In this document: positions 1-64,000 of the stretch, piece by piece | Position numbering within the stretch: the stretch's first letter is position 1 | Layout of the letters: each line of letters starts with the position of its first letter | Origin: Nitrosopumilus piranensis | Lineage (GTDB): Archaea; Thermoproteota; Nitrososphaeria; Nitrososphaerales; Nitrosopumilaceae | Length of the DNA stretch: 64,000 nucleotides | Direction of reading: 5' to 3' | NCBI RefSeq assembly: GCF_000875775.1 | Contig: NZ_CP010868.1 | Location: 620,001 to 684,000 of the forward strand | Made by a program: the position numbers and the translations under genes | Notes under the pieces: generated by a model | Seen by the model: only the letters and a program-made list of their open reading frames with translations | Told to the model about the DNA's origin: nothing | Database searches by the model: none

Positions 1-944
<944 letters not shown>

Positions 945-992
945 TTTTAGAATTTCTCTAGGTTATTATACTGAAACACATTATCTAACTTA

Positions 993-1316
993 ATGCATAT
1001 TGAGTACGAAGAATTTGATTCAATTGAAGATATTTTTATGTACTTGGCATCAGCTGCACCACCAATGAAAAATACAATGCCGATTAACTCCTACAAGGAT
1101 TATGTTATGTCATTTATTCCACTTAGTCCTTCTACTGGAGAAACATATCTTATGTTGTATGTCAAAGGAACCCTTGAACCTGGAATATATGAGTTTGATG
1201 TATCTTCAAAATCATATAAAAAAGTTGGCAATATTGAGAGAGCAGACAAAGTTTACTTTATCTCATTAACACCAAAACGAAATACCATAGCAGATGTTGC
1301 TATAGAAAATCTATAA
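993..1316 (+). CDS. Hypothetical protein, 107 aa
   Basis: A small soluble protein with an acidic N-terminus (MHIEYEEFDSIEDIF) and mixed beta-rich composition; it has no signal peptide, membrane segment or cysteines. It starts 48 bases after the exported CFI-box gene, and its 3' end overlaps the convergent radical SAM gene by a few bases. I do not recognise a family. Length, ATG start and codon usage like its neighbours support a real gene. Nothing in the sequence indicates what it does. Confidence 0.6.
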   Translation: MHIEYEEFDSIEDIFMYLASAAPPMKNTMPINSYKDYVMSFIPLSPSTGETYLMLYVKGTLEPGIYEFDVSSKSYKKVGNIERADKVYFISLTPKRNTIADVAIENL

Positions 1317-2891
1317 TTTCTTTGTTTGAATTTTTGGAGCAGATACTGATCTGCTTCTAGCATACTTGTCAATTATCTCATCAGGGGTTCTTCCATTGAA
1401 TAGATCCTTACACAATCCTCTTAGATATCTCATAATTGCCCACGTTCCTGCTTTTAGAATTCCATACATGAAAACTTTCATTGGTGGTCCATAAGTCTTG
1501 TTTCTAAGAATGATTGGAATGATGTCGTTGATTACACGTAGATTGTTTTCCCAGCATTTCCAAAACAAGGTAAACTGTGCTTCATTCAAATTTCCAAAGT
1601 GCATTGAATTCTTTTCACTAAAGTCCTGATACAATAATGGTGCAACTAATCCTCTAAAGTCCATCTCTCTAAAGTCACTCATCATATCAATTGTATACTG
1701 GATATCGTCAGGCGTTTCATCAGGCCAACCAATAATGATTGTAGCAGCTGGGAACCAATGGTTTTCATTGAGAATTTTTGCCCCTTCTCTAACAACGCTG
1801 CCCCATTCATCAGTAGAAAATGGTCTTGTTTTAACACCTAAGTGCTTCTTTACCATATCTGGTGCAACTGTCTCAATTCCTAGATTAGTTGCAAGCCATC
1901 TTCCTGATTGATCCTGTCCATTAACATGTGAAATCTGTTGCATCAATGTAGGGTCTGCGGCAACTGCTGAAAATGTCATGTGTGTTGTTCCAATAAAGTT
2001 TGCGCCAAGTCCTTTTAGTGACTTCCACAAATCTGTAATGGCATCTCTGTTAGGAACAAAATCCCTGTTATCACATCCATATAGCAACATCTCATCAGAG
2101 TGCAACCAAATTGAATCAAAACCATAATCTAAATTGATTTTTGCCTCATGCTGTAATCTTTCTATTGGCAGATCTTTCTTTGATCTTTTATTCACATCAC
2201 AAAAATCACAACCTCTTCCACATCCTCTCATTGCCTCAATCAAAGAATTGATTGTAGGTCCTTCAATTGTTGGAATGTTTTCAAGGTTTCTTACAAAACA
2301 ATGCATTAATTCTGGAGCATCATTTTTTTCTAAATCTTGGAATAAATCAACTGCCAATTCATCTGCTTCTCCAACTACCACTGTGTCTATTCCATGAATC
2401 TTCATTCTATCTGATTTTGCTAATTCCCATGCCCCGTTTCCACCAACTACAACTTTGAAATCATATTTCTTTTTGAGTTGAATTATACTTGCACACATTT
2501 TTTTAAATTTCATGGCAACATACGACAATTTTTCTGGTGACATTGTTGTGGTAACTGGTGCCATTCCCAATGGATCCATAACATTAATTCCGACAACTTT
2601 CGTGTCTGGTCCAATTGATTTGTGTAGCATATCTGGATGTCCAATGAATACATCGTCTCTCTTGTATCCTCCTTGAATCAATGAACTCTCAATTCTTCTT
2701 AGTCCAATTTGGGCAACTTTTGCTTCACCTGTAATTGGATCTGTTTCAACTGAAGGACAAAATACTTTGTCAAAAACCCATTCTGGTAGGACCTCATATG
2801 GTCCACACGCAATAAATCCATACAGAAAATTTCCTCTATAATTTGTCATTAAACTACGATCAGCAGTTAGTACAACACGTTTGCCAGCCAA
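1311..2891 (-). CDS. B12-binding-type radical SAM protein
   Basis: The C224-x3-C228-x2-C231 motif (GCGRGCDFCD) is the radical SAM iron-sulfur site. The 200 residues before it look like a Rossmann-type cobalamin-binding domain, with a VVVGGNGAW strand-turn and a HGIDTVVVGEADE segment, as in B12-dependent radical SAM enzymes. The ExE/GWPDETPDD segment near residue 390 fits the later part of the barrel. At 526 residues it is full length. It is last in a minus-strand run with mdh and larB (72-base gap to larB), which may mean co-transcription. The substrate cannot be told; radical SAM chemistry such as methylation or ring formation is family knowledge only. Confidence 0.8.
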   Translation of the reverse strand: MAGKRVVLTADRSLMTNYRGNFLYGFIACGPYEVLPEWVFDKVFCPSVETDPITGEAKVAQIGLRRIESSLIQGGYKRDDVFIGHPDMLHKSIGPDTKVVGINVMDPLGMAPVTTTMSPEKLSYVAMKFKKMCASIIQLKKKYDFKVVVGGNGAWELAKSDRMKIHGIDTVVVGEADELAVDLFQDLEKNDAPELMHCFVRNLENIPTIEGPTINSLIEAMRGCGRGCDFCDVNKRSKKDLPIERLQHEAKINLDYGFDSIWLHSDEMLLYGCDNRDFVPNRDAITDLWKSLKGLGANFIGTTHMTFSAVAADPTLMQQISHVNGQDQSGRWLATNLGIETVAPDMVKKHLGVKTRPFSTDEWGSVVREGAKILNENHWFPAATIIIGWPDETPDDIQYTIDMMSDFREMDFRGLVAPLLYQDFSEKNSMHFGNLNEAQFTLFWKCWENNLRVINDIIPIILRNKTYGPPMKVFMYGILKAGTWAIMRYLRGLCKDLFNGRTPDEIIDKYARSRSVSAPKIQTKKL

Positions 2892-2963
2892 CTATCAAAC
2901 TTCGTTTGATTATGTTATATATCATTTACGAGGTCATTTTGCTCAAAGAATTGTAAATTTTAC

Positions 2964-3740
2964 TTATTCTTTTTTTCTAATTGTTCTGTTTGCAATATTT
3001 GCAGCAATCCCACCAGCTGCAATACCGTTGTCTATGTTTACAACAGATAATCCCAAGGAGCAACTTTGAAGCATTGAGGCAAGGGCTGCGATTCCTTTTT
3101 CTCCATAGCCATATCCTACTGATGTTGGAATGCCAATAACTGGGATATCTGTCAGTGTAGAGACTAGTGTTGCTAATGCACCTTCCATTCCAGCAGCGAC
3201 AATTATACAATCAACATCTGCTTCTATCATTTTTTTTAAAATTGGGAAAATTCTTTGAATTCCAGCTACTCCTACATCATAACTTGTGATGCATTTACAA
3301 TTCATTGCTTCGCAAACTAGTCTTGATTCTTCTGCTATCCCAATATCTGATGTTCCAGCAGTAAGAATACCCACTTTTCCACCATGAAATTTGATTGGTT
3401 TTTTGAATAACAATAACGAAGATGACTTTTTTCCTGTTTTAATTTTGACTTTTAGTCTCTTTGCAAATGCCTTGATTTTTGAATAATCTGTTTTCTTTAT
3501 TCTTGAAACAATTACGGAATTTGATTTTTCTAAAGTTCGTTTTATAATTTTTTTAGTTTCGTCAAGTTCCTTTGTCTCAGCAAAAATTATCTCAGGAATT
3601 CCCCTCCTTTTTCTTCTGTTGATGTCTATTTTTGCAATTCCTTCTATCTCTTCAATTGAATATAATGAAAGAAGTTTTTTTGCATCATTAACTGACATCT
3701 TTCCTGCTTTAACTGATTTTAGAACTTCGTGAATTTCCAA
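2964..3740 (-). CDS. larB: Nickel-pincer cofactor biosynthesis protein LarB
   Basis: The C-terminal half is PurE-like (KVGILTAGTSDIGIAEE, then AAGMEGALATLVSTL and IPTSVGYGYG), the signature of LarB. LarB carboxylates and hydrolyses nicotinic acid adenine dinucleotide to give the dicarboxylated pyridinium mononucleotide, the first step of nickel-pincer-nucleotide synthesis. The N-terminal 90 residues (KSVKAGKMSVNDAKKLL) are the usual LarB helical extension. The 258-residue length matches the family. larC and larE lie just beyond the adjacent mdh gene on the other strand, so three of the cofactor genes sit within 4 kb. The start ATG gives MEIHEVLKSV. Confidence 0.9.
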   Translation of the reverse strand: MEIHEVLKSVKAGKMSVNDAKKLLSLYSIEEIEGIAKIDINRRKRRGIPEIIFAETKELDETKKIIKRTLEKSNSVIVSRIKKTDYSKIKAFAKRLKVKIKTGKKSSSLLLFKKPIKFHGGKVGILTAGTSDIGIAEESRLVCEAMNCKCITSYDVGVAGIQRIFPILKKMIEADVDCIIVAAGMEGALATLVSTLTDIPVIGIPTSVGYGYGEKGIAALASMLQSCSLGLSVVNIDNGIAAGGIAANIANRTIRKKE

Positions 3741-3773
3741 TGATAATTTTTCTTTCTATGGATAAAAAAAGGC

Positions 3774-4688
3774 TTAGATCTCAATGCCTGATATTGCACC
3801 TTTAACGCTCTCTACTGCTTTGTTAAAGACTTGTTTCTCTTCATCGTTTAGATCTAACTCTATAATTTTTTCTACTCCTTTCTTTCCTATAACTGCTGGA
3901 ACTCCGATTGTGACATCCGAATGACCATATTCCCCATCAAGATATGTTGCAACTGGGATGACTTGCTTTCTATCTCTTACAACTGATTCAACAATTGCAG
4001 AAATTGCATTTCCTGGGGCGTGAACTGTTGCTCCCTTTAACTCAATAACTTTTGTAGCAACCTGCTTTGTGTTTTGAACCAACTCATCTAATTTTTCTTT
4101 TGGCAAAAATGATGATAGTGGAATTCCTGACACAGATGAAAATCTTGGTAGTGGAAGCATATTTTCACCATGTTCTCCAATAACTAGTGCTCTGATGGAA
4201 TCTCGAGAGTGTCCAGTTGCTTCATGAATAAATTGTCTAAATCTAGATAAATCAAGCATACCCCCCATTCCAAATACTCTACTTCTGTCAAATCCTGATA
4301 CTTTGTATGTGATGTATGCCATAGGATCTAATGGATTGGTAACTGGAATAATCATAGAGTCATCTGCATATTTTTTGATGTTATCTACTACACTTTTGAC
4401 AATTGAAGCGTTGATCTTCAATAGATCCATACGAGTCATTCCTGGCTTTCGTCCAGAACCTGCTACAACTACTACAATATTGGAACCTTTCATATCTTCA
4501 AAATTGTTAGAACCCTTTACTTCGACATCTATTCCTTGCTCTGAAAGCATGTGGTTGATATCCATTGCCTCACCTTGAGGAAGTCCTTCAGCAACATCTA
4601 GTAACAAAATCTGGTCATCTAATTTTTTTAGTGCAGAAAATAATGCTGCATCTCCGCCTACTTTACCTGATCCAATAATGGTAATCAT
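3774..4688 (-). CDS. mdh: Malate dehydrogenase (LDH/MDH family)
   Basis: An NAD(P)-binding [10 protein letters not shown] motif lies at residues 6-15. The mobile-loop region carries [12 protein letters not shown], and the catalytic-histidine segment reads [11 protein letters not shown]. These are features of LDH-like malate dehydrogenases. The 304-residue length is normal. The enzyme interconverts malate and oxaloacetate in central carbon metabolism. It is followed 33 bases later by larB on the same strand and faces larC across a 90-base divergent promoter region. The MDH/LDH choice cannot be made with certainty from the active-site loop alone, but archaeal genes of this type are usually malate dehydrogenases. 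Confidence 0.87.
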
Positions 4689-4778
4689 GAAAGTCGCTGT
4701 TAATTTTCAATAATTAAATCTAGTGAAATTCCATACCGATCAGACGAATTTATAAGCATTTTTGATAATTTTTAATCA

Positions 4779-5999
4779 ATGGTTTTAGTAATTGATCCTC
4801 AAATCGCAGGAATATCTGGAGATATGCTTCTCTCTTCTTTAATTGATTTGGGAGCTGATAAACGCAAAGTAATTGATGGGATTAAAAAATCTGAAAAATT
4901 TTTCTCAAATTCAACTATTAAAAAAATTGATTTTCAAAAAACCCAAAAACGAGGAATTGAGGCTCTGCAACTAATCTTAGAACTTGATGAACCCACTCAT
5001 GAAAGAAAGGGGTCTGAAATTAAAAAAGCAATAAATGATTCTACTCAAAATTTAGGACTCTCTGAAAAGGCAAAAACATTTGCTGAATCTTGTATTAATG
5101 CACTCATTTCTTCTGAATCTAAAATTCATGGTGTTCCTGAGGATTCTGTCCATTTTCATGAGGCCTCTAGCATTGATACTCTAGTTGACATTGTTGGGAT
5201 CACAATTGCCCTAGATGATTTGGGGTTGTTTGATGAAAAAATTATTTGTCTGCCTGTCTCTATTGGTGGAGGAAGTGTAACTTTTTCACATGGTACAATG
5301 TCTAATCCTGCAAGTGCAATTCTTGAGATCTTCAAAAACTCTTTTCTCAAAATTCAAGGCACTGATGCTAATGAAGAACTAACAACTCCTACTGGTGCTT
5401 GCATTTTGGTTAATTTAACAAACACATCCATGGATTACTATCCTTCAATGAAAATCAAGTCAATTGGATATGGTGCTGGACAAAAAGATTTTAAAAAATT
5501 TTCTAATGTATTAAAACTGGTCCGAGGTTCTACAAATGATTTAGAAATTGATTCTGTAAAGATTCTTGAGACTAATGTTGATGATATTTCAGGTGAAATA
5601 CTTGGAAATCTCATCGAAAAAATTATGCAAAAAGGAGCTCGAGATGTTTCAATCTATCACGGAATTACAAAAAAAGGTAGGCCTACAAATCTTGTATCTA
5701 TAATATGTGATGATCAAAATATCGATGAAATAGTTGATACCCTAATTTTAGAAACTGGAACACTGGGAGTTCGCATATCTGAATCTAACAGATTTATCGT
5801 TCCAAGAACAAACCATAATGTTTCATTAACAATTAATGGACAGTCTTTTGAGGTGCGATATAAAAAATCATCATTTAAAGGCAAAACAGATTTTAAAATT
5901 GAGTTTGATGATTTGAAGCATATTTCAAATACTCTTGAAAAATCAATCAAAGAAACAGAACCACTACTTCGTAAAGAGATTGAAAAAATGGAGAATTAG
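4779..5999 (+). CDS. larC: Nickel-pincer cofactor nickel insertase LarC
   Basis: The N-terminus (VIDPQIAGISGDMLL) and the VHFHEASSIDTLVDIVG segment (about residues 126-142) are typical of LarC. LarC is the CTP-dependent cyclometallase that inserts nickel into the sulfurated pincer nucleotide. The protein is one uninterrupted 406-residue frame, whereas some bacterial larC genes need a programmed frameshift between LarC1 and LarC2 halves; no break is seen here. Its stop abuts the start of larE (TAG then ATG, no gap), so the two are almost certainly co-transcribed. A TATA-like AT-rich stretch lies about 30 bases before the ATG. Confidence 0.9.
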   Translation: MVLVIDPQIAGISGDMLLSSLIDLGADKRKVIDGIKKSEKFFSNSTIKKIDFQKTQKRGIEALQLILELDEPTHERKGSEIKKAINDSTQNLGLSEKAKTFAESCINALISSESKIHGVPEDSVHFHEASSIDTLVDIVGITIALDDLGLFDEKIICLPVSIGGGSVTFSHGTMSNPASAILEIFKNSFLKIQGTDANEELTTPTGACILVNLTNTSMDYYPSMKIKSIGYGAGQKDFKKFSNVLKLVRGSTNDLEIDSVKILETNVDDISGEILGNLIEKIMQKGARDVSIYHGITKKGRPTNLVSIICDDQNIDEIVDTLILETGTLGVRISESNRFIVPRTNHNVSLTINGQSFEVRYKKSSFKGKTDFKIEFDDLKHISNTLEKSIKETEPLLRKEIEKMEN

Positions 6000-6797
6000 A
6001 TGACAAAACTTGATGAACTGAAAAATTGGTTTGCTGATAAAAATAAGGTAATCATTGCATTATCTGGTGGTGTAGATAGTGCACTTGTAGCATATGCTGC
6101 ATACCAAAAATTAGGTAACTTGGCAATTGCAGTAACTGCTGATTACAAGACTCTCTCTGAAGAAGAACTACAAACAGCCAAGCAAGTTTGTTCTGAAATA
6201 GGAATCCAGCAACTCCTCTTAGATTACAATGAACTTGAAAATAATGAATTTACAAAAAATGATTCCACTCGATGTTTTCACTGTAGGCTTGAATTAGGCG
6301 ACCATTTGTTGAAATTGGCAAAACAACAGCAGGTAGAGGTAATTGTTGATGGAACAAACCTTGATGATCTGGGTGATTATAGGCCCGGAATTGAGGCATT
6401 GAGACAAAATGGGATTAGAAGTCCTCTTGTTGAGACAAATTTTTCAAAATCAGAAATTAGAGAAATTGCAAAATCTGTAGGATTATCAGTTCATGACAAA
6501 CCATCAAACTCTTGCTTGGCTTCACGGATTCCATGGGGTCAAAGAGTCACTGCTGAAAAATTAACTAGAATAGAATTAGGCGAAACAGTTGTAAAACAAC
6601 TAACCAAAATCAAACAGGTCCGTGTACGTGATCTAAATGGTTCTGCAAAAATTGAAGTAGAAAAAAATGATATCTCTGCATTTAATGATATTGTATTAAA
6701 TAAAATCACAGAAAAATTAAAGTTGATTGGATTTTCTTCAGTTGAAGTTGATCAAGAAGGGTATAAACCAGGAAAAATCAATGTGATTGCAGATTGA
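6000..6797 (+). CDS. larE: Sulfur transferase LarE for nickel-pincer cofactor
   Basis: The PP-loop SGGVDS (residues 22-27) marks an ATP pyrophosphatase that adenylates the pincer precursor. Three cysteines stand at C92 and C95 (CFHC) and C172 (in SCLASR). In LarE proteins the CLASR cysteine region is linked to sulfur donation, and enzymes with three such cysteines have been described as iron-sulfur types; assigning this one to that class is inference. The start follows larC with no gap, and the TGA stop overlaps the TTG start of the cysteine desulfurase by four bases, a strong hint that sulfur comes from that enzyme. Confidence 0.9.
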   Translation: MTKLDELKNWFADKNKVIIALSGGVDSALVAYAAYQKLGNLAIAVTADYKTLSEEELQTAKQVCSEIGIQQLLLDYNELENNEFTKNDSTRCFHCRLELGDHLLKLAKQQQVEVIVDGTNLDDLGDYRPGIEALRQNGIRSPLVETNFSKSEIREIAKSVGLSVHDKPSNSCLASRIPWGQRVTAEKLTRIELGETVVKQLTKIKQVRVRDLNGSAKIEVEKNDISAFNDIVLNKITEKLKLIGFSSVEVDQEGYKPGKINVIAD

Positions 6798-7960
6798 TCT
6801 ATCTTGATAACGCTGCATCTACTCAAATTCATAATGATGTCTTAGACTCTATGCTTCCATATCTTAAAGAACAATATGGTAATCCTTCATCTATTCATCG
6901 TTATGGTAGATTGTCCCGTAAAGCAATTGAAAAAGCAAGAAAACAAATCGCATCCCTGATAAATGCTGACCCTTCTGAAATCCTGATTACTTCTGGTGGT
7001 ACTGAATCAAATAATACTGCATTAAGGGGGATTTTGAAAAAACATACTTCCGGTCAAATTATAACATCTTCCATTGAACATGATGCAATTTTAGAGCCAT
7101 GTAAAAAATTATCTGAAGATGGATTTGATGTAATCTATCTCCCCGTTGATAAATTTGGTATGGTTAAACTATCCGACCTACAAAATCACATTTCTGAAAA
7201 AACTAGAATTGTTTCAATTATGTTTGGAAATAATGAGGTTGGAACCATCCAGCCAATATCTGAAATTGCTAAAATTTGTCATGATCACGATGTCGTCTTT
7301 CATACTGATGCAGTACAAGCAGTGGGCAAAGTGCCAATAGATGTTGGTAAATTAGGCGTGGAACTACTCTCAATTTCATCTCATAAACTCTATGGTCCTA
7401 AAGGCATTGGAGCATTGTATGTCAAAAAAGATGTCTCAATTGATCCTATGATCTTGGGAGGGGGTCAAGAACACGGTTTACGTTCTGGCACTGAGAATGT
7501 TGCAAACATTGTTGGTTTTGGAAAAGCATGCGAACTTGCAAAAACAAATCTCTCTGAAAACATAACTCACATGAAAAACCTCAGAGACATCTTGGTTCAA
7601 AATGTACTAAATGAAATTCCTCAAGTATCTGCTAATGGGAATTTAGAACATCATTTACCAAATAATGCCCATTTTACTTTTCTTGGTGTAAACGGTGAGG
7701 ATCTAATAATCAAGCTTGATGAATATGGTGTTGCAGCATCTACTGGCTCTGCTTGTTCTGTACACACTCAAAAGGCATCTCATGTTTTACAGGCAATGGG
7801 TTTCTCACATGAACAAATCACTGGTTCATTAAGACTGACCATTGGAATATTCAATGATGAAAAAGAAATCAAGCAAACAGTGGATATTTTAAAAAAAGTT
7901 GTAGAAGAGTTAAGAGCAGTTTCCCCATTTAAAGAAAAATATTCTTTTTCTAAAACCTAA
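6794..7960 (+). CDS. Cysteine desulfurase (NifS/IscS family)
   Basis: This PLP enzyme releases sulfur from cysteine as a protein persulfide. The N-terminus (YLDNAASTQ) is canonical, the PLP lysine is K198 in SSHKLYGPKG, and the persulfide cysteine is C321 in TGSACSVHTQ. At 388 residues it is full length. The TTG start overlaps larE by four bases, so translation is probably coupled. This suggests a supply role for LarE or for iron-sulfur assembly; which one cannot be decided from sequence. The next gene is convergent and overlaps its 3' end. Confidence 0.9.
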   Translation: MIYLDNAASTQIHNDVLDSMLPYLKEQYGNPSSIHRYGRLSRKAIEKARKQIASLINADPSEILITSGGTESNNTALRGILKKHTSGQIITSSIEHDAILEPCKKLSEDGFDVIYLPVDKFGMVKLSDLQNHISEKTRIVSIMFGNNEVGTIQPISEIAKICHDHDVVFHTDAVQAVGKVPIDVGKLGVELLSISSHKLYGPKGIGALYVKKDVSIDPMILGGGQEHGLRSGTENVANIVGFGKACELAKTNLSENITHMKNLRDILVQNVLNEIPQVSANGNLEHHLPNNAHFTFLGVNGEDLIIKLDEYGVAASTGSACSVHTQKASHVLQAMGFSHEQITGSLRLTIGIFNDEKEIKQTVDILKKVVEELRAVSPFKEKYSFSKT

Positions 7961-8760
7961 ATTTTAATCTGATATTTGTTTCTAGTAAGAATTACTGTTG
8001 CCATTATTCCAACTAGTAAGATCATCATTGCAATTGTTCCAAACTCTGGAACAATATAGGTACCAATAATTTCAATATCTGAATCTCCCTGTTCAAAATT
8101 TATTGTAATTACTCTTGAATCTGAGTGTACCATTGATTCTTGATATGCTACCTCTACACCATCAATTAAAATGATAAAGGTGTCATCTTTTCCATCTTGT
8201 TTTTCAGCACCAATAAACTCTCTTGGTAAATCTAATGTTATTACCCCTTCATCAGTTGAATCTACTTGAACAATTAATGCAAAAATATCTGAATCAACTA
8301 TCATGTTTTTGACTGTTCCACCTTTGATTGTATATTCTACATCAAACGTTCCATGACTTCCGGCATCAACTTCAAAATTTGTTGTAGTTACAACTGACTC
8401 TGTTTCTGGAGTAAAACTAAACTCATATTCTGCAATATTTCCTTCTCCATATAACACTCTGACTAGATAATCTCCTGCCTTACTCCATAATGGTCCCTCT
8501 GCAATAACTGTGTGAGAATAAGTTCCATCTTGAGCCACCGTAATTTGTGCAATATCTACTAGATTGCCCTCTGTAAATAATTGGAGTGTTACTGGTGTTT
8601 CTCTTATTACTGTTGTGACTTTTCCTGATATGACAATTGTATCTCCTTCGTCATAATTTTTATCATCTGTTTGAACCGAAATTAATGACTCTTGAGCAAA
8701 AGCAAATCCTGTCGAAATTACTAGTACTGAAATTAATCCATAAAATATCCTAGAATCCAC
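7957..8760 (-). CDS. Exported PEFG-CTERM protein
   Basis: A signal peptide (LISVLVISTGFAFA) is followed by one Ig-like domain (about residues 27-115, ending in the GPLWSKAGDY motif), a second beta-rich region, and a C-terminal PEFG motif, transmembrane helix and basic tail (TRNKYQIKI). PEFG-CTERM is a sorting signal known from ammonia-oxidising archaea, thought to be processed by an archaeosortase-like enzyme. Its tail differs from those of the next three genes, so it is the diverged member of the tandem set. Function is unknown; a surface or extracellular matrix role is inferred. Confidence 0.82.
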   Translation of the reverse strand: MDSRIFYGLISVLVISTGFAFAQESLISVQTDDKNYDEGDTIVISGKVTTVIRETPVTLQLFTEGNLVDIAQITVAQDGTYSHTVIAEGPLWSKAGDYLVRVLYGEGNIAEYEFSFTPETESVVTTTNFEVDAGSHGTFDVEYTIKGGTVKNMIVDSDIFALIVQVDSTDEGVITLDLPREFIGAEKQDGKDDTFIILIDGVEVAYQESMVHSDSRVITINFEQGDSDIEIIGTYIVPEFGTIAMMILLVGIMATVILTRNKYQIKI

Positions 8761-8806
8761 AAATTTTCAATGATATGTTTGTATATTTCTTTTACTATTA
8801 AAAATG

Positions 8807-8913
8807 AAAAAATGAAAAAAGATGTGATTTTAGTATCTTGGTATAATGCTAAGTCTTGATCTTGCAGATACTGCAATTATTGAGATAATTGCTACTGCTA
8901 GAATCATTGCTGC
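8807..8913. repeat. 107-bp repeat, PEFG gene 3' end (copy 1)
   Basis: Identical at every base to 9751-9857. It covers the last 28 codons of the PEFG gene, its stop and 23 bases of downstream DNA. A third, slightly diverged copy (one mismatch in the first 80 coding bases) begins at 10742. Confidence 0.93.
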
Positions 8914-9711
8914 GATTGTACCAAATTCTGGTATTACAAAGGTACCAATAATTTCAATTTGTTCAGTTCCTGCTGGGAACATGACTGTTACTTTGTTTGC
9001 AACAATCTCAACATCATCCCATTCTTGTCCATCAACTAGTACCATGAAGATACCGTCTTGGACTGTCTTTGATGGAGTTACTGTTAAGGTTCCATCCTTT
9101 TTGGCATTGATGTTGATAACAATTGAGTTGTCATCTGTATTGAGGGTTGCACTTGTAACTGCACCACCTGTAATGCTAAATGGTACACAATAACCATTTG
9201 CAGTTAATTCATTTGCACCACATTGTTTGGACGTTGTAGGTGTTTCATATGTTGGTGTATGCGAAATTCCACCAGTTAATTTGACTTTGACACTGCTCTT
9301 TTTATCAGCACTGCCATAGTTTGCCTTAACGGTGTAGGTACCGTCGTATTTCCACATTGCACCTGCTGTGTTTAATGTGGTCTCAAAACTTCCATCATTT
9401 GCTACATTGATTTGATCAATTGCAACAACAGAATTTAGAGGACTCACAACAGTAATTGTAACTGGAAATCCAGATGCTACATTTGCTACTTGCCCATTTA
9501 CCATAATCATGTCACCTTGTTTGTAATCCTTCTTATCTGTCCAAACAGATACTGGGATCTCTTTAAGCAACATCTCATTTGATGTTGCCCTTGCCTCGCT
9601 GTTGGAACATCCTACACATGCTGGTGGGAGTTCTGCGAATGCTGATGACATGGTTAAAGTACCGACTGCAGTCAAAATGGCTAGTAGCGCAAACGACGTA
9701 CGGCTGTTCAT
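8830..9711 (-). CDS. Exported PEFG-CTERM protein
   Basis: The signal peptide ends near SSAFA, and a short ACVGCSNS cysteine pair follows. An Ig-like domain (about residues 50-145, with the GAMWKYDGTY motif) comes next, then a CGANELTANGYC segment, a second beta domain, and PEFGT plus a transmembrane helix and RSRLSIIPRY tail. The last 34 codons and 23 bases of 3' flank are base-for-base identical to the neighbouring PEFG gene at 9774-10634. The mature part is likely exposed outside the cell. A clear AT-rich promoter region precedes the ATG. Confidence 0.83.
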   Translation of the reverse strand: MNSRTSFALLAILTAVGTLTMSSAFAELPPACVGCSNSEARATSNEMLLKEIPVSVWTDKKDYKQGDMIMVNGQVANVASGFPVTITVVSPLNSVVAIDQINVANDGSFETTLNTAGAMWKYDGTYTVKANYGSADKKSSVKVKLTGGISHTPTYETPTTSKQCGANELTANGYCVPFSITGGAVTSATLNTDDNSIVININAKKDGTLTVTPSKTVQDGIFMVLVDGQEWDDVEIVANKVTVMFPAGTEQIEIIGTFVIPEFGTIAAMILAVAIISIIAVSARSRLSIIPRY

Positions 9712-9750
9712 CTTGTTGCAAATTGAACCTGTCTCTATTTATGTATATTT

Positions 9751-9857
9751 AAAAAATGAAAAAAGATGTGATTTTAGTATCTTGGTATAATGCTAAGTCT
9801 TGATCTTGCAGATACTGCAATTATTGAGATAATTGCTACTGCTAGAATCATTGCTGC
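9751..9857. repeat. 107-bp repeat, PEFG gene 3' end (copy 2)
   Basis: Perfect copy of 8807-8913. Identity stops abruptly a few codons before the PEFG motif, while the rest of the two proteins is only distantly related. This points to recent gene conversion or recombination at the tail. Confidence 0.93.
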
Positions 9858-10634
9858 AATTGTACCGAATTCCGGTACTACTACTCCGTCTTCAATTTCG
9901 ACTTCGGTTGAAGCAGTGTATTTTGGATCGTCAAATTGTTTTGCAGTTACAGTATAGAAACCATCTTGTTTCCATAGCGGACCACTTGTGTTAAATGTGG
10001 TACTGAATTCGCCATTTAGCATTGGTGTGATTTGCCCAATGGATACTTTATTTCCATTTGGTGCAGTAACAGTCAAAGTTACGTCTTGACTAACTCTGTC
10101 TGTTTGTCCTGAGATTTCAATAGTTGAAGATCCTATAACGGCATCTGCATGAATTTCTAATCCTGCATCTTTAGCAATATTTGGTCCAGATGGTACGAAT
10201 ATATCTGAACTATAACTTGACTCAGTTGCTGATGTCTTTTTGGCCATTCCGTTTACTACTTCGACTTCAACGTCCAATGTATAAATTGAATTTTGTTGCA
10301 AGCTTTGTTTAGCTGATATTGTGTAAAATCCATTTTCCTTCCATGTTGGACCTATTTTGAATTTAGTCTCAAATGTTCCGTCACTCATTGGTGAAACTTG
10401 ATCAATAACAACTACGTTATTTCCACTTGGAGATATTACTCTAAATGTAACATCTGTCAACTTTGAAACTGTTTTACCTGTGACAGTAATGGTGTCTGAA
10501 TTTCTATCTGCTTTAGCAGTAATGGACATTCCTTGTGTCTGAGCAAATGCGTCTTGCTGAATTGCAGTCATTGAAATTAATGACAGTGCCATAACGGCAA
10601 ATACCACTGATGTTGTAGAACGTTTTAAATTCAT
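9774..10634 (-). CDS. Exported PEFG-CTERM protein with two Ig-like domains
   Basis: The start is taken at MNLKRSTT, because the five codons before it in the open frame add nothing to the signal peptide (ending near QQDAFAQ). Two Ig-like domains of the shared type follow, with GPTWKENGFY and GPLWKQDGFY as their matching end motifs. The PEFGT motif, membrane helix and RSRLSIIPRY tail close the protein. Unlike its neighbours it has no extra domain before the PEFG signal. It is probably a surface structural or adhesive protein; that role is inferred only. Confidence 0.83.
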   Translation of the reverse strand: MNLKRSTTSVVFAVMALSLISMTAIQQDAFAQTQGMSITAKADRNSDTITVTGKTVSKLTDVTFRVISPSGNNVVVIDQVSPMSDGTFETKFKIGPTWKENGFYTISAKQSLQQNSIYTLDVEVEVVNGMAKKTSATESSYSSDIFVPSGPNIAKDAGLEIHADAVIGSSTIEISGQTDRVSQDVTLTVTAPNGNKVSIGQITPMLNGEFSTTFNTSGPLWKQDGFYTVTAKQFDDPKYTASTEVEIEDGVVVPEFGTIAAMILAVAIISIIAVSARSRLSIIPRY

Positions 10635-10741
10635 CCTATTTTCACCCAAGTTGCTTTGGTATTTATGTATATTTAAAAAGTAATTTTATCATCTAACCCA
10701 TCTATAATACACAATTCTATAAAAAGAGAAAAAAGATGAAA

Positions 10742-11578
10742 TTAGTATCTTGGTATAATACTAAGTCTTGATCTTGCAGATACTGCAATTATTGAGATAA
10801 TTGCTACTGCTAGAATCATTGCTGCGATTGTACCAAATTCTGGGACTACAAATGTACCGATTATCTCGATCTCCTCAGATCCTGCTGGGAATGATATGGT
10901 TAATGTTCTATCTGTTGATGTTTTTATTTCATCAAAGTCTACTTCTTCTCCGTCAACTAGAACGAAAAATTCCTCATCTGCACCATTCATAGTAGCATCT
11001 AATACTGATCTAGGGATTGTCATTGTGATTGAACCGTCATTAGTGGCATCAATTGATACGATCAAAGATTTTGCTTCAAAGTCAGGCATGATTCCAAGTA
11101 GTTTTGCCCCTGTAATCGTATACCCTATCAAATCTGTTGAACCCTCAACTGTTACAGTTTTTTCTGTAACTTTGCCTGTATCCTTTGGTGGTGTTACTAC
11201 CGTAGAACCACCAAATTCAAATGATGTTGTATCTGATCTATTCACACTACCATATTGAACGGTAATTGTGTATGAGCCTTCTGCTCTCATCAATGAACCT
11301 CCAGCAGTAATTTCAGTACTGAATTTTTTGTCTGCGCCAACTGTAACTTGAGCAATTGAGACCAAGTTGCCATTAGGTGCTTTGACAATAACACTTACAG
11401 GAGTTCCTGAATATAGATCTCTAACTTCACCTGTTACCATGATGACTTCGCCTTCTGAATATGATGTTTTATCTGTGGTAACAACAATCGTATTTTGTAT
11501 TTGTCCAAATGCTGGTGACGTACCAATACTTGCAAAAAGAATTGCAGATATGGCAAACACCATCAATTGTGATTTCAT
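10742..11578 (-). CDS. Exported PEFG-CTERM protein
   Basis: The start is set at MKSQLMVFAIS; 18 further upstream codons are open but precede the hydrophobic signal peptide and are unlikely to be translated. After cleavage near SPAFGQ come an Ig-like domain (ending in AGGSLMRAEGSY), a linker, a second beta domain, and the PEFGT-helix-RSRLSIIPRY tail shared with two downstream genes. It is the first gene of the minus-strand PEFG series and diverges from rpoH; a TATA-like run at about 11671-11683 lies between them. Confidence 0.83.
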   Translation of the reverse strand: MKSQLMVFAISAILFASIGTSPAFGQIQNTIVVTTDKTSYSEGEVIMVTGEVRDLYSGTPVSVIVKAPNGNLVSIAQVTVGADKKFSTEITAGGSLMRAEGSYTITVQYGSVNRSDTTSFEFGGSTVVTPPKDTGKVTEKTVTVEGSTDLIGYTITGAKLLGIMPDFEAKSLIVSIDATNDGSITMTIPRSVLDATMNGADEEFFVLVDGEEVDFDEIKTSTDRTLTISFPAGSEEIEIIGTFVVPEFGTIAAMILAVAIISIIAVSARSRLSIIPRY

Positions 11579-11758
11579 TGTTCTTACGCCTAAATTTCTA
11601 CTATTTAAGGTTGTGAAAAGATTAGTTGACAAAATAGAAAAAATACAATTTTCTTGACGAATTTCAGATTAGATATATATTAACCTGAGCGTGAGATTTT
11701 GACAGTTTGTGTGTATTCATTACTGTTACATTTAATGTTCGACGTGGGGGTTTTGTAA

Positions 11759-12010
11759 TTGGCAACTAAGAAAAACCAAATTCTTGTACCTGACCATATC
11801 TATGTTCCAAAGCATGAAATCATTTCAAAACAAGAAGCTGAAGAAGTTTTAAAAAAATACAATTGTAAGCCAACTGAATTACCATTAATCTTTGTAAACG
11901 ATCCTGCAATTTTGGGACTTGGTGTAAAACCTGGTGATATGATAAAGATCACTAGAAAAAGCCCAACTGCTGGTGAGAGTTTCTATTATCGATATGTGGT
12001 GGAAGTATAG
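11759..12010 (+). CDS. rpoH: RNA polymerase subunit H (RPB5-like)
   Basis: The 83-residue protein matches the archaeal RpoH assembly domain: VPDHIYVPKHEII near the N-terminus and DPAILGLGVKPGDMIKI toward the C-terminus. It corresponds to the C-terminal part of eukaryotic RPB5 and sits in the polymerase jaw. The start is TTG. Its stop abuts the rpoB ATG directly, consistent with the standard rpoH-rpoB-rpoA order. A promoter with a TATA-like run lies about 75 bases upstream, which would give a leadered transcript. Confidence 0.95.
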   Translation: MATKKNQILVPDHIYVPKHEIISKQEAEEVLKKYNCKPTELPLIFVNDPAILGLGVKPGDMIKITRKSPTAGESFYYRYVVEV

Positions 12011-15000
12011 ATGGCAGATCCTTCTACAAAACGTTGGCCAGTAATTCAAGATATTTTGAAGAGAGAGGGCATTGCACGTCAACACCTAAACTCCTTTGAT
12101 GAATTTTTAGAAAGAGGACTACAAAGTATTATCAACGAAGTTGGACAAATCGATATTGAAAATGCTGAATACCCTTACAAGATTCAGCTAGGCAAAGTTA
12201 AACTTCAACAACCACGAATGATGGAACTTGATGGCTCCATTACACACATCACTCCAGCTGAAGCTAGATTGAGAAACGTATCTTATTCTGCACCAGTGAT
12301 GATGGAGGCAAGTGTTGTAGAAGATGGAAAAATTCTTGAATCAAGATTTGTCCATATTGGTGATGTTCCAGTTATGGCAAAATCAAATGCATGTATCTTG
12401 CATAATTTCTCTACACAAAAATTAGTTGAACATGGTGAGGACCCAAACGATCCTGGTGGCTACTTTATCATCAATGGTTCTGAACGAGTAATTGTTGGGC
12501 TAGAAGATCTTTCTTACAATAAAATAATTGTTGACCGAGAAACAGTTGGCGGAAACATTGTACACAAAGCCAAAGTATATTCTTCAATTGTTGGTTACCG
12601 TGCAAAATTAGAACTTGTCATGAAAAATGATGGATTAATTGTTGCCAGAATTCCTGGCTCTCCAGTTGATATTCCAGTAGTTACTTTGATGAGAGCACTT
12701 GGATTAGAATCAGACAGAGAGATTGCAGCTGCAGTTTCTTTGGTAGATGAACTTCAAGATGAATTAGAAGGCTCTTTTGAAAAAGCAGGTGATGTTCCAA
12801 CTGCAAAAGACGCTATCGTTTACATCAGTAAGAGAATTGCTCCGGGAATGCTTGAAGAATTTCAGATTAAACGTGCTGAGACTTTGCTTGATTGGGGTCT
12901 GTTACCTCACTTGGGAAAGCATCCTGAAAACAGAAAAGAAAAGGCACAATTTTTGGGAGAAGCTGCTTGTAAATTATTAGAACTAAGACTTGGTTGGATA
13001 AAGCCTGACGACAAGGATCACTATGGAAACAAAGTCATCAAATTTGCAGGTCAGATGCTTGCAGACTTGTTTAGAACTGCATTTAGAAATCTTGTCCGCG
13101 ACATGAAATACCAACTAGAACGCTCAGGCCAAAAACGTGGAATTAATGCTGTAGCTGCTGCTATTCGTCCGGGAATTATTACTGATAAACTAAACAATGC
13201 AATTGCCACTGGAAACTGGGGAAGAGGTAGAGTAGGTGTAACTCAACTACTTGATAGAACTAACTATCTTTCAACTATTAGTCACCTTAGAAGAATTCAA
13301 TCTCCTCTTAGTAGAACCCAGCCAAATTTTGAGGCAAGAGACTTGCATGCAACCCACTTTGGAAGAATCTGTCCAAGTGAAACCCCTGAAGGATCAAATT
13401 GTGGTCTTGTAAAAAATCTCGCATTATCTGGAATCATTTCAGTAAACGTACCATCTGAAGAAATTATAGAGAAGCTCTATGACCTTGGAACTGTTCACTT
13501 TTTTGATGCCAAAGAAGATTTGAAAAAAGATGGGACTAGAATATTTGTTGATGGTAGATTAATTGGATATTATAAAGACGGTGAACAACTTGCAGAATCT
13601 CTAAGGGACTTGAGAAGAAATTCAAAGATTCACCCACATGTTGGTGTATCATTTCATAAATCTGAAATTGAAGGTTCTACAAGAAGATTATACGTTAACT
13701 GTAATGCAGGACGTGTACTAAGACCATTAATTATTATCAAAGATAACAAACCACTACTTACTTCTGATTTGTTAGATAAAATCTCAAAGAAACTCATCTC
13801 ATGGACTGATCTTTTGAGAATGGGCGTACTTGAAATGATTGATGCAAATGAAGAAGAGAACTGCTATGTCACACTAGATGAAAAAGACACAAAGAAGCAT
13901 ACTCATCTTGAAGTTTTCCCACCAGCAATTCTTGGTGCAGGAGCTTCAATAATTCCATATCCTGAACACAACCAGTCTCCAAGAAATACATACGAGTCTG
14001 CAATGGCAAAACAGAGTCTGGGATTCTCAACACCGATGATGAATACAAGTACTTACGTTAGACAGCACTTTATGCTATATCCACAAGTTCCAATTGTCAA
14101 TACAAAAGCAATGAAACTTTTGGGATTAGAAGACAGACCAGCAGGTCAGAACTGTGTAGTTGCAGTATTGCCATTTGATGGTTACAATATTGAAGATGCA
14201 ATTGTTCTTAGCAAGGCATCAGTTGATAGAGGACTTGGAAGAACATTCTTCTTTAGAATTTATGATGCTGAAGCAAAACAATATCCTGGCGGAATGCGTG
14301 ATGCATTTGAAATTCCAAACGCTGAGGATAATATCCGAGGTTACAAGGGAGAACGTGCATACAGACTATTAGAAGAAGACGGTGTTGTTGCAGCAGAAGC
14401 CCCAGTAAAAGGTGGCGACATCTTGATTGGAAAAACTAGTCCTCCAAGATTCATGGAAGAGTATAGAGAGTTTGAATCATCTGGCCCATATAGAAGGGAT
14501 ACCTCAATTGGCGTCAGACCGTCAGAAACTGGTGTTGTTGATACTGTAGTTATGACTCAATCAAATGAAGGCGGAAAGATGTACAAGATTAGAGCAAGAG
14601 ATATGAGAATTCCAGAGATTGGTGACAAGTTTGCATCAAGACACGGACAAAAAGGAATTTTAGGAATTTTAGCTAAAGCAGAAGACTTGCCATATACTGC
14701 AAGTGGAATGTCTCCTGATGTTTTGATTAATCCACATGCATTCCCATCTAGAATGACAGTTGGTATGATGATGGAATCCATCTGTGGAAAATCTGCAGCA
14801 CTACGTGGAAAGAGATTTGATGGTTCTGCATTTGTTGGAGAGAAGATGGATGAGGTAAGACAAGTAATGGATGCACATGGCTTTGAATATTCTGGTAAAG
14901 AGATAATGTATGACGGAAGAACTGGAAAATCATTCCCAGTTGAAGTCTTTATCGGTGTTGTATACTATCAGAAACTACACCACATGGTTGCAGATAAGAT

Positions 15001-15358
15001 TCATGCAAGAGCACGTGGACAAGTTCAGATGTTAACTAAACAGCCAACAGAAGGAAGAGCAAGAGGTGGTGGCCTTAGATTCGGTGAAATGGAGAGAGAT
15101 TGTTTGATTGCTTATGGTGCTTCTATGATTCTAAAAGACAGACTACTTGATGAGTCTGATAAATCTGATATCTTTGTTTGTGAGAGATGTGGTCTTGTTG
15201 CTTACCATGATGTTAAACAAAGAAAGTATGTATGCAGAGTATGTGGCGATAAAGCAAAGGTCTCCTCTGTTTCAGTTGCATATGCATTCAAACTACTCTT
15301 ACAAGAGATGCAGAGTCTCAATGTCGCACCAAGATTACTAATCAAGGAGAAACTATAA
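12011..15358 (+). CDS. rpoB: RNA polymerase subunit B (unsplit)
   Basis: A 1115-residue second-largest polymerase subunit, continuous in one frame rather than divided into B' and B'' as in many euryarchaea. Family landmarks are visible: RICPSETPEGSNCGLVKNL, GYNIEDAIVLSK, RHGQKGILG and, near the C-terminus, a zinc site CERCGLVAYH...CRVCGD. It forms one side of the active-site cleft and contacts the RNA-DNA hybrid. The stop overlaps the ATG of rpoA by one base, so the pair is translationally coupled. Confidence 0.98.
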   Translation: MADPSTKRWPVIQDILKREGIARQHLNSFDEFLERGLQSIINEVGQIDIENAEYPYKIQLGKVKLQQPRMMELDGSITHITPAEARLRNVSYSAPVMMEASVVEDGKILESRFVHIGDVPVMAKSNACILHNFSTQKLVEHGEDPNDPGGYFIINGSERVIVGLEDLSYNKIIVDRETVGGNIVHKAKVYSSIVGYRAKLELVMKNDGLIVARIPGSPVDIPVVTLMRALGLESDREIAAAVSLVDELQDELEGSFEKAGDVPTAKDAIVYISKRIAPGMLEEFQIKRAETLLDWGLLPHLGKHPENRKEKAQFLGEAACKLLELRLGWIKPDDKDHYGNKVIKFAGQMLADLFRTAFRNLVRDMKYQLERSGQKRGINAVAAAIRPGIITDKLNNAIATGNWGRGRVGVTQLLDRTNYLSTISHLRRIQSPLSRTQPNFEARDLHATHFGRICPSETPEGSNCGLVKNLALSGIISVNVPSEEIIEKLYDLGTVHFFDAKEDLKKDGTRIFVDGRLIGYYKDGEQLAESLRDLRRNSKIHPHVGVSFHKSEIEGSTRRLYVNCNAGRVLRPLIIIKDNKPLLTSDLLDKISKKLISWTDLLRMGVLEMIDANEEENCYVTLDEKDTKKHTHLEVFPPAILGAGASIIPYPEHNQSPRNTYESAMAKQSLGFSTPMMNTSTYVRQHFMLYPQVPIVNTKAMKLLGLEDRPAGQNCVVAVLPFDGYNIEDAIVLSKASVDRGLGRTFFFRIYDAEAKQYPGGMRDAFEIPNAEDNIRGYKGERAYRLLEEDGVVAAEAPVKGGDILIGKTSPPRFMEEYREFESSGPYRRDTSIGVRPSETGVVDTVVMTQSNEGGKMYKIRARDMRIPEIGDKFASRHGQKGILGILAKAEDLPYTASGMSPDVLINPHAFPSRMTVGMMMESICGKSAALRGKRFDGSAFVGEKMDEVRQVMDAHGFEYSGKEIMYDGRTGKSFPVEVFIGVVYYQKLHHMVADKIHARARGQVQMLTKQPTEGRARGGGLRFGEMERDCLIAYGASMILKDRLLDESDKSDIFVCERCGLVAYHDVKQRKYVCRVCGDKAKVSSVSVAYAFKLLLQEMQSLNVAPRLLIKEKL

Positions 15359-18300
15359 TGTCGATTCAAGCAGTAAAAGCAATTGATGGAATCAGATTCT
15401 CTGTTTGGTCTCCAACTGAAATCAGAAAATATTCTGTTGCAGAAATCACTGCTCCTGAAACTTATGATGAAGATGGAATGCCTGTTCAGGGAGGTTTGAT
15501 GGATGGCAGACTGGGAACACTAGAGCCTGGACAAAAATGTCTTACATGTGGAAATACTGCAGCAAGATGTCCTGGACACTTTGGACACTTGGAATTAGCA
15601 GAGCCTGTTTTGCATATTGCATTTATTGATAATATCTACAAGTTACTGCAATCAACATGTCGTTCTTGTGCAAGACTCAAAGTTCCTCAAGAAGACTTGG
15701 ATGTCTTTAGAAACATCAAAGAAAAACATGCAGCATATACTGTAATCTCTCAAAAACGTATTCCAGAACAAATCATTGAAAAAGCAAAGAAAGCAAAGGA
15801 ATGCCCTCACTGTGGTAAAACACAATACGAGTTAATTTTTACCAAACCAACTATATTTGTCGAAAAAACAGAAATCGGAGAACACAGATTACTTCCAATT
15901 ACAATTAGAGAAAGATTCTCACAAATCCTTGATGAAGATTTAGAATTATTATCATATGATCCAATTACTGCAAGACCTGAATGGTTTGTATTGCAGGCAT
16001 TTCCTGTCCCACCAGTAACTGTTAGACCATCAATTATTTTGGAGACTGGAATTAGATCAGAAGATGACCTGACACACAAGATGGTAGATATCATCAGGGT
16101 TAACCAGAGACTAAAAGAAAGCAAAGATGCAGGAACTCCTCCACTAATCGTTCAAGACTTGGTGGATTTGTTACAATATCATACAACAACATACTTTGAT
16201 AATGAAGTATCTGGAATCCCACAAGCTCATCATCGTTCTGGACGTCCTCTCAAAACTTTGACTCAAAGACTCAAAGGAAAAGAGGGAAGATTCAGAGGTT
16301 CATTATCTGGAAAGAGAGTTGACTTTTCAAGCAGAACTGTAATCTCTCCTGATCCTAACTTGGACTTGAGCGAAGTCGGTGTCCCAGAGACAGTTGCAAT
16401 GAAATTAACAATTCCTGAAATTGTAACAGAATGGAACATTGAGAGAATGAGAAAACTTGTAATTAATGGACCTGAGAAATTCCCAGGCGTAAACTATATC
16501 GTCCGACCAGACGGAGTAAAGATTAGACTTGATTTCGTAGAGGACCGCTCTACAATTGCTGAAACACTTGAGATTGGATACTTGGTAGAAAGACATCTTG
16601 CAGACGGTGACATTGTCATGTTCAACAGACAACCATCACTCCACCAGATGTCAATCATGGCACACTATGTCCGTGTACTTCCCGGAAAGACATTCAGACT
16701 TCACCCATCAGTTTGTCCACCATACAACGCAGACTTTGATGGTGATGAGATGAACCTTCACGTTCCTCAAAGTGAAGAAGCACGTGCAGAAGCAATTCTT
16801 TTGATGAGAGTTCAAGATCAATTGATCTCTCCCAGATATGGCGGTCCAATCATTGGTGCCCTAAGAGACTTTGTAACTGGTGCATACCTTCTAACTAAAG
16901 ACGATACTATTTTGTCTATTCAAGAATTCTCAAACCTTGCAATGCTTGGCGGTTACATAGAACCATTACCAAAACCTGCAACTAAAACAAAAGACGGTCC
17001 GGCATATACTGGAAAGCAACTCTTCTCATTGTTCTTGCCAAAAGACTTCAACTATGTCATTACATCAAAGTGGTCCAAGGGAACAAAGGGAAAAGCAAAA
17101 GATGTTGTAATTAAAAATGGTGAACTAATCAGCGGTGTAATTGACAAATCTTCAATTGGCGCAGAAGAACCAGAAAGTGTACTACATAGAATTGCAAAAG
17201 ACTATGGCAATGCCGTAGGAAAAAGCTTCCTCAACTCTATTCTCATTATGGTAAAACAATTCATCACTCACTATGGTTTCAGTTATGGTTACGGTGACCT
17301 TATCGTCCCTGACAAAGACAAACAACAGATTCTTGATGACATTCAAGAGACTTATGACACTGTAGATGACTTGACTGATCAATTCAAGAAAGGTACTTTG
17401 AAACTAACAAGAGGTATGAGACCTGAAGAAGCATTAGAGGCCTATATTGTAAATGAATTGGGTAAAGCCAGAGACAAGGCAGGCTCTACTGCAAATGATT
17501 GCCTTCCAGCAGACAATGCAGGAAAAATCATGGCTACTACTGGTGCAAGAGGCTCATCACTTAACGTGGGTCAGATGGCAGGAGCCCTTGGACAACAGTC
17601 GAGAAGAGGTAACAGACTTCATGAAGGCTACAACAACAGAGCCTTGACACACTATCAAGAACATGACAATAATCCTGATGCACATGGATTTGTAAAATCC
17701 AATTACAGAGAAGGACTATCTGCACTTGAATTCTTCTTCCACGCAATGGGTGGTCGTGAAGGACTTGTAGACACTGCAGTCAGAACACAACAAAGTGGTT
17801 ACATGCAGCGTAGATTGATCAACGCATTAGAACACATTAGATTAGAATATGATGGAACAGTAAGAGATCCACACGGACACATTGTTCAATTCCTTTATGG
17901 TGAAGATGGAATTGATGTTCAAAAGAGTGATCATGGTGAGGCATTTAACCCAAGTAGATTAATTGAATCTCAGAAAATTGTTGACTCTGGCAAAAAGGCA
18001 ACAAAAGACGAGATTGAAACTTTGGCCAAGAAATACACCAAGACCTTTAACCCAAGACTTACCTCACTTGTAACTGATGCATTACTAGAATCTGGATTAA
18101 GCAAAGATGGTATTGAGGCAGTATGTAAGAAGGGATTGCTACTTTACAACAAAGCTAAAGTTGAACCAGGACAAGCAGTCGGAATCATCACTGCACAATC
18201 AATTGGTGAACCTGGTACTCAGATGACATTAAGAACATTCCACTTTGCAGGAATTAAAGAAAGAAACGTTACACTGGGTCTTCCAAGATTAATTGAACTA

Positions 18301-19149
18301 GTTGATGCAAGAAAGAAACCAGTAACGCCAACTATGGATATTTATCTTGATGGGGACTCAAAGAAATCAAGAGAAAAAGCAATTGATGTTGCAAGAAATG
18401 TTTTGCAAACCAAAGTAAGTGCCTTGATTGCAGACAGTGAAACTGACTATGCAACTGAAATTAAACTAATTTTGAGTGAAAACAGGCTCAAAGAGAGAGG
18501 CTGTACTATTGCTGAAGTAGAGGCAGCACTATCATCAAACAAGAAATTCAAGTTGGAGACAACTGGTGAACTAATTACATTAAAACTAGTTGAGGAATCT
18601 GATACTGCAACAGCAATTGCAATCCGAAACAAAGTTCTTAACACTACTGTCAAAGGTGTACCAGACATTGAACGTGTAACACTAGTCCAAAAAGATGATG
18701 AGTGGGTTATCCAGACAACTGGTTCAAACGTTGCAAAGGTCTTAGAAGTAAAAGGAATTGACAAGAGAAACGTTAGAACAAACAACGTCTTTGAAATTGC
18801 AGGAACACTTGGAATTGAAGCTGCAAGAAATGCACTAATCAATGAACTTAACAGTACTCTAGAAGATCAGGGACTTGAAGTTGATAATAGATACATTATG
18901 TTAGTAGCTGACTTGATGTGCTCACGTGGTTACATGCAACAAATTGGAAGACATGGAATTGCAGGAACCAAAGACAGTGTCTTGGCAAGAGCCGCATTTG
19001 AGATTACCGTTCCAACAATTGCACATGCTGCACTTGGAGGAGAAATTGAACAACTCAAAGGTATCACTGAAAACGTAATTGTTGGAAGTAACATTCCAAT
19101 TGGCAGTGGTACAGTTGACTTGTACATGCAAGTAAGCAAGAAGAAATAA
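15358..19149 (+). CDS. rpoA: RNA polymerase subunit A (A' and A'' in one chain)
   Basis: One 1263-residue frame holds both halves that most archaea encode as rpoA1 and rpoA2. The catalytic metal-binding loop NADFDGDEMNLH lies near residue 455. N-terminal zinc cysteines appear as CLTCGNTAARCPGHFGH. The A'' part, from about residue 880, includes GQAVGIITAQSIGEPGTQM. No intein or break is seen. The unsplit subunit is a known feature of Nitrososphaerota and eukaryotes, and supports the lineage call. Confidence 0.98.
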   Translation: MSIQAVKAIDGIRFSVWSPTEIRKYSVAEITAPETYDEDGMPVQGGLMDGRLGTLEPGQKCLTCGNTAARCPGHFGHLELAEPVLHIAFIDNIYKLLQSTCRSCARLKVPQEDLDVFRNIKEKHAAYTVISQKRIPEQIIEKAKKAKECPHCGKTQYELIFTKPTIFVEKTEIGEHRLLPITIRERFSQILDEDLELLSYDPITARPEWFVLQAFPVPPVTVRPSIILETGIRSEDDLTHKMVDIIRVNQRLKESKDAGTPPLIVQDLVDLLQYHTTTYFDNEVSGIPQAHHRSGRPLKTLTQRLKGKEGRFRGSLSGKRVDFSSRTVISPDPNLDLSEVGVPETVAMKLTIPEIVTEWNIERMRKLVINGPEKFPGVNYIVRPDGVKIRLDFVEDRSTIAETLEIGYLVERHLADGDIVMFNRQPSLHQMSIMAHYVRVLPGKTFRLHPSVCPPYNADFDGDEMNLHVPQSEEARAEAILLMRVQDQLISPRYGGPIIGALRDFVTGAYLLTKDDTILSIQEFSNLAMLGGYIEPLPKPATKTKDGPAYTGKQLFSLFLPKDFNYVITSKWSKGTKGKAKDVVIKNGELISGVIDKSSIGAEEPESVLHRIAKDYGNAVGKSFLNSILIMVKQFITHYGFSYGYGDLIVPDKDKQQILDDIQETYDTVDDLTDQFKKGTLKLTRGMRPEEALEAYIVNELGKARDKAGSTANDCLPADNAGKIMATTGARGSSLNVGQMAGALGQQSRRGNRLHEGYNNRALTHYQEHDNNPDAHGFVKSNYREGLSALEFFFHAMGGREGLVDTAVRTQQSGYMQRRLINALEHIRLEYDGTVRDPHGHIVQFLYGEDGIDVQKSDHGEAFNPSRLIESQKIVDSGKKATKDEIETLAKKYTKTFNPRLTSLVTDALLESGLSKDGIEAVCKKGLLLYNKAKVEPGQAVGIITAQSIGEPGTQMTLRTFHFAGIKERNVTLGLPRLIELVDARKKPVTPTMDIYLDGDSKKSREKAIDVARNVLQTKVSALIADSETDYATEIKLILSENRLKERGCTIAEVEAALSSNKKFKLETTGELITLKLVEESDTATAIAIRNKVLNTTVKGVPDIERVTLVQKDDEWVIQTTGSNVAKVLEVKGIDKRNVRTNNVFEIAGTLGIEAARNALINELNSTLEDQGLEVDNRYIMLVADLMCSRGYMQQIGRHGIAGTKDSVLARAAFEITVPTIAHAALGGEIEQLKGITENVIVGSNIPIGSGTVDLYMQVSKKK

Positions 19150-19162
19150 CTTGATGATAATT

Positions 19163-19396
19163 ATGGCAGATGAAATTTCAACACTAATGGCAAACTCCAA
19201 AGATAAAGTTGTCTTGCTTCGATTAAGAAACAACAAGACAGTTCAAGGGGTACTGCAAGACTTTGATATTCACATGAACCTTACACTAGAAAACGCTGAA
19301 GACATTACTGAAAAAAAACCAGAACCACTAGGCAAAATATTGCTTCGCGGTGACAACATTTTGGCAATATCTTTGCCTGATGAAGAGTCAGACTAG
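19163..19396 (+). CDS. Sm-like (Lsm) RNA-binding protein
   Basis: Sm1 and Sm2 motifs are visible (VVLLRLRNNKTVQGVLQDFDIHMNL, given here only as landmarks, then ILLRGDNILAI). Lsm proteins form rings that bind U-rich RNA. The start is taken at MADEISTLM, since the TTG and ATG codons 3-4 codons upstream crowd the rpoA stop. It follows rpoA by 13 bases and probably shares its transcript. An Lsm gene in this place is not part of the canonical euryarchaeal rpo order. Confidence 0.9.
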   Translation: MADEISTLMANSKDKVVLLRLRNNKTVQGVLQDFDIHMNLTLENAEDITEKKPEPLGKILLRGDNILAISLPDEESD

Positions 19397-19433
19397 TAAA
19401 CCATAAATCTTAACTCTACCATATCAAAAGTGA

Positions 19434-20612
19434 TTGCTTGATTTTTTATTTTTAATTTTTATTTTGCCATTTGCATCTGCTCAAGAGATTCCAGACTATG
19501 ACAAACCATATGCTCCGATATTTTTTGACAGACCCATTTACTCGTGGACTGACAAAATCAAAATCAAAGTAATTGCACCAAGCTGGAACACAGACAAAGA
19601 CTTGATTGATTCAATAGGTGATGATACGGATAATCCAATTAAAATTTCAACGCGAAGTCATTCTCTGGAGCCTTACAGACTAACTGAGACCAATGTGGCA
19701 AGTGGAATATTTACTGGCGAAATTATTCTTACTGGATTTTTGCATGATGCAGACGGTGATGGCAGCTTTGATACTAATCCTAGAACTATAGGCAGTGGAC
19801 CAACAAGTGGATTCTTGGAAGTTGAAAGGGATTCTGGAGTTACAGTATCATTTGAGTTTGCAGATGGTGTAATACTGTCTGAATCAGTTCCAGTATCGTG
19901 GAATATTGGAGCCATTGAATTTACAAATGATGTTTTTCTCTCAAAGGAATCAGTATTGGTTAGAGTAATTGATCCTGACATGAATCTAAACCCTGAGGCA
20001 ATTGATCAAATTCCAATAGAAGTATTTTCAGACTCTGATGTTGGAGGAATTACTACAAATGCAATTGAGACATCTGAGAGTTCTGGCTCTTTTGTTGCCA
20101 CAATATCTTTGACTCAAAACTCCGCATCTAGTGGAAACAGACTTTATGCAATTCCAAGCGATATAATTTCTGCCAAATACCATGACTATACACTACCAAA
20201 GCCATATTCAATATCAGATAATCTGCAACTTCAGGCTAGCTCTCAAGTAGAATCATCTGTTCCTTCTACCCAACGACTGCAAAACTCTGCAATTAACATC
20301 TCTGATAGCTTTGGAAAAAGCATATCATCTCTTTCTTCAAATCATCAAGTTCAGATTGTTGGAAGTATATCAAATACTCAAGAGTATGATCAAAAGTTTG
20401 TTTATCTCTTTCAAGTAAAAAACTCTGAAAACTATGTGGAATCTCTTTCTTGGATAAAAGGTCAGTTGTCTCCTGGACAAAACCTTGATGTATCTCAATC
20501 ATGGATACCAAAAAATTCTGGGGACTATAGCATTGAAACATTTGTTTGGACTTCGCTAAATGATCCAACTGCATTATCAAACCCCATGACAAGATCAATA
20601 TCCGTTGAATGA
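19434..20612 (+). CDS. Exported multi-domain beta-sandwich protein
   Basis: A TTG start gives a short signal peptide (FLILPFASAQ region), followed by repeated beta-rich domains. The segments WTDKIKIKVIAPSWNTD and ESVLVRVIDPDMNLNPEAID resemble each other and recall the Ig-like repeats of thaumarchaeal S-layer proteins (resemblance judged by eye). The last 90 residues form another beta domain with WIKGQLSPGQNLDVSQSW. It lacks a C-terminal anchor. It lies inside the rpo/ribosomal cluster, between Lsm and rpl30e, in the same direction. Function is unknown; a cell-envelope role is inferred. Confidence 0.75.
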   Translation: MLDFLFLIFILPFASAQEIPDYDKPYAPIFFDRPIYSWTDKIKIKVIAPSWNTDKDLIDSIGDDTDNPIKISTRSHSLEPYRLTETNVASGIFTGEIILTGFLHDADGDGSFDTNPRTIGSGPTSGFLEVERDSGVTVSFEFADGVILSESVPVSWNIGAIEFTNDVFLSKESVLVRVIDPDMNLNPEAIDQIPIEVFSDSDVGGITTNAIETSESSGSFVATISLTQNSASSGNRLYAIPSDIISAKYHDYTLPKPYSISDNLQLQASSQVESSVPSTQRLQNSAINISDSFGKSISSLSSNHQVQIVGSISNTQEYDQKFVYLFQVKNSENYVESLSWIKGQLSPGQNLDVSQSWIPKNSGDYSIETFVWTSLNDPTALSNPMTRSISVE

Positions 20613-20663
20613 AAAGTATCAATCATACGTGATTATTAAATAGAAAATTACGTTTTTTTTATT

Positions 20664-22310
20664 GTGATTCGATTTATTCTGGGGATATCTCTAGTGTTAC
20701 TGGCATTTGCTCCACTTGCACTATCTGATGTCTTTGCTGATTTATTTAATGTGAATTTTGATAAGAGCAGTTATCATACTGGTGATTCACTTGTCATATC
20801 AGGCCAGATTGTTGATTTTGGTATGCCAGTTATTGCAATGAGCATATTTGATCCTGCTGGAAAGATTCTGTCTGCAAACAACGTAGAACTCTCATCAGAT
20901 GGCAGCTTCTCAAAAACCATTTTCCTAGATTCACCATTTTATGAGATAGCCGGAGAGTATCTCATAAAACTTGACTATGGCAAAGTAACTGAAGAACATA
21001 ATTTTGTAATCCAAGGTACAGTAGAGGCAGAAACTGCTTCGCAGGAGGTTATAGTGCCTGAAATTGTATCAGTTTATACTGAAAAAGACCACTATTTTGA
21101 TAACAACACAATCAAAATTTTTGGAACTGTTTCATCTTTGGATTCACCTACTGTCCTAATTGGTGTTCATGATCCGTTTGGAACCCCTGTTGGATTTTAC
21201 TTTGGAAACATTAATGACAATCTGGAGTTTTCTGCAAGCTTTCTAGCTAAAGACGGTGTGAATTTTAAATCTGAAGGAACTTATTCCATCAAAGCTCATT
21301 ATGCACAGACTAGTACCAAACATTTCTTTGAATACTCTGCAAATCCTCCAACAAAAAGTGTAGTTGAGGAAACAACAGAGTCACTTGAGGATACAACAAA
21401 AACAACTGTAGATGAAACTACAGACACAGTAGATGCTACAAAGGATTATGTTGAAAAAACAATACAAGAACCAATACAAGAAACTGTACCAGAAACCATT
21501 GAGGAAACAATAGAAACACCAACAAAAATAATTGAAGAATCACCAGAACCTGTTAAAGATATTATTGATAAAGAAATTATTTCAAAAAAGAAAATCATAA
21601 CAAAAGAAAAGCCAGTACCTGAAAAAGAAATTATATCAAAAGAAACTCAACCAAAAAATAAATCAAAAGAAAATATTTTAGAAAATGAAGAGCACGATAA
21701 TCTTTCAGTTGAAGATATTGAACTTGGTAAATTACTAAATCAAATAAACCTTGAATGTGACTCTAGTACTTTTGTTGATTCCATATCTTACTATGATGGA
21801 ATGGGACCTGCACTATACAGATTATGTCAGTTCGATAATTCATTGAAATTTTTTAACGAATCTTTAATTGAAGATCCTGATAATGTAGAAGCTCTTGTAA
21901 ACAAAGGCTCTACATTAGGAAAGATTGGACATGTATCAGAATCAATAGCATACTATGATCGTGCCATTGTTCTTGACCCTGATTTTCTGTCTGCCAAACA
22001 TAACAAAGCAAATGCATTGGCAACTCTTGGAAATCTAGATGATGCAATTTTACTTTACAATGAAATTCTAGAAGAGAATCCAAACTACTATACTGCAAGA
22101 ACAAATCTCAATACTGCTCTATCACTCAAGTCTGAAATCCCAGAACCTATTGTGGAAATCAAAATGCCTGAACCTGAAATTGAAAATTCATTTAAGGAAA
22201 AACCATTACCTGAAAAAACAATTCCTGTAGAAAATAAAAAAGAAAAACCAACTAACATTTTAGAAGAATTAACTCGTGTGTTTTCATCATTGTTTGGTTT
22301 TGTTGAATGA
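20664..22310 (+). CDS. Exported protein with Ig-like domains and TPR repeats
   Basis: A GTG start leads into a signal peptide (GISLVLLAFAPLALSDVFA). Two Ig-like domains of the family shared across this window occupy about residues 25-115 and 130-225. A Thr/Glu/Pro-rich linker (about 230-355) precedes three tetratricopeptide units (about 385-490; SLIEDPDNVEALVNKG and AIVLDPDFLSAKHNKA are the clearest). Exported TPR proteins usually scaffold protein complexes. Its position inside the rpo-rpl30e-rps12 cluster is unexpected. Export rests on the signal peptide; the partner is unknown. Confidence 0.8.
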   Translation: MIRFILGISLVLLAFAPLALSDVFADLFNVNFDKSSYHTGDSLVISGQIVDFGMPVIAMSIFDPAGKILSANNVELSSDGSFSKTIFLDSPFYEIAGEYLIKLDYGKVTEEHNFVIQGTVEAETASQEVIVPEIVSVYTEKDHYFDNNTIKIFGTVSSLDSPTVLIGVHDPFGTPVGFYFGNINDNLEFSASFLAKDGVNFKSEGTYSIKAHYAQTSTKHFFEYSANPPTKSVVEETTESLEDTTKTTVDETTDTVDATKDYVEKTIQEPIQETVPETIEETIETPTKIIEESPEPVKDIIDKEIISKKKIITKEKPVPEKEIISKETQPKNKSKENILENEEHDNLSVEDIELGKLLNQINLECDSSTFVDSISYYDGMGPALYRLCQFDNSLKFFNESLIEDPDNVEALVNKGSTLGKIGHVSESIAYYDRAIVLDPDFLSAKHNKANALATLGNLDDAILLYNEILEENPNYYTARTNLNTALSLKSEIPEPIVEIKMPEPEIENSFKEKPLPEKTIPVENKKEKPTNILEELTRVFSSLFGFVE

Positions 22311-22384
22311 TCTTACTTTTGTGTGTGCATAATTTTTCCATAAACCTATAAAGCCCTGTTGAGACGATGCACTTAAGGAAAAAC

Positions 22385-22708
22385 ATGAGTAAGATACTTG
22401 AGAAATCTTTGAAGGATGCCCGAAAGGAAGGCAAGTTAACAATGGGCAGTAAACAAGTTTTAAACTCTGTAAAAAATTCCAAGCTAATTGTATTGTCTCA
22501 ATCTGTAGAAAAAGAAATGATTGAGCGAATTGAATCAGATGCAAAAAAAGAAAAAATACCTTTAGTAAACTTCCAAGGAACTTCAGTCGCATTGGGCAGA
22601 TTGTGCGGCTTGCAATTTAGAATTTCAACAATTTCATTCACATCAATCGATGACGCAAACATCAAATCAATTTTAAAAGATACAGAAGCTGAGGAAAAAA
22701 ATGATTAG
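22385..22708 (+). CDS. rpl30e: Ribosomal protein L30e
   Basis: The sequence KVLNSVKNSKLIVLSQ-type core (here TMGSKQVLNSVKNSKLIVL) and FQGTSVALGRLCG are characteristic of L30e, an RNA-kink-turn-binding ribosomal protein. The start is placed at MSKILEKSL; an ATG six codons earlier reads MHLRKN but lacks similarity to the family. It is followed by nusA and the S12/S7 genes, the normal archaeal order. Confidence 0.93.
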   Translation: MSKILEKSLKDARKEGKLTMGSKQVLNSVKNSKLIVLSQSVEKEMIERIESDAKKEKIPLVNFQGTSVALGRLCGLQFRISTISFTSIDDANIKSILKDTEAEEKND

Positions 22709-22762
22709 ACATAGCCTTGAAAGTTTAAATGAGCCATTTTTTGTTTGGAGACATTAACAATT

Positions 22763-23227
22763 ATGACACAATCAATCAAACTAACAACGGATCAAATGCG
22801 TATGATGTCTTTGTTCCAAAACGTTACAGGTGCAACAGCACGTGATTGTGTCGAAGATGAGAAACAAGATAGAGTAATTTTTGTAGTTAACACAGGAAAG
22901 ATGGGACTTGCAATTGGTAAGGGAGGAATGCACATCAAATCCCTACAAAACATTGTAAAGAGAAACGTTGAACTCGTAGAATTTGATGAGGATCCAGCAA
23001 AATTTTTGTCTAATTTGCTTAATTCTAAACTGATATCTGAAGTAAAAATAAATACGCGGGCAGACGGGACAAAACAGGCAATCGTTATGGTAGACCCAAG
23101 AAAGAAAGGAATTGTTGTAGGAAGAGAGGGCAGAAATGCTGAGAAGGCAAGAATGCTTGCAAAACGATATTTTGATATTACTAGTGTCTTGATTAACAGT
23201 CCTGAAAGACAAACTATGGAGATGTAG
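22763..23227 (+). CDS. nusA: NusA-like KH-domain transcription factor
   Basis: Two KH domains are visible, with GKMGLAIGKGGMHIKSLQ and KGIVVGREGRNAEKARML carrying the GxxG RNA-binding loops. Archaeal NusA consists of only these KH domains and is about 150 residues, as here. The start is taken at MTQSIKLTTD, six codons after the first in-frame TTG. It stands in its usual place between rpl30e and rps12 and ends three bases before rps12. Confidence 0.94.
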   Translation: MTQSIKLTTDQMRMMSLFQNVTGATARDCVEDEKQDRVIFVVNTGKMGLAIGKGGMHIKSLQNIVKRNVELVEFDEDPAKFLSNLLNSKLISEVKINTRADGTKQAIVMVDPRKKGIVVGREGRNAEKARMLAKRYFDITSVLINSPERQTMEM

Positions 23228-23230
23228 AGT

Positions 23231-23668
23231 ATGAGAAAATCACCACTTGGATTATTTGCAGGCAGAGTTCTAACTACAAAAAAGAAGAGACAGAGATGGG
23301 CAATCTCAACTTACAAGAGAAGAGAATTAGGTATTGATAAAAAAGCAGACCCACTTGGTGGCGCTCCACAAGCAAGGGGAATTGTTTTAGAAAAAGTTGG
23401 CGTAGCAGCAAAACAGCCAAACTCTGCAATTAGAAAATGTGTTCGTGTTCAATTAATTAAAAACGGTAAAACAGTTACTGCATTCTTGCCACGAGACGGT
23501 GCAATGAACTTTATTGATGAACACGATGAAGTTCACATTCAAGGAATGGGTGCAACTCAAGGCGGTGCAATGGGGGATATTCCTGGTGTTAGATTCAAAG
23601 TATTCAAAGTAAATGGTACATCACTTCATGAACTAGTAATCGGAAAGAAGGAGAAACCAAGGAGATAG
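23231..23668 (+). CDS. rps12: Ribosomal protein S12
   Basis: A 145-residue uS12 of the decoding centre. Conserved decoding-centre segments [19 protein letters not shown] and the C-terminal lysine-rich end are present. The start [12 protein letters not shown] matches the archaeal family. It is spaced two bases from rps7 and transcribed with nusA. Confidence 0.97.
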
Positions 23669-23670
23669 AA

Positions 23671-24270
23671 ATGGCACAAACAAAAAACTTGTTACTGTTT
23701 AGAAAATGGGATTTATCTGATATCGAAGTCAAAGACCCAGGCCTTAAAACTGCAATCTCTTTAAGAAAACAAATCTTGCCATACACATTTGGTCGTTCTG
23801 CACTCAAGAGATTCAACAAGGCCGATGTCAACATTGTTGAGAGATTAATCAACAAGACAATGCACTTTGGTAAAAAATATGCAAAGAACACCGGCAGAAT
23901 GACTGGAAAGAAAACCAAAATTCTCAATACCGTTAGAACAGCATTTACAATTATCGAACTTAAAACTGGAAAAAATCCAGTAGAGGTACTAGTTAGAGCA
24001 GTTGAGAATTCAGCTCCTAACGAGGACACAACTAGAATTGTTTATGGTGGTACAGTTTACCATGTGTCAGTTGATGTTGCACCAATTAGAAGAGTTGACT
24101 TGGCTTTGAGATTCATTGCTGATGCAATCAAAGAATCTACATTCTCCAATCCAAAACCAATTGAAGAGCACATGGCAGAACAACTAATCATGGCTGCCGA
24201 CAACGATCCTAACGCTCCTTCTGTAAAGAAAAAGAACGAACTAGAGAGAATCGCACAAGCATCAAGATAG
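23671..24270 (+). CDS. rps7: Ribosomal protein S7
   Basis: A 199-residue uS7, which nucleates folding of the small-subunit rRNA head. The conserved segments GKKTKILNTVRTAFTIIE and YHVSVDVAPIRRVDLALRF are present. It is the last gene of the cluster here; elongation factor 1A, which follows it in many archaea, is not next. A tRNA gene on the opposite strand begins 20 bases later. Confidence 0.97.
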   Translation: MAQTKNLLLFRKWDLSDIEVKDPGLKTAISLRKQILPYTFGRSALKRFNKADVNIVERLINKTMHFGKKYAKNTGRMTGKKTKILNTVRTAFTIIELKTGKNPVEVLVRAVENSAPNEDTTRIVYGGTVYHVSVDVAPIRRVDLALRFIADAIKESTFSNPKPIEEHMAEQLIMAADNDPNAPSVKKKNELERIAQASR

Positions 24271-24291
24271 AATTTTAGAAATTATTCCAGT

Positions 24292-24381
24292 AGCCCGAGG
24301 CAGATTCGAACTGCCGTCTCCGCCTATATCCACTTTGTGAGATCCAGAGGGCAGAATCCTTGACCGCTAGACTATCGGGCT
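24292..24381 (-). tRNA. tRNA-Gln (CUG) with 18-nt intron
   Basis: Read on the minus strand, a 7-bp acceptor (AGCCCGA/TCGGGCT), a 5-bp T stem (GGCAG/CTGCC) around TTCGAAT and an anticodon stem CTGCC/GGCGG are visible. Once 18 bases (24326-24343) are removed after position 37, the loop reads CTCTGGA with anticodon CTG at 24345-24347. That is the canonical archaeal intron position, and the spliced tRNA is 72 nt. The discriminator is A and no CCA is encoded. The exact splice points could shift by a base. Confidence 0.9.
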
Positions 24382-24427
24382 ACTTGAAAGAAATCTTGAA
24401 TGTTTAGAATATAATCATTTGTTGCAA

Positions 24428-24757
24428 TCACTTTAGTCTAACTTCTCTGATTGCAGTTGCGTAATCACATCCTGCTTTCAATCTCATGTAGGGAATAAGC
24501 TTGTAGTGAATTGAATAAAGTGTTCCTTCTTTGAGTAGAATTCCTTTTTGTTGCAGTGATGCAAGTCCCCTTGATGGAATGTTGATTGATAGATTTTGTT
24601 CTTTGCAAATTTTATCTCGCTTGTCTTGGAATTGTTTTAGAGTAAATGCAACATCGTTTAACTCTAGAATTAAAGGCCAAATAATTTCTGCCCAGACAAA
24701 TCTCCTGTTCTCAGTTGCTGAAGCATACTTGCCTTTTTCACTCAACATTAATAACAT
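24428..24757 (-). CDS. Hypothetical protein, probable winged-helix fold
   Basis: About 109 residues with no signal or membrane segment. The segment FTLKQFQDKRDKICKEQ followed by PSRGLASLQQKGILLKEG reads like a helix-turn-helix and wing, but no family is recognised. Possible starts are TTG (24763) and ATG at 24757 or 24748; the ATG at 24757 is chosen. It diverges from the cysteine-cluster gene with only about 20 bases between starts, so the two promoters must overlap or the transcripts be leaderless. Confidence 0.6.
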   Translation of the reverse strand: MLLMLSEKGKYASATENRRFVWAEIIWPLILELNDVAFTLKQFQDKRDKICKEQNLSINIPSRGLASLQQKGILLKEGTLYSIHYKLIPYMRLKAGCDYATAIREVRLK

Positions 24758-24779
24758 CTGCAAATGATGTTATAACTTA

Positions 24780-25484
24780 TTGTCCCAAAAGGAGATTGAA
24801 GAGTCGCTAGATTTACTGCAAAAAGATTGGGATGTTGACCCAATATTGAGAAACTTTATGCTTGGAAAAATTACTGATGTCTCTGACAGACCAATCAAGG
24901 TAAAAGATGTTGTGTTCCATATTCCTTATCTTAATTCAGAAAAAAAATTTATTCTTTGGAAATGCTTTTGGCCTGACTGTCATAACTGCTGTGACAGACA
25001 AGGAAGACTGCCACTTACTTCAGATGACTTGATTACAATTGGAAAAGGACTAAAATACCAAAAGCCTTCAGAGTTTATCAAAAATGAAACACTGACTGTA
25101 ACCTATTCTGAACCGGGACCTTCAGGGCAAATGACTACAATGACAACAATCAACCTTAAAAGAAAAGAAGATGAGACTGCAGCTGATGATGGAACCCACA
25201 TCTCATGTAGATTCCTAGATGAGGAAGGTGGATGCTCTATGCATCCTGACCGTCCTGGAGTGTGTTATCTGTATCCGTTTTCTAGCTGGCTTGAAAACGA
25301 GAAAGGAAAGCCACGAGTTCATGCAACATACCAATTCACTGGAGACTGTCCGGGATTTTATCTTGCAGAAGATCTAGAACCAATGAAAGAAGAGTTTAAG
25401 GAATATTCAAAGATAATTTATGATTACAACATGGCATCAAATAGAACAAACCGCGAAGGATTTGGGTCTGTTAGTTTTAGTTAG
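24780..25484 (+). CDS. YkgJ-type cysteine cluster protein
   Basis: A metal-cluster motif CFWPDCHNCC occurs near residue 61, with further cysteines at CRFLDEEGGC and CYLYPF. This is the CxxxCxxCC pattern of the YkgJ/FliB-like cysteine cluster family (zinc or iron-sulfur binding). The start is TTG (MSQKEIEESL). It is soluble and 234 residues long. The family's reaction is not established, so no enzymatic role is assigned. Confidence 0.78.
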   Translation: MSQKEIEESLDLLQKDWDVDPILRNFMLGKITDVSDRPIKVKDVVFHIPYLNSEKKFILWKCFWPDCHNCCDRQGRLPLTSDDLITIGKGLKYQKPSEFIKNETLTVTYSEPGPSGQMTTMTTINLKRKEDETAADDGTHISCRFLDEEGGCSMHPDRPGVCYLYPFSSWLENEKGKPRVHATYQFTGDCPGFYLAEDLEPMKEEFKEYSKIIYDYNMASNRTNREGFGSVSFS

Positions 25485-25557
25485 AAATCATTTCCTCAAA
25501 TAAATTTAATTCCTTTACTAATCCTTTAAATGAAGAGACAAATCTATTATATCACTT

Positions 25558-26253
25558 ATGAAATTAAACAAAATTCTCATCATTGCAATAGTATCTCTAT
25601 TTGTGGCAACTTCAGGCCAACAGGTCTTGGGGTATGGTGGCCCTCCTGTACAAAGCAGTTCCAATAATTTTACAGTTGACATAAACTCTGATAATGAGTC
25701 TTATTCACTTGGTGAGTCCGTAACATTTTCTGGAACTGTTAACAAATATGATGAAGAACGAAGTTTAAGAATTTCAATTTTTGATTCAAAATCCAATCTT
25801 ATTGTAACTCAAAAAGTATCTGTAAATGAAGATATGACATTTTCTCATAATGTATCGCTAGGTGAGAAATTCAATGATGGAAAACATATCGTCAAGGCTC
25901 AATATGGAAATTCAAAGGCAACAGTTGCAATAATCGCATTTGAAGTGTCTGGTGATATGAAATCTGCTGGAGCATCTAATGCAAAGATTCCTGACTGGAT
26001 TAAGACTAATGCAGGATGGTGGGCAGAAGGCTCAATTGATGATAACTCCTTTGTGCAAGGAATTCAATTTCTAATCAAAGAAGGACTAATGGAGATACCT
26101 CCAACTGCACAAGGCTCTGCTACTAGTAACACAATTCCTGACTGGATTAAGACTAATGCAGGATGGTGGGCAGAAGGCTCAATTGATGATAACTCCTTTG
26201 TGCAAGGAATTCAATTTCTAATCAAAGAAGGACTTATGAAAATATCAAACTAG
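25558..26253 (+). CDS. Exported protein with duplicated WIKTNAGWWAEG module
   Basis: A signal peptide (IIAIVSLFVATSGQQVLG) precedes one Ig-like domain of the shared family (about residues 40-130) and two copies of a 35-residue module beginning IPDWIKTNAGWWAEG, separated by a 14-residue linker. The modules are encoded by perfect 101-bp direct repeats. The module, rich in Trp and Gly, recurs in exported proteins of Nitrosopumilus. The ligand is unknown; a surface binding role is inferred. A likely TATA element precedes the ATG. Confidence 0.82.
   Translation: MKLNKILIIAIVSLFVATSGQQVLGYGGPPVQSSSNNFTVDINSDNESYSLGESVTFSGTVNKYDEERSLRISIFDSKSNLIVTQKVSVNEDMTFSHNVSLGEKFNDGKHIVKAQYGNSKATVAIIAFEVSGDMKSAGASNAKIPDWIKTNAGWWAEGSIDDNSFVQGIQFLIKEGLMEIPPTAQGSATSNTIPDWIKTNAGWWAEGSIDDNSFVQGIQFLIKEGLMKISN
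25987..26087. repeat. 101-bp direct repeat, copy 1
   Basis: Identical base for base to 26134-26234 with a period of 147 bp. It lies within the reading frame and encodes the first Trp-rich module. Confidence 0.95.
26134..26234. repeat. 101-bp direct repeat, copy 2
   Basis: Second perfect copy. The absence of even synonymous differences implies a recent duplication or ongoing conversion. Confidence 0.95.
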
Positions 26254-27266
26254 GCCTTTGCCACTTTCATCAAGTCAGCAATTTTAATATCCATTCCAAA
26301 CCTGTCTTCGTTCTTTTTCATGTATCTAAATATTGACAAAAAGTCTGGAAGTGCTTTTACAAAACTAAAGTCTTTGTGTATCTTTGCTCGGACAAAATTG
26401 AAAACCTTGGCATACACTTTGTAATGTTTTTCAACTGCCTTTTCATATGCTGCAAAATCATCCATGTTCTCAAGAAATATCTCAACGCATTGCATTGATG
26501 GAATGATTCCCTCACCTAACAGCGCATAGACTGTTCCAATTGACTCTCCAACACCTACAACTTTTCCTGAATAGTATGGCTTGCATCTGTCCGGAGTTGC
26601 CAATCTAATTGGCCTTCCCTTTGTTTTGAGAACCTTGCCGCCATGCTTTTTTAGAAAGTCATCAGTTGCCTTGATGTGTTGCTTATTGTAATCGCCTGCT
26701 CCGATATGGGCCCACTTCTCACCTAGTGGGAAATACCAAAAATATCCTGACATGCCAGGAAATGGCTCAATGTAAAAGTCATCATACGGAACTCCATCCT
26801 CATACTCTACTTTGTATTCGTATGTTGGCAAAAAGAAATCTTCTTTGAGCTTTGGCAGATATACTCTGTGAAATCCAGTACAGTCAACTATCATGTCATA
26901 CTCTTTTTCTAACTCCTCTAGAGTTGGTGGTTTGCCATAGATTACTTTGGAGTCTTTGATAAAATCTTTAATCAGTCCAAGTTTGTCATATGTGCATAAT
27001 CCTTTCAGACCAATGTCAAACTTTACGTCATTGTTCATCTTGACGTGCATGTTTTTTCCATCATGGATCAGAAAGTCATTAAAATCTCTGCCAGTCTTTT
27101 TGCAGTATTCAGAAAGCACTGGTTTGATTGTGCCCCAAGCACAGATAGAATCGTGTCTTTCTTTTGGGTTTAACTCATACCCTGTAACGTCATGTTCAGA
27201 GTCCTTTAGTCTGGCCATAAGATAAGAACCAGCTACCCCCATACCCATTACTGCAATCTTCAACAA
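26250..27266 (-). CDS. Geranylgeranyl-reductase-like FAD protein
   Basis: An FAD-binding GMGVAGSYLMARL motif lies at the N-terminus, and GYFWYFPLGEKWAHIGAG near residue 170 matches the YxWxFP signature of geranylgeranyl reductases. These enzymes saturate the isoprenoid chains of archaeal lipids or quinones. At 338 residues it is somewhat shorter than typical digeranylgeranylglycerophospholipid reductases, so the substrate is left open. It converges on the exported repeat gene with a four-base overlap. Confidence 0.8.
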   Translation of the reverse strand: MLKIAVMGMGVAGSYLMARLKDSEHDVTGYELNPKERHDSICAWGTIKPVLSEYCKKTGRDFNDFLIHDGKNMHVKMNNDVKFDIGLKGLCTYDKLGLIKDFIKDSKVIYGKPPTLEELEKEYDMIVDCTGFHRVYLPKLKEDFFLPTYEYKVEYEDGVPYDDFYIEPFPGMSGYFWYFPLGEKWAHIGAGDYNKQHIKATDDFLKKHGGKVLKTKGRPIRLATPDRCKPYYSGKVVGVGESIGTVYALLGEGIIPSMQCVEIFLENMDDFAAYEKAVEKHYKVYAKVFNFVRAKIHKDFSFVKALPDFLSIFRYMKKNEDRFGMDIKIADLMKVAKA

Positions 27267-27373
27267 TCTGTGAATCTCTATAGTGTAATAAATAGACTAT
27301 CTGAATTTGTTTGGGTCCTTTACCACTAGTAGAAATTATTAGCATCGGTTAAATAACAAAAACACATAGTATT

Positions 27374-27505
27374 CTTAAGAAAAGACAAGTCTGTCGTCTG
27401 AATCAAACGTTTCAGGCCTTAAGATGAAATCACTTTCATCAGAGTACAACCGTTTCTGATCTTAAGTGATTAGAGATGTCATCAAGACACATTTTTGGTC
27501 TTGAT
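27374..27505. other. Structured intergenic region, possible small RNA
   Basis: The 296-base gap between two genes holds several hairpins that no reading frame explains: GATGAAA/TTTCATC with a 4-base loop (27423-27440) and ATCAAGAC/GTCTTGAT with a 9-base loop (27481-27505). CTTAAG also occurs as an outer pair at 27418 and 27461. An ATGA after the first CTTAAG and a CTGA before the second resemble C and D boxes of a guide RNA, but the boxes are imperfect. The region is richer in GC than neighbouring spacers. A non-coding RNA or nitroreductase leader is possible. Confidence 0.35.
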
Positions 27506-27562
27506 CTTAATCTCGATTGTCTTTTCGTTTAATTTATTTTAGATTAATCTTGGCATGACTCC

Positions 27563-28165
27563 ATGGATGTTTTTGAAGCAATATCGACTCGACGTGCAAT
27601 CAAAAAGTTTGATCCAAACTACAAGATGAGTCCTGAAGATATTAAAAGATTGATGGAGCATGTGCTCTTGTCTCCTACTAGCTACAACCAACAGAACTGG
27701 AGATTTGTCTATGTCACTGATCAATCAGTTAAAGAGAAAATATCAGTTGCAGCTCGTGGACAAGCTCAACCAAAAGACGGTTCATTGGTAATTGTTTTGT
27801 GTGGTTATATGTCTGCATGGAAGACTGAACCGCTACGCTACTGGAAGAATCATCCAACTGAAAAGCAAGAATATGTCAAAGCAGCACTAGAGAGAAAGTA
27901 CACCTCTGATCCTCATGCAGAACGCGATGAGGCAATCCGCTCTTGTGGCATGGCAGCTCAAACAATAATGCTTGCAACAAGAGACATGGGACTTGACTCT
28001 TGTCCTATGGTAGGATTTGAGTATGACGAGCTTGCAAAAATCATCAAATTGCCAGAGAACCATCTAATTGTAATGATGGTTGTAGTTGGCAAAAAGGCAG
28101 CACCTGCACTGGAGCGAGGTGGTCAGTTGCCTCTAGATGAGGTCGCATTTGAGAACTCTTTCTAG
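27563..28165 (+). CDS. Nitroreductase-family FMN protein
   Basis: The N-terminal ISTRRAIKKFDP and the SPTSYNQQNWRFV segment are typical FMN-binding elements of the family, and VMMVVVGKKAAP matches the C-terminal strand. These enzymes use NAD(P)H to reduce nitro compounds, quinones or related substrates. At 200 residues it is normal length. It has its own upstream region with hairpins. The natural substrate is unknown. Confidence 0.85.
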   Translation: MDVFEAISTRRAIKKFDPNYKMSPEDIKRLMEHVLLSPTSYNQQNWRFVYVTDQSVKEKISVAARGQAQPKDGSLVIVLCGYMSAWKTEPLRYWKNHPTEKQEYVKAALERKYTSDPHAERDEAIRSCGMAAQTIMLATRDMGLDSCPMVGFEYDELAKIIKLPENHLIVMMVVVGKKAAPALERGGQLPLDEVAFENSF

Positions 28166-28190
28166 ATGTTCTTAATTGAAAGAATTGTAA

Positions 28191-28708
28191 ATGAAATCTG
28201 TGAAGACTATCCTAGTCTTTGTAATTGCATCTGTTTTACTAGTTCCACTTCCTATCTTTGCCCCATCTCCCCCTGAATACTCTGGACACAATCAAATGAT
28301 CAATGACATGAGACATCACAAATCATACATGGGTATGTGTGCACTTGGGTTTGCACAACTTGATGGAGTGTGTGCTAGATGACAGATGTGGTCCGGTGCA
28401 TATCTTGGAAAGATGTGCATGATGAATGGCACTCTCAAAGAATACCTAAAACCACACCACCAAAAGTTTGCCGGGATATCCGTTGACAATATTATCTGTC
28501 TTGAAGGAAAACAACTGATGTTCAAACATGATCAACTCCTGCACTGAAAAATCAAAATAACTGTGATCCATCATATCCTGACTTTTGTATTCCATCTCCC
28601 CAATCAGACTTGAACTGTATAGATGTAGTTTACAAGAAATTTACTCTACTGCAATCAGATCCTCACAACTTTGATGGTGACAAAGACGGAATTGGTTGTG
28701 AAACCTAA
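28191..28708 (+). pseudogene. Broken exported cysteine-rich gene with Excalibur-like end
   Basis: A signal peptide (MKSVKTILVFVIASVLLVP) and MCALGFAQLDGVCAR are followed by a stop. The homologous continuation runs on in other frames: DDRCGPVH (frame of 28378), LGKMCMMNGTLKEYLKPHHQ to LMFKHDQ (frame of 28404), and a C-terminal DGDKDGIGCET ending at 28708 (frame of 28562). The middle part parallels the cysteine module of the MBL protein at 31348. The C-terminal CDPSYPDFC...DGDKDGIGC looks like an Excalibur calcium-binding domain. At least three frame changes make it a pseudogene unless the sequence has errors. Confidence 0.75.
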
Positions 28709-28741
28709 ACCCTAAATTCTGTGATATAGTAGCTTTTCTTG

Positions 28742-28849
28742 TTGAGTTACAGAACTGCAGTATTTTCTAAAAAAGAGATGGCAATAATTCTTGGCGTATC
28801 CACTATAGTATCCATTGTGTTGTATGTGACTTATACTGTGGGACGATGA
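28742..28849 (+). CDS. Small membrane protein, 35 aa
   Basis: A TTG-started frame encodes MSYRTAVFSKKEM followed by a single hydrophobic helix (AIILGVSTIVSIVLYVTYTV). Its TGA overlaps the ATG of the next gene (ATGA at 28846-28849). The overlap and the helix argue for a real, translationally coupled mini-gene. No family is recognised. Confidence 0.5.
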   Translation: MSYRTAVFSKKEMAIILGVSTIVSIVLYVTYTVGR

Positions 28850-29097
28850 AACCAGTAATCCCACTAATCATTGTCTTTGTTGTTGCAATAATTATTGGAA
28901 TGATGGGCAGCTCAAACTATGATGCATATGTTGCAGAGCGAGATCAGAGAAATCTGCAAGCAGCAGTTGAGGACTGCAAGAGTTTGTTTTCACAGGGCCA
29001 AGAGCAAGAAGATTGCATTACAAAGTCCCTTGATGTCTTTGGAACAGAATATCAGCAAGCACAATGGCAAAACAGAGACTATACTCTAAACCCTTAG
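28846..29097 (+). CDS. Small membrane-anchored protein, 83 aa
   Basis: An N-terminal helix (VIPLIIVFVVAIIIGMMG) anchors a roughly 60-residue, Gln-rich outer domain with two cysteines (C44 and C57 region: EDCKSLF and EDCITKS) that could form a disulfide. It overlaps the preceding 35-residue membrane protein by ATGA. Family unknown. Confidence 0.62.
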   Translation: MKPVIPLIIVFVVAIIIGMMGSSNYDAYVAERDQRNLQAAVEDCKSLFSQGQEQEDCITKSLDVFGTEYQQAQWQNRDYTLNP

Positions 29098-29186
29098 GAA
29101 TATTACAAAATCTATTTCAAAAATTAGTATTTGGACTCAATTCTTTGATTTGATATGTGTACAAATTTTTTTAAAAAATAAAAAAT

Positions 29187-29366
29187 TTGTTAAGAACATT
29201 AATACCCAATTGTCATCATTGCGGGAAACCATTTGAAAGCAAAGACAAGAAATTTTGTCATGAAAGTTGTAGAGATGCACACATCTTAGAAATGAGAAAA
29301 AATTCAAAGAAATATCTAAAAATGATCCTGACCATACCAAGAAATTATCCTCTGATTAGTTTTTAG
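29187..29366 (+). CDS. C4 zinc-finger mini-protein, 59 aa
   Basis: A TTG start gives MLRTLIPNCHHCGKPFES. Cysteines 9, 12, 24 and 28 form a CxxC-x11-CxxxC zinc site, and a basic C-terminal tail follows. The spacing is the same as in the two mini-genes at 30515 and 30656. Such small treble-clef or zinc-ribbon proteins commonly bind nucleic acid or protein; no role can be assigned. The start is the first possible one after an AT-rich promoter-like stretch. Confidence 0.6.
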   Translation: MLRTLIPNCHHCGKPFESKDKKFCHESCRDAHILEMRKNSKKYLKMILTIPRNYPLISF

Positions 29367-29405
29367 ATTATTTTAGTCATATTTCGTATTTTCAAAGCTC
29401 TTAAT

Positions 29406-29642
29406 TTGCTAATATTACAAAATAATTCTAGTTTGTCTTTTGAAAAAGATGTCCAAGCACTCAAAAAAGCATTAGCTGACACTGATAGTCGAATTCAAAA
29501 ATTAGAAGAACATCGAGAATCTGAAATCAAGAAACTTGGCAATAAAAATTCAGAGACAATACATAGACTTGAGAGAAACCTAGAGAATCTGCGCAAAAAA
29601 CGGGCCCTCATTTTATCTGAATTAGAATTTTTTAAAAAATAG
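29406..29642 (+). CDS. Coiled-coil protein, 78 aa
   Basis: From about residue 12 to the end the sequence is one charged heptad-rich helix (VQALKKALADTDSRIQKLEE, then RLERNLENLRKKRALILSEL). It is probably a soluble dimeric or trimeric coiled coil. The start is TTG (MLILQNNSS). No membrane segment or metal ligands. Family not recognised. Confidence 0.6.
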   Translation: MLILQNNSSLSFEKDVQALKKALADTDSRIQKLEEHRESEIKKLGNKNSETIHRLERNLENLRKKRALILSELEFFKK

Positions 29643-29690
29643 TATTGTGCTTGTTATTACCATTCGTGGACATTTATTTTTTAAAATATC

Positions 29691-30224
29691 TCATAACATC
29701 TTTCGTTCTATTTTGTGATTGTATTTATGCTCGTAATCCCATGAGAATAGTGTTTTTTGTGGATCATTAGCGTATATCTCTATCCAAAATGATGGACACA
29801 TCTCATTATGTAATCTAAAAGATTTTCCAACTATTTCCTCTTTATCTGTAATTATTTGAATGTATTTTGTTTTTTGATTTTCATTGTAGCACATGTTAAA
29901 TTTTGTAAGAAATTTCTCTTGGCCAATTTTGATTACAGTTAGTATTTTTGCATTAGATGAAACTTCAGATATCTTTGATTTCTTTTGATTAAAATTATTT
30001 TTTTCTATGAAATTAGGATCTTTGAATAACATCATACATTTGTCCATTATGGGATAAGCTGGATATCGTTTCTGAAATCCATCTTCCCCCATAATTAAAA
30101 ATTTTGGATATATGTTTGTGCAACGTATCTCGTCTGATTTTTTTAAAGACGTTGCAAAAGAATCAGGCAAAAAATAACTTCCAAATAGCATGGCAGCTAA
30201 AAGAAAAACCATAATTTTTTGCAT
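29691..30224 (-). CDS. Exported hypothetical protein, 177 aa
   Basis: A signal peptide (MVFLLAAMLFGSYFLPDSFA) precedes a lysine-rich mature part with four cysteines (residues in IRCTNIY, DKCMMLF, NMCYNENQ and EMCPSFW). The arrangement suggests two disulfides in an extracytoplasmic domain. A large inverted repeat sits just upstream of its start. Family not recognised. Confidence 0.65.
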   Translation of the reverse strand: MQKIMVFLLAAMLFGSYFLPDSFATSLKKSDEIRCTNIYPKFLIMGEDGFQKRYPAYPIMDKCMMLFKDPNFIEKNNFNQKKSKISEVSSNAKILTVIKIGQEKFLTKFNMCYNENQKTKYIQIITDKEEIVGKSFRLHNEMCPSFWIEIYANDPQKTLFSWDYEHKYNHKIERKML

Positions 30225-30244
30225 GATTCACACATGTATCAAAC

Positions 30245-30327
30245 AATAATAAGAAAAGAAACACGTCTCAATTTTTACACATGGACATAATTTAGTTTGA
30301 GACATGCTTCTTGTTTTTCTTATTATT
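30245..30327. repeat. Large inverted repeat / hairpin
   Basis: The 13-base arm AATAATAAGAAAA (30245-30257) is perfectly complementary to 30315-30327, and an inner 7-base pair GTCTCAA/TTGAGAC (30265-30271 with 30297-30303) is nested within it. The loop is 25 bases. It lies between the minus-strand exported gene and the zinc-finger mini-genes. It could be a transcript structure, a regulatory site or a remnant of a small inverted-repeat element. The rest of the 290-base gap shows nothing else. Confidence 0.6.
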
Positions 30328-30514
30328 CACCGGTAGTTGATTTTCTTTTTCTTTTTACCAATGTTTGATCCTCCAAAATCAAAATCAAAAATTAGTATTT
30401 TAGATGTGAATCTTTTATTCTCTGTCAGGATAAAGTCAACCAGTTAACTTCGTATGTGTATTAATCAAGAAATCCCTTTCTTAAATACAAAAATCATTGA
30501 TCTCTTTTGAAACA

Positions 30515-30646
30515 ATGAAGAAGATTAGAAAAAAACTGTTTGCAGAAGATACGTTATTGGAGAAAACCTGCAAAACATGCAATGAAAAATTTGTTAATCG
30601 TTCCAGTGAGTATTGCTCAAAGGACTGCGCAAGTTATATCATTTGA
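30515..30646 (+). CDS. C4 zinc-finger mini-protein, 43 aa
   Basis: ATG start, MKKIRKKLFAEDTLLEKTC, then cysteines 19, 22, 34 and 38 in CxxC-x11-CxxxC spacing (CKTCNEKF and CSKDC). The basic N-terminus would suit nucleic-acid binding. It is followed 9 bases later by another gene of the same pattern, so the two look like a tandem duplicate pair. Confidence 0.6.
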   Translation: MKKIRKKLFAEDTLLEKTCKTCNEKFVNRSSEYCSKDCASYII

Positions 30647-30655
30647 GGAAATGTC

Positions 30656-30787
30656 GTGAGATTTGAGCACTGTATGTGCTGTGGAAGGCAATTTGCTGAT
30701 AATTCAGGTAGTTATTGTTCTTATCAATGCGAATTAATTGCATCTATAACAAAAAAGAAATTTTATCTCAAAAAAGATCTCAGATGA
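30656..30787 (+). CDS. C4 zinc-finger mini-protein, 43 aa
   Basis: GTG start (MRFEHCMCCGRQF). Cysteines 6, 9, 21 and 25 keep the CxxC-x11-CxxxC spacing of the preceding mini-gene, with a lysine-rich tail. The same length as its neighbour supports duplication. An ATG five bases upstream is in another frame and quickly stopped. Confidence 0.55.
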   Translation: MRFEHCMCCGRQFADNSGSYCSYQCELIASITKKKFYLKKDLR

Positions 30788-30813
30788 AATATTTTGTTCT
30801 CAAATTCAACACA

Positions 30814-30836
30814 ATTGTGTGCCTGGGGCGAGTTTT
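30814..30836 (-). other. Degenerate copy of tRNA-Met 3' end (possible att remnant)
   Basis: The plus-strand stretch around GTGTGCCTGGGGCGAGTTT matches the 3' end of the tRNA-Met gene at 59755-59867 with one substitution in the acceptor/T-stem part, plus a one-base indel in the preceding AATTGTG flank. It has the same orientation as the intact gene. No complete tRNA can be folded here. It may be a decayed attachment site or a remnant of a duplicated tRNA gene. Confidence 0.5.
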
Positions 30837-30891
30837 GTGAAATTAGTTTGATGCCGCACCATTTTGTTTATAAATAAATTTAATTATAAAA

Positions 30892-31151
30892 ATTATTGAA
30901 CAAGTAATTCTTCCTGTTTTAACAAGTATTCTTGTTTTAGGTACAATTGAATTATCTTATGATTTCTTTACAGATCCTGATAAAAAATCAAGATTTTTGA
31001 CTACATTCATTTGTGATTCTGATGGCTCACTGTTTTTATCGGCAAAAATGATGACAATGAATGTAGCACTGATGAATTTTTGAAATTTATGGACTTTCCT
31101 ATTTTCAACAAACTAGTTGAGAAGGGAATAATTACTCCATGCAATCGTTAA
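30892..31151 (+). pseudogene. Frameshifted small gene remnant
   Basis: An open stretch without a start codon reads LPVLTSILVLGTIELSYDFF and then ICDSDGSLFL. After a one-base shift near 31050 it continues as GKNDDNECSTDEFLKFMDF to CNR and a stop at 31151. The continuity of composition across the shift suggests one former gene with a membrane helix and an acidic cysteine-containing tail. The lack of a start and the shift make function unlikely. Confidence 0.35.
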
Positions 31152-31347
31152 TTTCTTAATCCCTACGTCTATTTTTTTCCTAAATCTGTAATGGACTTGA
31201 ACTAATTTGAAATTATAATGAATTGACATCATCATTTCATCTTTGCTTAGAAATTTTTCTTCAAGATTCTTGGAATGTTTGCTCCTTTGAATTTGGTACA
31301 ATTTGATTTTCATCAAAACCTTTAAAGTACATTTTCTACCGTATACT

Positions 31348-33225
31348 ATGAAATTAATTTGGATGATGCTCCCAATGATTGCTTTGGGATTATTTGGAAT
31401 ATCAGAGTCTTTTGCACAAGAAGCAACTTCAACTGTAAATTCTTCTATTACTCAACAAAATCTAAAAGAAATGGTTGAAAACTGGATGAGCAATCCAGAT
31501 GAAGATGATACAAAACAACGTTTAGAAATTATGAAAGCATATTATGCATTTGAAGAAACAGGACAACAATTAATACACAACCAAGAAGGATTGGTCTTGA
31601 TGAACCAAATTAGAAAGATGGTTAGTCTGCAGATTCCAATAGAAGAGCTTGATGAATTACGAAGTCAAGTACAAGTGGAACTTGGATTGGAGATGCCTTT
31701 TGAAACTAAAATTTTCTATGTTGGCGCAAATCTGGTTGATTGTGTTGGGGTAGGGCCTATGAAATGCATGCAAATCCGTGAGGATCCTAATTCTAGATGG
31801 CAGAACTTTTATGATTCAATCAAAGGATTTGATTATACTGAAGGAAAGTCATACAAAATTTCAGTAAAAGTCACTGATATTGAAAATCCTCCTGCTGATG
31901 CATCAAGTAAAAAATATGAATTACTTGAAATCTTAGATCAAAAGTCATATGCAAAACACATTCCATACAAGGGATTATGTGCTCCAGGATTTGTTTCACT
32001 TGGAGAGATATGTGTTTTAAATGATAGATGTGGTTCTGGGATATATCCGGGTAAAGTCTGTGTTGTGGATGGAGTAAAGCAACCCTATCTCAAACCCCTA
32101 CATCAAGGCAATGCAGGAATTGCTGCAAGTGATGTTGTATGTGCAGATGGGTTCAAACTGGTATTCAAGCATGATATTACTCCTGTATGTGTACAGCCAT
32201 CTTCTGTTGACAAATTTGTAGAACGTGGATGGCATTTGGAGCCACCAGTTGTAGCATGTACTTTGGAATTTGCTCCAGTATGTGGAGTTAATGACAAGAC
32301 GTATGGCAACATGTGTGCACTAAATGCAGATCATGTTACAATGAAAAGTAAGGGTGAATGTAAAAGTATGACTGATAACACCTCTGGAATTTTTAATGAT
32401 GCTTTGAAGTATACATCAAAACCCCTAGTTGAAGATGAACAAAAAGGATATGCAGTAACTGAAATTGCAAGTGGTGTTTATTGGCTTGTTGGAGGTGGCT
32501 ATCAGACAATGTTTCTGACTACAGGACAAGGAGTTGTTGCATTTGATGCTCCTAAACCAATTGGCGAGAAATATCTGCAAGCAATAAACGAAGTTACTGA
32601 TGAGCCAATAACTCACATGGTTTATTCGCATCACCATCAGGATCATACAGGTGCTGCAGGAGAAATATTTTCCAAAGATGTAATTTTCATTGCACACAAA
32701 GATGCTGCTAAACTTTTAGAATCAGACAATGATCCTAATAGACCATTCCCTACGCAAATTTTTGAAGGTGATTTTAACACTTTAGAAATAGGTAGCAAAA
32801 CAATTGAATTCCATGATCTTGGAGAATTTCATTCAAAGGGAAATATGCTGATCTTGTTGCCTGATCACAAGATAGCAATGCTAGTTGATTTGTTCAGACC
32901 TGCCGAATCACCCTATCGTGCATTTGGTGTAACTCCAGACATTGAACTTTACTTGGAAAGTCATGATGTTTTACAAACTTTTGATTTTGATGTACTTATT
33001 TCAGGACATACAAATCTTCTTGCAACAAAGAAACATGTTGATACAAACAAGATGTTCACATTAGATGTACTACAAAATGCAAAGAATGCTTTAGCATTAT
33101 CAGATGTTCCAATTGATACTTGTACCACTAATACTATACAACAATGGGAGGGAAGACTAGGAAATTTGGATGCATTTATGGTAGATCATTGCACTGCAAT
33201 GATTGATTATTTGGAATCTAAATAG
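31348..33225 (+). CDS. Exported Kazal / metallo-beta-lactamase fusion protein
   Basis: The start is taken at MKLIWMMLPMIALG, a signal peptide; 15 upstream codons are open but not hydrophobic. A helical N-terminal region is followed by a cysteine module (about 205-300: GLCAPGFVSLGEICV and FKLVFKHDITPVCV), a Kazal-type inhibitor domain (C304 to about 337: FAPVCGVNDKTYGNMCALNA), and a metallo-beta-lactamase domain with metal ligands HHQDH from H428. Both the hydrolase and the inhibitor domain would act outside the membrane. Kazal domains block serine proteases; the MBL substrate is unknown. The cysteine module also occurs in the broken gene at 28191. Confidence 0.82.
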   Translation: MKLIWMMLPMIALGLFGISESFAQEATSTVNSSITQQNLKEMVENWMSNPDEDDTKQRLEIMKAYYAFEETGQQLIHNQEGLVLMNQIRKMVSLQIPIEELDELRSQVQVELGLEMPFETKIFYVGANLVDCVGVGPMKCMQIREDPNSRWQNFYDSIKGFDYTEGKSYKISVKVTDIENPPADASSKKYELLEILDQKSYAKHIPYKGLCAPGFVSLGEICVLNDRCGSGIYPGKVCVVDGVKQPYLKPLHQGNAGIAASDVVCADGFKLVFKHDITPVCVQPSSVDKFVERGWHLEPPVVACTLEFAPVCGVNDKTYGNMCALNADHVTMKSKGECKSMTDNTSGIFNDALKYTSKPLVEDEQKGYAVTEIASGVYWLVGGGYQTMFLTTGQGVVAFDAPKPIGEKYLQAINEVTDEPITHMVYSHHHQDHTGAAGEIFSKDVIFIAHKDAAKLLESDNDPNRPFPTQIFEGDFNTLEIGSKTIEFHDLGEFHSKGNMLILLPDHKIAMLVDLFRPAESPYRAFGVTPDIELYLESHDVLQTFDFDVLISGHTNLLATKKHVDTNKMFTLDVLQNAKNALALSDVPIDTCTTNTIQQWEGRLGNLDAFMVDHCTAMIDYLESK

Positions 33226-33269
33226 ACTAGTTCATAATTAAAATACTTTGAAATATTCCATAAATCTAG

Positions 33270-34991
33270 ATGCAGACCTTTACTAGTATCAGTACAAAAC
33301 TCATAGTTTTAGTACTTACCATCAGCATTACATCAATTGCAGTAACAACTGGATTGGCGTATAATTTTGTAGATTCTATTATCAAAGAAGATTTCAAAGA
33401 ATCTCTAAAGGATGAATCTGAAACAAGAGGTAATACAATCACATCAATCATTGAATCAAGAATTAACAAATTACAAGAATTTTCACAAAATGAGTCTCTT
33501 TTACATGCCTTTGATGTGCTGATACCTGCCTTGGATGATACTTCATTTGATAGAATTCTTGATGAACAATCCCCAATACTGCATTATGAGTTTAATTCAT
33601 TTCAATTAAACGAGTTTGAAGCTGGAATACGAGATCTTCAGATAATCAATATGCGAGGAAAACCAATATTTTCTTTAAATGAAAAAATTGATCCTACTAC
33701 TTATGTCAAAAGTAATTACAAAGTAAGCCAGCCTACTGTACAATTTGTTCAAGATATAGACAAGACACGCTTGCTCAAAATTTCTATTCCCGTTTATGAC
33801 AAAAATGAAAATCAAGACGGAGTCATGATTGCCACGATGGGTAGTTCTGTGTTTGACAATATTCTGCTGAACAGATTTGGATTGCATGATTCAGGGGAAG
33901 TATACTTGGTAAATGAAAATAAAATGATGATTTCTGAATCAATATTTTTTGAAAATGCCAAATTTAATCAAAAAGTAGACACATTTGCAGTGTCTGAGTG
34001 CTTTGAAAAAGGAAATAACGTAGAGGCTGCCGAATATACAGATTATAGAGATGTTGATATTTTTGGTTATTCTTATTGTAAACCTGATTTAGGATTTGTT
34101 TTACTAACTGAAGTGGATGAAGCAGTAATTCTAAAGCCAATAACAGAACTTCAAAACAGAATACTCGTTGTAGGTATAACTCTTATGGTAATTGCAAGTA
34201 TTGTTACATTTGTTCTCTCAAAGAGAATATCTACGCCCATTCTAAAACTTCGTAATGCTGCACAAGAACTGTCTTCAGGTAATTTTGATGTAAGAACAAA
34301 CATCAAAACAAATGATGAGATTGAACAACTATCCACATCTTTTGATGATATGGCAGAGACATTACAGGAAACAATTTCTGCAATAGGAAAACGTGAAAAC
34401 CTGATTAAAAGACAAGATGATATTCTCTTAAAGTTCTCTGAGCAAAAAAGAGAAGGCTATGTTTGTCTAATTGACTTGGTAGGCTCACTTTCATTAACGG
34501 AAACCCTTTCTGAAGACAAAAAAAGACGTTACAGTAAAATCTTTACGGATTCAGTAATTCCAATTATCAAAAAATATGAAGGAATACCAATCAAAATTAT
34601 AGATGATGCCATATTGTTTTATTTCCCAATATCTGATGATGATCAAAAATCTCTATCAAATACATTGAATTGTTGTCTGGATTTGACCAAATTAGATAAA
34701 GAACTAGATGAGAAAACAAAATCTGAGAATCTTCCTGGCATGTCTTATAGAATAAGCTCTGCATTTGGAACAGTTAATGAAGCCAAGACCTCCGATTCTG
34801 TACTAGATGATATTTTTGGAGAGCCAGTAAATACAGTCTTTATGATTAATCAGTATGCACTACCTAACACTGTAGTCGTTGATTACTCTATTTACGAAAA
34901 AGCAAAAGACCTCAGTTTCAAATTTACTAAATTAACCCGAAGTATAATCAAAGGATTGGAATATACTATTTTTGTAGTTTCGCTAAAGTAA
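33270..34991 (+). CDS. Membrane receptor: Cache, HAMP and class III cyclase domain
   Basis: A transmembrane helix (about 10-30) precedes an extracellular Cache-like sensor (about 35-290). A second helix (ILVVGITLMVIASIVTFVL, about 294-313) leads to a HAMP domain (RISTPILKLRNAAQELSSG) and a C-terminal nucleotide cyclase fold (about 390-560). The first metal-binding aspartate is seen in CLIDLVGS and the second in KIIDDAILFYF. The domain lacks the typical FxDI and GDG wording, so cyclase activity is uncertain; it may be a degenerate signalling domain. It presumably converts an external signal into a cytoplasmic one. Confidence 0.82.
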   Translation: MQTFTSISTKLIVLVLTISITSIAVTTGLAYNFVDSIIKEDFKESLKDESETRGNTITSIIESRINKLQEFSQNESLLHAFDVLIPALDDTSFDRILDEQSPILHYEFNSFQLNEFEAGIRDLQIINMRGKPIFSLNEKIDPTTYVKSNYKVSQPTVQFVQDIDKTRLLKISIPVYDKNENQDGVMIATMGSSVFDNILLNRFGLHDSGEVYLVNENKMMISESIFFENAKFNQKVDTFAVSECFEKGNNVEAAEYTDYRDVDIFGYSYCKPDLGFVLLTEVDEAVILKPITELQNRILVVGITLMVIASIVTFVLSKRISTPILKLRNAAQELSSGNFDVRTNIKTNDEIEQLSTSFDDMAETLQETISAIGKRENLIKRQDDILLKFSEQKREGYVCLIDLVGSLSLTETLSEDKKRRYSKIFTDSVIPIIKKYEGIPIKIIDDAILFYFPISDDDQKSLSNTLNCCLDLTKLDKELDEKTKSENLPGMSYRISSAFGTVNEAKTSDSVLDDIFGEPVNTVFMINQYALPNTVVVDYSIYEKAKDLSFKFTKLTRSIIKGLEYTIFVVSLK

Positions 34992-35177
34992 CAAATTTTT
35001 TCCTAGTTGGGTCAATACTCCCTAAACAGCATTTGACATGTAAACCCAGAATCTTGATCTGATTAGGTTCTTTTAAGGCTAAATCGATTGAACTCCGAGA
35101 TATTGATTTTATTTGTGAGATATTAAAAATGACAAATCGTTCATTGATGTTAAATACAAAATTTTTCTATATTGTTC

Positions 35178-35297
35178 ATGATGAATGTATGGAAATGTTA
35201 TCGGTGTGATCTGTCATTTGCCAAGGAATCTTATGCCAATATGCATCATGAAATAACAAAACATCCGTTTAGATCAATCGAATACATTGGTGCATAA
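35178..35297 (+). CDS. C2H2 zinc-finger mini-protein, 39 aa
   Basis: MMNVWKCYRCDLSF continues to MHHEITKHPF, giving a CxxC-x12-HxxxxxH site typical of single C2H2 fingers. Two adjacent ATGs can serve as start. It lies in an otherwise empty 466-base gap (34992-35457); the rest of that gap shows nothing recognisable. Single-finger proteins of this size are known in archaea; the target is unknown. Confidence 0.55.
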   Translation: MMNVWKCYRCDLSFAKESYANMHHEITKHPFRSIEYIGA

Positions 35298-35457
35298 AAT
35301 ACAAAATATCAGAAGAACTTTTCAATGACGGTAATTGATTTTCATACATCATGGTCCAATATTTTAAAATTCATTGTAGTTTAACAAAATAAAATTAACA
35401 AAAGCTCAACTTGTACATCTGTTTTATATTTAAACTCTATTAGAATTGAATTCATGT

Positions 35458-35820
35458 ATGGCATCTGCCAAAAAAATAATCAAGAAAGTTGCAAAAAAAG
35501 CAAAACGTACCGCAAAAAAGACAGCACCTAAAGCAAAACGTACTGTCAAACGCGTTGCAAAAAAAGCAAAACGTACCGCAAAAAAGACAGCACCTAAAGC
35601 AAAACGTACTGTCAAACGCGTTGCAAAAAAAGCAAAACGTACCGCAAAAAAGACAGCACCTAAAGCAAAACGTACTGCTAAGAACAAAGCATCAAAAGCA
35701 AAACGTACTGCTAAGAACAAAGCATCAAAAGCAAAACGTACCGCAAAAAAGACAGCACCTAAAGCAAAACGTACTGCTAAGAACAAAGCATCAAAAGCAA
35801 AACGAAAAACAAAACGTTAA
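35458..35820 (+). CDS. Lysine-rich H1-like DNA-binding protein
   Basis: About 120 residues made of AKKAKRTAKKTAPKAKRTV-type repeats, composed almost only of Lys, Ala, Arg, Thr and Val. This resembles the C-terminal tail of histone H1 and bacterial H1-like proteins, so it probably binds and compacts DNA or RNA. The start MASAKKIIKK is preferred over an ATG four codons earlier. The DNA is a perfect 66-bp tandem repeat in its first half. Low complexity leaves the other frames open too; this frame has the ATG, a promoter-like AT run and sensible composition. Confidence 0.72.
   Translation: MASAKKIIKKVAKKAKRTAKKTAPKAKRTVKRVAKKAKRTAKKTAPKAKRTVKRVAKKAKRTAKKTAPKAKRTAKNKASKAKRTAKNKASKAKRTAKKTAPKAKRTAKNKASKAKRKTKR
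35491..35677 (+). repeat. 66-bp tandem repeat (almost three units)
   Basis: Units start at 35491, 35557 and 35623 with a 66-bp period (22 codons) and no base differences in the shared parts. The third unit diverges after about 55 bases into shorter 24-bp-like repeats that run to the gene end. Confidence 0.9.
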
Positions 35821-36088
35821 TCTACTTTTGGGAATCCATATCTTTATTTTTTACTTATAATCAACTTAAATGCTATAGTTGGAAATGTTATATGGTGTGC
35901 TAGGTGGAACTGCTTTTCCATAACACTTCGTTTAGCTAGTCACCATTTTTTCTCATTTCGGAAACAATTGTGACAACAACGATTGCCAAACTTATTCCAA
36001 TTAATCCTATCCTACGAACCACTTTTCTCACTAAACCAGTTCAAATCTTATAGGATTCAAACTAAATTCTCATTTATCAATAACTAGT

Positions 36089-37624
36089 CTATGTTTTTAA
36101 TTTGAATACCTGGTAGTACTGATTTTCATTGACAAGTTCATAGTGTGTTTTTATCTGATCAATGTTATCAGTCCAGAATTTTGCAGCATTTGCAGAGTCG
36201 GAGTCAGGTTCCACTCCAAGAATAATCCATTTGTTGTGATTCCATGGTTCTTTGAAATATGGTTTGTGCAGGAACGATTCAATTCCTTCATGAAAATCAA
36301 TCAATTCAATTCCTGATGAAATCATTATTCTATGTGCTTGTGATGATCCTGTCATGATCAAAACTTTTCCATCATCATAATTGTCATAAAGAAAATCTGC
36401 TGTATGTTTTGCAAATGGTGCTTGCTTGTATATCCATCCACCATATGCGTCAAGATATGTTACCACTCCAAATGTTGGAGTGATGATCTGAAATACAAAC
36501 ATTCCTGCAACCACAAATCCCAAAATAGTTTTTTTGTTGATTTTTTCTAATTTCATCAACAATAATGGTGCTAATACTATTGCAAGAGGATACAGAAATG
36601 TTGCAAATCGTGAATTAAACCACCATTGACTCATCTCCCCTATGCCAATGAACATGGTAAACAGTGTAAACAAGACAGGCAAAGACATGTAAAAATACAC
36701 AGAGCTTGGAATGGACTTTATCTTCTCCTTTAGATGCAAAAAGTATCCTCCTGCTGCAAATGCAAGGATTGGTCCTGCAATCATTCCAGCTGCTGCACCA
36801 TAGATGTAAAGCACATTGTGTGGTTGAAGATACAAAAAGTCTCTGTATGGTCTTTCAACTGCTTGTGATGATGCTGCATAGAATTGTGCATTTGCAAATT
36901 CAAAAGGATTTTGGTAGATTATCAAATTCCATCCTACCCAGAAAACTATTCCGGTAAAAGATACTAGTGAAACTAGTATGATTGTTATTTTGTTAGAACT
37001 AGTTTTAGTCTTTATTGCAAAAAATAATGCAAACAATACGATAGCTGGTGCAAGAATCCAAGCTTCATATCTGCATAGTGTGGCGAGTACAACAAACACA
37101 GATGAAATCAAAATGAGTTTTAGATTGAGATCCTCAGTCACCCATTTTTGTAAAAAGTACACTGATGCAACAAAAAACAACAAGAAAGGAGCTTCGGTCA
37201 TTGCTGTAATGCCTAGATATAGTAAATTAGGATTAGATGCATAAAGAATACCCCCAATAATTCCAATCCATGGCTTACTGGTTTGTTTTAGTATTATCTT
37301 GTAAATGAGAACTGAAGTCATTGCATGCAATGGTATATTCACCAATCCTGCAAGTCCAGAACTAAACAAAGAATCTATCAAAGAAAATGGCAACATCATA
37401 AGATGGGGTAATGGGAGCCAAACTGTTCCCATCTGAATGATTCCTGGATCATTACTGTCCACAAACCTTCTTGCACTGTACAAATGAGACACTGCATCCC
37501 CATAATACAGAAATGAATTTTCATCAATTAGATACAAGATTCCAACTGAAACAATTCCAAACAGAATTGCGGCAATGAAGACTAGTCCTGAGATTCTTGC
37601 CCTGTTTTGAAGTAATGTGGACAT
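36089..37624 (-). CDS. GT-C family membrane glycosyltransferase (GT39/ArnT-like)
   Basis: A 511-residue polytopic protein with about ten helices. The first extracytoplasmic loop carries YYGDAVSHLYSARRF, where the Asp corresponds to the catalytic acidic residue of PMT/ArnT-type enzymes. Such enzymes transfer a sugar from a polyprenyl phosphate carrier outside the membrane. It is divergent from a GT2-GtrA gene that could make the lipid-linked sugar donor. The acceptor is unknown; S-layer or surface protein glycosylation is a guess. The 268-base gap before it, toward 35821, shows nothing clear. Confidence 0.8.
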   Translation of the reverse strand: MSTLLQNRARISGLVFIAAILFGIVSVGILYLIDENSFLYYGDAVSHLYSARRFVDSNDPGIIQMGTVWLPLPHLMMLPFSLIDSLFSSGLAGLVNIPLHAMTSVLIYKIILKQTSKPWIGIIGGILYASNPNLLYLGITAMTEAPFLLFFVASVYFLQKWVTEDLNLKLILISSVFVVLATLCRYEAWILAPAIVLFALFFAIKTKTSSNKITIILVSLVSFTGIVFWVGWNLIIYQNPFEFANAQFYAASSQAVERPYRDFLYLQPHNVLYIYGAAAGMIAGPILAFAAGGYFLHLKEKIKSIPSSVYFYMSLPVLFTLFTMFIGIGEMSQWWFNSRFATFLYPLAIVLAPLLLMKLEKINKKTILGFVVAGMFVFQIITPTFGVVTYLDAYGGWIYKQAPFAKHTADFLYDNYDDGKVLIMTGSSQAHRIMISSGIELIDFHEGIESFLHKPYFKEPWNHNKWIILGVEPDSDSANAAKFWTDNIDQIKTHYELVNENQYYQVFKLKT

Positions 37625-37706
37625 TCTTTTTGTTCATCTGTTCCTAAGTTAATAATGATTCAGCTAGTATGAAATAGAGCCATTCTAGAACTAAATCAGA
37701 TACACA

Positions 37707-38846
37707 ATGACAGAAAATCAGGTCTCGGTGATTATTCCTACATTCAATGAATCTGAGAATATCTGTAATGTGTTGGATTTAATCAAAGAACATCTTCCAA
37801 GGATTAATCTTGAGGCAATAGTAGTTGATGATAATTCTCCTGATGGAACAGGAAAAATTGTTGAAGATTATGTAAAAATCAAGGGAAATGAAGAATATCC
37901 TGTATCCGTTATCCATAGAAAAACAAAATCAGGTCTCAGTTCGGCAATTCTAGATGGTCTAAAAAAATCCAATGGAGATACAATAGTTGTAATGGATTCT
38001 GATTTGTCACACCCTCCACAAATAATACCAAAGATGCTAGAAACACTGAGAAAGACACAGTGTGATATTGTTGTGGCTTCAAGATATGTTGCAGGAGGGG
38101 CAATTCAAGGATGGCCATTTAAAAGAAAATTGATGAGCAAGATTGCAACCAAAATTGCAAAAAAAGGGTTAGGGATTAATTCTGATGATCCAATGTCTGG
38201 ATTTTTTGTATTTAGGAAGAAAATCACAGAAGGGCTAAAGTTTGATGCTATCGGTTACAAGATGTTATTAGAATTACTTGTTAAAGCAAATGGTGTAAAA
38301 GTAGAAGAAGTACCATACACCTTTACCGATAGAAAGAAAGGCTCAAGCAAACTTGACACATCCACAATTATTGACTATTGCAAGTCTGTATGGAAACTGT
38401 ATAGATATGGTAGACAAGTAAGAAAAACAGAAAAAAGGGTTTCAGTTAGGTTTCTCTCAAAGGCTGCACGATTCTTTACAGTTGGAGCATCAGGTCTTGG
38501 TGTAAATTATTTGGCATCATTGTTGTTTTCATCTAGTCTTGATATGTGGTATCTTCATGCTACTATTCTTGGAATTGTGTTTTCTATTACCAGTAATTTT
38601 GTACTAAACAAATATTGGACATTTGAAGATAGAGACTTTGCGCCAAAGAAAACTGCAATCCAGTATGGAAAGTTTGCAGGGTTTAGCTCAATTGGTGCAC
38701 TAGTTCAACTTGGAATGGTGTATTATTTGGTAGATGGATTTAGCTTGTCGTATCCTGTAGCATTAGTGTTGGCAGTTGGGACTGCAGCATTTAGCAACTT
38801 TGTACTAAACAAGAAATGGACATTCAGAGAAAAAGTCTGGAGCTAG
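37707..38846 (+). CDS. Polyprenol-phosphate glycosyltransferase with GtrA domain
   Basis: The N-terminal GT2 domain (about 1-230) shows VVDDNSPDGTG and VMDSDLSHPP, matching dolichol-phosphate mannosyltransferases. The C-terminal part (about 250-375) has four helices and two FVLNKYWTF/FVLNKKWTF motifs typical of GtrA. The enzyme would attach a sugar from a nucleotide donor to polyprenol phosphate and the GtrA part may help flip it. It pairs logically with the divergent GT-C gene. Confidence 0.88.
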   Translation: MTENQVSVIIPTFNESENICNVLDLIKEHLPRINLEAIVVDDNSPDGTGKIVEDYVKIKGNEEYPVSVIHRKTKSGLSSAILDGLKKSNGDTIVVMDSDLSHPPQIIPKMLETLRKTQCDIVVASRYVAGGAIQGWPFKRKLMSKIATKIAKKGLGINSDDPMSGFFVFRKKITEGLKFDAIGYKMLLELLVKANGVKVEEVPYTFTDRKKGSSKLDTSTIIDYCKSVWKLYRYGRQVRKTEKRVSVRFLSKAARFFTVGASGLGVNYLASLLFSSSLDMWYLHATILGIVFSITSNFVLNKYWTFEDRDFAPKKTAIQYGKFAGFSSIGALVQLGMVYYLVDGFSLSYPVALVLAVGTAAFSNFVLNKKWTFREKVWS

Positions 38847-38847
38847 A

Positions 38848-39149
38848 TTATCTTACATAATCGTCTTCTAATCTTTTAATATCTAATTCATCAAATACTC
38901 TAAATGATATTTCCAAGATTTTCATGTCTATAATTGCCTCTAGTCTATGAACTGCTTTTTTTGGAATTACTATTTCGTCTCCTGTCTGTATATTTTGTTT
39001 TTCTTCTAATATGGCATATCCCTCTCCACTTAGAACTACCATTTTTCAGATCTTTGTTCATGGAATTGAAGACTGGTTCTGTTACCTGCAAGTATGGTGA
39101 TTATTTTGATAGTGGTTTCGTTATCTGTTAGTTGCTCAAAAAACCCCAT
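38848..39149 (-). pseudogene. Cupin (mannose-6-phosphate isomerase type) with frameshift
   Basis: The first part reads MGFFEQLTDNETTIKI to FHEQRSEKW and stops; the second, in the next frame, reads VVLSGEGYAILEEKQNI to DDYVR. Joined, they make one sugar-isomerase-type cupin of about 100 residues; a single missing G in TGGTAG explains the break. The beta-strand metal ligands (HEQ and HRLEA) are both present. An alternative is re-initiation at the overlapping ATG (39042). Its position beside two glycosyltransferases suits a role in sugar supply. The frame is also open upstream to 39224. Confidence 0.65.
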
Positions 39150-39230
39150 GGCTTGTTGACTTTCATTTGTATCTAATCCAAATAGAATTAACATTATAAC
39201 TCCATTGCAATTTTTGATAGTCATAGTTTC

Positions 39231-41795
39231 TTATTCTTCAAATTTAAAAACTAAATTTGTATAGTATGCATGAGTTGCATCTTCTCGAATATTTTCCATG
39301 ATACACAGCATTGATTCATTTTCAATTATTTTGGCATTGTCTGGGAATTCTACGTCTGTTTCAAATAACGAACCATATCTTATGTTGTAAACTCCCTCTG
39401 AATCTGGAAGATATCCCATCTGTCCTGACTTTATGATTACAGTTTTCACATCTGGTTTTATTGGAATTCCAGATGGATGTGCTGATTCACCATTTACTCT
39501 TTGATCTCCACAAAACATGGGATATCTGTGACCATCAGCAGGAATTCCATACCTGTCTCTTGGAATTTTAGAATCATCCCATGCATCATTTCCATTCTCG
39601 TCAAAGAATCCCCATCCTTGACGATGAGATTCTGGCAAAAAATCCCATGTCTTTCCACGATTATCTCCATCATGTCTTAATGGCTGAAACTGCCAAAATG
39701 TTGCACTGCCTCTAACATTTTCAGATATTTCTGTAATTGTAATTGGAATCATTCCTCTTTTGTTAATTACGTCGCCAATTTCTAATACTATGCGAGATGT
39801 TGGGCCTGGAGAATACTCGTGAAATGTATTCTCTTTTGAAATATTTTCTACATAATCTTGGTTGATCTCATCCCACTCCCCGTCAATTATTGCTGAATGT
39901 ATTTTGTTTATCTGTGCTATTTGTATTGTAATATTTTTTGTCTCATGTGTTTCAATTACACTCTGGAAAGGCCCATCACTGGGAATGCCTTCAACATTTG
40001 ATACTACAAATGTTCCATTGATTGTAACAATTGGAGGAATTGTTTTTCTTACATTTACAATATCAAGATTAATGGATTCTTCATCTCCTGCAGACAAAAA
40101 TATAGGACTAGATTGAATGAATTTTTTTGCAGCATGCAATGATAAAAGCTCTTGTCCATCTTCTAAGAGCCACCCTCTGTTTACTAGTTCCTCGTAACTG
40201 TCTGCACTAACACATACTGGTTGACTGTCTCGCTCTCTTAATGATAAAATATATCCTACAGTACGGTCTTCTTTGCATTGCACATCTGAAAGTTCGATAC
40301 CTAAAGATACTTGTTTGATTGGTGCTTTATTGTCTAGTTTTTTGCCAAAACAATTATGGTCGGACCCATTTGGACTGAGATTTATAACCTCTCCAAATGA
40401 TTGACCTTTATTACTGCTAAATGAATAGAGTAGACAATTTTTGTTATTGTTTCCCTCTGTTACAAAATGAATGTTGTTTTTGTCTGCTGCAAATTTTGGC
40501 ATCCATCCAACTCTTGTTTGAATGTCTTTTAGAATGTCTATTGGTACTGAGTAAACATTGTCATTTTTTGATGTAAAATACACTGCTGCATCATCGTATG
40601 GTGGATTCTTTTTTATAATTGCAATTTGATATAGAGTGTCTTCTTCTAGCATTGTTGTAATGTATCCCTGATTTGCTAGTTTTTCATTTAATGGTACTTG
40701 CATTGTGATGAAATCTTTGCCTTTGTTGGTACTATATGCAAGATATATCTTAAATTCTTGAGTTTTCCCATCCCAATATTCAGATTTCCACAAAACATAC
40801 ACTGAATCATTATGTGCAAATACAAAATCACCTTCTATACCTACAGTATCAATTGACTTTGGATCAGAATCAAATGTAATTATCTCGTCAAATGTATTTC
40901 CACCATCATGGCTTTTTGTAAATACCTGATACCATCTCTCAGTAATTCCCCCATCTCCCTTCTCAAACACTCTTTCTCTCCATGAGACATAGACGTTTTC
41001 TTCAAACACTGCAAACTGGGGATGAGTCACTGATGTCTTGCCCCCATTGACATTTACTATTTCAGTTAGTTTACCGTTAGGCAAAATTTTTCTAAGATAC
41101 AACGAACCTTTCTCATCAAAGTCATTTCTGTCATCAGATAAAATGTAAATTGTATCCTCGTACATCTTTACTGTTATCTCTTGGTCTGATTGTTCATGGT
41201 TAAAGACAACTGTTGGCTCTGAGAATGTATCTCCAAAATCATTGCTAGTCATAACTATGATACTGTTTTGTTTGGTTGCTCTATCCCAATTACTTCCAAA
41301 AACATAGACAATATCATTTACTTGCTGTACTGATGCAGGACGAAAAATTGACTGATTGTTTTGCGGAATTGATTTTGGTTTGCTGAATGTTTTTCCATCA
41401 TCGTTGCTTTTTGCAAAAAATATTTGATCATCTCCATCTTCAGAATTTCTGTCTTCCCATAACAGATAGACATTATTTCCATATACGTGAATTTGTGGTC
41501 GTGGATAAAATGATGTTCCATTTGTAATGTTTATTGACTCTTGTATTGTTTTTCCATCTATAACTTTTGTAAAGTAGACATCCCCAAAACTGGGGTGGTT
41601 GCTCTCAAGCCAAACAACGTATGCATCATTTCCGTTTACTGCAATGTTAGGATCGTTGCTGCCTCTTGATGTTTTTTCATTATGGTATGCTTCTGCTGAT
41701 GTGATTCCAAAGGAAAAAAATATCACAAATACCGCTAGTATGATTTCTTGTGTCACTTTATTATTGCACTTTGACGCTCGTGTAAACTTTATCAT
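39231..41795 (-). CDS. Exported sialidase/BNR-like beta-propeller protein
   Basis: A signal peptide ends near ITSAEA. The first 480 residues hold repeated Asp-box-like elements (KSNDDGKTFSKP, TSNDFGDTFSEP, KSHDGGNTFDEI, SSNKGQSFGEV), the mark of sialidase-type propellers. A cysteine module follows (QCKEDRTVGYILSLRERDSQPVCV, landmarks only) ending in LVNRGWLLEDG, which recurs at the end of the protein at 45732. The C-terminal 250 residues are beta-rich. Catalytic residues of sialidases cannot be confirmed, so a binding role is as likely as hydrolysis. Confidence 0.8.
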   Translation of the reverse strand: MIKFTRASKCNNKVTQEIILAVFVIFFSFGITSAEAYHNEKTSRGSNDPNIAVNGNDAYVVWLESNHPSFGDVYFTKVIDGKTIQESINITNGTSFYPRPQIHVYGNNVYLLWEDRNSEDGDDQIFFAKSNDDGKTFSKPKSIPQNNQSIFRPASVQQVNDIVYVFGSNWDRATKQNSIIVMTSNDFGDTFSEPTVVFNHEQSDQEITVKMYEDTIYILSDDRNDFDEKGSLYLRKILPNGKLTEIVNVNGGKTSVTHPQFAVFEENVYVSWRERVFEKGDGGITERWYQVFTKSHDGGNTFDEIITFDSDPKSIDTVGIEGDFVFAHNDSVYVLWKSEYWDGKTQEFKIYLAYSTNKGKDFITMQVPLNEKLANQGYITTMLEEDTLYQIAIIKKNPPYDDAAVYFTSKNDNVYSVPIDILKDIQTRVGWMPKFAADKNNIHFVTEGNNNKNCLLYSFSSNKGQSFGEVINLSPNGSDHNCFGKKLDNKAPIKQVSLGIELSDVQCKEDRTVGYILSLRERDSQPVCVSADSYEELVNRGWLLEDGQELLSLHAAKKFIQSSPIFLSAGDEESINLDIVNVRKTIPPIVTINGTFVVSNVEGIPSDGPFQSVIETHETKNITIQIAQINKIHSAIIDGEWDEINQDYVENISKENTFHEYSPGPTSRIVLEIGDVINKRGMIPITITEISENVRGSATFWQFQPLRHDGDNRGKTWDFLPESHRQGWGFFDENGNDAWDDSKIPRDRYGIPADGHRYPMFCGDQRVNGESAHPSGIPIKPDVKTVIIKSGQMGYLPDSEGVYNIRYGSLFETDVEFPDNAKIIENESMLCIMENIREDATHAYYTNLVFKFEE

Positions 41796-41805
41796 GATAA
41801 AAAAA

Positions 41806-42258
41806 TTAGATGGTGTCTAGATTATTTGGCAGTGCTTTTACAACCTTGAAGATCTTTACCGTGTAATCCCCTTCAAAGATATTTGTGACCTTGCCTGAAT
41901 CAGAATCTACACTCCTTACCCTAAACTTGTATTCGTAGGTGTCATCTCCGTTCACGCCTACCTGAGCCACATGAACTGGTATGATGCCACTTTCTTCGTT
42001 GAAGAACTGGATAATTACCGGATATTCGTAAGCAGGATTGTTTATGGTTCCTCTTACTGTTCCCCATGGTAGGGTGTTGTCTTTTGGAACAGTCATTTTT
42101 GTAACAATTTTTTCTAGACTTTTGTTCTCATCTAATGGAATGATATCCTGTGATTCTGCAAAGGAGAGAGGGGTTGTTGCAAAAACCATTACTACAGAAA
42201 ACATTCCAAGTACAAATACTAGATGATTTTTTTGTTTGGTTAAACTTACATCCATCAT
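41806..42258 (-). CDS. Exported Ig-like-domain protein, 150 aa
   Basis: A signal peptide ends near PLSFAES, followed by a single domain with strands like the shared Ig-like family (GTVRGTINNPAYEYPVIIQF, then VAQVGVNGDDTYEYKF and EGDYTVKIFKV). It has no anchor. It lies 10 bases upstream of the large propeller gene on the same strand and is probably co-transcribed. It diverges from a membrane HTH regulator. Confidence 0.7.
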   Translation of the reverse strand: MMDVSLTKQKNHLVFVLGMFSVVMVFATTPLSFAESQDIIPLDENKSLEKIVTKMTVPKDNTLPWGTVRGTINNPAYEYPVIIQFFNEESGIIPVHVAQVGVNGDDTYEYKFRVRSVDSDSGKVTNIFEGDYTVKIFKVVKALPNNLDTI

Positions 42259-42344
42259 AAATTGTATTTGTATTTTATTTATAACGTTTGATTCAATTCA
42301 AATTTTACCAATTAATTCATAAACTATGAAAAAAGTATTTTTTT

Positions 42345-43214
42345 GTGGATTCAAAAAAAGACGAAAATGATGATATTGAGATTATATCGACACATGATAA
42401 ACGAGTAAAACTTGTAGGTGAAATATTTGGTAATGATTCAAGCAGGAAAATCTTGAATCTTCTAAACACCACTACTGAGATGAGTCTAAATGAGATTGCA
42501 CAAAGTACTGGGCTTTCCCTTGCACTAGTGACTCATCATATCAAGCGAATGCAATCAGCTCAACTAGTCCAGGTTAGTAGAATCGGCAAGTCAGTTAAAG
42601 GAAATGAGATGAAATATTATGCTGCAACAAATCAATCACTCTTAATTGTTCCATCAAAGGAACCTGAAAATTCTGTTATTGATTCACTGAAAAAGTTTTC
42701 AAAGTTTATTGCAATTGGATTGGCAGGATTTGTTTCGTGGGTTACAGTACGCCCTGACAGTAATACTGCTGTACTGACTCAACAACCACATAGCGAGGGA
42801 ATAGATGCTGACTCTGATGTAATGGTAAGTAATGAATGGGGACTATCTGAATCAAATACTGATTCAGATGAAGATATAATTTTGAACTACAATCAAGAAC
42901 CTGAACCTGAACCTGAACCTGAACCTGAACCTGAACCTGAACCTGAACCTGAACCTGAACCTGAACCTGAACCATCACATTCAGGAATAGAAATCTCTGA
43001 TTTTTCAGATTCTGATGCAACTCTTACAGGTTCCATTTCTATGGATAGAACTGTATATCCAGAGCCATTTAGTACTGCTGGTGTAGAATCTGCAGAACCT
43101 TTGTTTTTCTCAATTCTAATTCCAATTGCAGTTATTGCGTGTGGTATACTTGTTGAACGAATTTTGTCACGTTGGTATCATAAAAGAAAACAAACATTCA
43201 GTGAGGTATCATAA
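42345..43214 (+). CDS. Membrane-anchored ArsR-like HTH regulator
   Basis: GTG start. An N-terminal winged helix-turn-helix (about 22-100: SRKILNLLNTTTEMSLNEIA and LALVTHHIKRMQSAQLV) is followed by a hydrophobic stretch (KFIAIGLAGFVSWVTV), an acidic loop with a long Glu-Pro run (about 184-210), and a C-terminal helix (FFSILIPIAVIACGIL) with a basic tail. The layout suggests a one-component transmembrane regulator with an external loop of variable length. It heads a tight gene series that follows with zero or overlapping spacing, which it may control. Confidence 0.82.
   Translation: MDSKKDENDDIEIISTHDKRVKLVGEIFGNDSSRKILNLLNTTTEMSLNEIAQSTGLSLALVTHHIKRMQSAQLVQVSRIGKSVKGNEMKYYAATNQSLLIVPSKEPENSVIDSLKKFSKFIAIGLAGFVSWVTVRPDSNTAVLTQQPHSEGIDADSDVMVSNEWGLSESNTDSDEDIILNYNQEPEPEPEPEPEPEPEPEPEPEPEPEPSHSGIEISDFSDSDATLTGSISMDRTVYPEPFSTAGVESAEPLFFSILIPIAVIACGILVERILSRWYHKRKQTFSEVS
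42897..42973 (+). repeat. Hexanucleotide microsatellite (GAACCT)12
   Basis: Twelve perfect GAACCT units and a partial unit encode the Glu-Pro run of the HTH regulator. Copy-number change would lengthen or shorten the loop without shifting the frame. Confidence 0.95.
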
Positions 43215-43415
43215 TTGAATCAGTGTAAGGGAAATTGCTGCAAATCTGAATCAACTCCTAGACATTCTGCGTATCAAACAGGTGGATGTTATTGTAAGAT
43301 ATGTGACTATTTCTTTAAAGAAAAATTCTTGCGATGCCCTTGTTGTAATATTCGTGTGAGATACTCTACTCGTTCAAATAAACGAAGACAAGAATCTGAG
43401 ATAATACGAATATGA
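43215..43415 (+). CDS. Cysteine-rich zinc-ribbon protein, 66 aa
   Basis: TTG start directly after the HTH stop. Cysteines occur as QCKGNCC near the N-terminus, CYCKIC at about 26-31, and CPCC at about 42-45, followed by a basic RVRYSTRSNKRR tail. A close paralog lies at 59419-59625 (same GGC.C..C...F.K.FLRCPCC pattern). It likely binds zinc, and the basic tail would suit nucleic acid. It overlaps the next gene by ATGA. Confidence 0.72.
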   Translation: MNQCKGNCCKSESTPRHSAYQTGGCYCKICDYFFKEKFLRCPCCNIRVRYSTRSNKRRQESEIIRI

Positions 43416-44467
43416 ATTCTTTATTTTTAATAATTGTAGGAATTCTTGTAGTTGGGTTTTTTGCAACTTTTGTTTTTAGTACACAATCCACACCAACATC
43501 TTATGCTGATTCTATCTTTGAATCATGTTATGATGATGATGAATGTACAATTGACATGATGTACCAGTTGTCTCAAAACAATTCTACCCAAACAGTGCTT
43601 TTGACAATTGATGATTTAGTGGATTTGTATGTTGATGCTGACTTTTACTGTCATCCTGCTGCTCACCATCTTGGAGAATTTCTTTACGGATATATAGGCC
43701 GTAATTTGGAAATGGCATCAGACATCTCTGATTATAGGTGTGCATCAGGAATTATGCATGGACTAGTTGAAAACACCATTCAAATTGAAAACATGCTTGA
43801 TGGAACTCCAATTGAGTCAGTAGATATCCGAGAATCATGTAAAACTATAGGTGATGCATTAGGTGATGATGCAAAAAAAGAATGCATTCATGGCATGGGT
43901 CATAGCCTGATTAAGATATATGATTATGATACAACTCAGGCACTTGAGAGATGCAATGAATTTGATACGTGGAATGAGGTATACATGTGCAATGGCGGCT
44001 TGTTTATGCAAAACATTGCAAAATATGCCGAAAATAGACAAGGAGATTTTGATGAATCCGATTTGTATTATCCGTGCAACCAAATAGATGGGACAAAAAA
44101 TGCAGAAGCTGCTACGCTTTGCCATCGGTATCAGGCAAATTACTTTCTAATTCAAACAGACTATATTTTACAAAATGCATATTCGCTATGCTCTGGAATT
44201 GAAGATCAAAGATACATTGGTATCTGCTACAAAGGAGTGGCAGCACATCTTACAAAAGATAACTTTGATGTTTTAGATAATACTCAACTGATGTGTCTTT
44301 CAACTCCTCCTCAATACCAAGAACAATGTGTGATTGGTGCAATAGAGTCACTTACAAGATTTGTATCTGATGAAAAGGCAAGTGAATTTTGTAATAGGCT
44401 TGATGGTGATTTGCAAAAGACGTGTCAAAACAGAATGAACTCCCTTATTGATAGTAGGTATGATTGA
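43412..44467 (+). CDS. Exported Cys/His-repeat protein
   Basis: An N-terminal membrane helix or uncleaved signal (FLIIVGILVVGFFATFVF) is followed by about 310 residues of helical repeats, each with a Cys and often His: YCHPAAHHLGEF, RCASGIMHGLVE, ECIHGMGHSLI, MCNGGLFMQN, ICYKGVAAHLT, QCVIGAIESL. Regular Cys spacing suggests disulfides; the His pairs suggest metal or haem binding (inference). No named family is recognised. It begins in an ATGA overlap with the zinc-ribbon gene and overlaps the next mini-gene. Confidence 0.72.
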   Translation: MNSLFLIIVGILVVGFFATFVFSTQSTPTSYADSIFESCYDDDECTIDMMYQLSQNNSTQTVLLTIDDLVDLYVDADFYCHPAAHHLGEFLYGYIGRNLEMASDISDYRCASGIMHGLVENTIQIENMLDGTPIESVDIRESCKTIGDALGDDAKKECIHGMGHSLIKIYDYDTTQALERCNEFDTWNEVYMCNGGLFMQNIAKYAENRQGDFDESDLYYPCNQIDGTKNAEAATLCHRYQANYFLIQTDYILQNAYSLCSGIEDQRYIGICYKGVAAHLTKDNFDVLDNTQLMCLSTPPQYQEQCVIGAIESLTRFVSDEKASEFCNRLDGDLQKTCQNRMNSLIDSRYD

Positions 44468-44564
44468 TTATTACAAGTATCTAAAATGTCCAAAGTGTCA
44501 GGAATCTGGACTGTATTGCACTCCTCATAGAAAAGAAGTAGATCAAATGCTTGAACAAGAATAA
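44460..44564 (+). CDS. Zinc-ribbon mini-protein, 34 aa
   Basis: MIDYYKYLKCPKCQESGLYC continues to TPHRKEVDQML. The CPKC pair plus a later Cys and His could hold one zinc. The ATG overlaps the stop of the Cys/His-repeat gene by eight bases, and the 3' end overlaps the longest version of the following frame. It is too short to assign. Confidence 0.5.
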   Translation: MIDYYKYLKCPKCQESGLYCTPHRKEVDQMLEQE

Positions 44565-44613
44565 TCATGTTCTTAGAATACTTTATGAATATCCAATTTT
44601 GATATTTGAATAT

Positions 44614-45009
44614 ATGAAAAATAAAATTAGTCAAGTGCTAATTCAAACAAAATTTAAGAAGATTGCTGGTGTCTTGGCTCATTTTTCTTTGGATCATTCA
44701 TCTGTAGAACCTGAATCCTTTTGTGCGCTAGGCGTATTGTATCATAACACTGGTAAAATGAGTAGTAAGAACAACTGGGAGGAACTTGATGTTCGAGGTG
44801 ATTTTAAAATGCTACACGAAAATTATGGAATAACTAGAGAACAATATAGAAAATTATACAATTGTCCTGCATGTGATAAATCAGAATTTGGATTAAATGA
44901 ATTTTTGATTCATCTAAATGATTTTCATGATCCAAAAACCCGTCTTGAAGGTGTTATTCCATTTACTTTCAAAGAAATTGGACAAATACTTGAAAAAGAA
45001 GGTCTTTAA
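44614..45009 (+). CDS. C2H2-type zinc-finger protein, 131 aa
   Basis: The start is taken at MKNKISQVLIQTKFKK; the frame is open 21 codons further up to a TTG at 44551 but that part overlaps the preceding mini-gene. The C-terminal third has CPACDKSEFGLNEFLIHLNDFH, summarised as CxxC-x12-HxxxxH. The rest is soluble and mixed. A nucleic-acid-binding role is possible; the family is not recognised. Confidence 0.6.
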   Translation: MKNKISQVLIQTKFKKIAGVLAHFSLDHSSVEPESFCALGVLYHNTGKMSSKNNWEELDVRGDFKMLHENYGITREQYRKLYNCPACDKSEFGLNEFLIHLNDFHDPKTRLEGVIPFTFKEIGQILEKEGL

Positions 45010-45028
45010 TTATTAATTTAAAATAATC

Positions 45029-45280
45029 ATGTATGTAAAATTTCAAAAAAAATCAATTAATTACGAACTTGCTTCATTTGATGAATTTGTATTAGATGAG
45101 GATCTAGAGTTTTGTTGCTATAGGTTACGGATAATGGACTCAAAAACTCCTCTATGGGATAAAAAATCTGGAAAGTTTTGTTGGGCTGATATTATGTCTG
45201 ATGATGATGTAGTGTATTATCCAATAGATTTTTGTCCTTTCTGTGGAGAGCGATTTGAGTACATTGAGAATAATGATTAA
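45029..45280 (+). CDS. Zinc-ribbon-like protein, 83 aa
   Basis: ATG start (MYVKFQKKSINYE). Cysteines occur as FCCYR at about 28-29, FCW at about 50 and CPFCGERFEY near the end; the last is a typical zinc-knuckle. The rest is acidic. It sits 19 bases after the C2H2 protein and 3 bases before an exported gene. Family unknown. Confidence 0.62.
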   Translation: MYVKFQKKSINYELASFDEFVLDEDLEFCCYRLRIMDSKTPLWDKKSGKFCWADIMSDDDVVYYPIDFCPFCGERFEYIENND

Positions 45281-45283
45281 AAA

Positions 45284-45730
45284 ATGAAAATTAAATTTTT
45301 GATACCAATTGGAATTGTTATGATGTCATCGATTTCCATCTTTGCTGTATTTAATGGGTATTCTTTGTACGGCGAAGGAATCTCATTGAGGATGTATGAT
45401 GAATCCTCTAAAGATCATTATACTAATCCACCTTTATCCGAATTTCAGATAGTCACACTTGATGAATCTGACTTTGAAAAAGTTCCAAAAATCAAAGTCA
45501 TGATGGATGTTTTGCTTGATCAACAATTCAACCCACAAAGAAATGGTTACCGTGTAATGGGTCCTGATTTTACATCATATTGGATCAATACAAGCATTGA
45601 CGAGCTTAGCATACAAACTGGAATGTCTCAAACAGAATTAAATGATTATGAAAAATGGCATGAAAATACGGGAATATTTCTATTTAGATATAATGATGCT
45701 GTCTTTCATTTTGGCGTGTGGGTGACATGA
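45284..45730 (+). CDS. Exported hypothetical protein, 148 aa
   Basis: Begins MKIKFLIPIGIVMMSS, one of the recurring MKIK/MKTR leaders in this series. A single N-terminal helix is followed by about 120 residues with no cysteines, containing YWINTSIDELSIQTGMSQTE. It probably faces outside, anchored by the helix. Not recognised. It is spaced three bases from the zinc-ribbon gene and one base from the next gene. Confidence 0.62.
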   Translation: MKIKFLIPIGIVMMSSISIFAVFNGYSLYGEGISLRMYDESSKDHYTNPPLSEFQIVTLDESDFEKVPKIKVMMDVLLDQQFNPQRNGYRVMGPDFTSYWINTSIDELSIQTGMSQTELNDYEKWHENTGIFLFRYNDAVFHFGVWVT

Positions 45731-45731
45731 G

Positions 45732-46790
45732 ATGAAAACTAGATTTTTTGTAATTATTGGAATTGGTGGACTGTTAATTCTTATTCCAGCTGCATTTGCT
45801 GTCGAATCATTTTCCGGAACATCAAGCTTTGAGAATGTCCCCTCTGAAGTTTCCCGCCACTTTCCCACTACGTTTGACATCAAATTGCAGTACACTGTTG
45901 GACCTTGGGGCTTTGGGGAACTGGCACCAGTAATTGAGATAACTCCTGCAAGTGCAGCATCATATATCTCACTTGACTTTGAGCCAATACCTCTGTACAG
46001 AAACTCTGTTGGAAGAATTCCCGTAACTGTTACTGTAGATCCTGTAACCGAGCATGAGAAGATCTTCCTTACCGTTTCCTTTGAGGGCCACACCTCCCAA
46101 GGCATCTCATTTAGAAGTGGATGGACTGATTCACTAATTTTGTCCCTTGGACCACGAGATGAGATTTCCCGTCAAGTAGATTATGAAAAAATCTCATGGG
46201 GTGAATTAGATGTAAAAAATGACGCTTCAATATTTACAAAAAATATGGTATCTCGTTCCTTGGTACAAGCAGGAGAACAATTTTTTGTAGTGCAAAAGGT
46301 AGATTTTCGCGATGATAATTTTGCTGCAAATTCAACGTTTAGTGCAGTTGTAGGATATGCATTTGATAAGGGAGACAAGATGATTCCCTTTCCAAAAGGA
46401 GAAAATGTAACTGATGCTCAACATCAAGAGTTTGCCGAAGATCAGCGAAAACTAAACAACGAGTTTTACCAGAACAGCAAGTTTGCCAAATCATTTGAGT
46501 TCAAAGTAACTACTGAAAAACCATTTTTGGTAAAATCTCCATTTGTGCTACAAGACCCAGGAAAGTATACTCATCAGTTTTACAAGAAACTAAAGAACTC
46601 TACTACAGTTTTAGAATCTAATATGGGGGGAACAACTGTTGTTGAGAAATTCAGCAAGGTCCTGTCTGGCACTGAATGTAAGAATGAAAATCATAGAATG
46701 CTGATCAAACATGATTACTCTACTGTAGTGTGCGTCACGGGAGATACTGCCAGAACTCTGATGGAACGAGGATGGAGTTTAGGAAAATGA
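45732..46790 (+). CDS. Exported protein with C-terminal Cys/RGW module
   Basis: Leader MKTRFFVIIGIGGLLILIPA with cleavage near AFAVES. The beta-rich mature part of about 310 residues ends in TECKNENHRMLIKHDYSTVVCV and LMERGWSLGK, summarised as a C-x~18-C pair plus RGW. The same closing module appears inside the propeller protein at 39231 and the MBL protein at 31348. An ATGA overlap joins it to the next gene. Confidence 0.7.
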   Translation: MKTRFFVIIGIGGLLILIPAAFAVESFSGTSSFENVPSEVSRHFPTTFDIKLQYTVGPWGFGELAPVIEITPASAASYISLDFEPIPLYRNSVGRIPVTVTVDPVTEHEKIFLTVSFEGHTSQGISFRSGWTDSLILSLGPRDEISRQVDYEKISWGELDVKNDASIFTKNMVSRSLVQAGEQFFVVQKVDFRDDNFAANSTFSAVVGYAFDKGDKMIPFPKGENVTDAQHQEFAEDQRKLNNEFYQNSKFAKSFEFKVTTEKPFLVKSPFVLQDPGKYTHQFYKKLKNSTTVLESNMGGTTVVEKFSKVLSGTECKNENHRMLIKHDYSTVVCVTGDTARTLMERGWSLGK

Positions 46791-47542
46791 AAACTAGAGT
46801 TTTGATATATGTGATGCTTTTTGGGTTAATCCTATTTATGTTAGTGCTGCTTCCATTAATTCTAGAAACACAAGAATTCAATTCTCTTAAATTCCTAATT
46901 GGAATTCCAAATTATCTAATTGTTGCATGTATTCTTATCCTAATTGTAATAGGGATTTGCTCTCAAATGGATTTTTTAAAAAAGGAGAAAAAGAAAACAA
47001 CTGACTATGGACACAACTTACGCAAGAGAATTTTGATTGTTCTCGGAGCTATCGCAACATATTATTTGATCAACTTGCCATACCTTCTGATTAACGGATT
47101 TTTCAACCAGCCTACATTGCAAAATGGCCTTCCGGATTATTTTGTCTATAATGTAATTAAGTTTGGGACAGTATCTGCAATCTTGTATGTTGCATTTATA
47201 GTGGTAAAGCCATCACTATTTCCAAAATCAAAAAAATACAAACGATTAGTCATTTTGACAGTCATACTTATACCGACATCTGTAATTGCACTGCAAAGTG
47301 GATATGTCATACCAGAACTGCAGCAAGGACTTTGCATAACCCGTAGTGGTACAGCCAATGAGGACGGCAATTTTATTGGCAGTAGATCTCAGGGAATATC
47401 TACTGAATCTGAATGCAATACAAGCTGTGAATTTAACAGTAAAACTAGCATGGGAGAAGACAAGTTATGTGAGTTTCATGGTGTTTATGGAAAGACTGAT
47501 TGGATAATAGATCCTAATAATGAGAACATTATTTTTAATTGA
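46787..47542 (+). CDS. Polytopic membrane protein, 251 aa
   Basis: The start is set at MKTRVLIYVMLF, in an ATGA overlap with the preceding stop, though the frame is open 19 codons further upstream. Five hydrophobic helices are seen (for example LIVACILILIVIGICSQM and FGTVSAILYVAFIVV). A 70-residue C-terminal outer domain carries four cysteines (GLCITRSG, ESECNTSCEF, KLCEFHG). Function unknown. Confidence 0.66.
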   Translation: MKTRVLIYVMLFGLILFMLVLLPLILETQEFNSLKFLIGIPNYLIVACILILIVIGICSQMDFLKKEKKKTTDYGHNLRKRILIVLGAIATYYLINLPYLLINGFFNQPTLQNGLPDYFVYNVIKFGTVSAILYVAFIVVKPSLFPKSKKYKRLVILTVILIPTSVIALQSGYVIPELQQGLCITRSGTANEDGNFIGSRSQGISTESECNTSCEFNSKTSMGEDKLCEFHGVYGKTDWIIDPNNENIIFN

Positions 47543-47552
47543 GAAAAAGAAA

Positions 47553-47945
47553 ATGAAAACCAGAAACCTGATCATCACGGGAATAGTTGGGGTTGTCTTG
47601 TCTTTTTTTGTAATAACTGCATTTTTGATATTTGTTGCAGCACCAATTCAACATCAAAAAGTTACAGATTATCAATCACATGAACTGGTAAAACAATTCC
47701 ATGAAACCTATCCTCAAACAGGAATGACTACAATGTCCGGTACGTTATTTGAAGACCATATCAGTTTCACTTATTACAAAAATGCAAGATATGTCTCATT
47801 GACTTTTACAGATAATCCGGATGGCCAAAAAATAACTTACCAATGCCAGAGAATTATCTCCTCTCAAGAATCTGTAGAGATCTTTTACTTTGAAGAGCCA
47901 ACTATTCAAACCATCAAAGATAATGTATGTAGGGAATATGACTAA
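47553..47945 (+). CDS. Exported hypothetical protein, 130 aa
   Basis: The start is taken at MKTRNLIITGIVGVV, the series leader; an upstream ATG at 47520 would overlap the previous gene and add a charged stretch. One helix is followed by about 100 residues with two cysteines (TYQCQRI and DNVCREY) that could pair. Family not recognised. Confidence 0.6.
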   Translation: MKTRNLIITGIVGVVLSFFVITAFLIFVAAPIQHQKVTDYQSHELVKQFHETYPQTGMTTMSGTLFEDHISFTYYKNARYVSLTFTDNPDGQKITYQCQRIISSQESVEIFYFEEPTIQTIKDNVCREYD

Positions 47946-48560
47946 ATGAAAACTAGGTTTTTAATTCTGACTTTTTTGGTTTTGATTTCGTTTGGATTTC
48001 AAGAATCTTATTCCCTTTCGTGTGTTATTCCAAATCTTGGTGATGTTTATGACTCATCTGATTATGTTTTTCATGGTAAGGTATTATACAAAAACTATCT
48101 AACATTGGACTCTCGCATGCCTGTTGTAACTTTTCAGATTCAGGAATCCTTTAAGGGAAATGCAATTGAGCAAATCTCAGTAACTGTTAATGAAAATTGG
48201 GATTATCAGTTTGAAGATGGATTTGAGTATGTTGTGTTTGTGTATCGAGAAGAATTATCATTAATGACAGATCCATGTTGGCCAAAATTCCACACGTTTC
48301 ACTCTACATTAGATATTGTAAAAAAATTGGCCCAATCTGATGTTGAAATTAGATCTCAGACAACTGAATTTGTCTATGAATCTCTTTTGCCAGAAGAGCG
48401 TAAAGAACTTGAAGAAAACCAAAAAATTATACAAGAAAAGAAACTGGAGAGATGGGATGAGATTACTTTTCAAAAACAGATGACTGTTTTTGCAGGTATC
48501 CTGATGATTCCAGTTGTTGCAGTAATGGCATTTGTATATTTTAGGAGAAATAGAAAATGA
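47946..48560 (+). CDS. Exported protein with C-terminal membrane helix, 204 aa
   Basis: Leader MKTRFLILTFLVLISFGF, cleaved near SYSLSC. The mature part has SSDYVFHGKVLYKNY and VVTFQIQESFKGN, and a WPKF motif, then a charged helical linker and a C-terminal helix (FAGILMIPVVAVMAFVYF) with an RRNRK tail. The pattern of VFxGKV...FQVxExxKG resembles a family of exported beta-barrel-like (TIMP/netrin-like) domains, judged by eye only. Confidence 0.66.
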   Translation: MKTRFLILTFLVLISFGFQESYSLSCVIPNLGDVYDSSDYVFHGKVLYKNYLTLDSRMPVVTFQIQESFKGNAIEQISVTVNENWDYQFEDGFEYVVFVYREELSLMTDPCWPKFHTFHSTLDIVKKLAQSDVEIRSQTTEFVYESLLPEERKELEENQKIIQEKKLERWDEITFQKQMTVFAGILMIPVVAVMAFVYFRRNRK

Positions 48561-49222
48561 AAACTGAATATGGGATTATACTGGTAGTTGGAATTTTGGT
48601 GTCTGCCATATTTGGCATGATTGTAATCCAACCTGAAGACATTCCATGTTGGAGACCTCTTGAATCATTTACAATAAACAAGATGTCTTTTTCTGATGAC
48701 AGTAAGATTTTTTCAAAGATAAAAAATTTACAAGACTCCTCATGTTATACTAGTCCCAATGAAAATCAATTCTGCTACAAACATCCACGAATAGACGATC
48801 GAGGGTTTGGAATATCTGTCATTTATGGGGAAAACAGAGTAGATGGAGAGATGCACTTTGATCCTGTTTCAAAAGGGGTAGATTATTTTACAATATCTGA
48901 TATGAAACTACTTGACAAAGACTCTGTATTGATAATTCTTGAGGACAAAAATTACTCTTATACTGACATTAACGGCTCAAAACACTCAATTGGTGAGTTT
49001 GAATATTCTATGATTCTTGAGCCCTTTGACTCGTTTATCTCTCATTGTCATAATGATGAAGGTACTATCGTCATGATGGTGCAATATCTTGGTGTAGCTA
49101 CAATTGATGACATTGATTATTTTGTAACGTGGCATACTACGGCACATTCTGAGCAGGGAATTCCATGCAAATATCCTGATATAATGCAGCAAAGCTTGGT
49201 ATTTGATTTTGGAGAGTTATAA
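48557..49222 (+). CDS. Exported hypothetical protein, 221 aa
   Basis: Starts MKTEYGIILVVGILVSAIFG in an ATGA overlap with the previous gene. After the helix come about 195 residues with six cysteines (IPCWRP, SSCYTS, QFCYKH, SHCHND and IPCKYP among them), probably extracytoplasmic disulfides. No family recognised. It is the last intact gene of the series. Confidence 0.64.
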   Translation: MKTEYGIILVVGILVSAIFGMIVIQPEDIPCWRPLESFTINKMSFSDDSKIFSKIKNLQDSSCYTSPNENQFCYKHPRIDDRGFGISVIYGENRVDGEMHFDPVSKGVDYFTISDMKLLDKDSVLIILEDKNYSYTDINGSKHSIGEFEYSMILEPFDSFISHCHNDEGTIVMMVQYLGVATIDDIDYFVTWHTTAHSEQGIPCKYPDIMQQSLVFDFGEL

Positions 49223-49225
49223 AAA

Positions 49226-49437
49226 ATGAAAATTAAAATTTTGATAACTACATTATTGTTTGTGAGTATTTTTGGAACTGTCTATGCTGTTCCTGAACTT
49301 GATCCTAGTCATGTTTTTTCCATGGGGTTTTTACCTTGAATGTTTACAACATGAAATGATTCCCTCCGGAATACGTTCTCAGCATTCGTGCCATCAAATT
49401 CAAGATTATATGACCATACTATTTCGTGAAAATTAAA
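49226..49437 (+). pseudogene. Frameshifted MKIK-leader exported gene
   Basis: Reads MKIKILITTLLFVSIFGTVYA, a good signal peptide, then VPELDPSHVFSMGFLP and a stop. In a neighbouring frame the text continues YLECLQHEMIPSGIRSQHSC to LFREN and a stop at 49437. One base change near 49330 would join them to about 70 residues. It belongs to the MKTR/MKIK series and is four bases after its last intact member. Confidence 0.5.
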
Positions 49438-49453
49438 AAATTGAAAGAGGGGA

Positions 49454-49567
49454 TTATTCTCTTCCCATGGCAGCGTATTTTCCCTTGCGACCTCTTACAA
49501 AAAAGGCAGTAGCAATATATCCAATTAAAAGATACATTGTAGCACTAGAATCCAATTGATTTCCCAT
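49454..49567 (-). CDS. Small membrane protein, 37 aa
   Basis: Minus-strand ATG at 49567 gives MGNQLDSSATMYLLIGYIAT, then AFFVRGRKGKYAAMGRE. A single helix with a basic end fits a bitopic membrane peptide. It overlaps the end of the HTH gene at 49525 by 43 bases in another frame. It may be an independent mini-gene coupled to that regulator. Confidence 0.45.
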   Translation of the reverse strand: MGNQLDSSATMYLLIGYIATAFFVRGRKGKYAAMGRE

Positions 49568-49824
49568 GATATTGCAAGTAATTTGTTGTCATGAAGTGTC
49601 TGAATTCTTCTATATACTGTACTTATTGGAATTTTTGTCTCTGATGTGATCTCTGTTGCAGATTTTGGTTTGAATTTGGTTACCTCTAGTATTGTTCTGC
49701 AATACTTGTCTGAAACTATTTCTAACATATTGTCCTTTTTTTCAAGGTCTTGGATTTTGAAGGTTTGTTGTGTTGTTTGCAAAGTATTATTGGTTGAAAT
49801 TAGATATAACGAGTCAGTCAACAA
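49525..49824 (-). CDS. Winged-helix regulator (ArsR-like), 99 aa
   Basis: The core LEIVSDKYCRTILEVTKF, then SATEITSETKIPISTVYRRIQTL is a winged helix-turn-helix with a clear recognition helix. The normal wing and C-terminus seem cut short at LLAISWEINWILVLQCIF. The first 32 residues before MLEIVSDKY may not be translated; a start at that internal ATG (near 49728) is possible. It stands between the end of the exported series and the cupredoxin gene. Its target is unknown. Confidence 0.6.
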   Translation of the reverse strand: MLTDSLYLISTNNTLQTTQQTFKIQDLEKKDNMLEIVSDKYCRTILEVTKFKPKSATEITSETKIPISTVYRRIQTLHDNKLLAISWEINWILVLQCIF

Positions 49825-49874
49825 TGTATTGCACTGTCATACAAAATATGTCTCTCACAAAAGAAAAAAGATGC

Positions 49875-50681
49875 CTAGTTGTCTAGGACGATTATCGTGC
49901 CTGTCATCATAGCATGATCTGGATCACACCACTGCTGATCAGGATTATAGGGGACCTCACAAGAAAATGTAAACGTTCCTGCCTTATCTGCCACAAATTC
50001 TATTGTTTCTGTTCCTCCTCTAGGATCTAGCATGCTAGTTGACACTCCAAATTCAGGAATTGAGAATGAATGATAATTTCCTCTTGGATTTGTCACTTTA
50101 AGGGATACTGTGTCTCCTTTGTTTACAACAAATACGTTAGGATTCCATTTGTGAAGTTCAACATATACTGTATCTTCATCACCACTTTCATTTTCAGTGT
50201 TTGCAAAGAATTCTACTTCTCCAAGCTCAATTTCAAATGTTCTTAATTGAGGCTCTGAGCCTATTGGAAGTTCTGCTTGTGTGTCTGTTAGTGGTTGATT
50301 CATTGTATCAAGCATTTGTTGATTCATCATGCTTCCCATCATATGTCTGCCCATAGAACCTCCCATCATCTCTGTCATTCTTTGCATCATTTCAGGATTT
50401 GACATCATAGAATCAAACATTCCTTGACATAGTTCTGGATTACTGCACATTGAACCCATTCTTTGCATAAATTGAGGATCTTGCATCATCTCTGTCATCA
50501 TATCTGAATCTTGCATCATCATTGAACGCATTTGCTGTCTTTGAGTGGAATCTTGCATCATCTGTTGCATATTTTGTGGTGCAACAGATGTGTTTTCAGC
50601 ATTAAAAACTGTATAACTGCCTGCAATTCCTACTACAAATGCCCCAATAACAACTCCGATCCATATGTATTGGCTTACCAT
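49875..50681 (-). CDS. Exported Met-rich cupredoxin
   Basis: An N-terminal helix (IWIGVVIGAFVVGIAGSY) anchors a methionine-rich segment (about 38-130; repeated MMQDP/MMSNPEMM patterns) and a C-terminal cupredoxin domain (about 150-268). Copper ligands are suggested by YHSFSIPEFG and by FSCEVPY...CDPDHAMMTG (His, Cys, His and Met). Met-rich stretches bind Cu(I). It could deliver copper or carry electrons outside the membrane, which fits the copper-based respiration of ammonia oxidisers; the specific role is inferred. Confidence 0.85.
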   Translation of the reverse strand: MVSQYIWIGVVIGAFVVGIAGSYTVFNAENTSVAPQNMQQMMQDSTQRQQMRSMMMQDSDMMTEMMQDPQFMQRMGSMCSNPELCQGMFDSMMSNPEMMQRMTEMMGGSMGRHMMGSMMNQQMLDTMNQPLTDTQAELPIGSEPQLRTFEIELGEVEFFANTENESGDEDTVYVELHKWNPNVFVVNKGDTVSLKVTNPRGNYHSFSIPEFGVSTSMLDPRGGTETIEFVADKAGTFTFSCEVPYNPDQQWCDPDHAMMTGTIIVLDN

Positions 50682-50800
50682 GATTCTATAATTCTTATTT
50701 TATTATTATACTAAATTCTGATTATCAAGTTTAATTTTCACATGTGAAATCTGTTTTAGCATTTTTATCTACAAGTATCAATAGTCTATGTGAGGTAAAG

Positions 50801-51076
50801 ATGAGAAAAGAGATCATTTTATTATCTTTTTTTGTATTATTGGCAATTCCAATTCATACTGCAATAGCTTCTGAAGATGATGAATATGAGAAAGAAGATA
50901 GAGTTGGATTTGGAATTATGGAAAGAGAACGAGAACATCAAGACGATGAAGAACTTGCAATAGGCTCTGATGCAGGAAACATAATTTTGTATGTCACAAT
51001 AGGTGCAATAATTGTATCTGTTGGTTATACTGGATTCAAACTATACAAAGCAAAATCAACAATCTCAAAAACATAG
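50801..51076 (+). CDS. Small exported membrane protein, 91 aa
   Basis: The start MRKEIILLSFFVLL is chosen because a GAGGT sequence lies seven bases before its ATG; the frame is open 19 codons upstream without a signal. A signal peptide (to about 24), a very acidic middle (EDDEYEKEDR, EREREHQDDEEL) and a C-terminal helix (IILYVTIGAIIVSVGYTGF) follow. The acidic loop might bind metal. It is four bases upstream of the next gene and likely works with it. Confidence 0.65.
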   Translation: MRKEIILLSFFVLLAIPIHTAIASEDDEYEKEDRVGFGIMEREREHQDDEELAIGSDAGNIILYVTIGAIIVSVGYTGFKLYKAKSTISKT

Positions 51077-51080
51077 AAAA

Positions 51081-51572
51081 ATGTATTTTAAAATAATACT
51101 TGGTTTACTTTTACTTGGATTTTTCTTACCTGTTTCAGCTTTTGCTGATGATGCTGAGGATGCAATAGAGAATTTGGGCTGGATTGCAGTTAGTGCTGGA
51201 ATTGCAGCAAATGTACCCTTTATTGCTATGAATAAGATTCGTCGTTATGCAATCAAGGCTGGAGGCAGTACTGTTCAGATAGGAAAACAGATTCGTGCAA
51301 TCTACAAACCAATATTGAATTTCCATATTCTATTGAATTCTATTGGTTATTTTGCAGGAATGACTCATGGATTTCTATTTGTTAGTAATTTGGATTCTAT
51401 CTCCCTTTCTCTAGCTTTGGTGATGAGTGTAATGATGGTTAGTGGATTAATGTTAAAGTACACTTCAACTAGAAACTCTAAGATCTTTGGACGATTACTT
51501 CATGGTCAATTTGGATTAGTGATTTTGCTTGCTGCATTAGTAGCATTGCATATTGTTGTTGGTGATGATTAA
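51081..51572 (+). CDS. Four-helix membrane protein, possible b-type cytochrome
   Basis: The start is set at MYFKIILGLLLLGF (four bases after the previous stop) rather than the open TTG 23 codons before. After a signal peptide come a first helix and three more, carrying histidines in LNFHILLNSIGYF, GMTHGFL, LLHGQFG and VALHIVV. Paired helix histidines are typical of b-type haem proteins and ferric-reductase-like domains, so haem binding is plausible; no family is certain. The neighbouring Met-rich cupredoxin would suit an electron-transfer or copper-handling context. Confidence 0.6.
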   Translation: MYFKIILGLLLLGFFLPVSAFADDAEDAIENLGWIAVSAGIAANVPFIAMNKIRRYAIKAGGSTVQIGKQIRAIYKPILNFHILLNSIGYFAGMTHGFLFVSNLDSISLSLALVMSVMMVSGLMLKYTSTRNSKIFGRLLHGQFGLVILLAALVALHIVVGDD

Positions 51573-52093
51573 TTTGAAAATTTTAATGATACAGAATTTT
51601 CTGTTATTGTAACATTCCCATCTCTGTTTAACGTGGACTGGATAATTGCCTCTAAGAATGCCTTTAGAAAAACTGAGCCTTTCTTTCCAAAATCATGATG
51701 AACACTTACTGTATTGATGTTGTTATTTCTTTGCATATCACATACTCCATACCCACAATTCTCAAAATACATCTTGACAAAATCTGACACTGTATCGGGA
51801 GTGAGTTCTTTCCACTTGAATAATATGAAATCTTTTGGTTCTTTGGAGCCAATTGATTTTGCAAAATTTATGATATTTTTCTCATCTAGTGTGCCTAATA
51901 ATTCCTTGAATGCACCTTTACTCATCTCAATCATGCCAAATTTCTTCATGTATTGATCAAGCTCTACATGGTCTCCTAGGATTTGGTTTGCCAAAGTATT
52001 GAGACTGATTCTTTTCTCTTCTGCTTCTTTTCTTAATCCTTTTTCATGCTCTTCATTGATTCGAAATGTTATCGTGGATGTCTTTTTTGCCAT
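51569..52093 (-). CDS. Ribbon-helix-helix regulator, 174 aa
   Basis: The start MAKKTSTITFRINEEHEKGL matches a CopG/Arc-type ribbon-helix-helix; 29 upstream open codons lack sense and overlap the divergent gene. The DNA-binding part spans about residues 4-48 (LRKEAEEKRISLNTLANQIL). The C-terminal 120 residues form a separate domain with YGVCDMQRNNNINTVSVHHD, possibly a sensor. It diverges from the rhodanese/MBL gene, which it may regulate, with 69 bases between starts. Confidence 0.75.
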   Translation of the reverse strand: MAKKTSTITFRINEEHEKGLRKEAEEKRISLNTLANQILGDHVELDQYMKKFGMIEMSKGAFKELLGTLDEKNIINFAKSIGSKEPKDFILFKWKELTPDTVSDFVKMYFENCGYGVCDMQRNNNINTVSVHHDFGKKGSVFLKAFLEAIIQSTLNRDGNVTITENSVSLKFSN

Positions 52094-52162
52094 GTCTGTA
52101 GTGATTGCACATGTTTGCAGTATAAACTTCTTGATTATATTTGGCAAATACCAATAATACTC

Positions 52163-53566
52163 ATGACACAAAATAACCAAAATTTAGGAATAACTGCTAA
52201 TGAACTAAATGAGGATTTGGCGCAACAAAAACCTCTATTGTTATTTGATCTTAGATTGCAAAGTGATTTTGAAAAATCCCACATTGATGGTTCTGTTCAT
52301 GCTGTATGTGATGCACAATCAAAAGAAAAAATTATGACTAAAATTCCAAAAAATACCAAAATTGTATTGATTTCCGACCCTGAAGATTTTTCAAAAGAGA
52401 CTGCATCAATGATGAGTTCTCTTGGCTTGGATTCTCATTATTTAACAGGTGGATTTTCATCATGGGCTGGAAAAACAACAACAGGTCCTACTGGAAAAAC
52501 AATTTCACCTGATAACTTGGCAAAACAACTAGATGATGTATTCTTATTAGACGTTAGAAACACTGACGAGTTTTCAGAGTTTCAAATTCCTGGAAGCAAA
52601 AACATTCCATTAGGTGAACTCTTTGATGCAAAAACACTTTCCCAAATTCCAAAAGATAAACAAGTTGTAACTATATGTCCTCATGGAAATCGTGCAATGG
52701 TTGCAAGCTTTGCACTAGAGCGTGCAGGAATTGCTTCTCAAACTCTTGAAGGTGGATTGGCTGGATGGAATCAAGTTCTAAAACCTGTATCTATAGTAAA
52801 TGATGCTACAAAAATTATTCAAGTACAAAAAGTTGGAAAAGGATGTCTTTCACATATTGTAGCATCAGACGGTAAGGCTATGGTGATTGATCCATTGTAT
52901 CCTTTTGAGAAATACATCGATATTGCAAAAGAACGGGGCTTCAAAATAACCAAAGTGTTTGATACTCATCAACATGCAGACCATGTTTCAGCTGCAAGAG
53001 ACCTTGCAAAATCAACTGGTGCAGAACTATACCTTTCAAAGTATGAGGGATATGATTATGATGCAAATTTCATTGGTGATGCAGACAAAATTTCATTTGG
53101 AGCAGCAAATCTAAGAGTAATTCACACTCCAGGACACACTCCAGGAAGCCTTAGTTTTGTAGTTGATGAAAAGTATGTCTTTACTGGCGATATCTTGTTT
53201 GTTGAATCTATTGGAAGGCCTGATTTGAGAGATAATGCCGAAGAATTCACAGAAGATCTTTACAACACATTGCATGAAAAATTACTAAAACTTTCAGATA
53301 ATACAATGGTATTTCCAACACATCATGGAGAAGATGTAAAATCTGAAAATGATGCATTTTACTCTACTATACAACAATCAAAGAAACTTCCATGGCTTGA
53401 TATCTCAAAACAAGAATTTGTTAGAAAGGTAGTTGCAATTACTCGTCCAAGACCTATGAACTATAGGAAGATAATTACTGTTAACAAGGGTGAGTTGGAA
53501 CTAGTACATTCTGAAATTCCTGATTTGGAGATTGGTCCAAACAGGTGTGCAGTAGATGCTAGTTGA
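52163..53566 (+). CDS. Rhodanese-MBL fusion, persulfide dioxygenase-like
   Basis: The start is taken at MTQNNQNLGITANEL. Two rhodanese domains come first (about 1-100 and 115-215). The first lacks the active cysteine, and the second has CPHGNR with C172. A metallo-beta-lactamase domain of the ETHE1/glyoxalase II type follows, with HQHADH from H269 and GHTPGSL and GDILFVE later. Such fusions oxidise persulfides and move sulfane sulfur. It overlaps the TauE-type exporter gene by 11 bases, which suggests one operon for sulfide or sulfite handling. Confidence 0.88.
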   Translation: MTQNNQNLGITANELNEDLAQQKPLLLFDLRLQSDFEKSHIDGSVHAVCDAQSKEKIMTKIPKNTKIVLISDPEDFSKETASMMSSLGLDSHYLTGGFSSWAGKTTTGPTGKTISPDNLAKQLDDVFLLDVRNTDEFSEFQIPGSKNIPLGELFDAKTLSQIPKDKQVVTICPHGNRAMVASFALERAGIASQTLEGGLAGWNQVLKPVSIVNDATKIIQVQKVGKGCLSHIVASDGKAMVIDPLYPFEKYIDIAKERGFKITKVFDTHQHADHVSAARDLAKSTGAELYLSKYEGYDYDANFIGDADKISFGAANLRVIHTPGHTPGSLSFVVDEKYVFTGDILFVESIGRPDLRDNAEEFTEDLYNTLHEKLLKLSDNTMVFPTHHGEDVKSENDAFYSTIQQSKKLPWLDISKQEFVRKVVAITRPRPMNYRKIITVNKGELELVHSEIPDLEIGPNRCAVDAS

Positions 53567-54344
53567 ATTTTTACCAGACCTTCTGACTACTTTTCTCTCA
53601 ATTGTATCGGGAATTGTTGTAGGATTTAGTCTTGGTTTGATGGGTGGAGGTGGTTCTGTATTGGCAGTACCATTGTTACTGTATGTAGTTGGTATCAAAG
53701 ACATGCATATGGCAATAGGAACATCAGCTCTTGCCATAGGAATTATTGCTGCAATCAATTTGCTAAATAAAAGAAAAAACAACAATCTAAAATTAAAACA
53801 AGGATTGTCATTTGCATTACCTGGTATTGCTGGAACTTTGATTGGCTCTCAACTTGGATTGCTAACTCCTGCAGAAAATCTAATTGTTTTCTTTGCAGTC
53901 TTTATGGGGATAATTGGTGTGATAATGATGAAAAGACCACATACATCAACTCAAACTAGTAGTAACTCAAGACTAGTCTTATTTCGAAAAAACTCTTCAT
54001 TGTATGGTGTTGCAGTAGGTGTGCTTGCAGGCTATTTTGGAATAGGCGGTGGTTTTCTCATTGTTCCCACAATGATGTATTCAGGAGGGTTAAACATAAT
54101 TCAGGCTATTGGAACATCCATGATTCCTGTTAGTTCTTTTGGATTAGTTACTGCTGGACGCTATTTTGTAGATGGCAATGTTGACTTTGTAATTGCAATG
54201 CTGTTTGTAATGGGAGGAATAATTGGAACTCGTATTGGAATTAAAACATTAGAAAAAATTCCAAAACAAAATGTTGTAAAGATATTTTCTGTAATGCTAT
54301 TTGGCGTTGCAGCTTATATTGTAATTAGGACATTTTTACTCTAA
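53556..54344 (+). CDS. TauE/SafE-family anion exporter
   Basis: A 262-residue membrane protein with about eight helices in two repeats. Each repeat opens with the typical GxxxGxGGGxLxVP pattern (GLMGGGGSVLAVPLL and GYFGIGGGFLIVPTM). Members carry sulfite or other small sulfur anions outward. Its ATG lies within the end of the rhodanese/MBL gene, so the two products likely act together. Confidence 0.88.
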   Translation: MLVEFLPDLLTTFLSIVSGIVVGFSLGLMGGGGSVLAVPLLLYVVGIKDMHMAIGTSALAIGIIAAINLLNKRKNNNLKLKQGLSFALPGIAGTLIGSQLGLLTPAENLIVFFAVFMGIIGVIMMKRPHTSTQTSSNSRLVLFRKNSSLYGVAVGVLAGYFGIGGGFLIVPTMMYSGGLNIIQAIGTSMIPVSSFGLVTAGRYFVDGNVDFVIAMLFVMGGIIGTRIGIKTLEKIPKQNVVKIFSVMLFGVAAYIVIRTFLL

Positions 54345-54399
54345 TTGCAAATGGCGTATCTCAAAAATCTACTTACCCTACCTTGATTGTGAAATAAGT

Positions 54400-54755
54400 A
54401 TGCCTTACAATAAAACAGATCAGGAAAAATGCCATTTTATATTGGCAATACCTAAAATTAGATTTGCAGGATTTTTAGATTATATGGGAAATCTCATTGT
54501 TGGAGATTCCAGTCAGGAACATCTCCAATGAAAAGTGAGGCTGAACGAAAAAAGATGTTTGTAGAGGCAGTATTGTGAATTAGAACCAGACAAGATTTTG
54601 ATGAAAATCTTGGGCCTATAGAGTATACTGCAGCAAGAAGGAAAAATGTTGTAACTATGACCATTCCATTAAAGGATCATATTCTTTTTATTGCAGCTGC
54701 ATCAGATGTGTTGATTGATTCGACTGCAAGAAAAATTCTAGATTTACTTTCATAA
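54400..54755 (+). pseudogene. Broken small conserved soluble protein gene
   Basis: MPYNKTDQEKCHFILAIPKI continues to DYMGNLIVGD in one frame, then SPMKSEAERKKMFVEAVL appears in another, followed by an in-frame TGA and IRTRQDFDENLGPIEYTAAR to ILDLLS ending at 54755. The joined text of about 115 residues looks like a conserved Nitrososphaerota protein of unknown role. One frameshift near 54525 and one stop at about 54576 break it. Confidence 0.6.
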
Positions 54756-54863
54756 CTACTCTTTCTATTTTCCAAAAATGGTTCAAACCTCTATGACTTC
54801 AAACCAATACCTCAAAACAACTATTGTTCTGCAAACCATGCTGATTTATTTTTAAAATCTGTT

Positions 54864-55379
54864 TTAGGCAAATAATTTTGCAAAGAAATTTTGAATATTC
54901 AAAAACAACTCATCAAATGGAGAAACAGTCGGACATCCTTCAATACTTACTGGTAAACTAAGAGTAGGAGCTAGTAGATTCATGTTTTCTATATCATCAT
55001 ATATTGCAAAATTAACAATATATTTTCCACAAGATACAGGTTCCCAAGGTAATATTGGACTAAATTCTTCTCCAGGTGCCAACACTCCATCCAGTTGTGC
55101 ATTTGCTAATTCTGTATTGTCTTCAACATTCACTATGTGTACTGTATAAGCAAAACTTTGCTCTGTTGTTTGAAGATTAATTAAATCAGTTCTGATCATG
55201 TATTGTTCTCCTATGGTAACAATATTGGTTACACTCCCATTCACTGAATCAATTATTGATGGATTCGCAAGTGATAATGTAAAATCTGCCATGGCTGGAG
55301 TTATAATCAAAAACATGAAGCTAAAAACTAACGATACACCTATTTTCTTCGTAAGAGATCTCGTTATTTGCTTTGACAT
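54864..55379 (-). CDS. Exported beta-domain protein under TetR operator
   Basis: The start MSKQITRSLTKKIGVS is preferred; the 17 codons before it run across the promoter and palindrome. The signal peptide ends near PAMA, and one beta-sandwich domain follows (VTIGEQYMIRTDLINLQTTEQSF, cited only as landmark) with a cysteine pair (VSCGKY and EGCPTV). It resembles the C-terminal domain of the exported protein at 19434. An operator like the one beside the tetR gene lies just upstream of its TATA box, so it is probably TetR-controlled. Confidence 0.72.
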   Translation of the reverse strand: MSKQITRSLTKKIGVSLVFSFMFLIITPAMADFTLSLANPSIIDSVNGSVTNIVTIGEQYMIRTDLINLQTTEQSFAYTVHIVNVEDNTELANAQLDGVLAPGEEFSPILPWEPVSCGKYIVNFAIYDDIENMNLLAPTLSLPVSIEGCPTVSPFDELFLNIQNFFAKLFA

Positions 55380-55413
55380 TATGGTATTATCAAGTAATGG
55401 AATATATAAATAA

Positions 55414-55429
55414 ACCGACCAGTCGGTCA
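55414..55429. promoter_or_regulatory. Predicted TetR operator (copy 1)
   Basis: The palindrome ACCGACCAGTCGGT, with a flanking CA, lies directly upstream of a TATA-like TTTATATATTCC (minus strand) and 35 bases before the ATG of the exported gene. A regulator bound here would block access of TBP/TFB. Shared core with 56206-56225: GAC-Y-AGTCGGTCA. Confidence 0.72.
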
Positions 55430-55553
55430 TATTATAAGATTAAATGATTCCTGTCACATGTTCCAAGAATCATACTCTCATTTGGAATTCTGACTTATCT
55501 AAACTCCTAAAAAACAAAAATCCAGAAATTAGGTAAAGTTTAGAAAATAAAAA

Positions 55554-56189
55554 TTATTTTTTTGATGTGTAAATGATAAACATTATTCTGGCCCAAGTGT
55601 TTTTGCTTTCTTGCTGATCTTTTCCAGATAATTTCTCAATAAATAATCCTCTCATCACTACAATAATTCCTTTTACTATCTCCATCAATTCTTTATCATC
55701 ATATTTTTGGAGAATTCCTATTTTTTCTCTAGAAATCTTTAATCCCTCAAAAAGTATCTGAGTTATTTCCTTGTCTTTTTTTTCCATCATTTGTCTTAGC
55801 TTTACGTTGTTTTCTGATTCTATTCTTCCCTCAAGCCACAACCTCTCAAAATCTTTAGTTCCAGCAATTGCCAAATCATAATACTTTTTTAAATCATCAA
55901 ACAAGTTTTCTTTTTTTTTAAACAGCTTTTTGCCTTCATTTTCTAAAAGTCTAAAAATTCGCTGAAATTCTGCATCTATACCTTGACTTAGAACTTGAAA
56001 AAACAACTCTTCTTTACTGTGAAAATGATAAAACAAAACTCCCTTGCTTACACCTGCAGTAGAAACAATGTCATTCATAGATGTCTTTTGATATCCATTT
56101 TTTGAGAATTTCTTTTTGGCTATTTGAAGAATTTTCTTTTGTATTTTTGTAAGGGGTTTAGATGACACCTTATTATTTTCCTCACACAT
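55554..56189 (-). CDS. TetR/AcrR-family transcriptional repressor
   Basis: The N-terminal TetR helix-turn-helix is clear (KKFSKNGYQKTSMNDIVSTA, then GVSKGVLFYHFHSKEELF), followed by about 140 residues of helical ligand-binding domain with charged helices. The 211-residue length is typical. It diverges from a flavin monooxygenase, with a palindrome between them, and a second palindrome lies upstream of an exported gene. TetR proteins usually release DNA on binding a small molecule, here perhaps the monooxygenase substrate. Confidence 0.88.
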   Translation of the reverse strand: MCEENNKVSSKPLTKIQKKILQIAKKKFSKNGYQKTSMNDIVSTAGVSKGVLFYHFHSKEELFFQVLSQGIDAEFQRIFRLLENEGKKLFKKKENLFDDLKKYYDLAIAGTKDFERLWLEGRIESENNVKLRQMMEKKDKEITQILFEGLKISREKIGILQKYDDKELMEIVKGIIVVMRGLFIEKLSGKDQQESKNTWARIMFIIYTSKK

Positions 56190-56205
56190 CTACAATAAGA
56201 TTACT

Positions 56206-56225
56206 AACTGACTAGTCGGTCAGTT
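56206..56225. promoter_or_regulatory. Predicted TetR operator (copy 2)
   Basis: AACTGACTAGTCGGTCAGTT is a near-perfect palindrome immediately upstream of a TATA-like TTTATATAATATT and 28 bases before the monooxygenase ATG. It also lies 17 bases before the tetR start on the other strand, so it could serve both genes. Confidence 0.75.
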
Positions 56226-56253
56226 TATATAATATTTTTCTTATTGTATTAAC

Positions 56254-57459
56254 ATGTTTAAGAAAAATGTCGTGATAATTGGATGTGGGATTGCAGGACC
56301 TGTTCTTGCTTTAGCTTTACATCGTGCAGGAATTAAATCTGAAATTTTTGAGGCAAGAAATGAATCAGATACTGATTCAGGATTATTTCATTACATATCC
56401 CCTAATGGAATGAATGTGGTTAACATACTTGAAATTTATGATAAAATTAAAAATGTTGGGTATGATTGTAACGGAGTAATTCACTATGATGAAAATGGTA
56501 ATATTTTTGCAACTATGGATGAAACCAACGAAAAAGAAATCTATGGTGTAGGTAGTATTATGATTCAACGTAAAGTATTAACAAAAGCACTACGCGAAGA
56601 AGTAGTTTCGAAAGGAATTAAAATACATTTTGATAAAAAATTAAAAAACATAGAAAATACTGCTGACTCAAAAATAGTTGCTCATTTTGAAGATAATTTT
56701 AACACTCAAGGTGATCTTCTTGTAGGTTGTGATGGAATACACTCACGTACTCGCCACATAATAATGCCAAACATACCAAAGCCCACTTATACTAACATGA
56801 TTGTTTCTGGTGGATACACAAATATTCCCTTGAAAGACAAGAATTCTAACATAATCCATACTAATTATTGTAAGAAAGCATTTCTTGCATATTGTATTTT
56901 ACCCGATGGGGAAATTTGGTGGTGGAATGGAATGTCTTATCCACAAGAACAATCTAGAGAAGAATTGGAAAGAATTTCTGATGAAAAATGGCACAGGAAT
57001 TTGATTAATTTGTATGATGAAGATCATGACGTAGTTAAAGAATTGGTGCATGCAACATCTAAAAAATTTCTCAAATATCCAATATACGAAATGCCTTCAA
57101 TAGAAACTTGGTACAAAAATAATGTATGCTTAATAGGAGATGCAGCGCATGCGTTATCTCCACATGCAGGACAAGGGGCATCAATGGCAATGGAAGACGC
57201 AATGATGCTTGCAAAATGCCTTAGAGATGTAAAAGACATACAAAAGGCATTTGAAAAATTTCAACAATTACGTAAAAAAAGAGTCGAAAAGATTGCAAAG
57301 ATAGCACATGATGTTGGTGAAAATTATTTTCTAACTAGCCCAATCAAAAAACGATTTAGAAACATTTCTATGAAACTTATGTATACTCCATTTATCTTCA
57401 ACCGAATGGCTAAATTCTTTTTTGGATATGATGTTGAATGGGATATAAAAGTAAAATGA
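56254..57459 (+). CDS. FAD-dependent monooxygenase (PHBH family)
   Basis: An FAD-binding GCGIAGPVLALALHRAG at residues 10-26 and GDAAHALSPHAGQGASMAME near 290 match aromatic-ring hydroxylases of the p-hydroxybenzoate type. At 401 residues it is full length. It likely uses NAD(P)H and oxygen to hydroxylate a small organic substrate. It lies directly after a TetR-type operator, and is followed by two overlapping genes, so the operon could detoxify or convert an inducer. Confidence 0.87.
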   Translation: MFKKNVVIIGCGIAGPVLALALHRAGIKSEIFEARNESDTDSGLFHYISPNGMNVVNILEIYDKIKNVGYDCNGVIHYDENGNIFATMDETNEKEIYGVGSIMIQRKVLTKALREEVVSKGIKIHFDKKLKNIENTADSKIVAHFEDNFNTQGDLLVGCDGIHSRTRHIIMPNIPKPTYTNMIVSGGYTNIPLKDKNSNIIHTNYCKKAFLAYCILPDGEIWWWNGMSYPQEQSREELERISDEKWHRNLINLYDEDHDVVKELVHATSKKFLKYPIYEMPSIETWYKNNVCLIGDAAHALSPHAGQGASMAMEDAMMLAKCLRDVKDIQKAFEKFQQLRKKRVEKIAKIAHDVGENYFLTSPIKKRFRNISMKLMYTPFIFNRMAKFFFGYDVEWDIKVK

Positions 57460-57590
57460 TTGAAAAAGTAGGATGGGATGAAAAAATGAACAATATTGAT
57501 GGTTTTGAGTATTTCAATAAAAACAATTTTGGAAAAATTTCTAAAATCTCAAACAAGAAAATGAACTTGAAAAATTCAAAAAGGTACTAA
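57456..57590 (+). CDS. Small basic protein, 44 aa
   Basis: An ATGA overlap with the monooxygenase stop opens MIEKVGWDEKMNNIDGFEYF, ending in a lysine/asparagine-rich tail. It ends one base before the TTG of the serine hydrolase. It may be a real coupled mini-gene or a remnant of a larger one; no family is recognised. Confidence 0.4.
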   Translation: MIEKVGWDEKMNNIDGFEYFNKNNFGKISKISNKKMNLKNSKRY

Positions 57591-57591
57591 C

Positions 57592-58656
57592 TTGGCAATT
57601 GAAGAAATTATTGAAAATCATGTAAAATCAGGAAAAAGCCCTGGGATTTCTGTTGGGCTAGTTAATGAAAATGAGACTATGACTTTTAATTTTGGAGAAA
57701 TCAAAAAAGATTCAGGAGTTGTACCAACTAATAAAACAATTTATGAAATAGGTTCAATGACTAAAACTTTTACTACAATATTAGCAGCACAACTTCAAGC
57801 TGAAGAAATAATATCTCTTGATGAAAAAATCTCAAAATACCTCCCAGAGCTTGAAAATTCAGAATTTGAGAACAAAAATGTAACGTTGCGTCATCTTTTA
57901 ACCCACACATCAGGCATATCCGAATTTTCGGTAAAGACATTTGCTTCACAAATATTTTCAATAATGTCTACAGGAAAATCACGAATTGTTGAATATGAAT
58001 ACGATACAGAAAAATTTCTAAATTATGTTTCTGCATTAAAATTAAAACATTCACCTGGAAGTACTTGGATGTATTCAAATCTAGGTTTTGGTTTGGTAGG
58101 AAAAATACTTGAAAGAATTACTGGAAATTCATATGATGTTCTTGTAAAAACTCATATCTGTGATGTACTTGATATGAAAGATACTGGAATTGATGTTTTT
58201 GAATCCCACAAAGATCAACTAGCAGTTGGTTATTCTTTTAGAGGTAAGCAAGCTGATTACTGGAATGTGCCTGCAATAGAGGCAGCAGGAAGCCTATACT
58301 CGACTCCATCTGATATGGTAAAGTTCCTAAAGGCAAATCTAGGTTTAAGCAAAACAATACTATATCCTGTTTTTGAATATTGTCAAAATACCAAAAACAC
58401 TCCAAAAATCCCTCTATCTATGAAATTTTTTACAAAAGCTGTGGGGATTTCCTTGCATAGCTTTCGTGCAGGTTGGTTTGTTTTTCCACAAGAAAATGTA
58501 GATATTCTTGGACATGATGGCGGTACAGAAGGATTTTCTAGTTTCATGTGCATGAATCTAGGAAACCAATCAGCTGTTGTTATTCTAACAAATAGAGCAA
58601 TGAAACCAGTTCACAAATTAGGATTGTCGTTACTTCAGGAAATCAATAAAAAATGA
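57592..58656 (+). CDS. Serine hydrolase (class C beta-lactamase family)
   Basis: The catalytic SxxK is S55-MTK58 in GSMTKTF, the YSN motif lies near residue 162 (WMYSNLGFG), and HDGGTEGF near 306 supplies the third motif. The fold is that of penicillin-binding and esterase-type enzymes. Archaea lack murein, so an esterase or peptidase role is more likely. There is no signal peptide, so it acts in the cytoplasm. The start is TTG. It overlaps the following gene by ATGA in the TetR-linked run. Confidence 0.85.
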   Translation: MAIEEIIENHVKSGKSPGISVGLVNENETMTFNFGEIKKDSGVVPTNKTIYEIGSMTKTFTTILAAQLQAEEIISLDEKISKYLPELENSEFENKNVTLRHLLTHTSGISEFSVKTFASQIFSIMSTGKSRIVEYEYDTEKFLNYVSALKLKHSPGSTWMYSNLGFGLVGKILERITGNSYDVLVKTHICDVLDMKDTGIDVFESHKDQLAVGYSFRGKQADYWNVPAIEAAGSLYSTPSDMVKFLKANLGLSKTILYPVFEYCQNTKNTPKIPLSMKFFTKAVGISLHSFRAGWFVFPQENVDILGHDGGTEGFSSFMCMNLGNQSAVVILTNRAMKPVHKLGLSLLQEINKK

Positions 58657-59417
58657 AAACTAGGTTTTTGATAATTCTTGGAATTGTAGTGGCCGTCTCT
58701 GTACTTTATGCGAGTATTTCAATAAATGATAATGCCATTAATGTAATTTACGATTCTCAGAGAAACTCTGTTGATATTTTTCAAGATTTTGTTAATTCCC
58801 AAAAAAGGGTAGATACGACAATGAATACATGGTTTGATATGATGCTTCACAGTGATGATGATCTGAAAAATACTGTGGCAATACTTGAATCAGAAAAAAA
58901 TATTCAAGATAAACTTTATGATGAATATGTAAATTTACCTGACAGTGAAAAAACTAATGAAGAGATTCATCGTAAAATTATAGATTCAATCAATGATGGT
59001 TGGCTTGCAAAAAATATTGAAAATTTGAAACCTCAAAAAGATGCAGAGCGTATTTTCAGGATAACATTAGAACACAATGGATGTGAAAACACATGTCCTG
59101 TTTATTCTATCATGATTGATGGTGATGGATCAGTACTTTACAAAGGATTGAAAAACGTAAAAGAAATTGGAAAACAAGAATATCAAATTCAGTCTGATGT
59201 CTTAACTGAACTAAACCCATTCCTTCTTGAAGCATATCGTGATAACATAGACGAATATGGTGTCCAAGATGATGCTAAAAACACAGTAATTATTACCATC
59301 CAATTTGGCCAGCCAAAAAGAATTACCAATCATGACAATTCTGGACCAGTATGGCTAAAAGATTTTGAAGATAAAATTAACGAAATTGCACAAACAAGAC
59401 AATATGTATTTGGTTGA
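58653..59417 (+). CDS. Exported protein with DUF6438-like domain
   Basis: Begins MKTRFLIILGIVVAVSVLY, the same leader as the series at 45-49 kb. A helical region (about 40-125) precedes ITLEHNGCENTCPVYSIMID and GDGSVLYKG, the pattern of DUF6438 (a CxxxCPVY core). The pair of cysteines may form a disulfide. It starts in an ATGA overlap with the serine hydrolase and ends just before a zinc-ribbon gene. Confidence 0.75.
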   Translation: MKTRFLIILGIVVAVSVLYASISINDNAINVIYDSQRNSVDIFQDFVNSQKRVDTTMNTWFDMMLHSDDDLKNTVAILESEKNIQDKLYDEYVNLPDSEKTNEEIHRKIIDSINDGWLAKNIENLKPQKDAERIFRITLEHNGCENTCPVYSIMIDGDGSVLYKGLKNVKEIGKQEYQIQSDVLTELNPFLLEAYRDNIDEYGVQDDAKNTVIITIQFGQPKRITNHDNSGPVWLKDFEDKINEIAQTRQYVFG

Positions 59418-59418
59418 T

Positions 59419-59625
59419 ATGGGAATCTCTAACTGCAAAAACAAATGTATTTTATTTGAAGTTATTTCTAAACACAAAGCCTACGAATTTGGTGGGTGTT
59501 TTTGTAGGAACTGTAATTACTATTTTAAGAAAAAATTTTTACGATGTCCTTGTTGTAATACACGTGTTCGCTACTCAACTAGAACTAACAAACGAAGAGT
59601 AGAATCTGATGTAATCCGAATATGA
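59419..59625 (+). CDS. Cysteine-rich zinc-ribbon protein, 68 aa
   Basis: The start MGISNCKNKC is chosen (the frame is open further upstream into the previous gene). It follows the pattern of the 43215 gene: CKNKC, then GGCFCRNC, then FLRCPCC and a basic RVRYSTRTNKRRVESD tail. The two paralogs are also close in DNA over the C-terminal half. Both lie beside MKTR-leader exported genes. Zinc binding is inferred; no function is known. Confidence 0.72.
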   Translation: MGISNCKNKCILFEVISKHKAYEFGGCFCRNCNYYFKKKFLRCPCCNTRVRYSTRTNKRRVESDVIRI

Positions 59626-59754
59626 CTGTCTCAAATAGAGAAAAATAAAATGAGAACTTTTGGAAAAAATGTAGGTCAATCCACATGAGCCAATACTTGG
59701 TAAACTCTTTGGCGTGCAACCAAAACTCCATTGCGGTATTAAACCAATTTGTGT

Positions 59755-59867
59755 GCCGGGGGCGAGTTTCGAACTCGCGACCTCCAGATTATGAGTATTG
59801 CCTTAGTTGGAGAACCGCTAGAGTCTACCAAGTAACTGGCACTCTAACCAGGCTGAGCTACCCCGGC
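59755..59867 (-). tRNA. tRNA-Met (CAU) with 39-nt non-canonical intron
   Basis: On the minus strand: acceptor GCCGGGG/CCCCGGC, D arm GCTCAGCCTGGTTAGAG, T stem GCGAG/CTCGC around TTCGAAA. The anticodon loop CTCATAA (CAT at 59791-59793) follows a stem that pairs properly only when 39 bases (59797-59835) are removed from the 5' strand, giving CCAGA/TCTGG. The intron therefore lies within the anticodon stem, not at position 37/38. The spliced length is 74 nt. No CCA is encoded; the discriminator is A. Elongator type is suggested by similarity to archaeal elongator Met tRNAs. Confidence 0.88.
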
Positions 59868-59909
59868 ATAGTATATGCCTGAAAATATGGGAAATTAAAT
59901 GATTCTAAA

Positions 59910-61571
59910 TTATTTTATTTCTTTCCACTTTACATTTTCATTTTTGACCCAAAGGAATTTCTTTTGAAGTGCAGCTGTGTATAATTTCTCCCACTCTGCA
60001 CCCACCTCATCAGTCCATGCCTTGAAAACGCGTGGATCAATGTAATTTCTAAGTGAAGTTCCTAGATTGTAATCCTTGGTTCTCTCAGACAAGTCTACTT
60101 GTAGATTTAGTTTTTCAATTCTTTCTTTGTGCTTTTGTTTTTGCTTTTTGATTTGTTCCTTTAATGTCTTGATTCTCTTTTCTCTGTTCTTCTTTTGGGT
60201 GTCTGTTTTAGGTTTAGTTGATTCTACTTTTTTGAGTGTTAGTTGGGTCTTCTCCCAAGTTTTTTCTTTTTCTCTGGTTTTGAGTGTATCTTTCTTTTTT
60301 TGCAAAGATTCCTCAAATGTTTTTGGTATGGTTCGCTTGTGATTACACATTATTGCAGCTTCAAGATTTGCCAGTTTCGCGTGGTATAATTTCTCATTAT
60401 CTGACTTTCCTTTCATGTCATCATGATCTTTTAGATAGTTTTTGACTACAGTTGTTGCTAGATATGTTCTGAATACCTTTGCAGTCAATCCCTTCACGAT
60501 ACTGGAATAATATGCATTAACATGGCGTGACGTAATGTCGTGGAAAATCTCATCTTTTGGTTTTTTCTTTTCAACCAATTTTTTTAGATTTTCTTGGAAT
60601 TGTTTGTCATGTCCTACTGCTTTGACTGTCTCTTGCCATCTCACACTGTCTTTTCCCAAAAAGTCAAACTCTATTGCATCTGTTGTGATTTTGATATGCT
60701 CTTTTCTTAGTGTAGTTGCACCTACAGTATCTGCCTCTTCTGGATCTTTTTCGTCTCCAACTCTCATGGCGGTTCTATAAATCAAATAACATGCAGTAGC
60801 AATTCTACTGATTTTTGGGTCACTACTTTTCATATCTTTTACAATCCTGTCTTTAATTTTGTCAATCTCTTTTGCAAGTTTTACTGCTTTTTCATACTTT
60901 TCCTTGTCTCTTTCTTGTTTTAGCCCTGCAGTATCTGCAAGCCAAACATACTTTCTTTTTTGTGTGAGATAGTCTATCCAACTTGCAAGCCACATTGAAT
61001 CATTATCATGAATAATTTTGCCCCATTCTCCTTTGGGAACTTTGGCTTCTTTTCCAAGATTTAGTGTGACGTCTTTTGCAGTGACGCGAGGCTTCCATCG
61101 TCCTCTAAGTGGGTGTTCTCCTCTGCCAATAAAAATTCCTGGGGGTTCTGCCATATAGTTTCCAACCTCGACTTCTACCCCATCCATTATTGCAATTCCG
61201 TACTTTGCCTTGAGCTCTTCTCGAAGTTCTTTTCTTTTAGATGCAATTGCTTTTTTTTCTTCTTTTGTCATCATCTCTTTGAGATCTTTTTCCTTGTCTA
61301 CAAGTTTGTAGGCATTTGAAAAGTCGATGTCTTCATATGAAATTTTTTTAAATTTAGAATCTAGAGTCTTTGCAAAATCTGTTGTAAAGTTTTTTTGAAA
61401 AATCTTGTCTAGGGCGTATGGTGTATCCTTCTTTTTTGCCCATTGGTATACCATCTCTTCTTGGTCTAAATTAAGATCTACTTTTTCTCCTTTGATCTTT
61501 ATCTTGATTCCTTGTGCTTCATAAGCTGGCGGAAATAAGATTCCATTGTGTTGTAGTGTTTTCCATTTCAT
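59910..61571 (-). CDS. DNA topoisomerase IB (eukaryote type)
   Basis: A 553-residue topoisomerase IB, which relaxes supercoils by a transient 3'-phosphotyrosyl link. The catalytic tyrosine is Y510 in SLRNYIDPR. Earlier landmarks are PPGIFIGRGEHPLRGRWKPR in the core and CYLIYRTAMRVGDEKDPEEADT, cited in part, with the catalytic arginine. A long charged coiled linker (about 425-490) precedes the tyrosine domain, as in eukaryotes. Among archaea this gene is characteristic of Nitrososphaerota, which supports the lineage call. Confidence 0.95.
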   Translation of the reverse strand: MKWKTLQHNGILFPPAYEAQGIKIKIKGEKVDLNLDQEEMVYQWAKKKDTPYALDKIFQKNFTTDFAKTLDSKFKKISYEDIDFSNAYKLVDKEKDLKEMMTKEEKKAIASKRKELREELKAKYGIAIMDGVEVEVGNYMAEPPGIFIGRGEHPLRGRWKPRVTAKDVTLNLGKEAKVPKGEWGKIIHDNDSMWLASWIDYLTQKRKYVWLADTAGLKQERDKEKYEKAVKLAKEIDKIKDRIVKDMKSSDPKISRIATACYLIYRTAMRVGDEKDPEEADTVGATTLRKEHIKITTDAIEFDFLGKDSVRWQETVKAVGHDKQFQENLKKLVEKKKPKDEIFHDITSRHVNAYYSSIVKGLTAKVFRTYLATTVVKNYLKDHDDMKGKSDNEKLYHAKLANLEAAIMCNHKRTIPKTFEESLQKKKDTLKTREKEKTWEKTQLTLKKVESTKPKTDTQKKNREKRIKTLKEQIKKQKQKHKERIEKLNLQVDLSERTKDYNLGTSLRNYIDPRVFKAWTDEVGAEWEKLYTAALQKKFLWVKNENVKWKEIK

Positions 61572-61649
61572 TCTTTTTCACTCTAAAATTGTGGACTTTG
61601 ACAAAAACTGGATTCTATGCGTATATCAAGTTAACGTACAAGTACGATG

Positions 61650-62480
61650 TCAGCTAGGAAATAGCTCTTTACTCATATATTTCTCAAATTCCAAGTCAGT
61701 TTTCATCTTCTTTGCCTCCATGAACATGGCAGCATCAGTTCCCACAACATATCTTGGAAGTATCTCTTCATCATGAATTGCCTTGATTATTACTTCTGCT
61801 ACTTGTGATGGGGCTGTTCCCATCTGAACCATCATCTTTAGTCCTGAAAGAATATGATCTGTTAATTCTTTGTATTTTGGATCTGACTTTGAATCTGGAA
61901 TTTTCATTGATTCAAAAAAGTTTGTCTTAATTACACCTGGTTCAATTAGAGTGGTCTTGATTCCGAATTGACCAAGCTCATATCTCAAACATTCTCCCAA
62001 ACCTTCTAATGCAAACTTTGAACTGATATATGCCGGTGATCCTGGTAATCCCATTCTTCCAGCTACAGAACTAATGTTTACAATGATTCCTGATTTTTGA
62101 TTCCTCATGATTGGCGCAACTTCTTGAATAATTCTTACAACACTAAAAAAATTAGTCTCAAACTGTTTTCTAAAATCCTCCACTGAAACATCTTCTGTGC
62201 ATCCAAACTGTCCATATCCTGCGTTATTTACTAAGACATCTAGTCTTCCGGTATCCTCCATTATTTTTTTAATAGCTGCTACAATGGATTCTTCTTTGTC
62301 CACATCAAGCTCTATTACATCAATTGGAAGATTTTCTTTTTTTGCAGCATTTTCTAACTCTCCTGCTTTTGACAAATTTCTTATACTGGCAAATGTGTGA
62401 TATCCATCTTTTGCAAGTGCTAATGCTGATTCTAGTCCAATTCCTGAAGAGCTTCCAGTAACAAGAGCTACCTTTTCCAT
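61650..62480 (-). CDS. Short-chain dehydrogenase/reductase
   Basis: The NAD(P)-binding TGSSSGIG motif lies at residues 8-15, NNAG at about 86-89, the catalytic serine near S138, and YISSK gives Y151 and K155. It is a classical SDR of 276 residues. The substrate cannot be inferred. It lies between topoisomerase IB and the helicase on the same strand, with a 38-base gap to the helicase. Confidence 0.88.
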   Translation of the reverse strand: MEKVALVTGSSSGIGLESALALAKDGYHTFASIRNLSKAGELENAAKKENLPIDVIELDVDKEESIVAAIKKIMEDTGRLDVLVNNAGYGQFGCTEDVSVEDFRKQFETNFFSVVRIIQEVAPIMRNQKSGIIVNISSVAGRMGLPGSPAYISSKFALEGLGECLRYELGQFGIKTTLIEPGVIKTNFFESMKIPDSKSDPKYKELTDHILSGLKMMVQMGTAPSQVAEVIIKAIHDEEILPRYVVGTDAAMFMEAKKMKTDLEFEKYMSKELFPS

Positions 62481-62518
62481 GATGGTTCTATTTTTTTGTT
62501 ATATTTATCCCATTTTGA

Positions 62519-64000
62519 TTATACTAGAGGTCTATCTCCTTCTGTAGGATCAACTAGTTGTGTTTTTTCACCATCATTGATTCTCTCCAAAATTTCTAAT
62601 GCAGAATATTTGTGCAAATACTCGTTGTTATTTCCACATCTGTATGAGAACGTACATCGTGGACATCCAGCCTCATTTTTGCATGGACACTCCTTTACGA
62701 TAAACATACTCCTTTCAAGTACCTTCTCAAATCTGTCGTAGAGTGCTTTACTTGCACCACTTCCACCAATGGCTCCATCATAGATGAAAATCAAGCCTGA
62801 TGTACCAAGTGATATGCCGCCCAAGTCTTGAGATACTCCTCCTGTAATCATATTGCTTCCTTCAATCACAACATGCTCTGTTGCATGATATCCACTTGCC
62901 TCTATGTATTCTTCGTCTTCAGATTCTTCCATTACTTTGAGTGGTCTTGGCGCATGAAATACAATTCCCTTTGTAACAAAATCATATTCTAATGGTGTAT
63001 CAAGTAGGACTTTTTCTCCTTGTGTTACTTCTTGTCCTAGTTCAATGTTGACATACCCGTATACTTTTTTCTCAATATGTAATTTACAAAATGCAACTTC
63101 TACTCCATTTGCTTCTCTCTTCTCAAAAACTGTCTCAATTGTTGGCCATTCTTCCGTTAATGCTTTAGTATAGTATGGGTAATCCCTGGGAATCTTTTCA
63201 ATCTTTGCATAATTTTTTTCTGGATAATCAAATTCTTTTACTTTGTAGCGAATACCTGCAAGAAAATAGATTGCATCTTTGTGTAGCTCTTCAAGTGCAA
63301 TTGGTAGAATCCTGTCTCCTACTTTTTTATCATTTAAGAAAATGTCAATTGACTTTCCTATACCTCTAATGCTGTATTCGTTTAGAAGAGAATTAATTTT
63401 ATCAAAATTGGGAACTATTCTATTGTTGAACTCTTTTAGATTCTCTTTGATAATGTGGTGCTCTATTACTTCCTGATGTTCTTTGAGTTCATGTTTTGAA
63501 ATTGGTCTGTCACATGCCATTGCTAAAACTTGAAATTCTTCTACAAATGGATTCTTTGGATCTATGTATGTTTTTTCTATATCTTCAAAATAGTCATCAG
63601 GATGATTCTTGTAGTATTGTGAAATCGGATCATTTCCTAATGCTAAAAATGCATATCCCCGCTGTCCCTTTCTTGCAGCTCTGCCAATTCTCTGAATTAA
63701 TCGATTTACTGGAATGGTGGATGAAATCACACAATCAACATTCCCAACATCTATGCCTAATTCAAGCGTAGGAGTACATGAAATTGCATCAAGCATGTCT
63801 TCTTTGAACTGCTTTTCAACAGACGTTCGATAATTTACCATCAGTCCAGCTCTGTGAACTTTGATGTTGACCTTCTGCCTTTTTGCCTGCATTGCTAGTA
63901 ATTCTGAATTCAGATGTGAGTTGTTAAAGACCATGGTTTTGTGATTTTTTTGAGTAAGTTTTTTTGTTAATTCCACCATTAGTGCCCTTTGAGTTCGTAA
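62519..64000 (-). CDS. Hrq1/MrfA-type DEAD helicase, N-terminal part missing
   Basis: The frame is open through the ATG at 63979 to the window edge, so the gene continues beyond it. What is seen is the second helicase domain (CTPTLELGIDVGNVDCV, then QRIGRAARKGQRG as motif VI) and a C-terminal domain ending in CPCKNEAGCPRC and YRCGNNNEYL. That four-cysteine set and the DUF1998-like region place it with the YprA/MrfA and Hrq1 helicases, which act in DNA repair. Nucleotide-binding motifs lie outside the window. Confidence 0.85.
   Translation of the reverse strand, partial: LRTQRALMVELTKKLTQKNHKTMVFNNSHLNSELLAMQAKRQKVNIKVHRAGLMVNYRTSVEKQFKEDMLDAISCTPTLELGIDVGNVDCVISSTIPVNRLIQRIGRAARKGQRGYAFLALGNDPISQYYKNHPDDYFEDIEKTYIDPKNPFVEEFQVLAMACDRPISKHELKEHQEVIEHHIIKENLKEFNNRIVPNFDKINSLLNEYSIRGIGKSIDIFLNDKKVGDRILPIALEELHKDAIYFLAGIRYKVKEFDYPEKNYAKIEKIPRDYPYYTKALTEEWPTIETVFEKREANGVEVAFCKLHIEKKVYGYVNIELGQEVTQGEKVLLDTPLEYDFVTKGIVFHAPRPLKVMEESEDEEYIEASGYHATEHVVIEGSNMITGGVSQDLGGISLGTSGLIFIYDGAIGGSGASKALYDRFEKVLERSMFIVKECPCKNEAGCPRCTFSYRCGNNNEYLHKYSALEILERINDGEKTQLVDPTEGDRPLV

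Follow-up and report, generated by a model that had tools for sequence, protein, structure and literature searches.

A probable degraded integrative island at a reused tRNA-Met site in Nitrosopumilus piranensis, with a large inversion beside its scar

Introduction

How does a 28.9-kb block of accessory genes without an integrase come to lie between a tRNA-Met gene and a displaced copy of that gene's 3′ end? The question is raised by the window analysed here, a stretch of 64,000 nucleotides from Nitrosopumilus piranensis (bases 620,001-684,000 of the 1,713,078-base genome), for which a first-pass annotation had proposed a past integration at the tRNA gene. Integrated mobile genetic elements (iMGEs) at tRNA genes, including "cryptic integrated elements", have been described in Thaumarchaeota (Krupovic et al., 2019; PMC6563490), and no published description of this tRNA-Met locus was found in the literature. 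An overview of the features discussed below is given in Table 1.

Table 1. Features of the tRNA-Met locus in the window, in window coordinates.
Feature	Position	Strand	Basis or remark
Present left flank: reductase, nitroreductase, two small genes	26250..29642		Beside leuS/alaS in relatives, not beside tRNA-Met
1.2 kb at the inversion join, outside the scar	29643..30814		DNA comparison: unmatched in G101 and G078
Accessory island, 28.9 kb, without integrase	30815..59752		att pair at both ends; variable or absent in relatives
Far att scar, displaced copy of the tRNA 3′ end, 20/21	30815..30835	-	21-mer search
Conserved element arm, island side of the scar	30836..30878	-	Also in G013, G036, G052, G078 and G002; decayed in G101
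Exported protein with DUF4377, Kazal and metallo-beta-lactamase domains	31303..33225	+	Pfam
Sensor protein: dCache, HAMP, weak cyclase-like domain	33270..34991	+	Pfam
Glycosyltransferase pair: PMT_2 on -, GT2/GtrA on +	36089..38846		Pfam
Exported protein, weak BNR-repeat similarity	39231..41795	-	Pfam
Small exported and zinc-ribbon proteins, in a run	44551..49222	+	ORFs
Rhodanese/metallo-beta-lactamase protein and TauE-type transporter	52046..54344	+	Pfam
TetR regulator, FAD monooxygenase, beta-lactamase-fold protein	55554..58656		Pfam
Short remnant of the tRNA-side element arm, CACAAATTGGTTTAATACC	59735..59752	-	Aligned tRNA-proximal sequence of relatives
att core, tRNA-side copy (tRNA 3′ end and 5 bases beyond)	59749..59769	-	Exact 21-mer TTGTGTGCCGGGGGCGAGTTT
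tRNA-Met(CAT) with 39-nt intron	59753..59867	-	ARAGORN with introns allowed; 3′ end leftward, attachment site
Topoisomerase IB, conserved right flank adjoining tRNA-Met in relatives	59910..61571	-	Comparison of relatives

Results and discussion

The tRNA-Met and its att pair

The intact tRNA-Met had been placed at the right edge with its 3′ end facing left, and ARAGORN returned it there as c[59753,59867], the sole full-length match in the genome. Because of its intron, the gene is not returned by the default tRNA scan. A whole-genome search with the att core TTGTGTGCCGGGGGCGAGTTT gave a second copy at 30815-30835, with one mismatch and on the same strand as the tRNA-Met, which agrees with the degenerate tRNA end that had been read in this orientation at about 30.82 kb. 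No further site with three or fewer mismatches occurs elsewhere in the single-contig genome of 1,713,078 bases, the reversed 21-mer used as a control pattern has zero matches, and the number expected by chance under a first-order Markov model is 2.4e-6 sites per genome. The many scattered copies of the tRNA fragment that the first-pass annotation had named as a counter-finding do not occur. Inward of the scar, the likeness to the scars of relatives extends as a conserved arm to about 30878.

The same locus in relatives

The relatives, comprising named Nitrosopumilus and other Nitrosopumilaceae, were gathered with topoisomerase IB. Their gene order is topoisomerase IB, tRNA-Met, an insert of variable size, conserved genes and tRNA-Ser(GCT). 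Beyond the insert, nearly all relatives have a gene labelled c5 here; its distance from tRNA-Met ranges from about 40 bp to 79 kb (inserts of about 0-79 kb), and the content of the long gaps is different in almost every genome. The relatives thus do not share the gene content enclosed in the window. The same neighbourhood with a small gap is present in a Nitrosotalea MAG and in other, more distant thaumarchaeal MAGs, and the gene order is therefore old. A clean empty site is provided by the Nitrosopumilus MAG SFB3 (L155), in which tRNA-Met is directly followed by the outer scar flank of G101 and G078; other genomes with short gaps are G006, G023, G024 and G049. An empty site had been anticipated as a junction of the sequences at 30.8 and 59.9 kb. 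The empty site itself exists, but joining these two positions does not rebuild the ancestral site, as the partner flank lies at 1.599 Mb in this genome.

As in the window, the displaced tRNA end follows an arm close to GGCATCAAACTAATTTCACAAAA in each of G013, G036, G052, G078 and G002, and G101 retains a decayed copy of the scar 2.7 kb from tRNA-Met. In all six relatives, the arm of about 45 bp and the displaced end have the same orientation and lie at the far end of the tRNA-Met insert. Seven sequences, those of the six relatives and the window, served to train an arm-plus-core profile, and its scores of 55-72 bits for this set are not an independent test, since they come from the training sequences themselves. 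Outside the training set, G002, G070, G087, L165, L167 and L179 gave weaker matches, each located on that side of topoisomerase IB where tRNA-Met lies. No match reached 12 bits in 416 kb of control sequence, taken from a different variable region, or in shuffled hotspots. The IMG/VR viral contigs scanned for the arm-plus-core motif gave no match, and a free element with this attP is therefore not known from that collection.

The integrase family at tRNA-Met

In G078, a tyrosine integrase of 442 aa begins 45 bp from tRNA-Met and, in the alignment, just past the counterpart of the arm at 59735-59752. Homologues of the same family are located 40-180 bp from tRNA-Met in L156, L164, L178, L188, L201, L204, L219 and G087, the last of which belongs to another genus, and integrase fragments only are left in G013. 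On the tRNA-Met side of the window, only the short arm remnant 59735-59752 remains. The integrase remnant sought inside the island did not turn up: PF00589 has five matches in the genome, none of them in the island. We infer that the integrase family found beside tRNA-Met in the relatives made this scar.

Two observations concern the tRNA genes of this neighbourhood. The tRNA-Met beside topoisomerase IB in G052 (L235; G052:C1:501631-501747) has lost its last ~18 nt and is no longer detected by ARAGORN, whereas at 1.09 Mb (L236/L239; G052:C1:1093619-1093740) the gene is complete and has the same 40-nt intron. An integrase with 51% identity to the tRNA-Met integrase of G078 lies 14 bp from this complete copy, in a region with a polymerase-like gene; tRNA-Met seems to survive in G052 only as an element-linked copy. 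Integrase matches also adjoin tRNA-Ser(GCT) (G078:C1:1261585-1261983 and G018:C5:12048-12242), which suggests a second insertion site in the same neighbourhood.

Content and composition of the island

The enclosed genes are accessory, as had been noted: exported proteins, small regulators, zinc-ribbon ORFs, a sensor, glycosyltransferases, a rhodanese/metallo-beta-lactamase protein and a TauE transporter, and the Pfam families of the 20 island proteins scanned are exported, sensory, regulatory and redox. Several have homologues in the tRNA-Met islands of relatives, namely the exported protein at 31303 (68% identical, G002 and G078), the sensor at 33270 (79%, G078), the exported protein at 39231 (80%, G052) and some proteins of the run from 44551 to 49222 (G102 and G052). 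In G078, the counterparts of the two genes nearest the scar, at 31303 and 33270, stand in the same order and face the same way with respect to its scar, and this shared arrangement suggests one common integration with later turnover. For five island proteins, 14 close homologues (70% identity or more) were counted in 18 genomes, of which six are located in tRNA-Met islands, whose share of each genome is no more than a few per cent; the other eight lie elsewhere, so the cargo may also come by other routes. The window also encodes, at 35446-35820, a Lys/Ala-rich repetitive protein of 124 aa with KAKRTAKK repeats and a composition like that of histone H1, without a match in the hotspots of the relatives compared.

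Hallmarks of mobile elements were not detected by Pfam (20 island proteins), PHROGs or NCBIfam, and the same three sources yielded no integrase, replication or transfer genes in the island. In the Pfam scan of the 20 proteins, there was no match to a Cas1-type casposase or PolB, to VirB4/VirD4-type transfer genes, or to capsid, portal, terminase or other virus hallmarks; PHROGs matched two of ten island proteins, all with entries of unknown function. The GC content is slightly lower in the enclosed genes than in those outside (34.5% vs 36.7%, P=0.005). Codon usage and GC3 do not differ between inside and outside, and the shift in codon usage that had been looked for did not materialise.

Origin of the island

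Observed here are the pair of att sites, the conserved arms, relatives with and without an insert and an integrase family at tRNA-Met, and together they bear out the geometry of tRNA integration that the first-pass annotation had recognised. The lack of mobility genes in the island and its native codon usage count against this account, as do the eight close cargo homologues located outside tRNA-Met islands. On balance, we are confident that this is a degraded integrative island at a reused tRNA-Met hotspot, which originated from a tyrosine-recombinase element, lost its integrase and came to have an inversion beside its scar. The attP core of such an element would have recombined site-specifically with the 3′ end of tRNA-Met, rebuilding the tRNA gene on one side and leaving on the other the displaced 3′ copy fused to the arm that the element brought with it. 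The integrase gene, which directly adjoins tRNA-Met in relatives, would have been lost later, with cargo genes coming and going between the two att sites. The outcome would be an accessory island of 28.9 kb that is probably immobile.

It is more likely than not that these 28.9 kb never were a single element, and that successive insertions and deletions at tRNA-Met produced a mosaic in which the scar marks only the oldest event. Past the scar, G036 shows an element arm of a second type and G013 a repeat of the tRNA-side arm and the integrase start, patterns that look like stacked successive insertions; weaker internal scars in G002, G070 and G087, inserts of up to 79 kb and cargo homologues scattered over the islands of different relatives point in the same direction. 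A search for an internal scar in the window, however, found none. This mosaic history is largely compatible with the integration account and refines it.

The inversion beside the scar

Comparison of gene order identifies an inversion of ~0.95 Mb in this genome, one breakpoint of which falls no more than ~100 bp from the scar. The reductase gene (26250-27266 in the window) is found near leuS/alaS in complete relatives, ~0.7-0.9 Mb around the circle from topoisomerase IB. In this genome, leuS/alaS (1,587,882-1,593,459) neighbour c5, which starts near 1.600 Mb, and the outer scar flank of the relatives is found beside leuS/alaS at 1.599 Mb, 0.95 Mb away. Both junctions are evident from the aligned sequences. 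Relative to G101, the breakpoints fall in the short gap past the gene ending at 29642 and in a gap of roughly 70-100 bp outside the scar; the join at 1.599 Mb is tight, and that in the window contains 1.2 kb of other sequence (29643-30814). The stretch from the nitroreductase gene to leuS in relatives forms a second variable region (L058-L077; G000:C1:1593459-1599000), which ranges from almost nothing to >10 kb. The other breakpoint derives from this region, so that through the inversion the left flank of the window comes from another variable region. As c5 lies close to topoisomerase IB in G083, a member of another genus, the order in this genome is derived. The present left flank had been considered as ancestral, a reading dropped because leuS/alaS and the outer scar flank lie together at 1.59-1.60 Mb. 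We infer that the inversion, which cut the chromosome just outside the scar, came after the integration.

G038 (L095, 4500-6620) has the reductase gene about 2 kb from tRNA-Met and no scar; an exported protein and an apparently release-factor-like gene lie in between, and the gene order resembles that of the window minus the island. G038 was dropped as an empty site because it has no scar, is more distant than the relatives with ancestral order and has its leuS match at a contig end; its pair of neighbours probably reflects either an assembly fault or an event of its own.

That the integrase itself made the inversion, by recombining the scar with an att-like site near the reductase gene, is improbable. 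The breakpoint does adjoin the scar, and the reductase gene is also close to tRNA-Met in the more distant G038. However, no att core was seen at the reciprocal join at 1.599 Mb (L113), which leaves such an origin unsupported; the gap outside the scar measures only about 70-100 bp, so that closeness is weak evidence, and G038 is a multi-contig assembly without a scar. Highly improbable is that a rearrangement copied or moved the tRNA end and that the enclosed genes are ordinary chromosomal ones with no integration history, for although the inversion breakpoint just outside the fragment and the native codon usage would fit, six relatives without the inversion carry the same fragment, arm and orientation at the far end of their inserts, and an empty site exists.

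Relation to known elements

Tycheposons and other tRNA-anchored islands of marine bacteria are likewise cargo-rich, sit at tRNA 3′ ends and undergo repeated turnover, and they differ from this island in their bacterial hosts and other integrases. The thaumarchaeal iMGEs share with it tyrosine-recombinase integration at tRNA 3′ ends, including those of intron-bearing tRNAs, and a cargo that is mostly unknown; their att repeats have a median of 17 bp, compared with 21 bp here (PMC6563490). In contrast to them, this island has lost its integrase and its far flank has been displaced by an inversion. The main text of PMC6563490 names neither tRNA-Met nor this island. Of the features by which thaumarchaeal iMGEs are recognised, the att geometry and an unoccupied site in relatives are present here, and an integrase next to the tRNA is not. 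As the integrase is absent here and present beside tRNA-Met in G078, G087 and others, the island is filed as a degraded remnant and not as an intact element. Genomic islands described in the same genus, in Nitrosopumilus koreensis AR1 and N. sediminis AR2, are likewise strain-specific gene blocks, of >15 kb, which the accessible part of that article does not tie to the tRNA-Met site (PMC4010524). The kind is thus already known, that of thaumarchaeal tRNA-targeting integrated elements, and this island is a new member of it.

Implications for the locus in Nitrosopumilus

More tentatively, the tRNA-Met of Nitrosopumilus may be a genus-wide cargo port used by one integrase family, whose modules would end in an arm-plus-core scar and stack to grow islands, with some inserts persisting without an integrase; the port might double as a breakpoint of near-megabase inversions, beside the scar in the genome of the window and possibly independently in G038. 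The comparison fixes the address of a main variable locus in a dominant group of marine ammonia oxidisers, together with its integrase family and its two att arms. Strain-specific genes can therefore be sought and compared in the interval that separates tRNA-Met from the conserved genes preceding tRNA-Ser. Local synteny can mislead here, as the partner flank of the scar is 0.95 Mb off in this genome.
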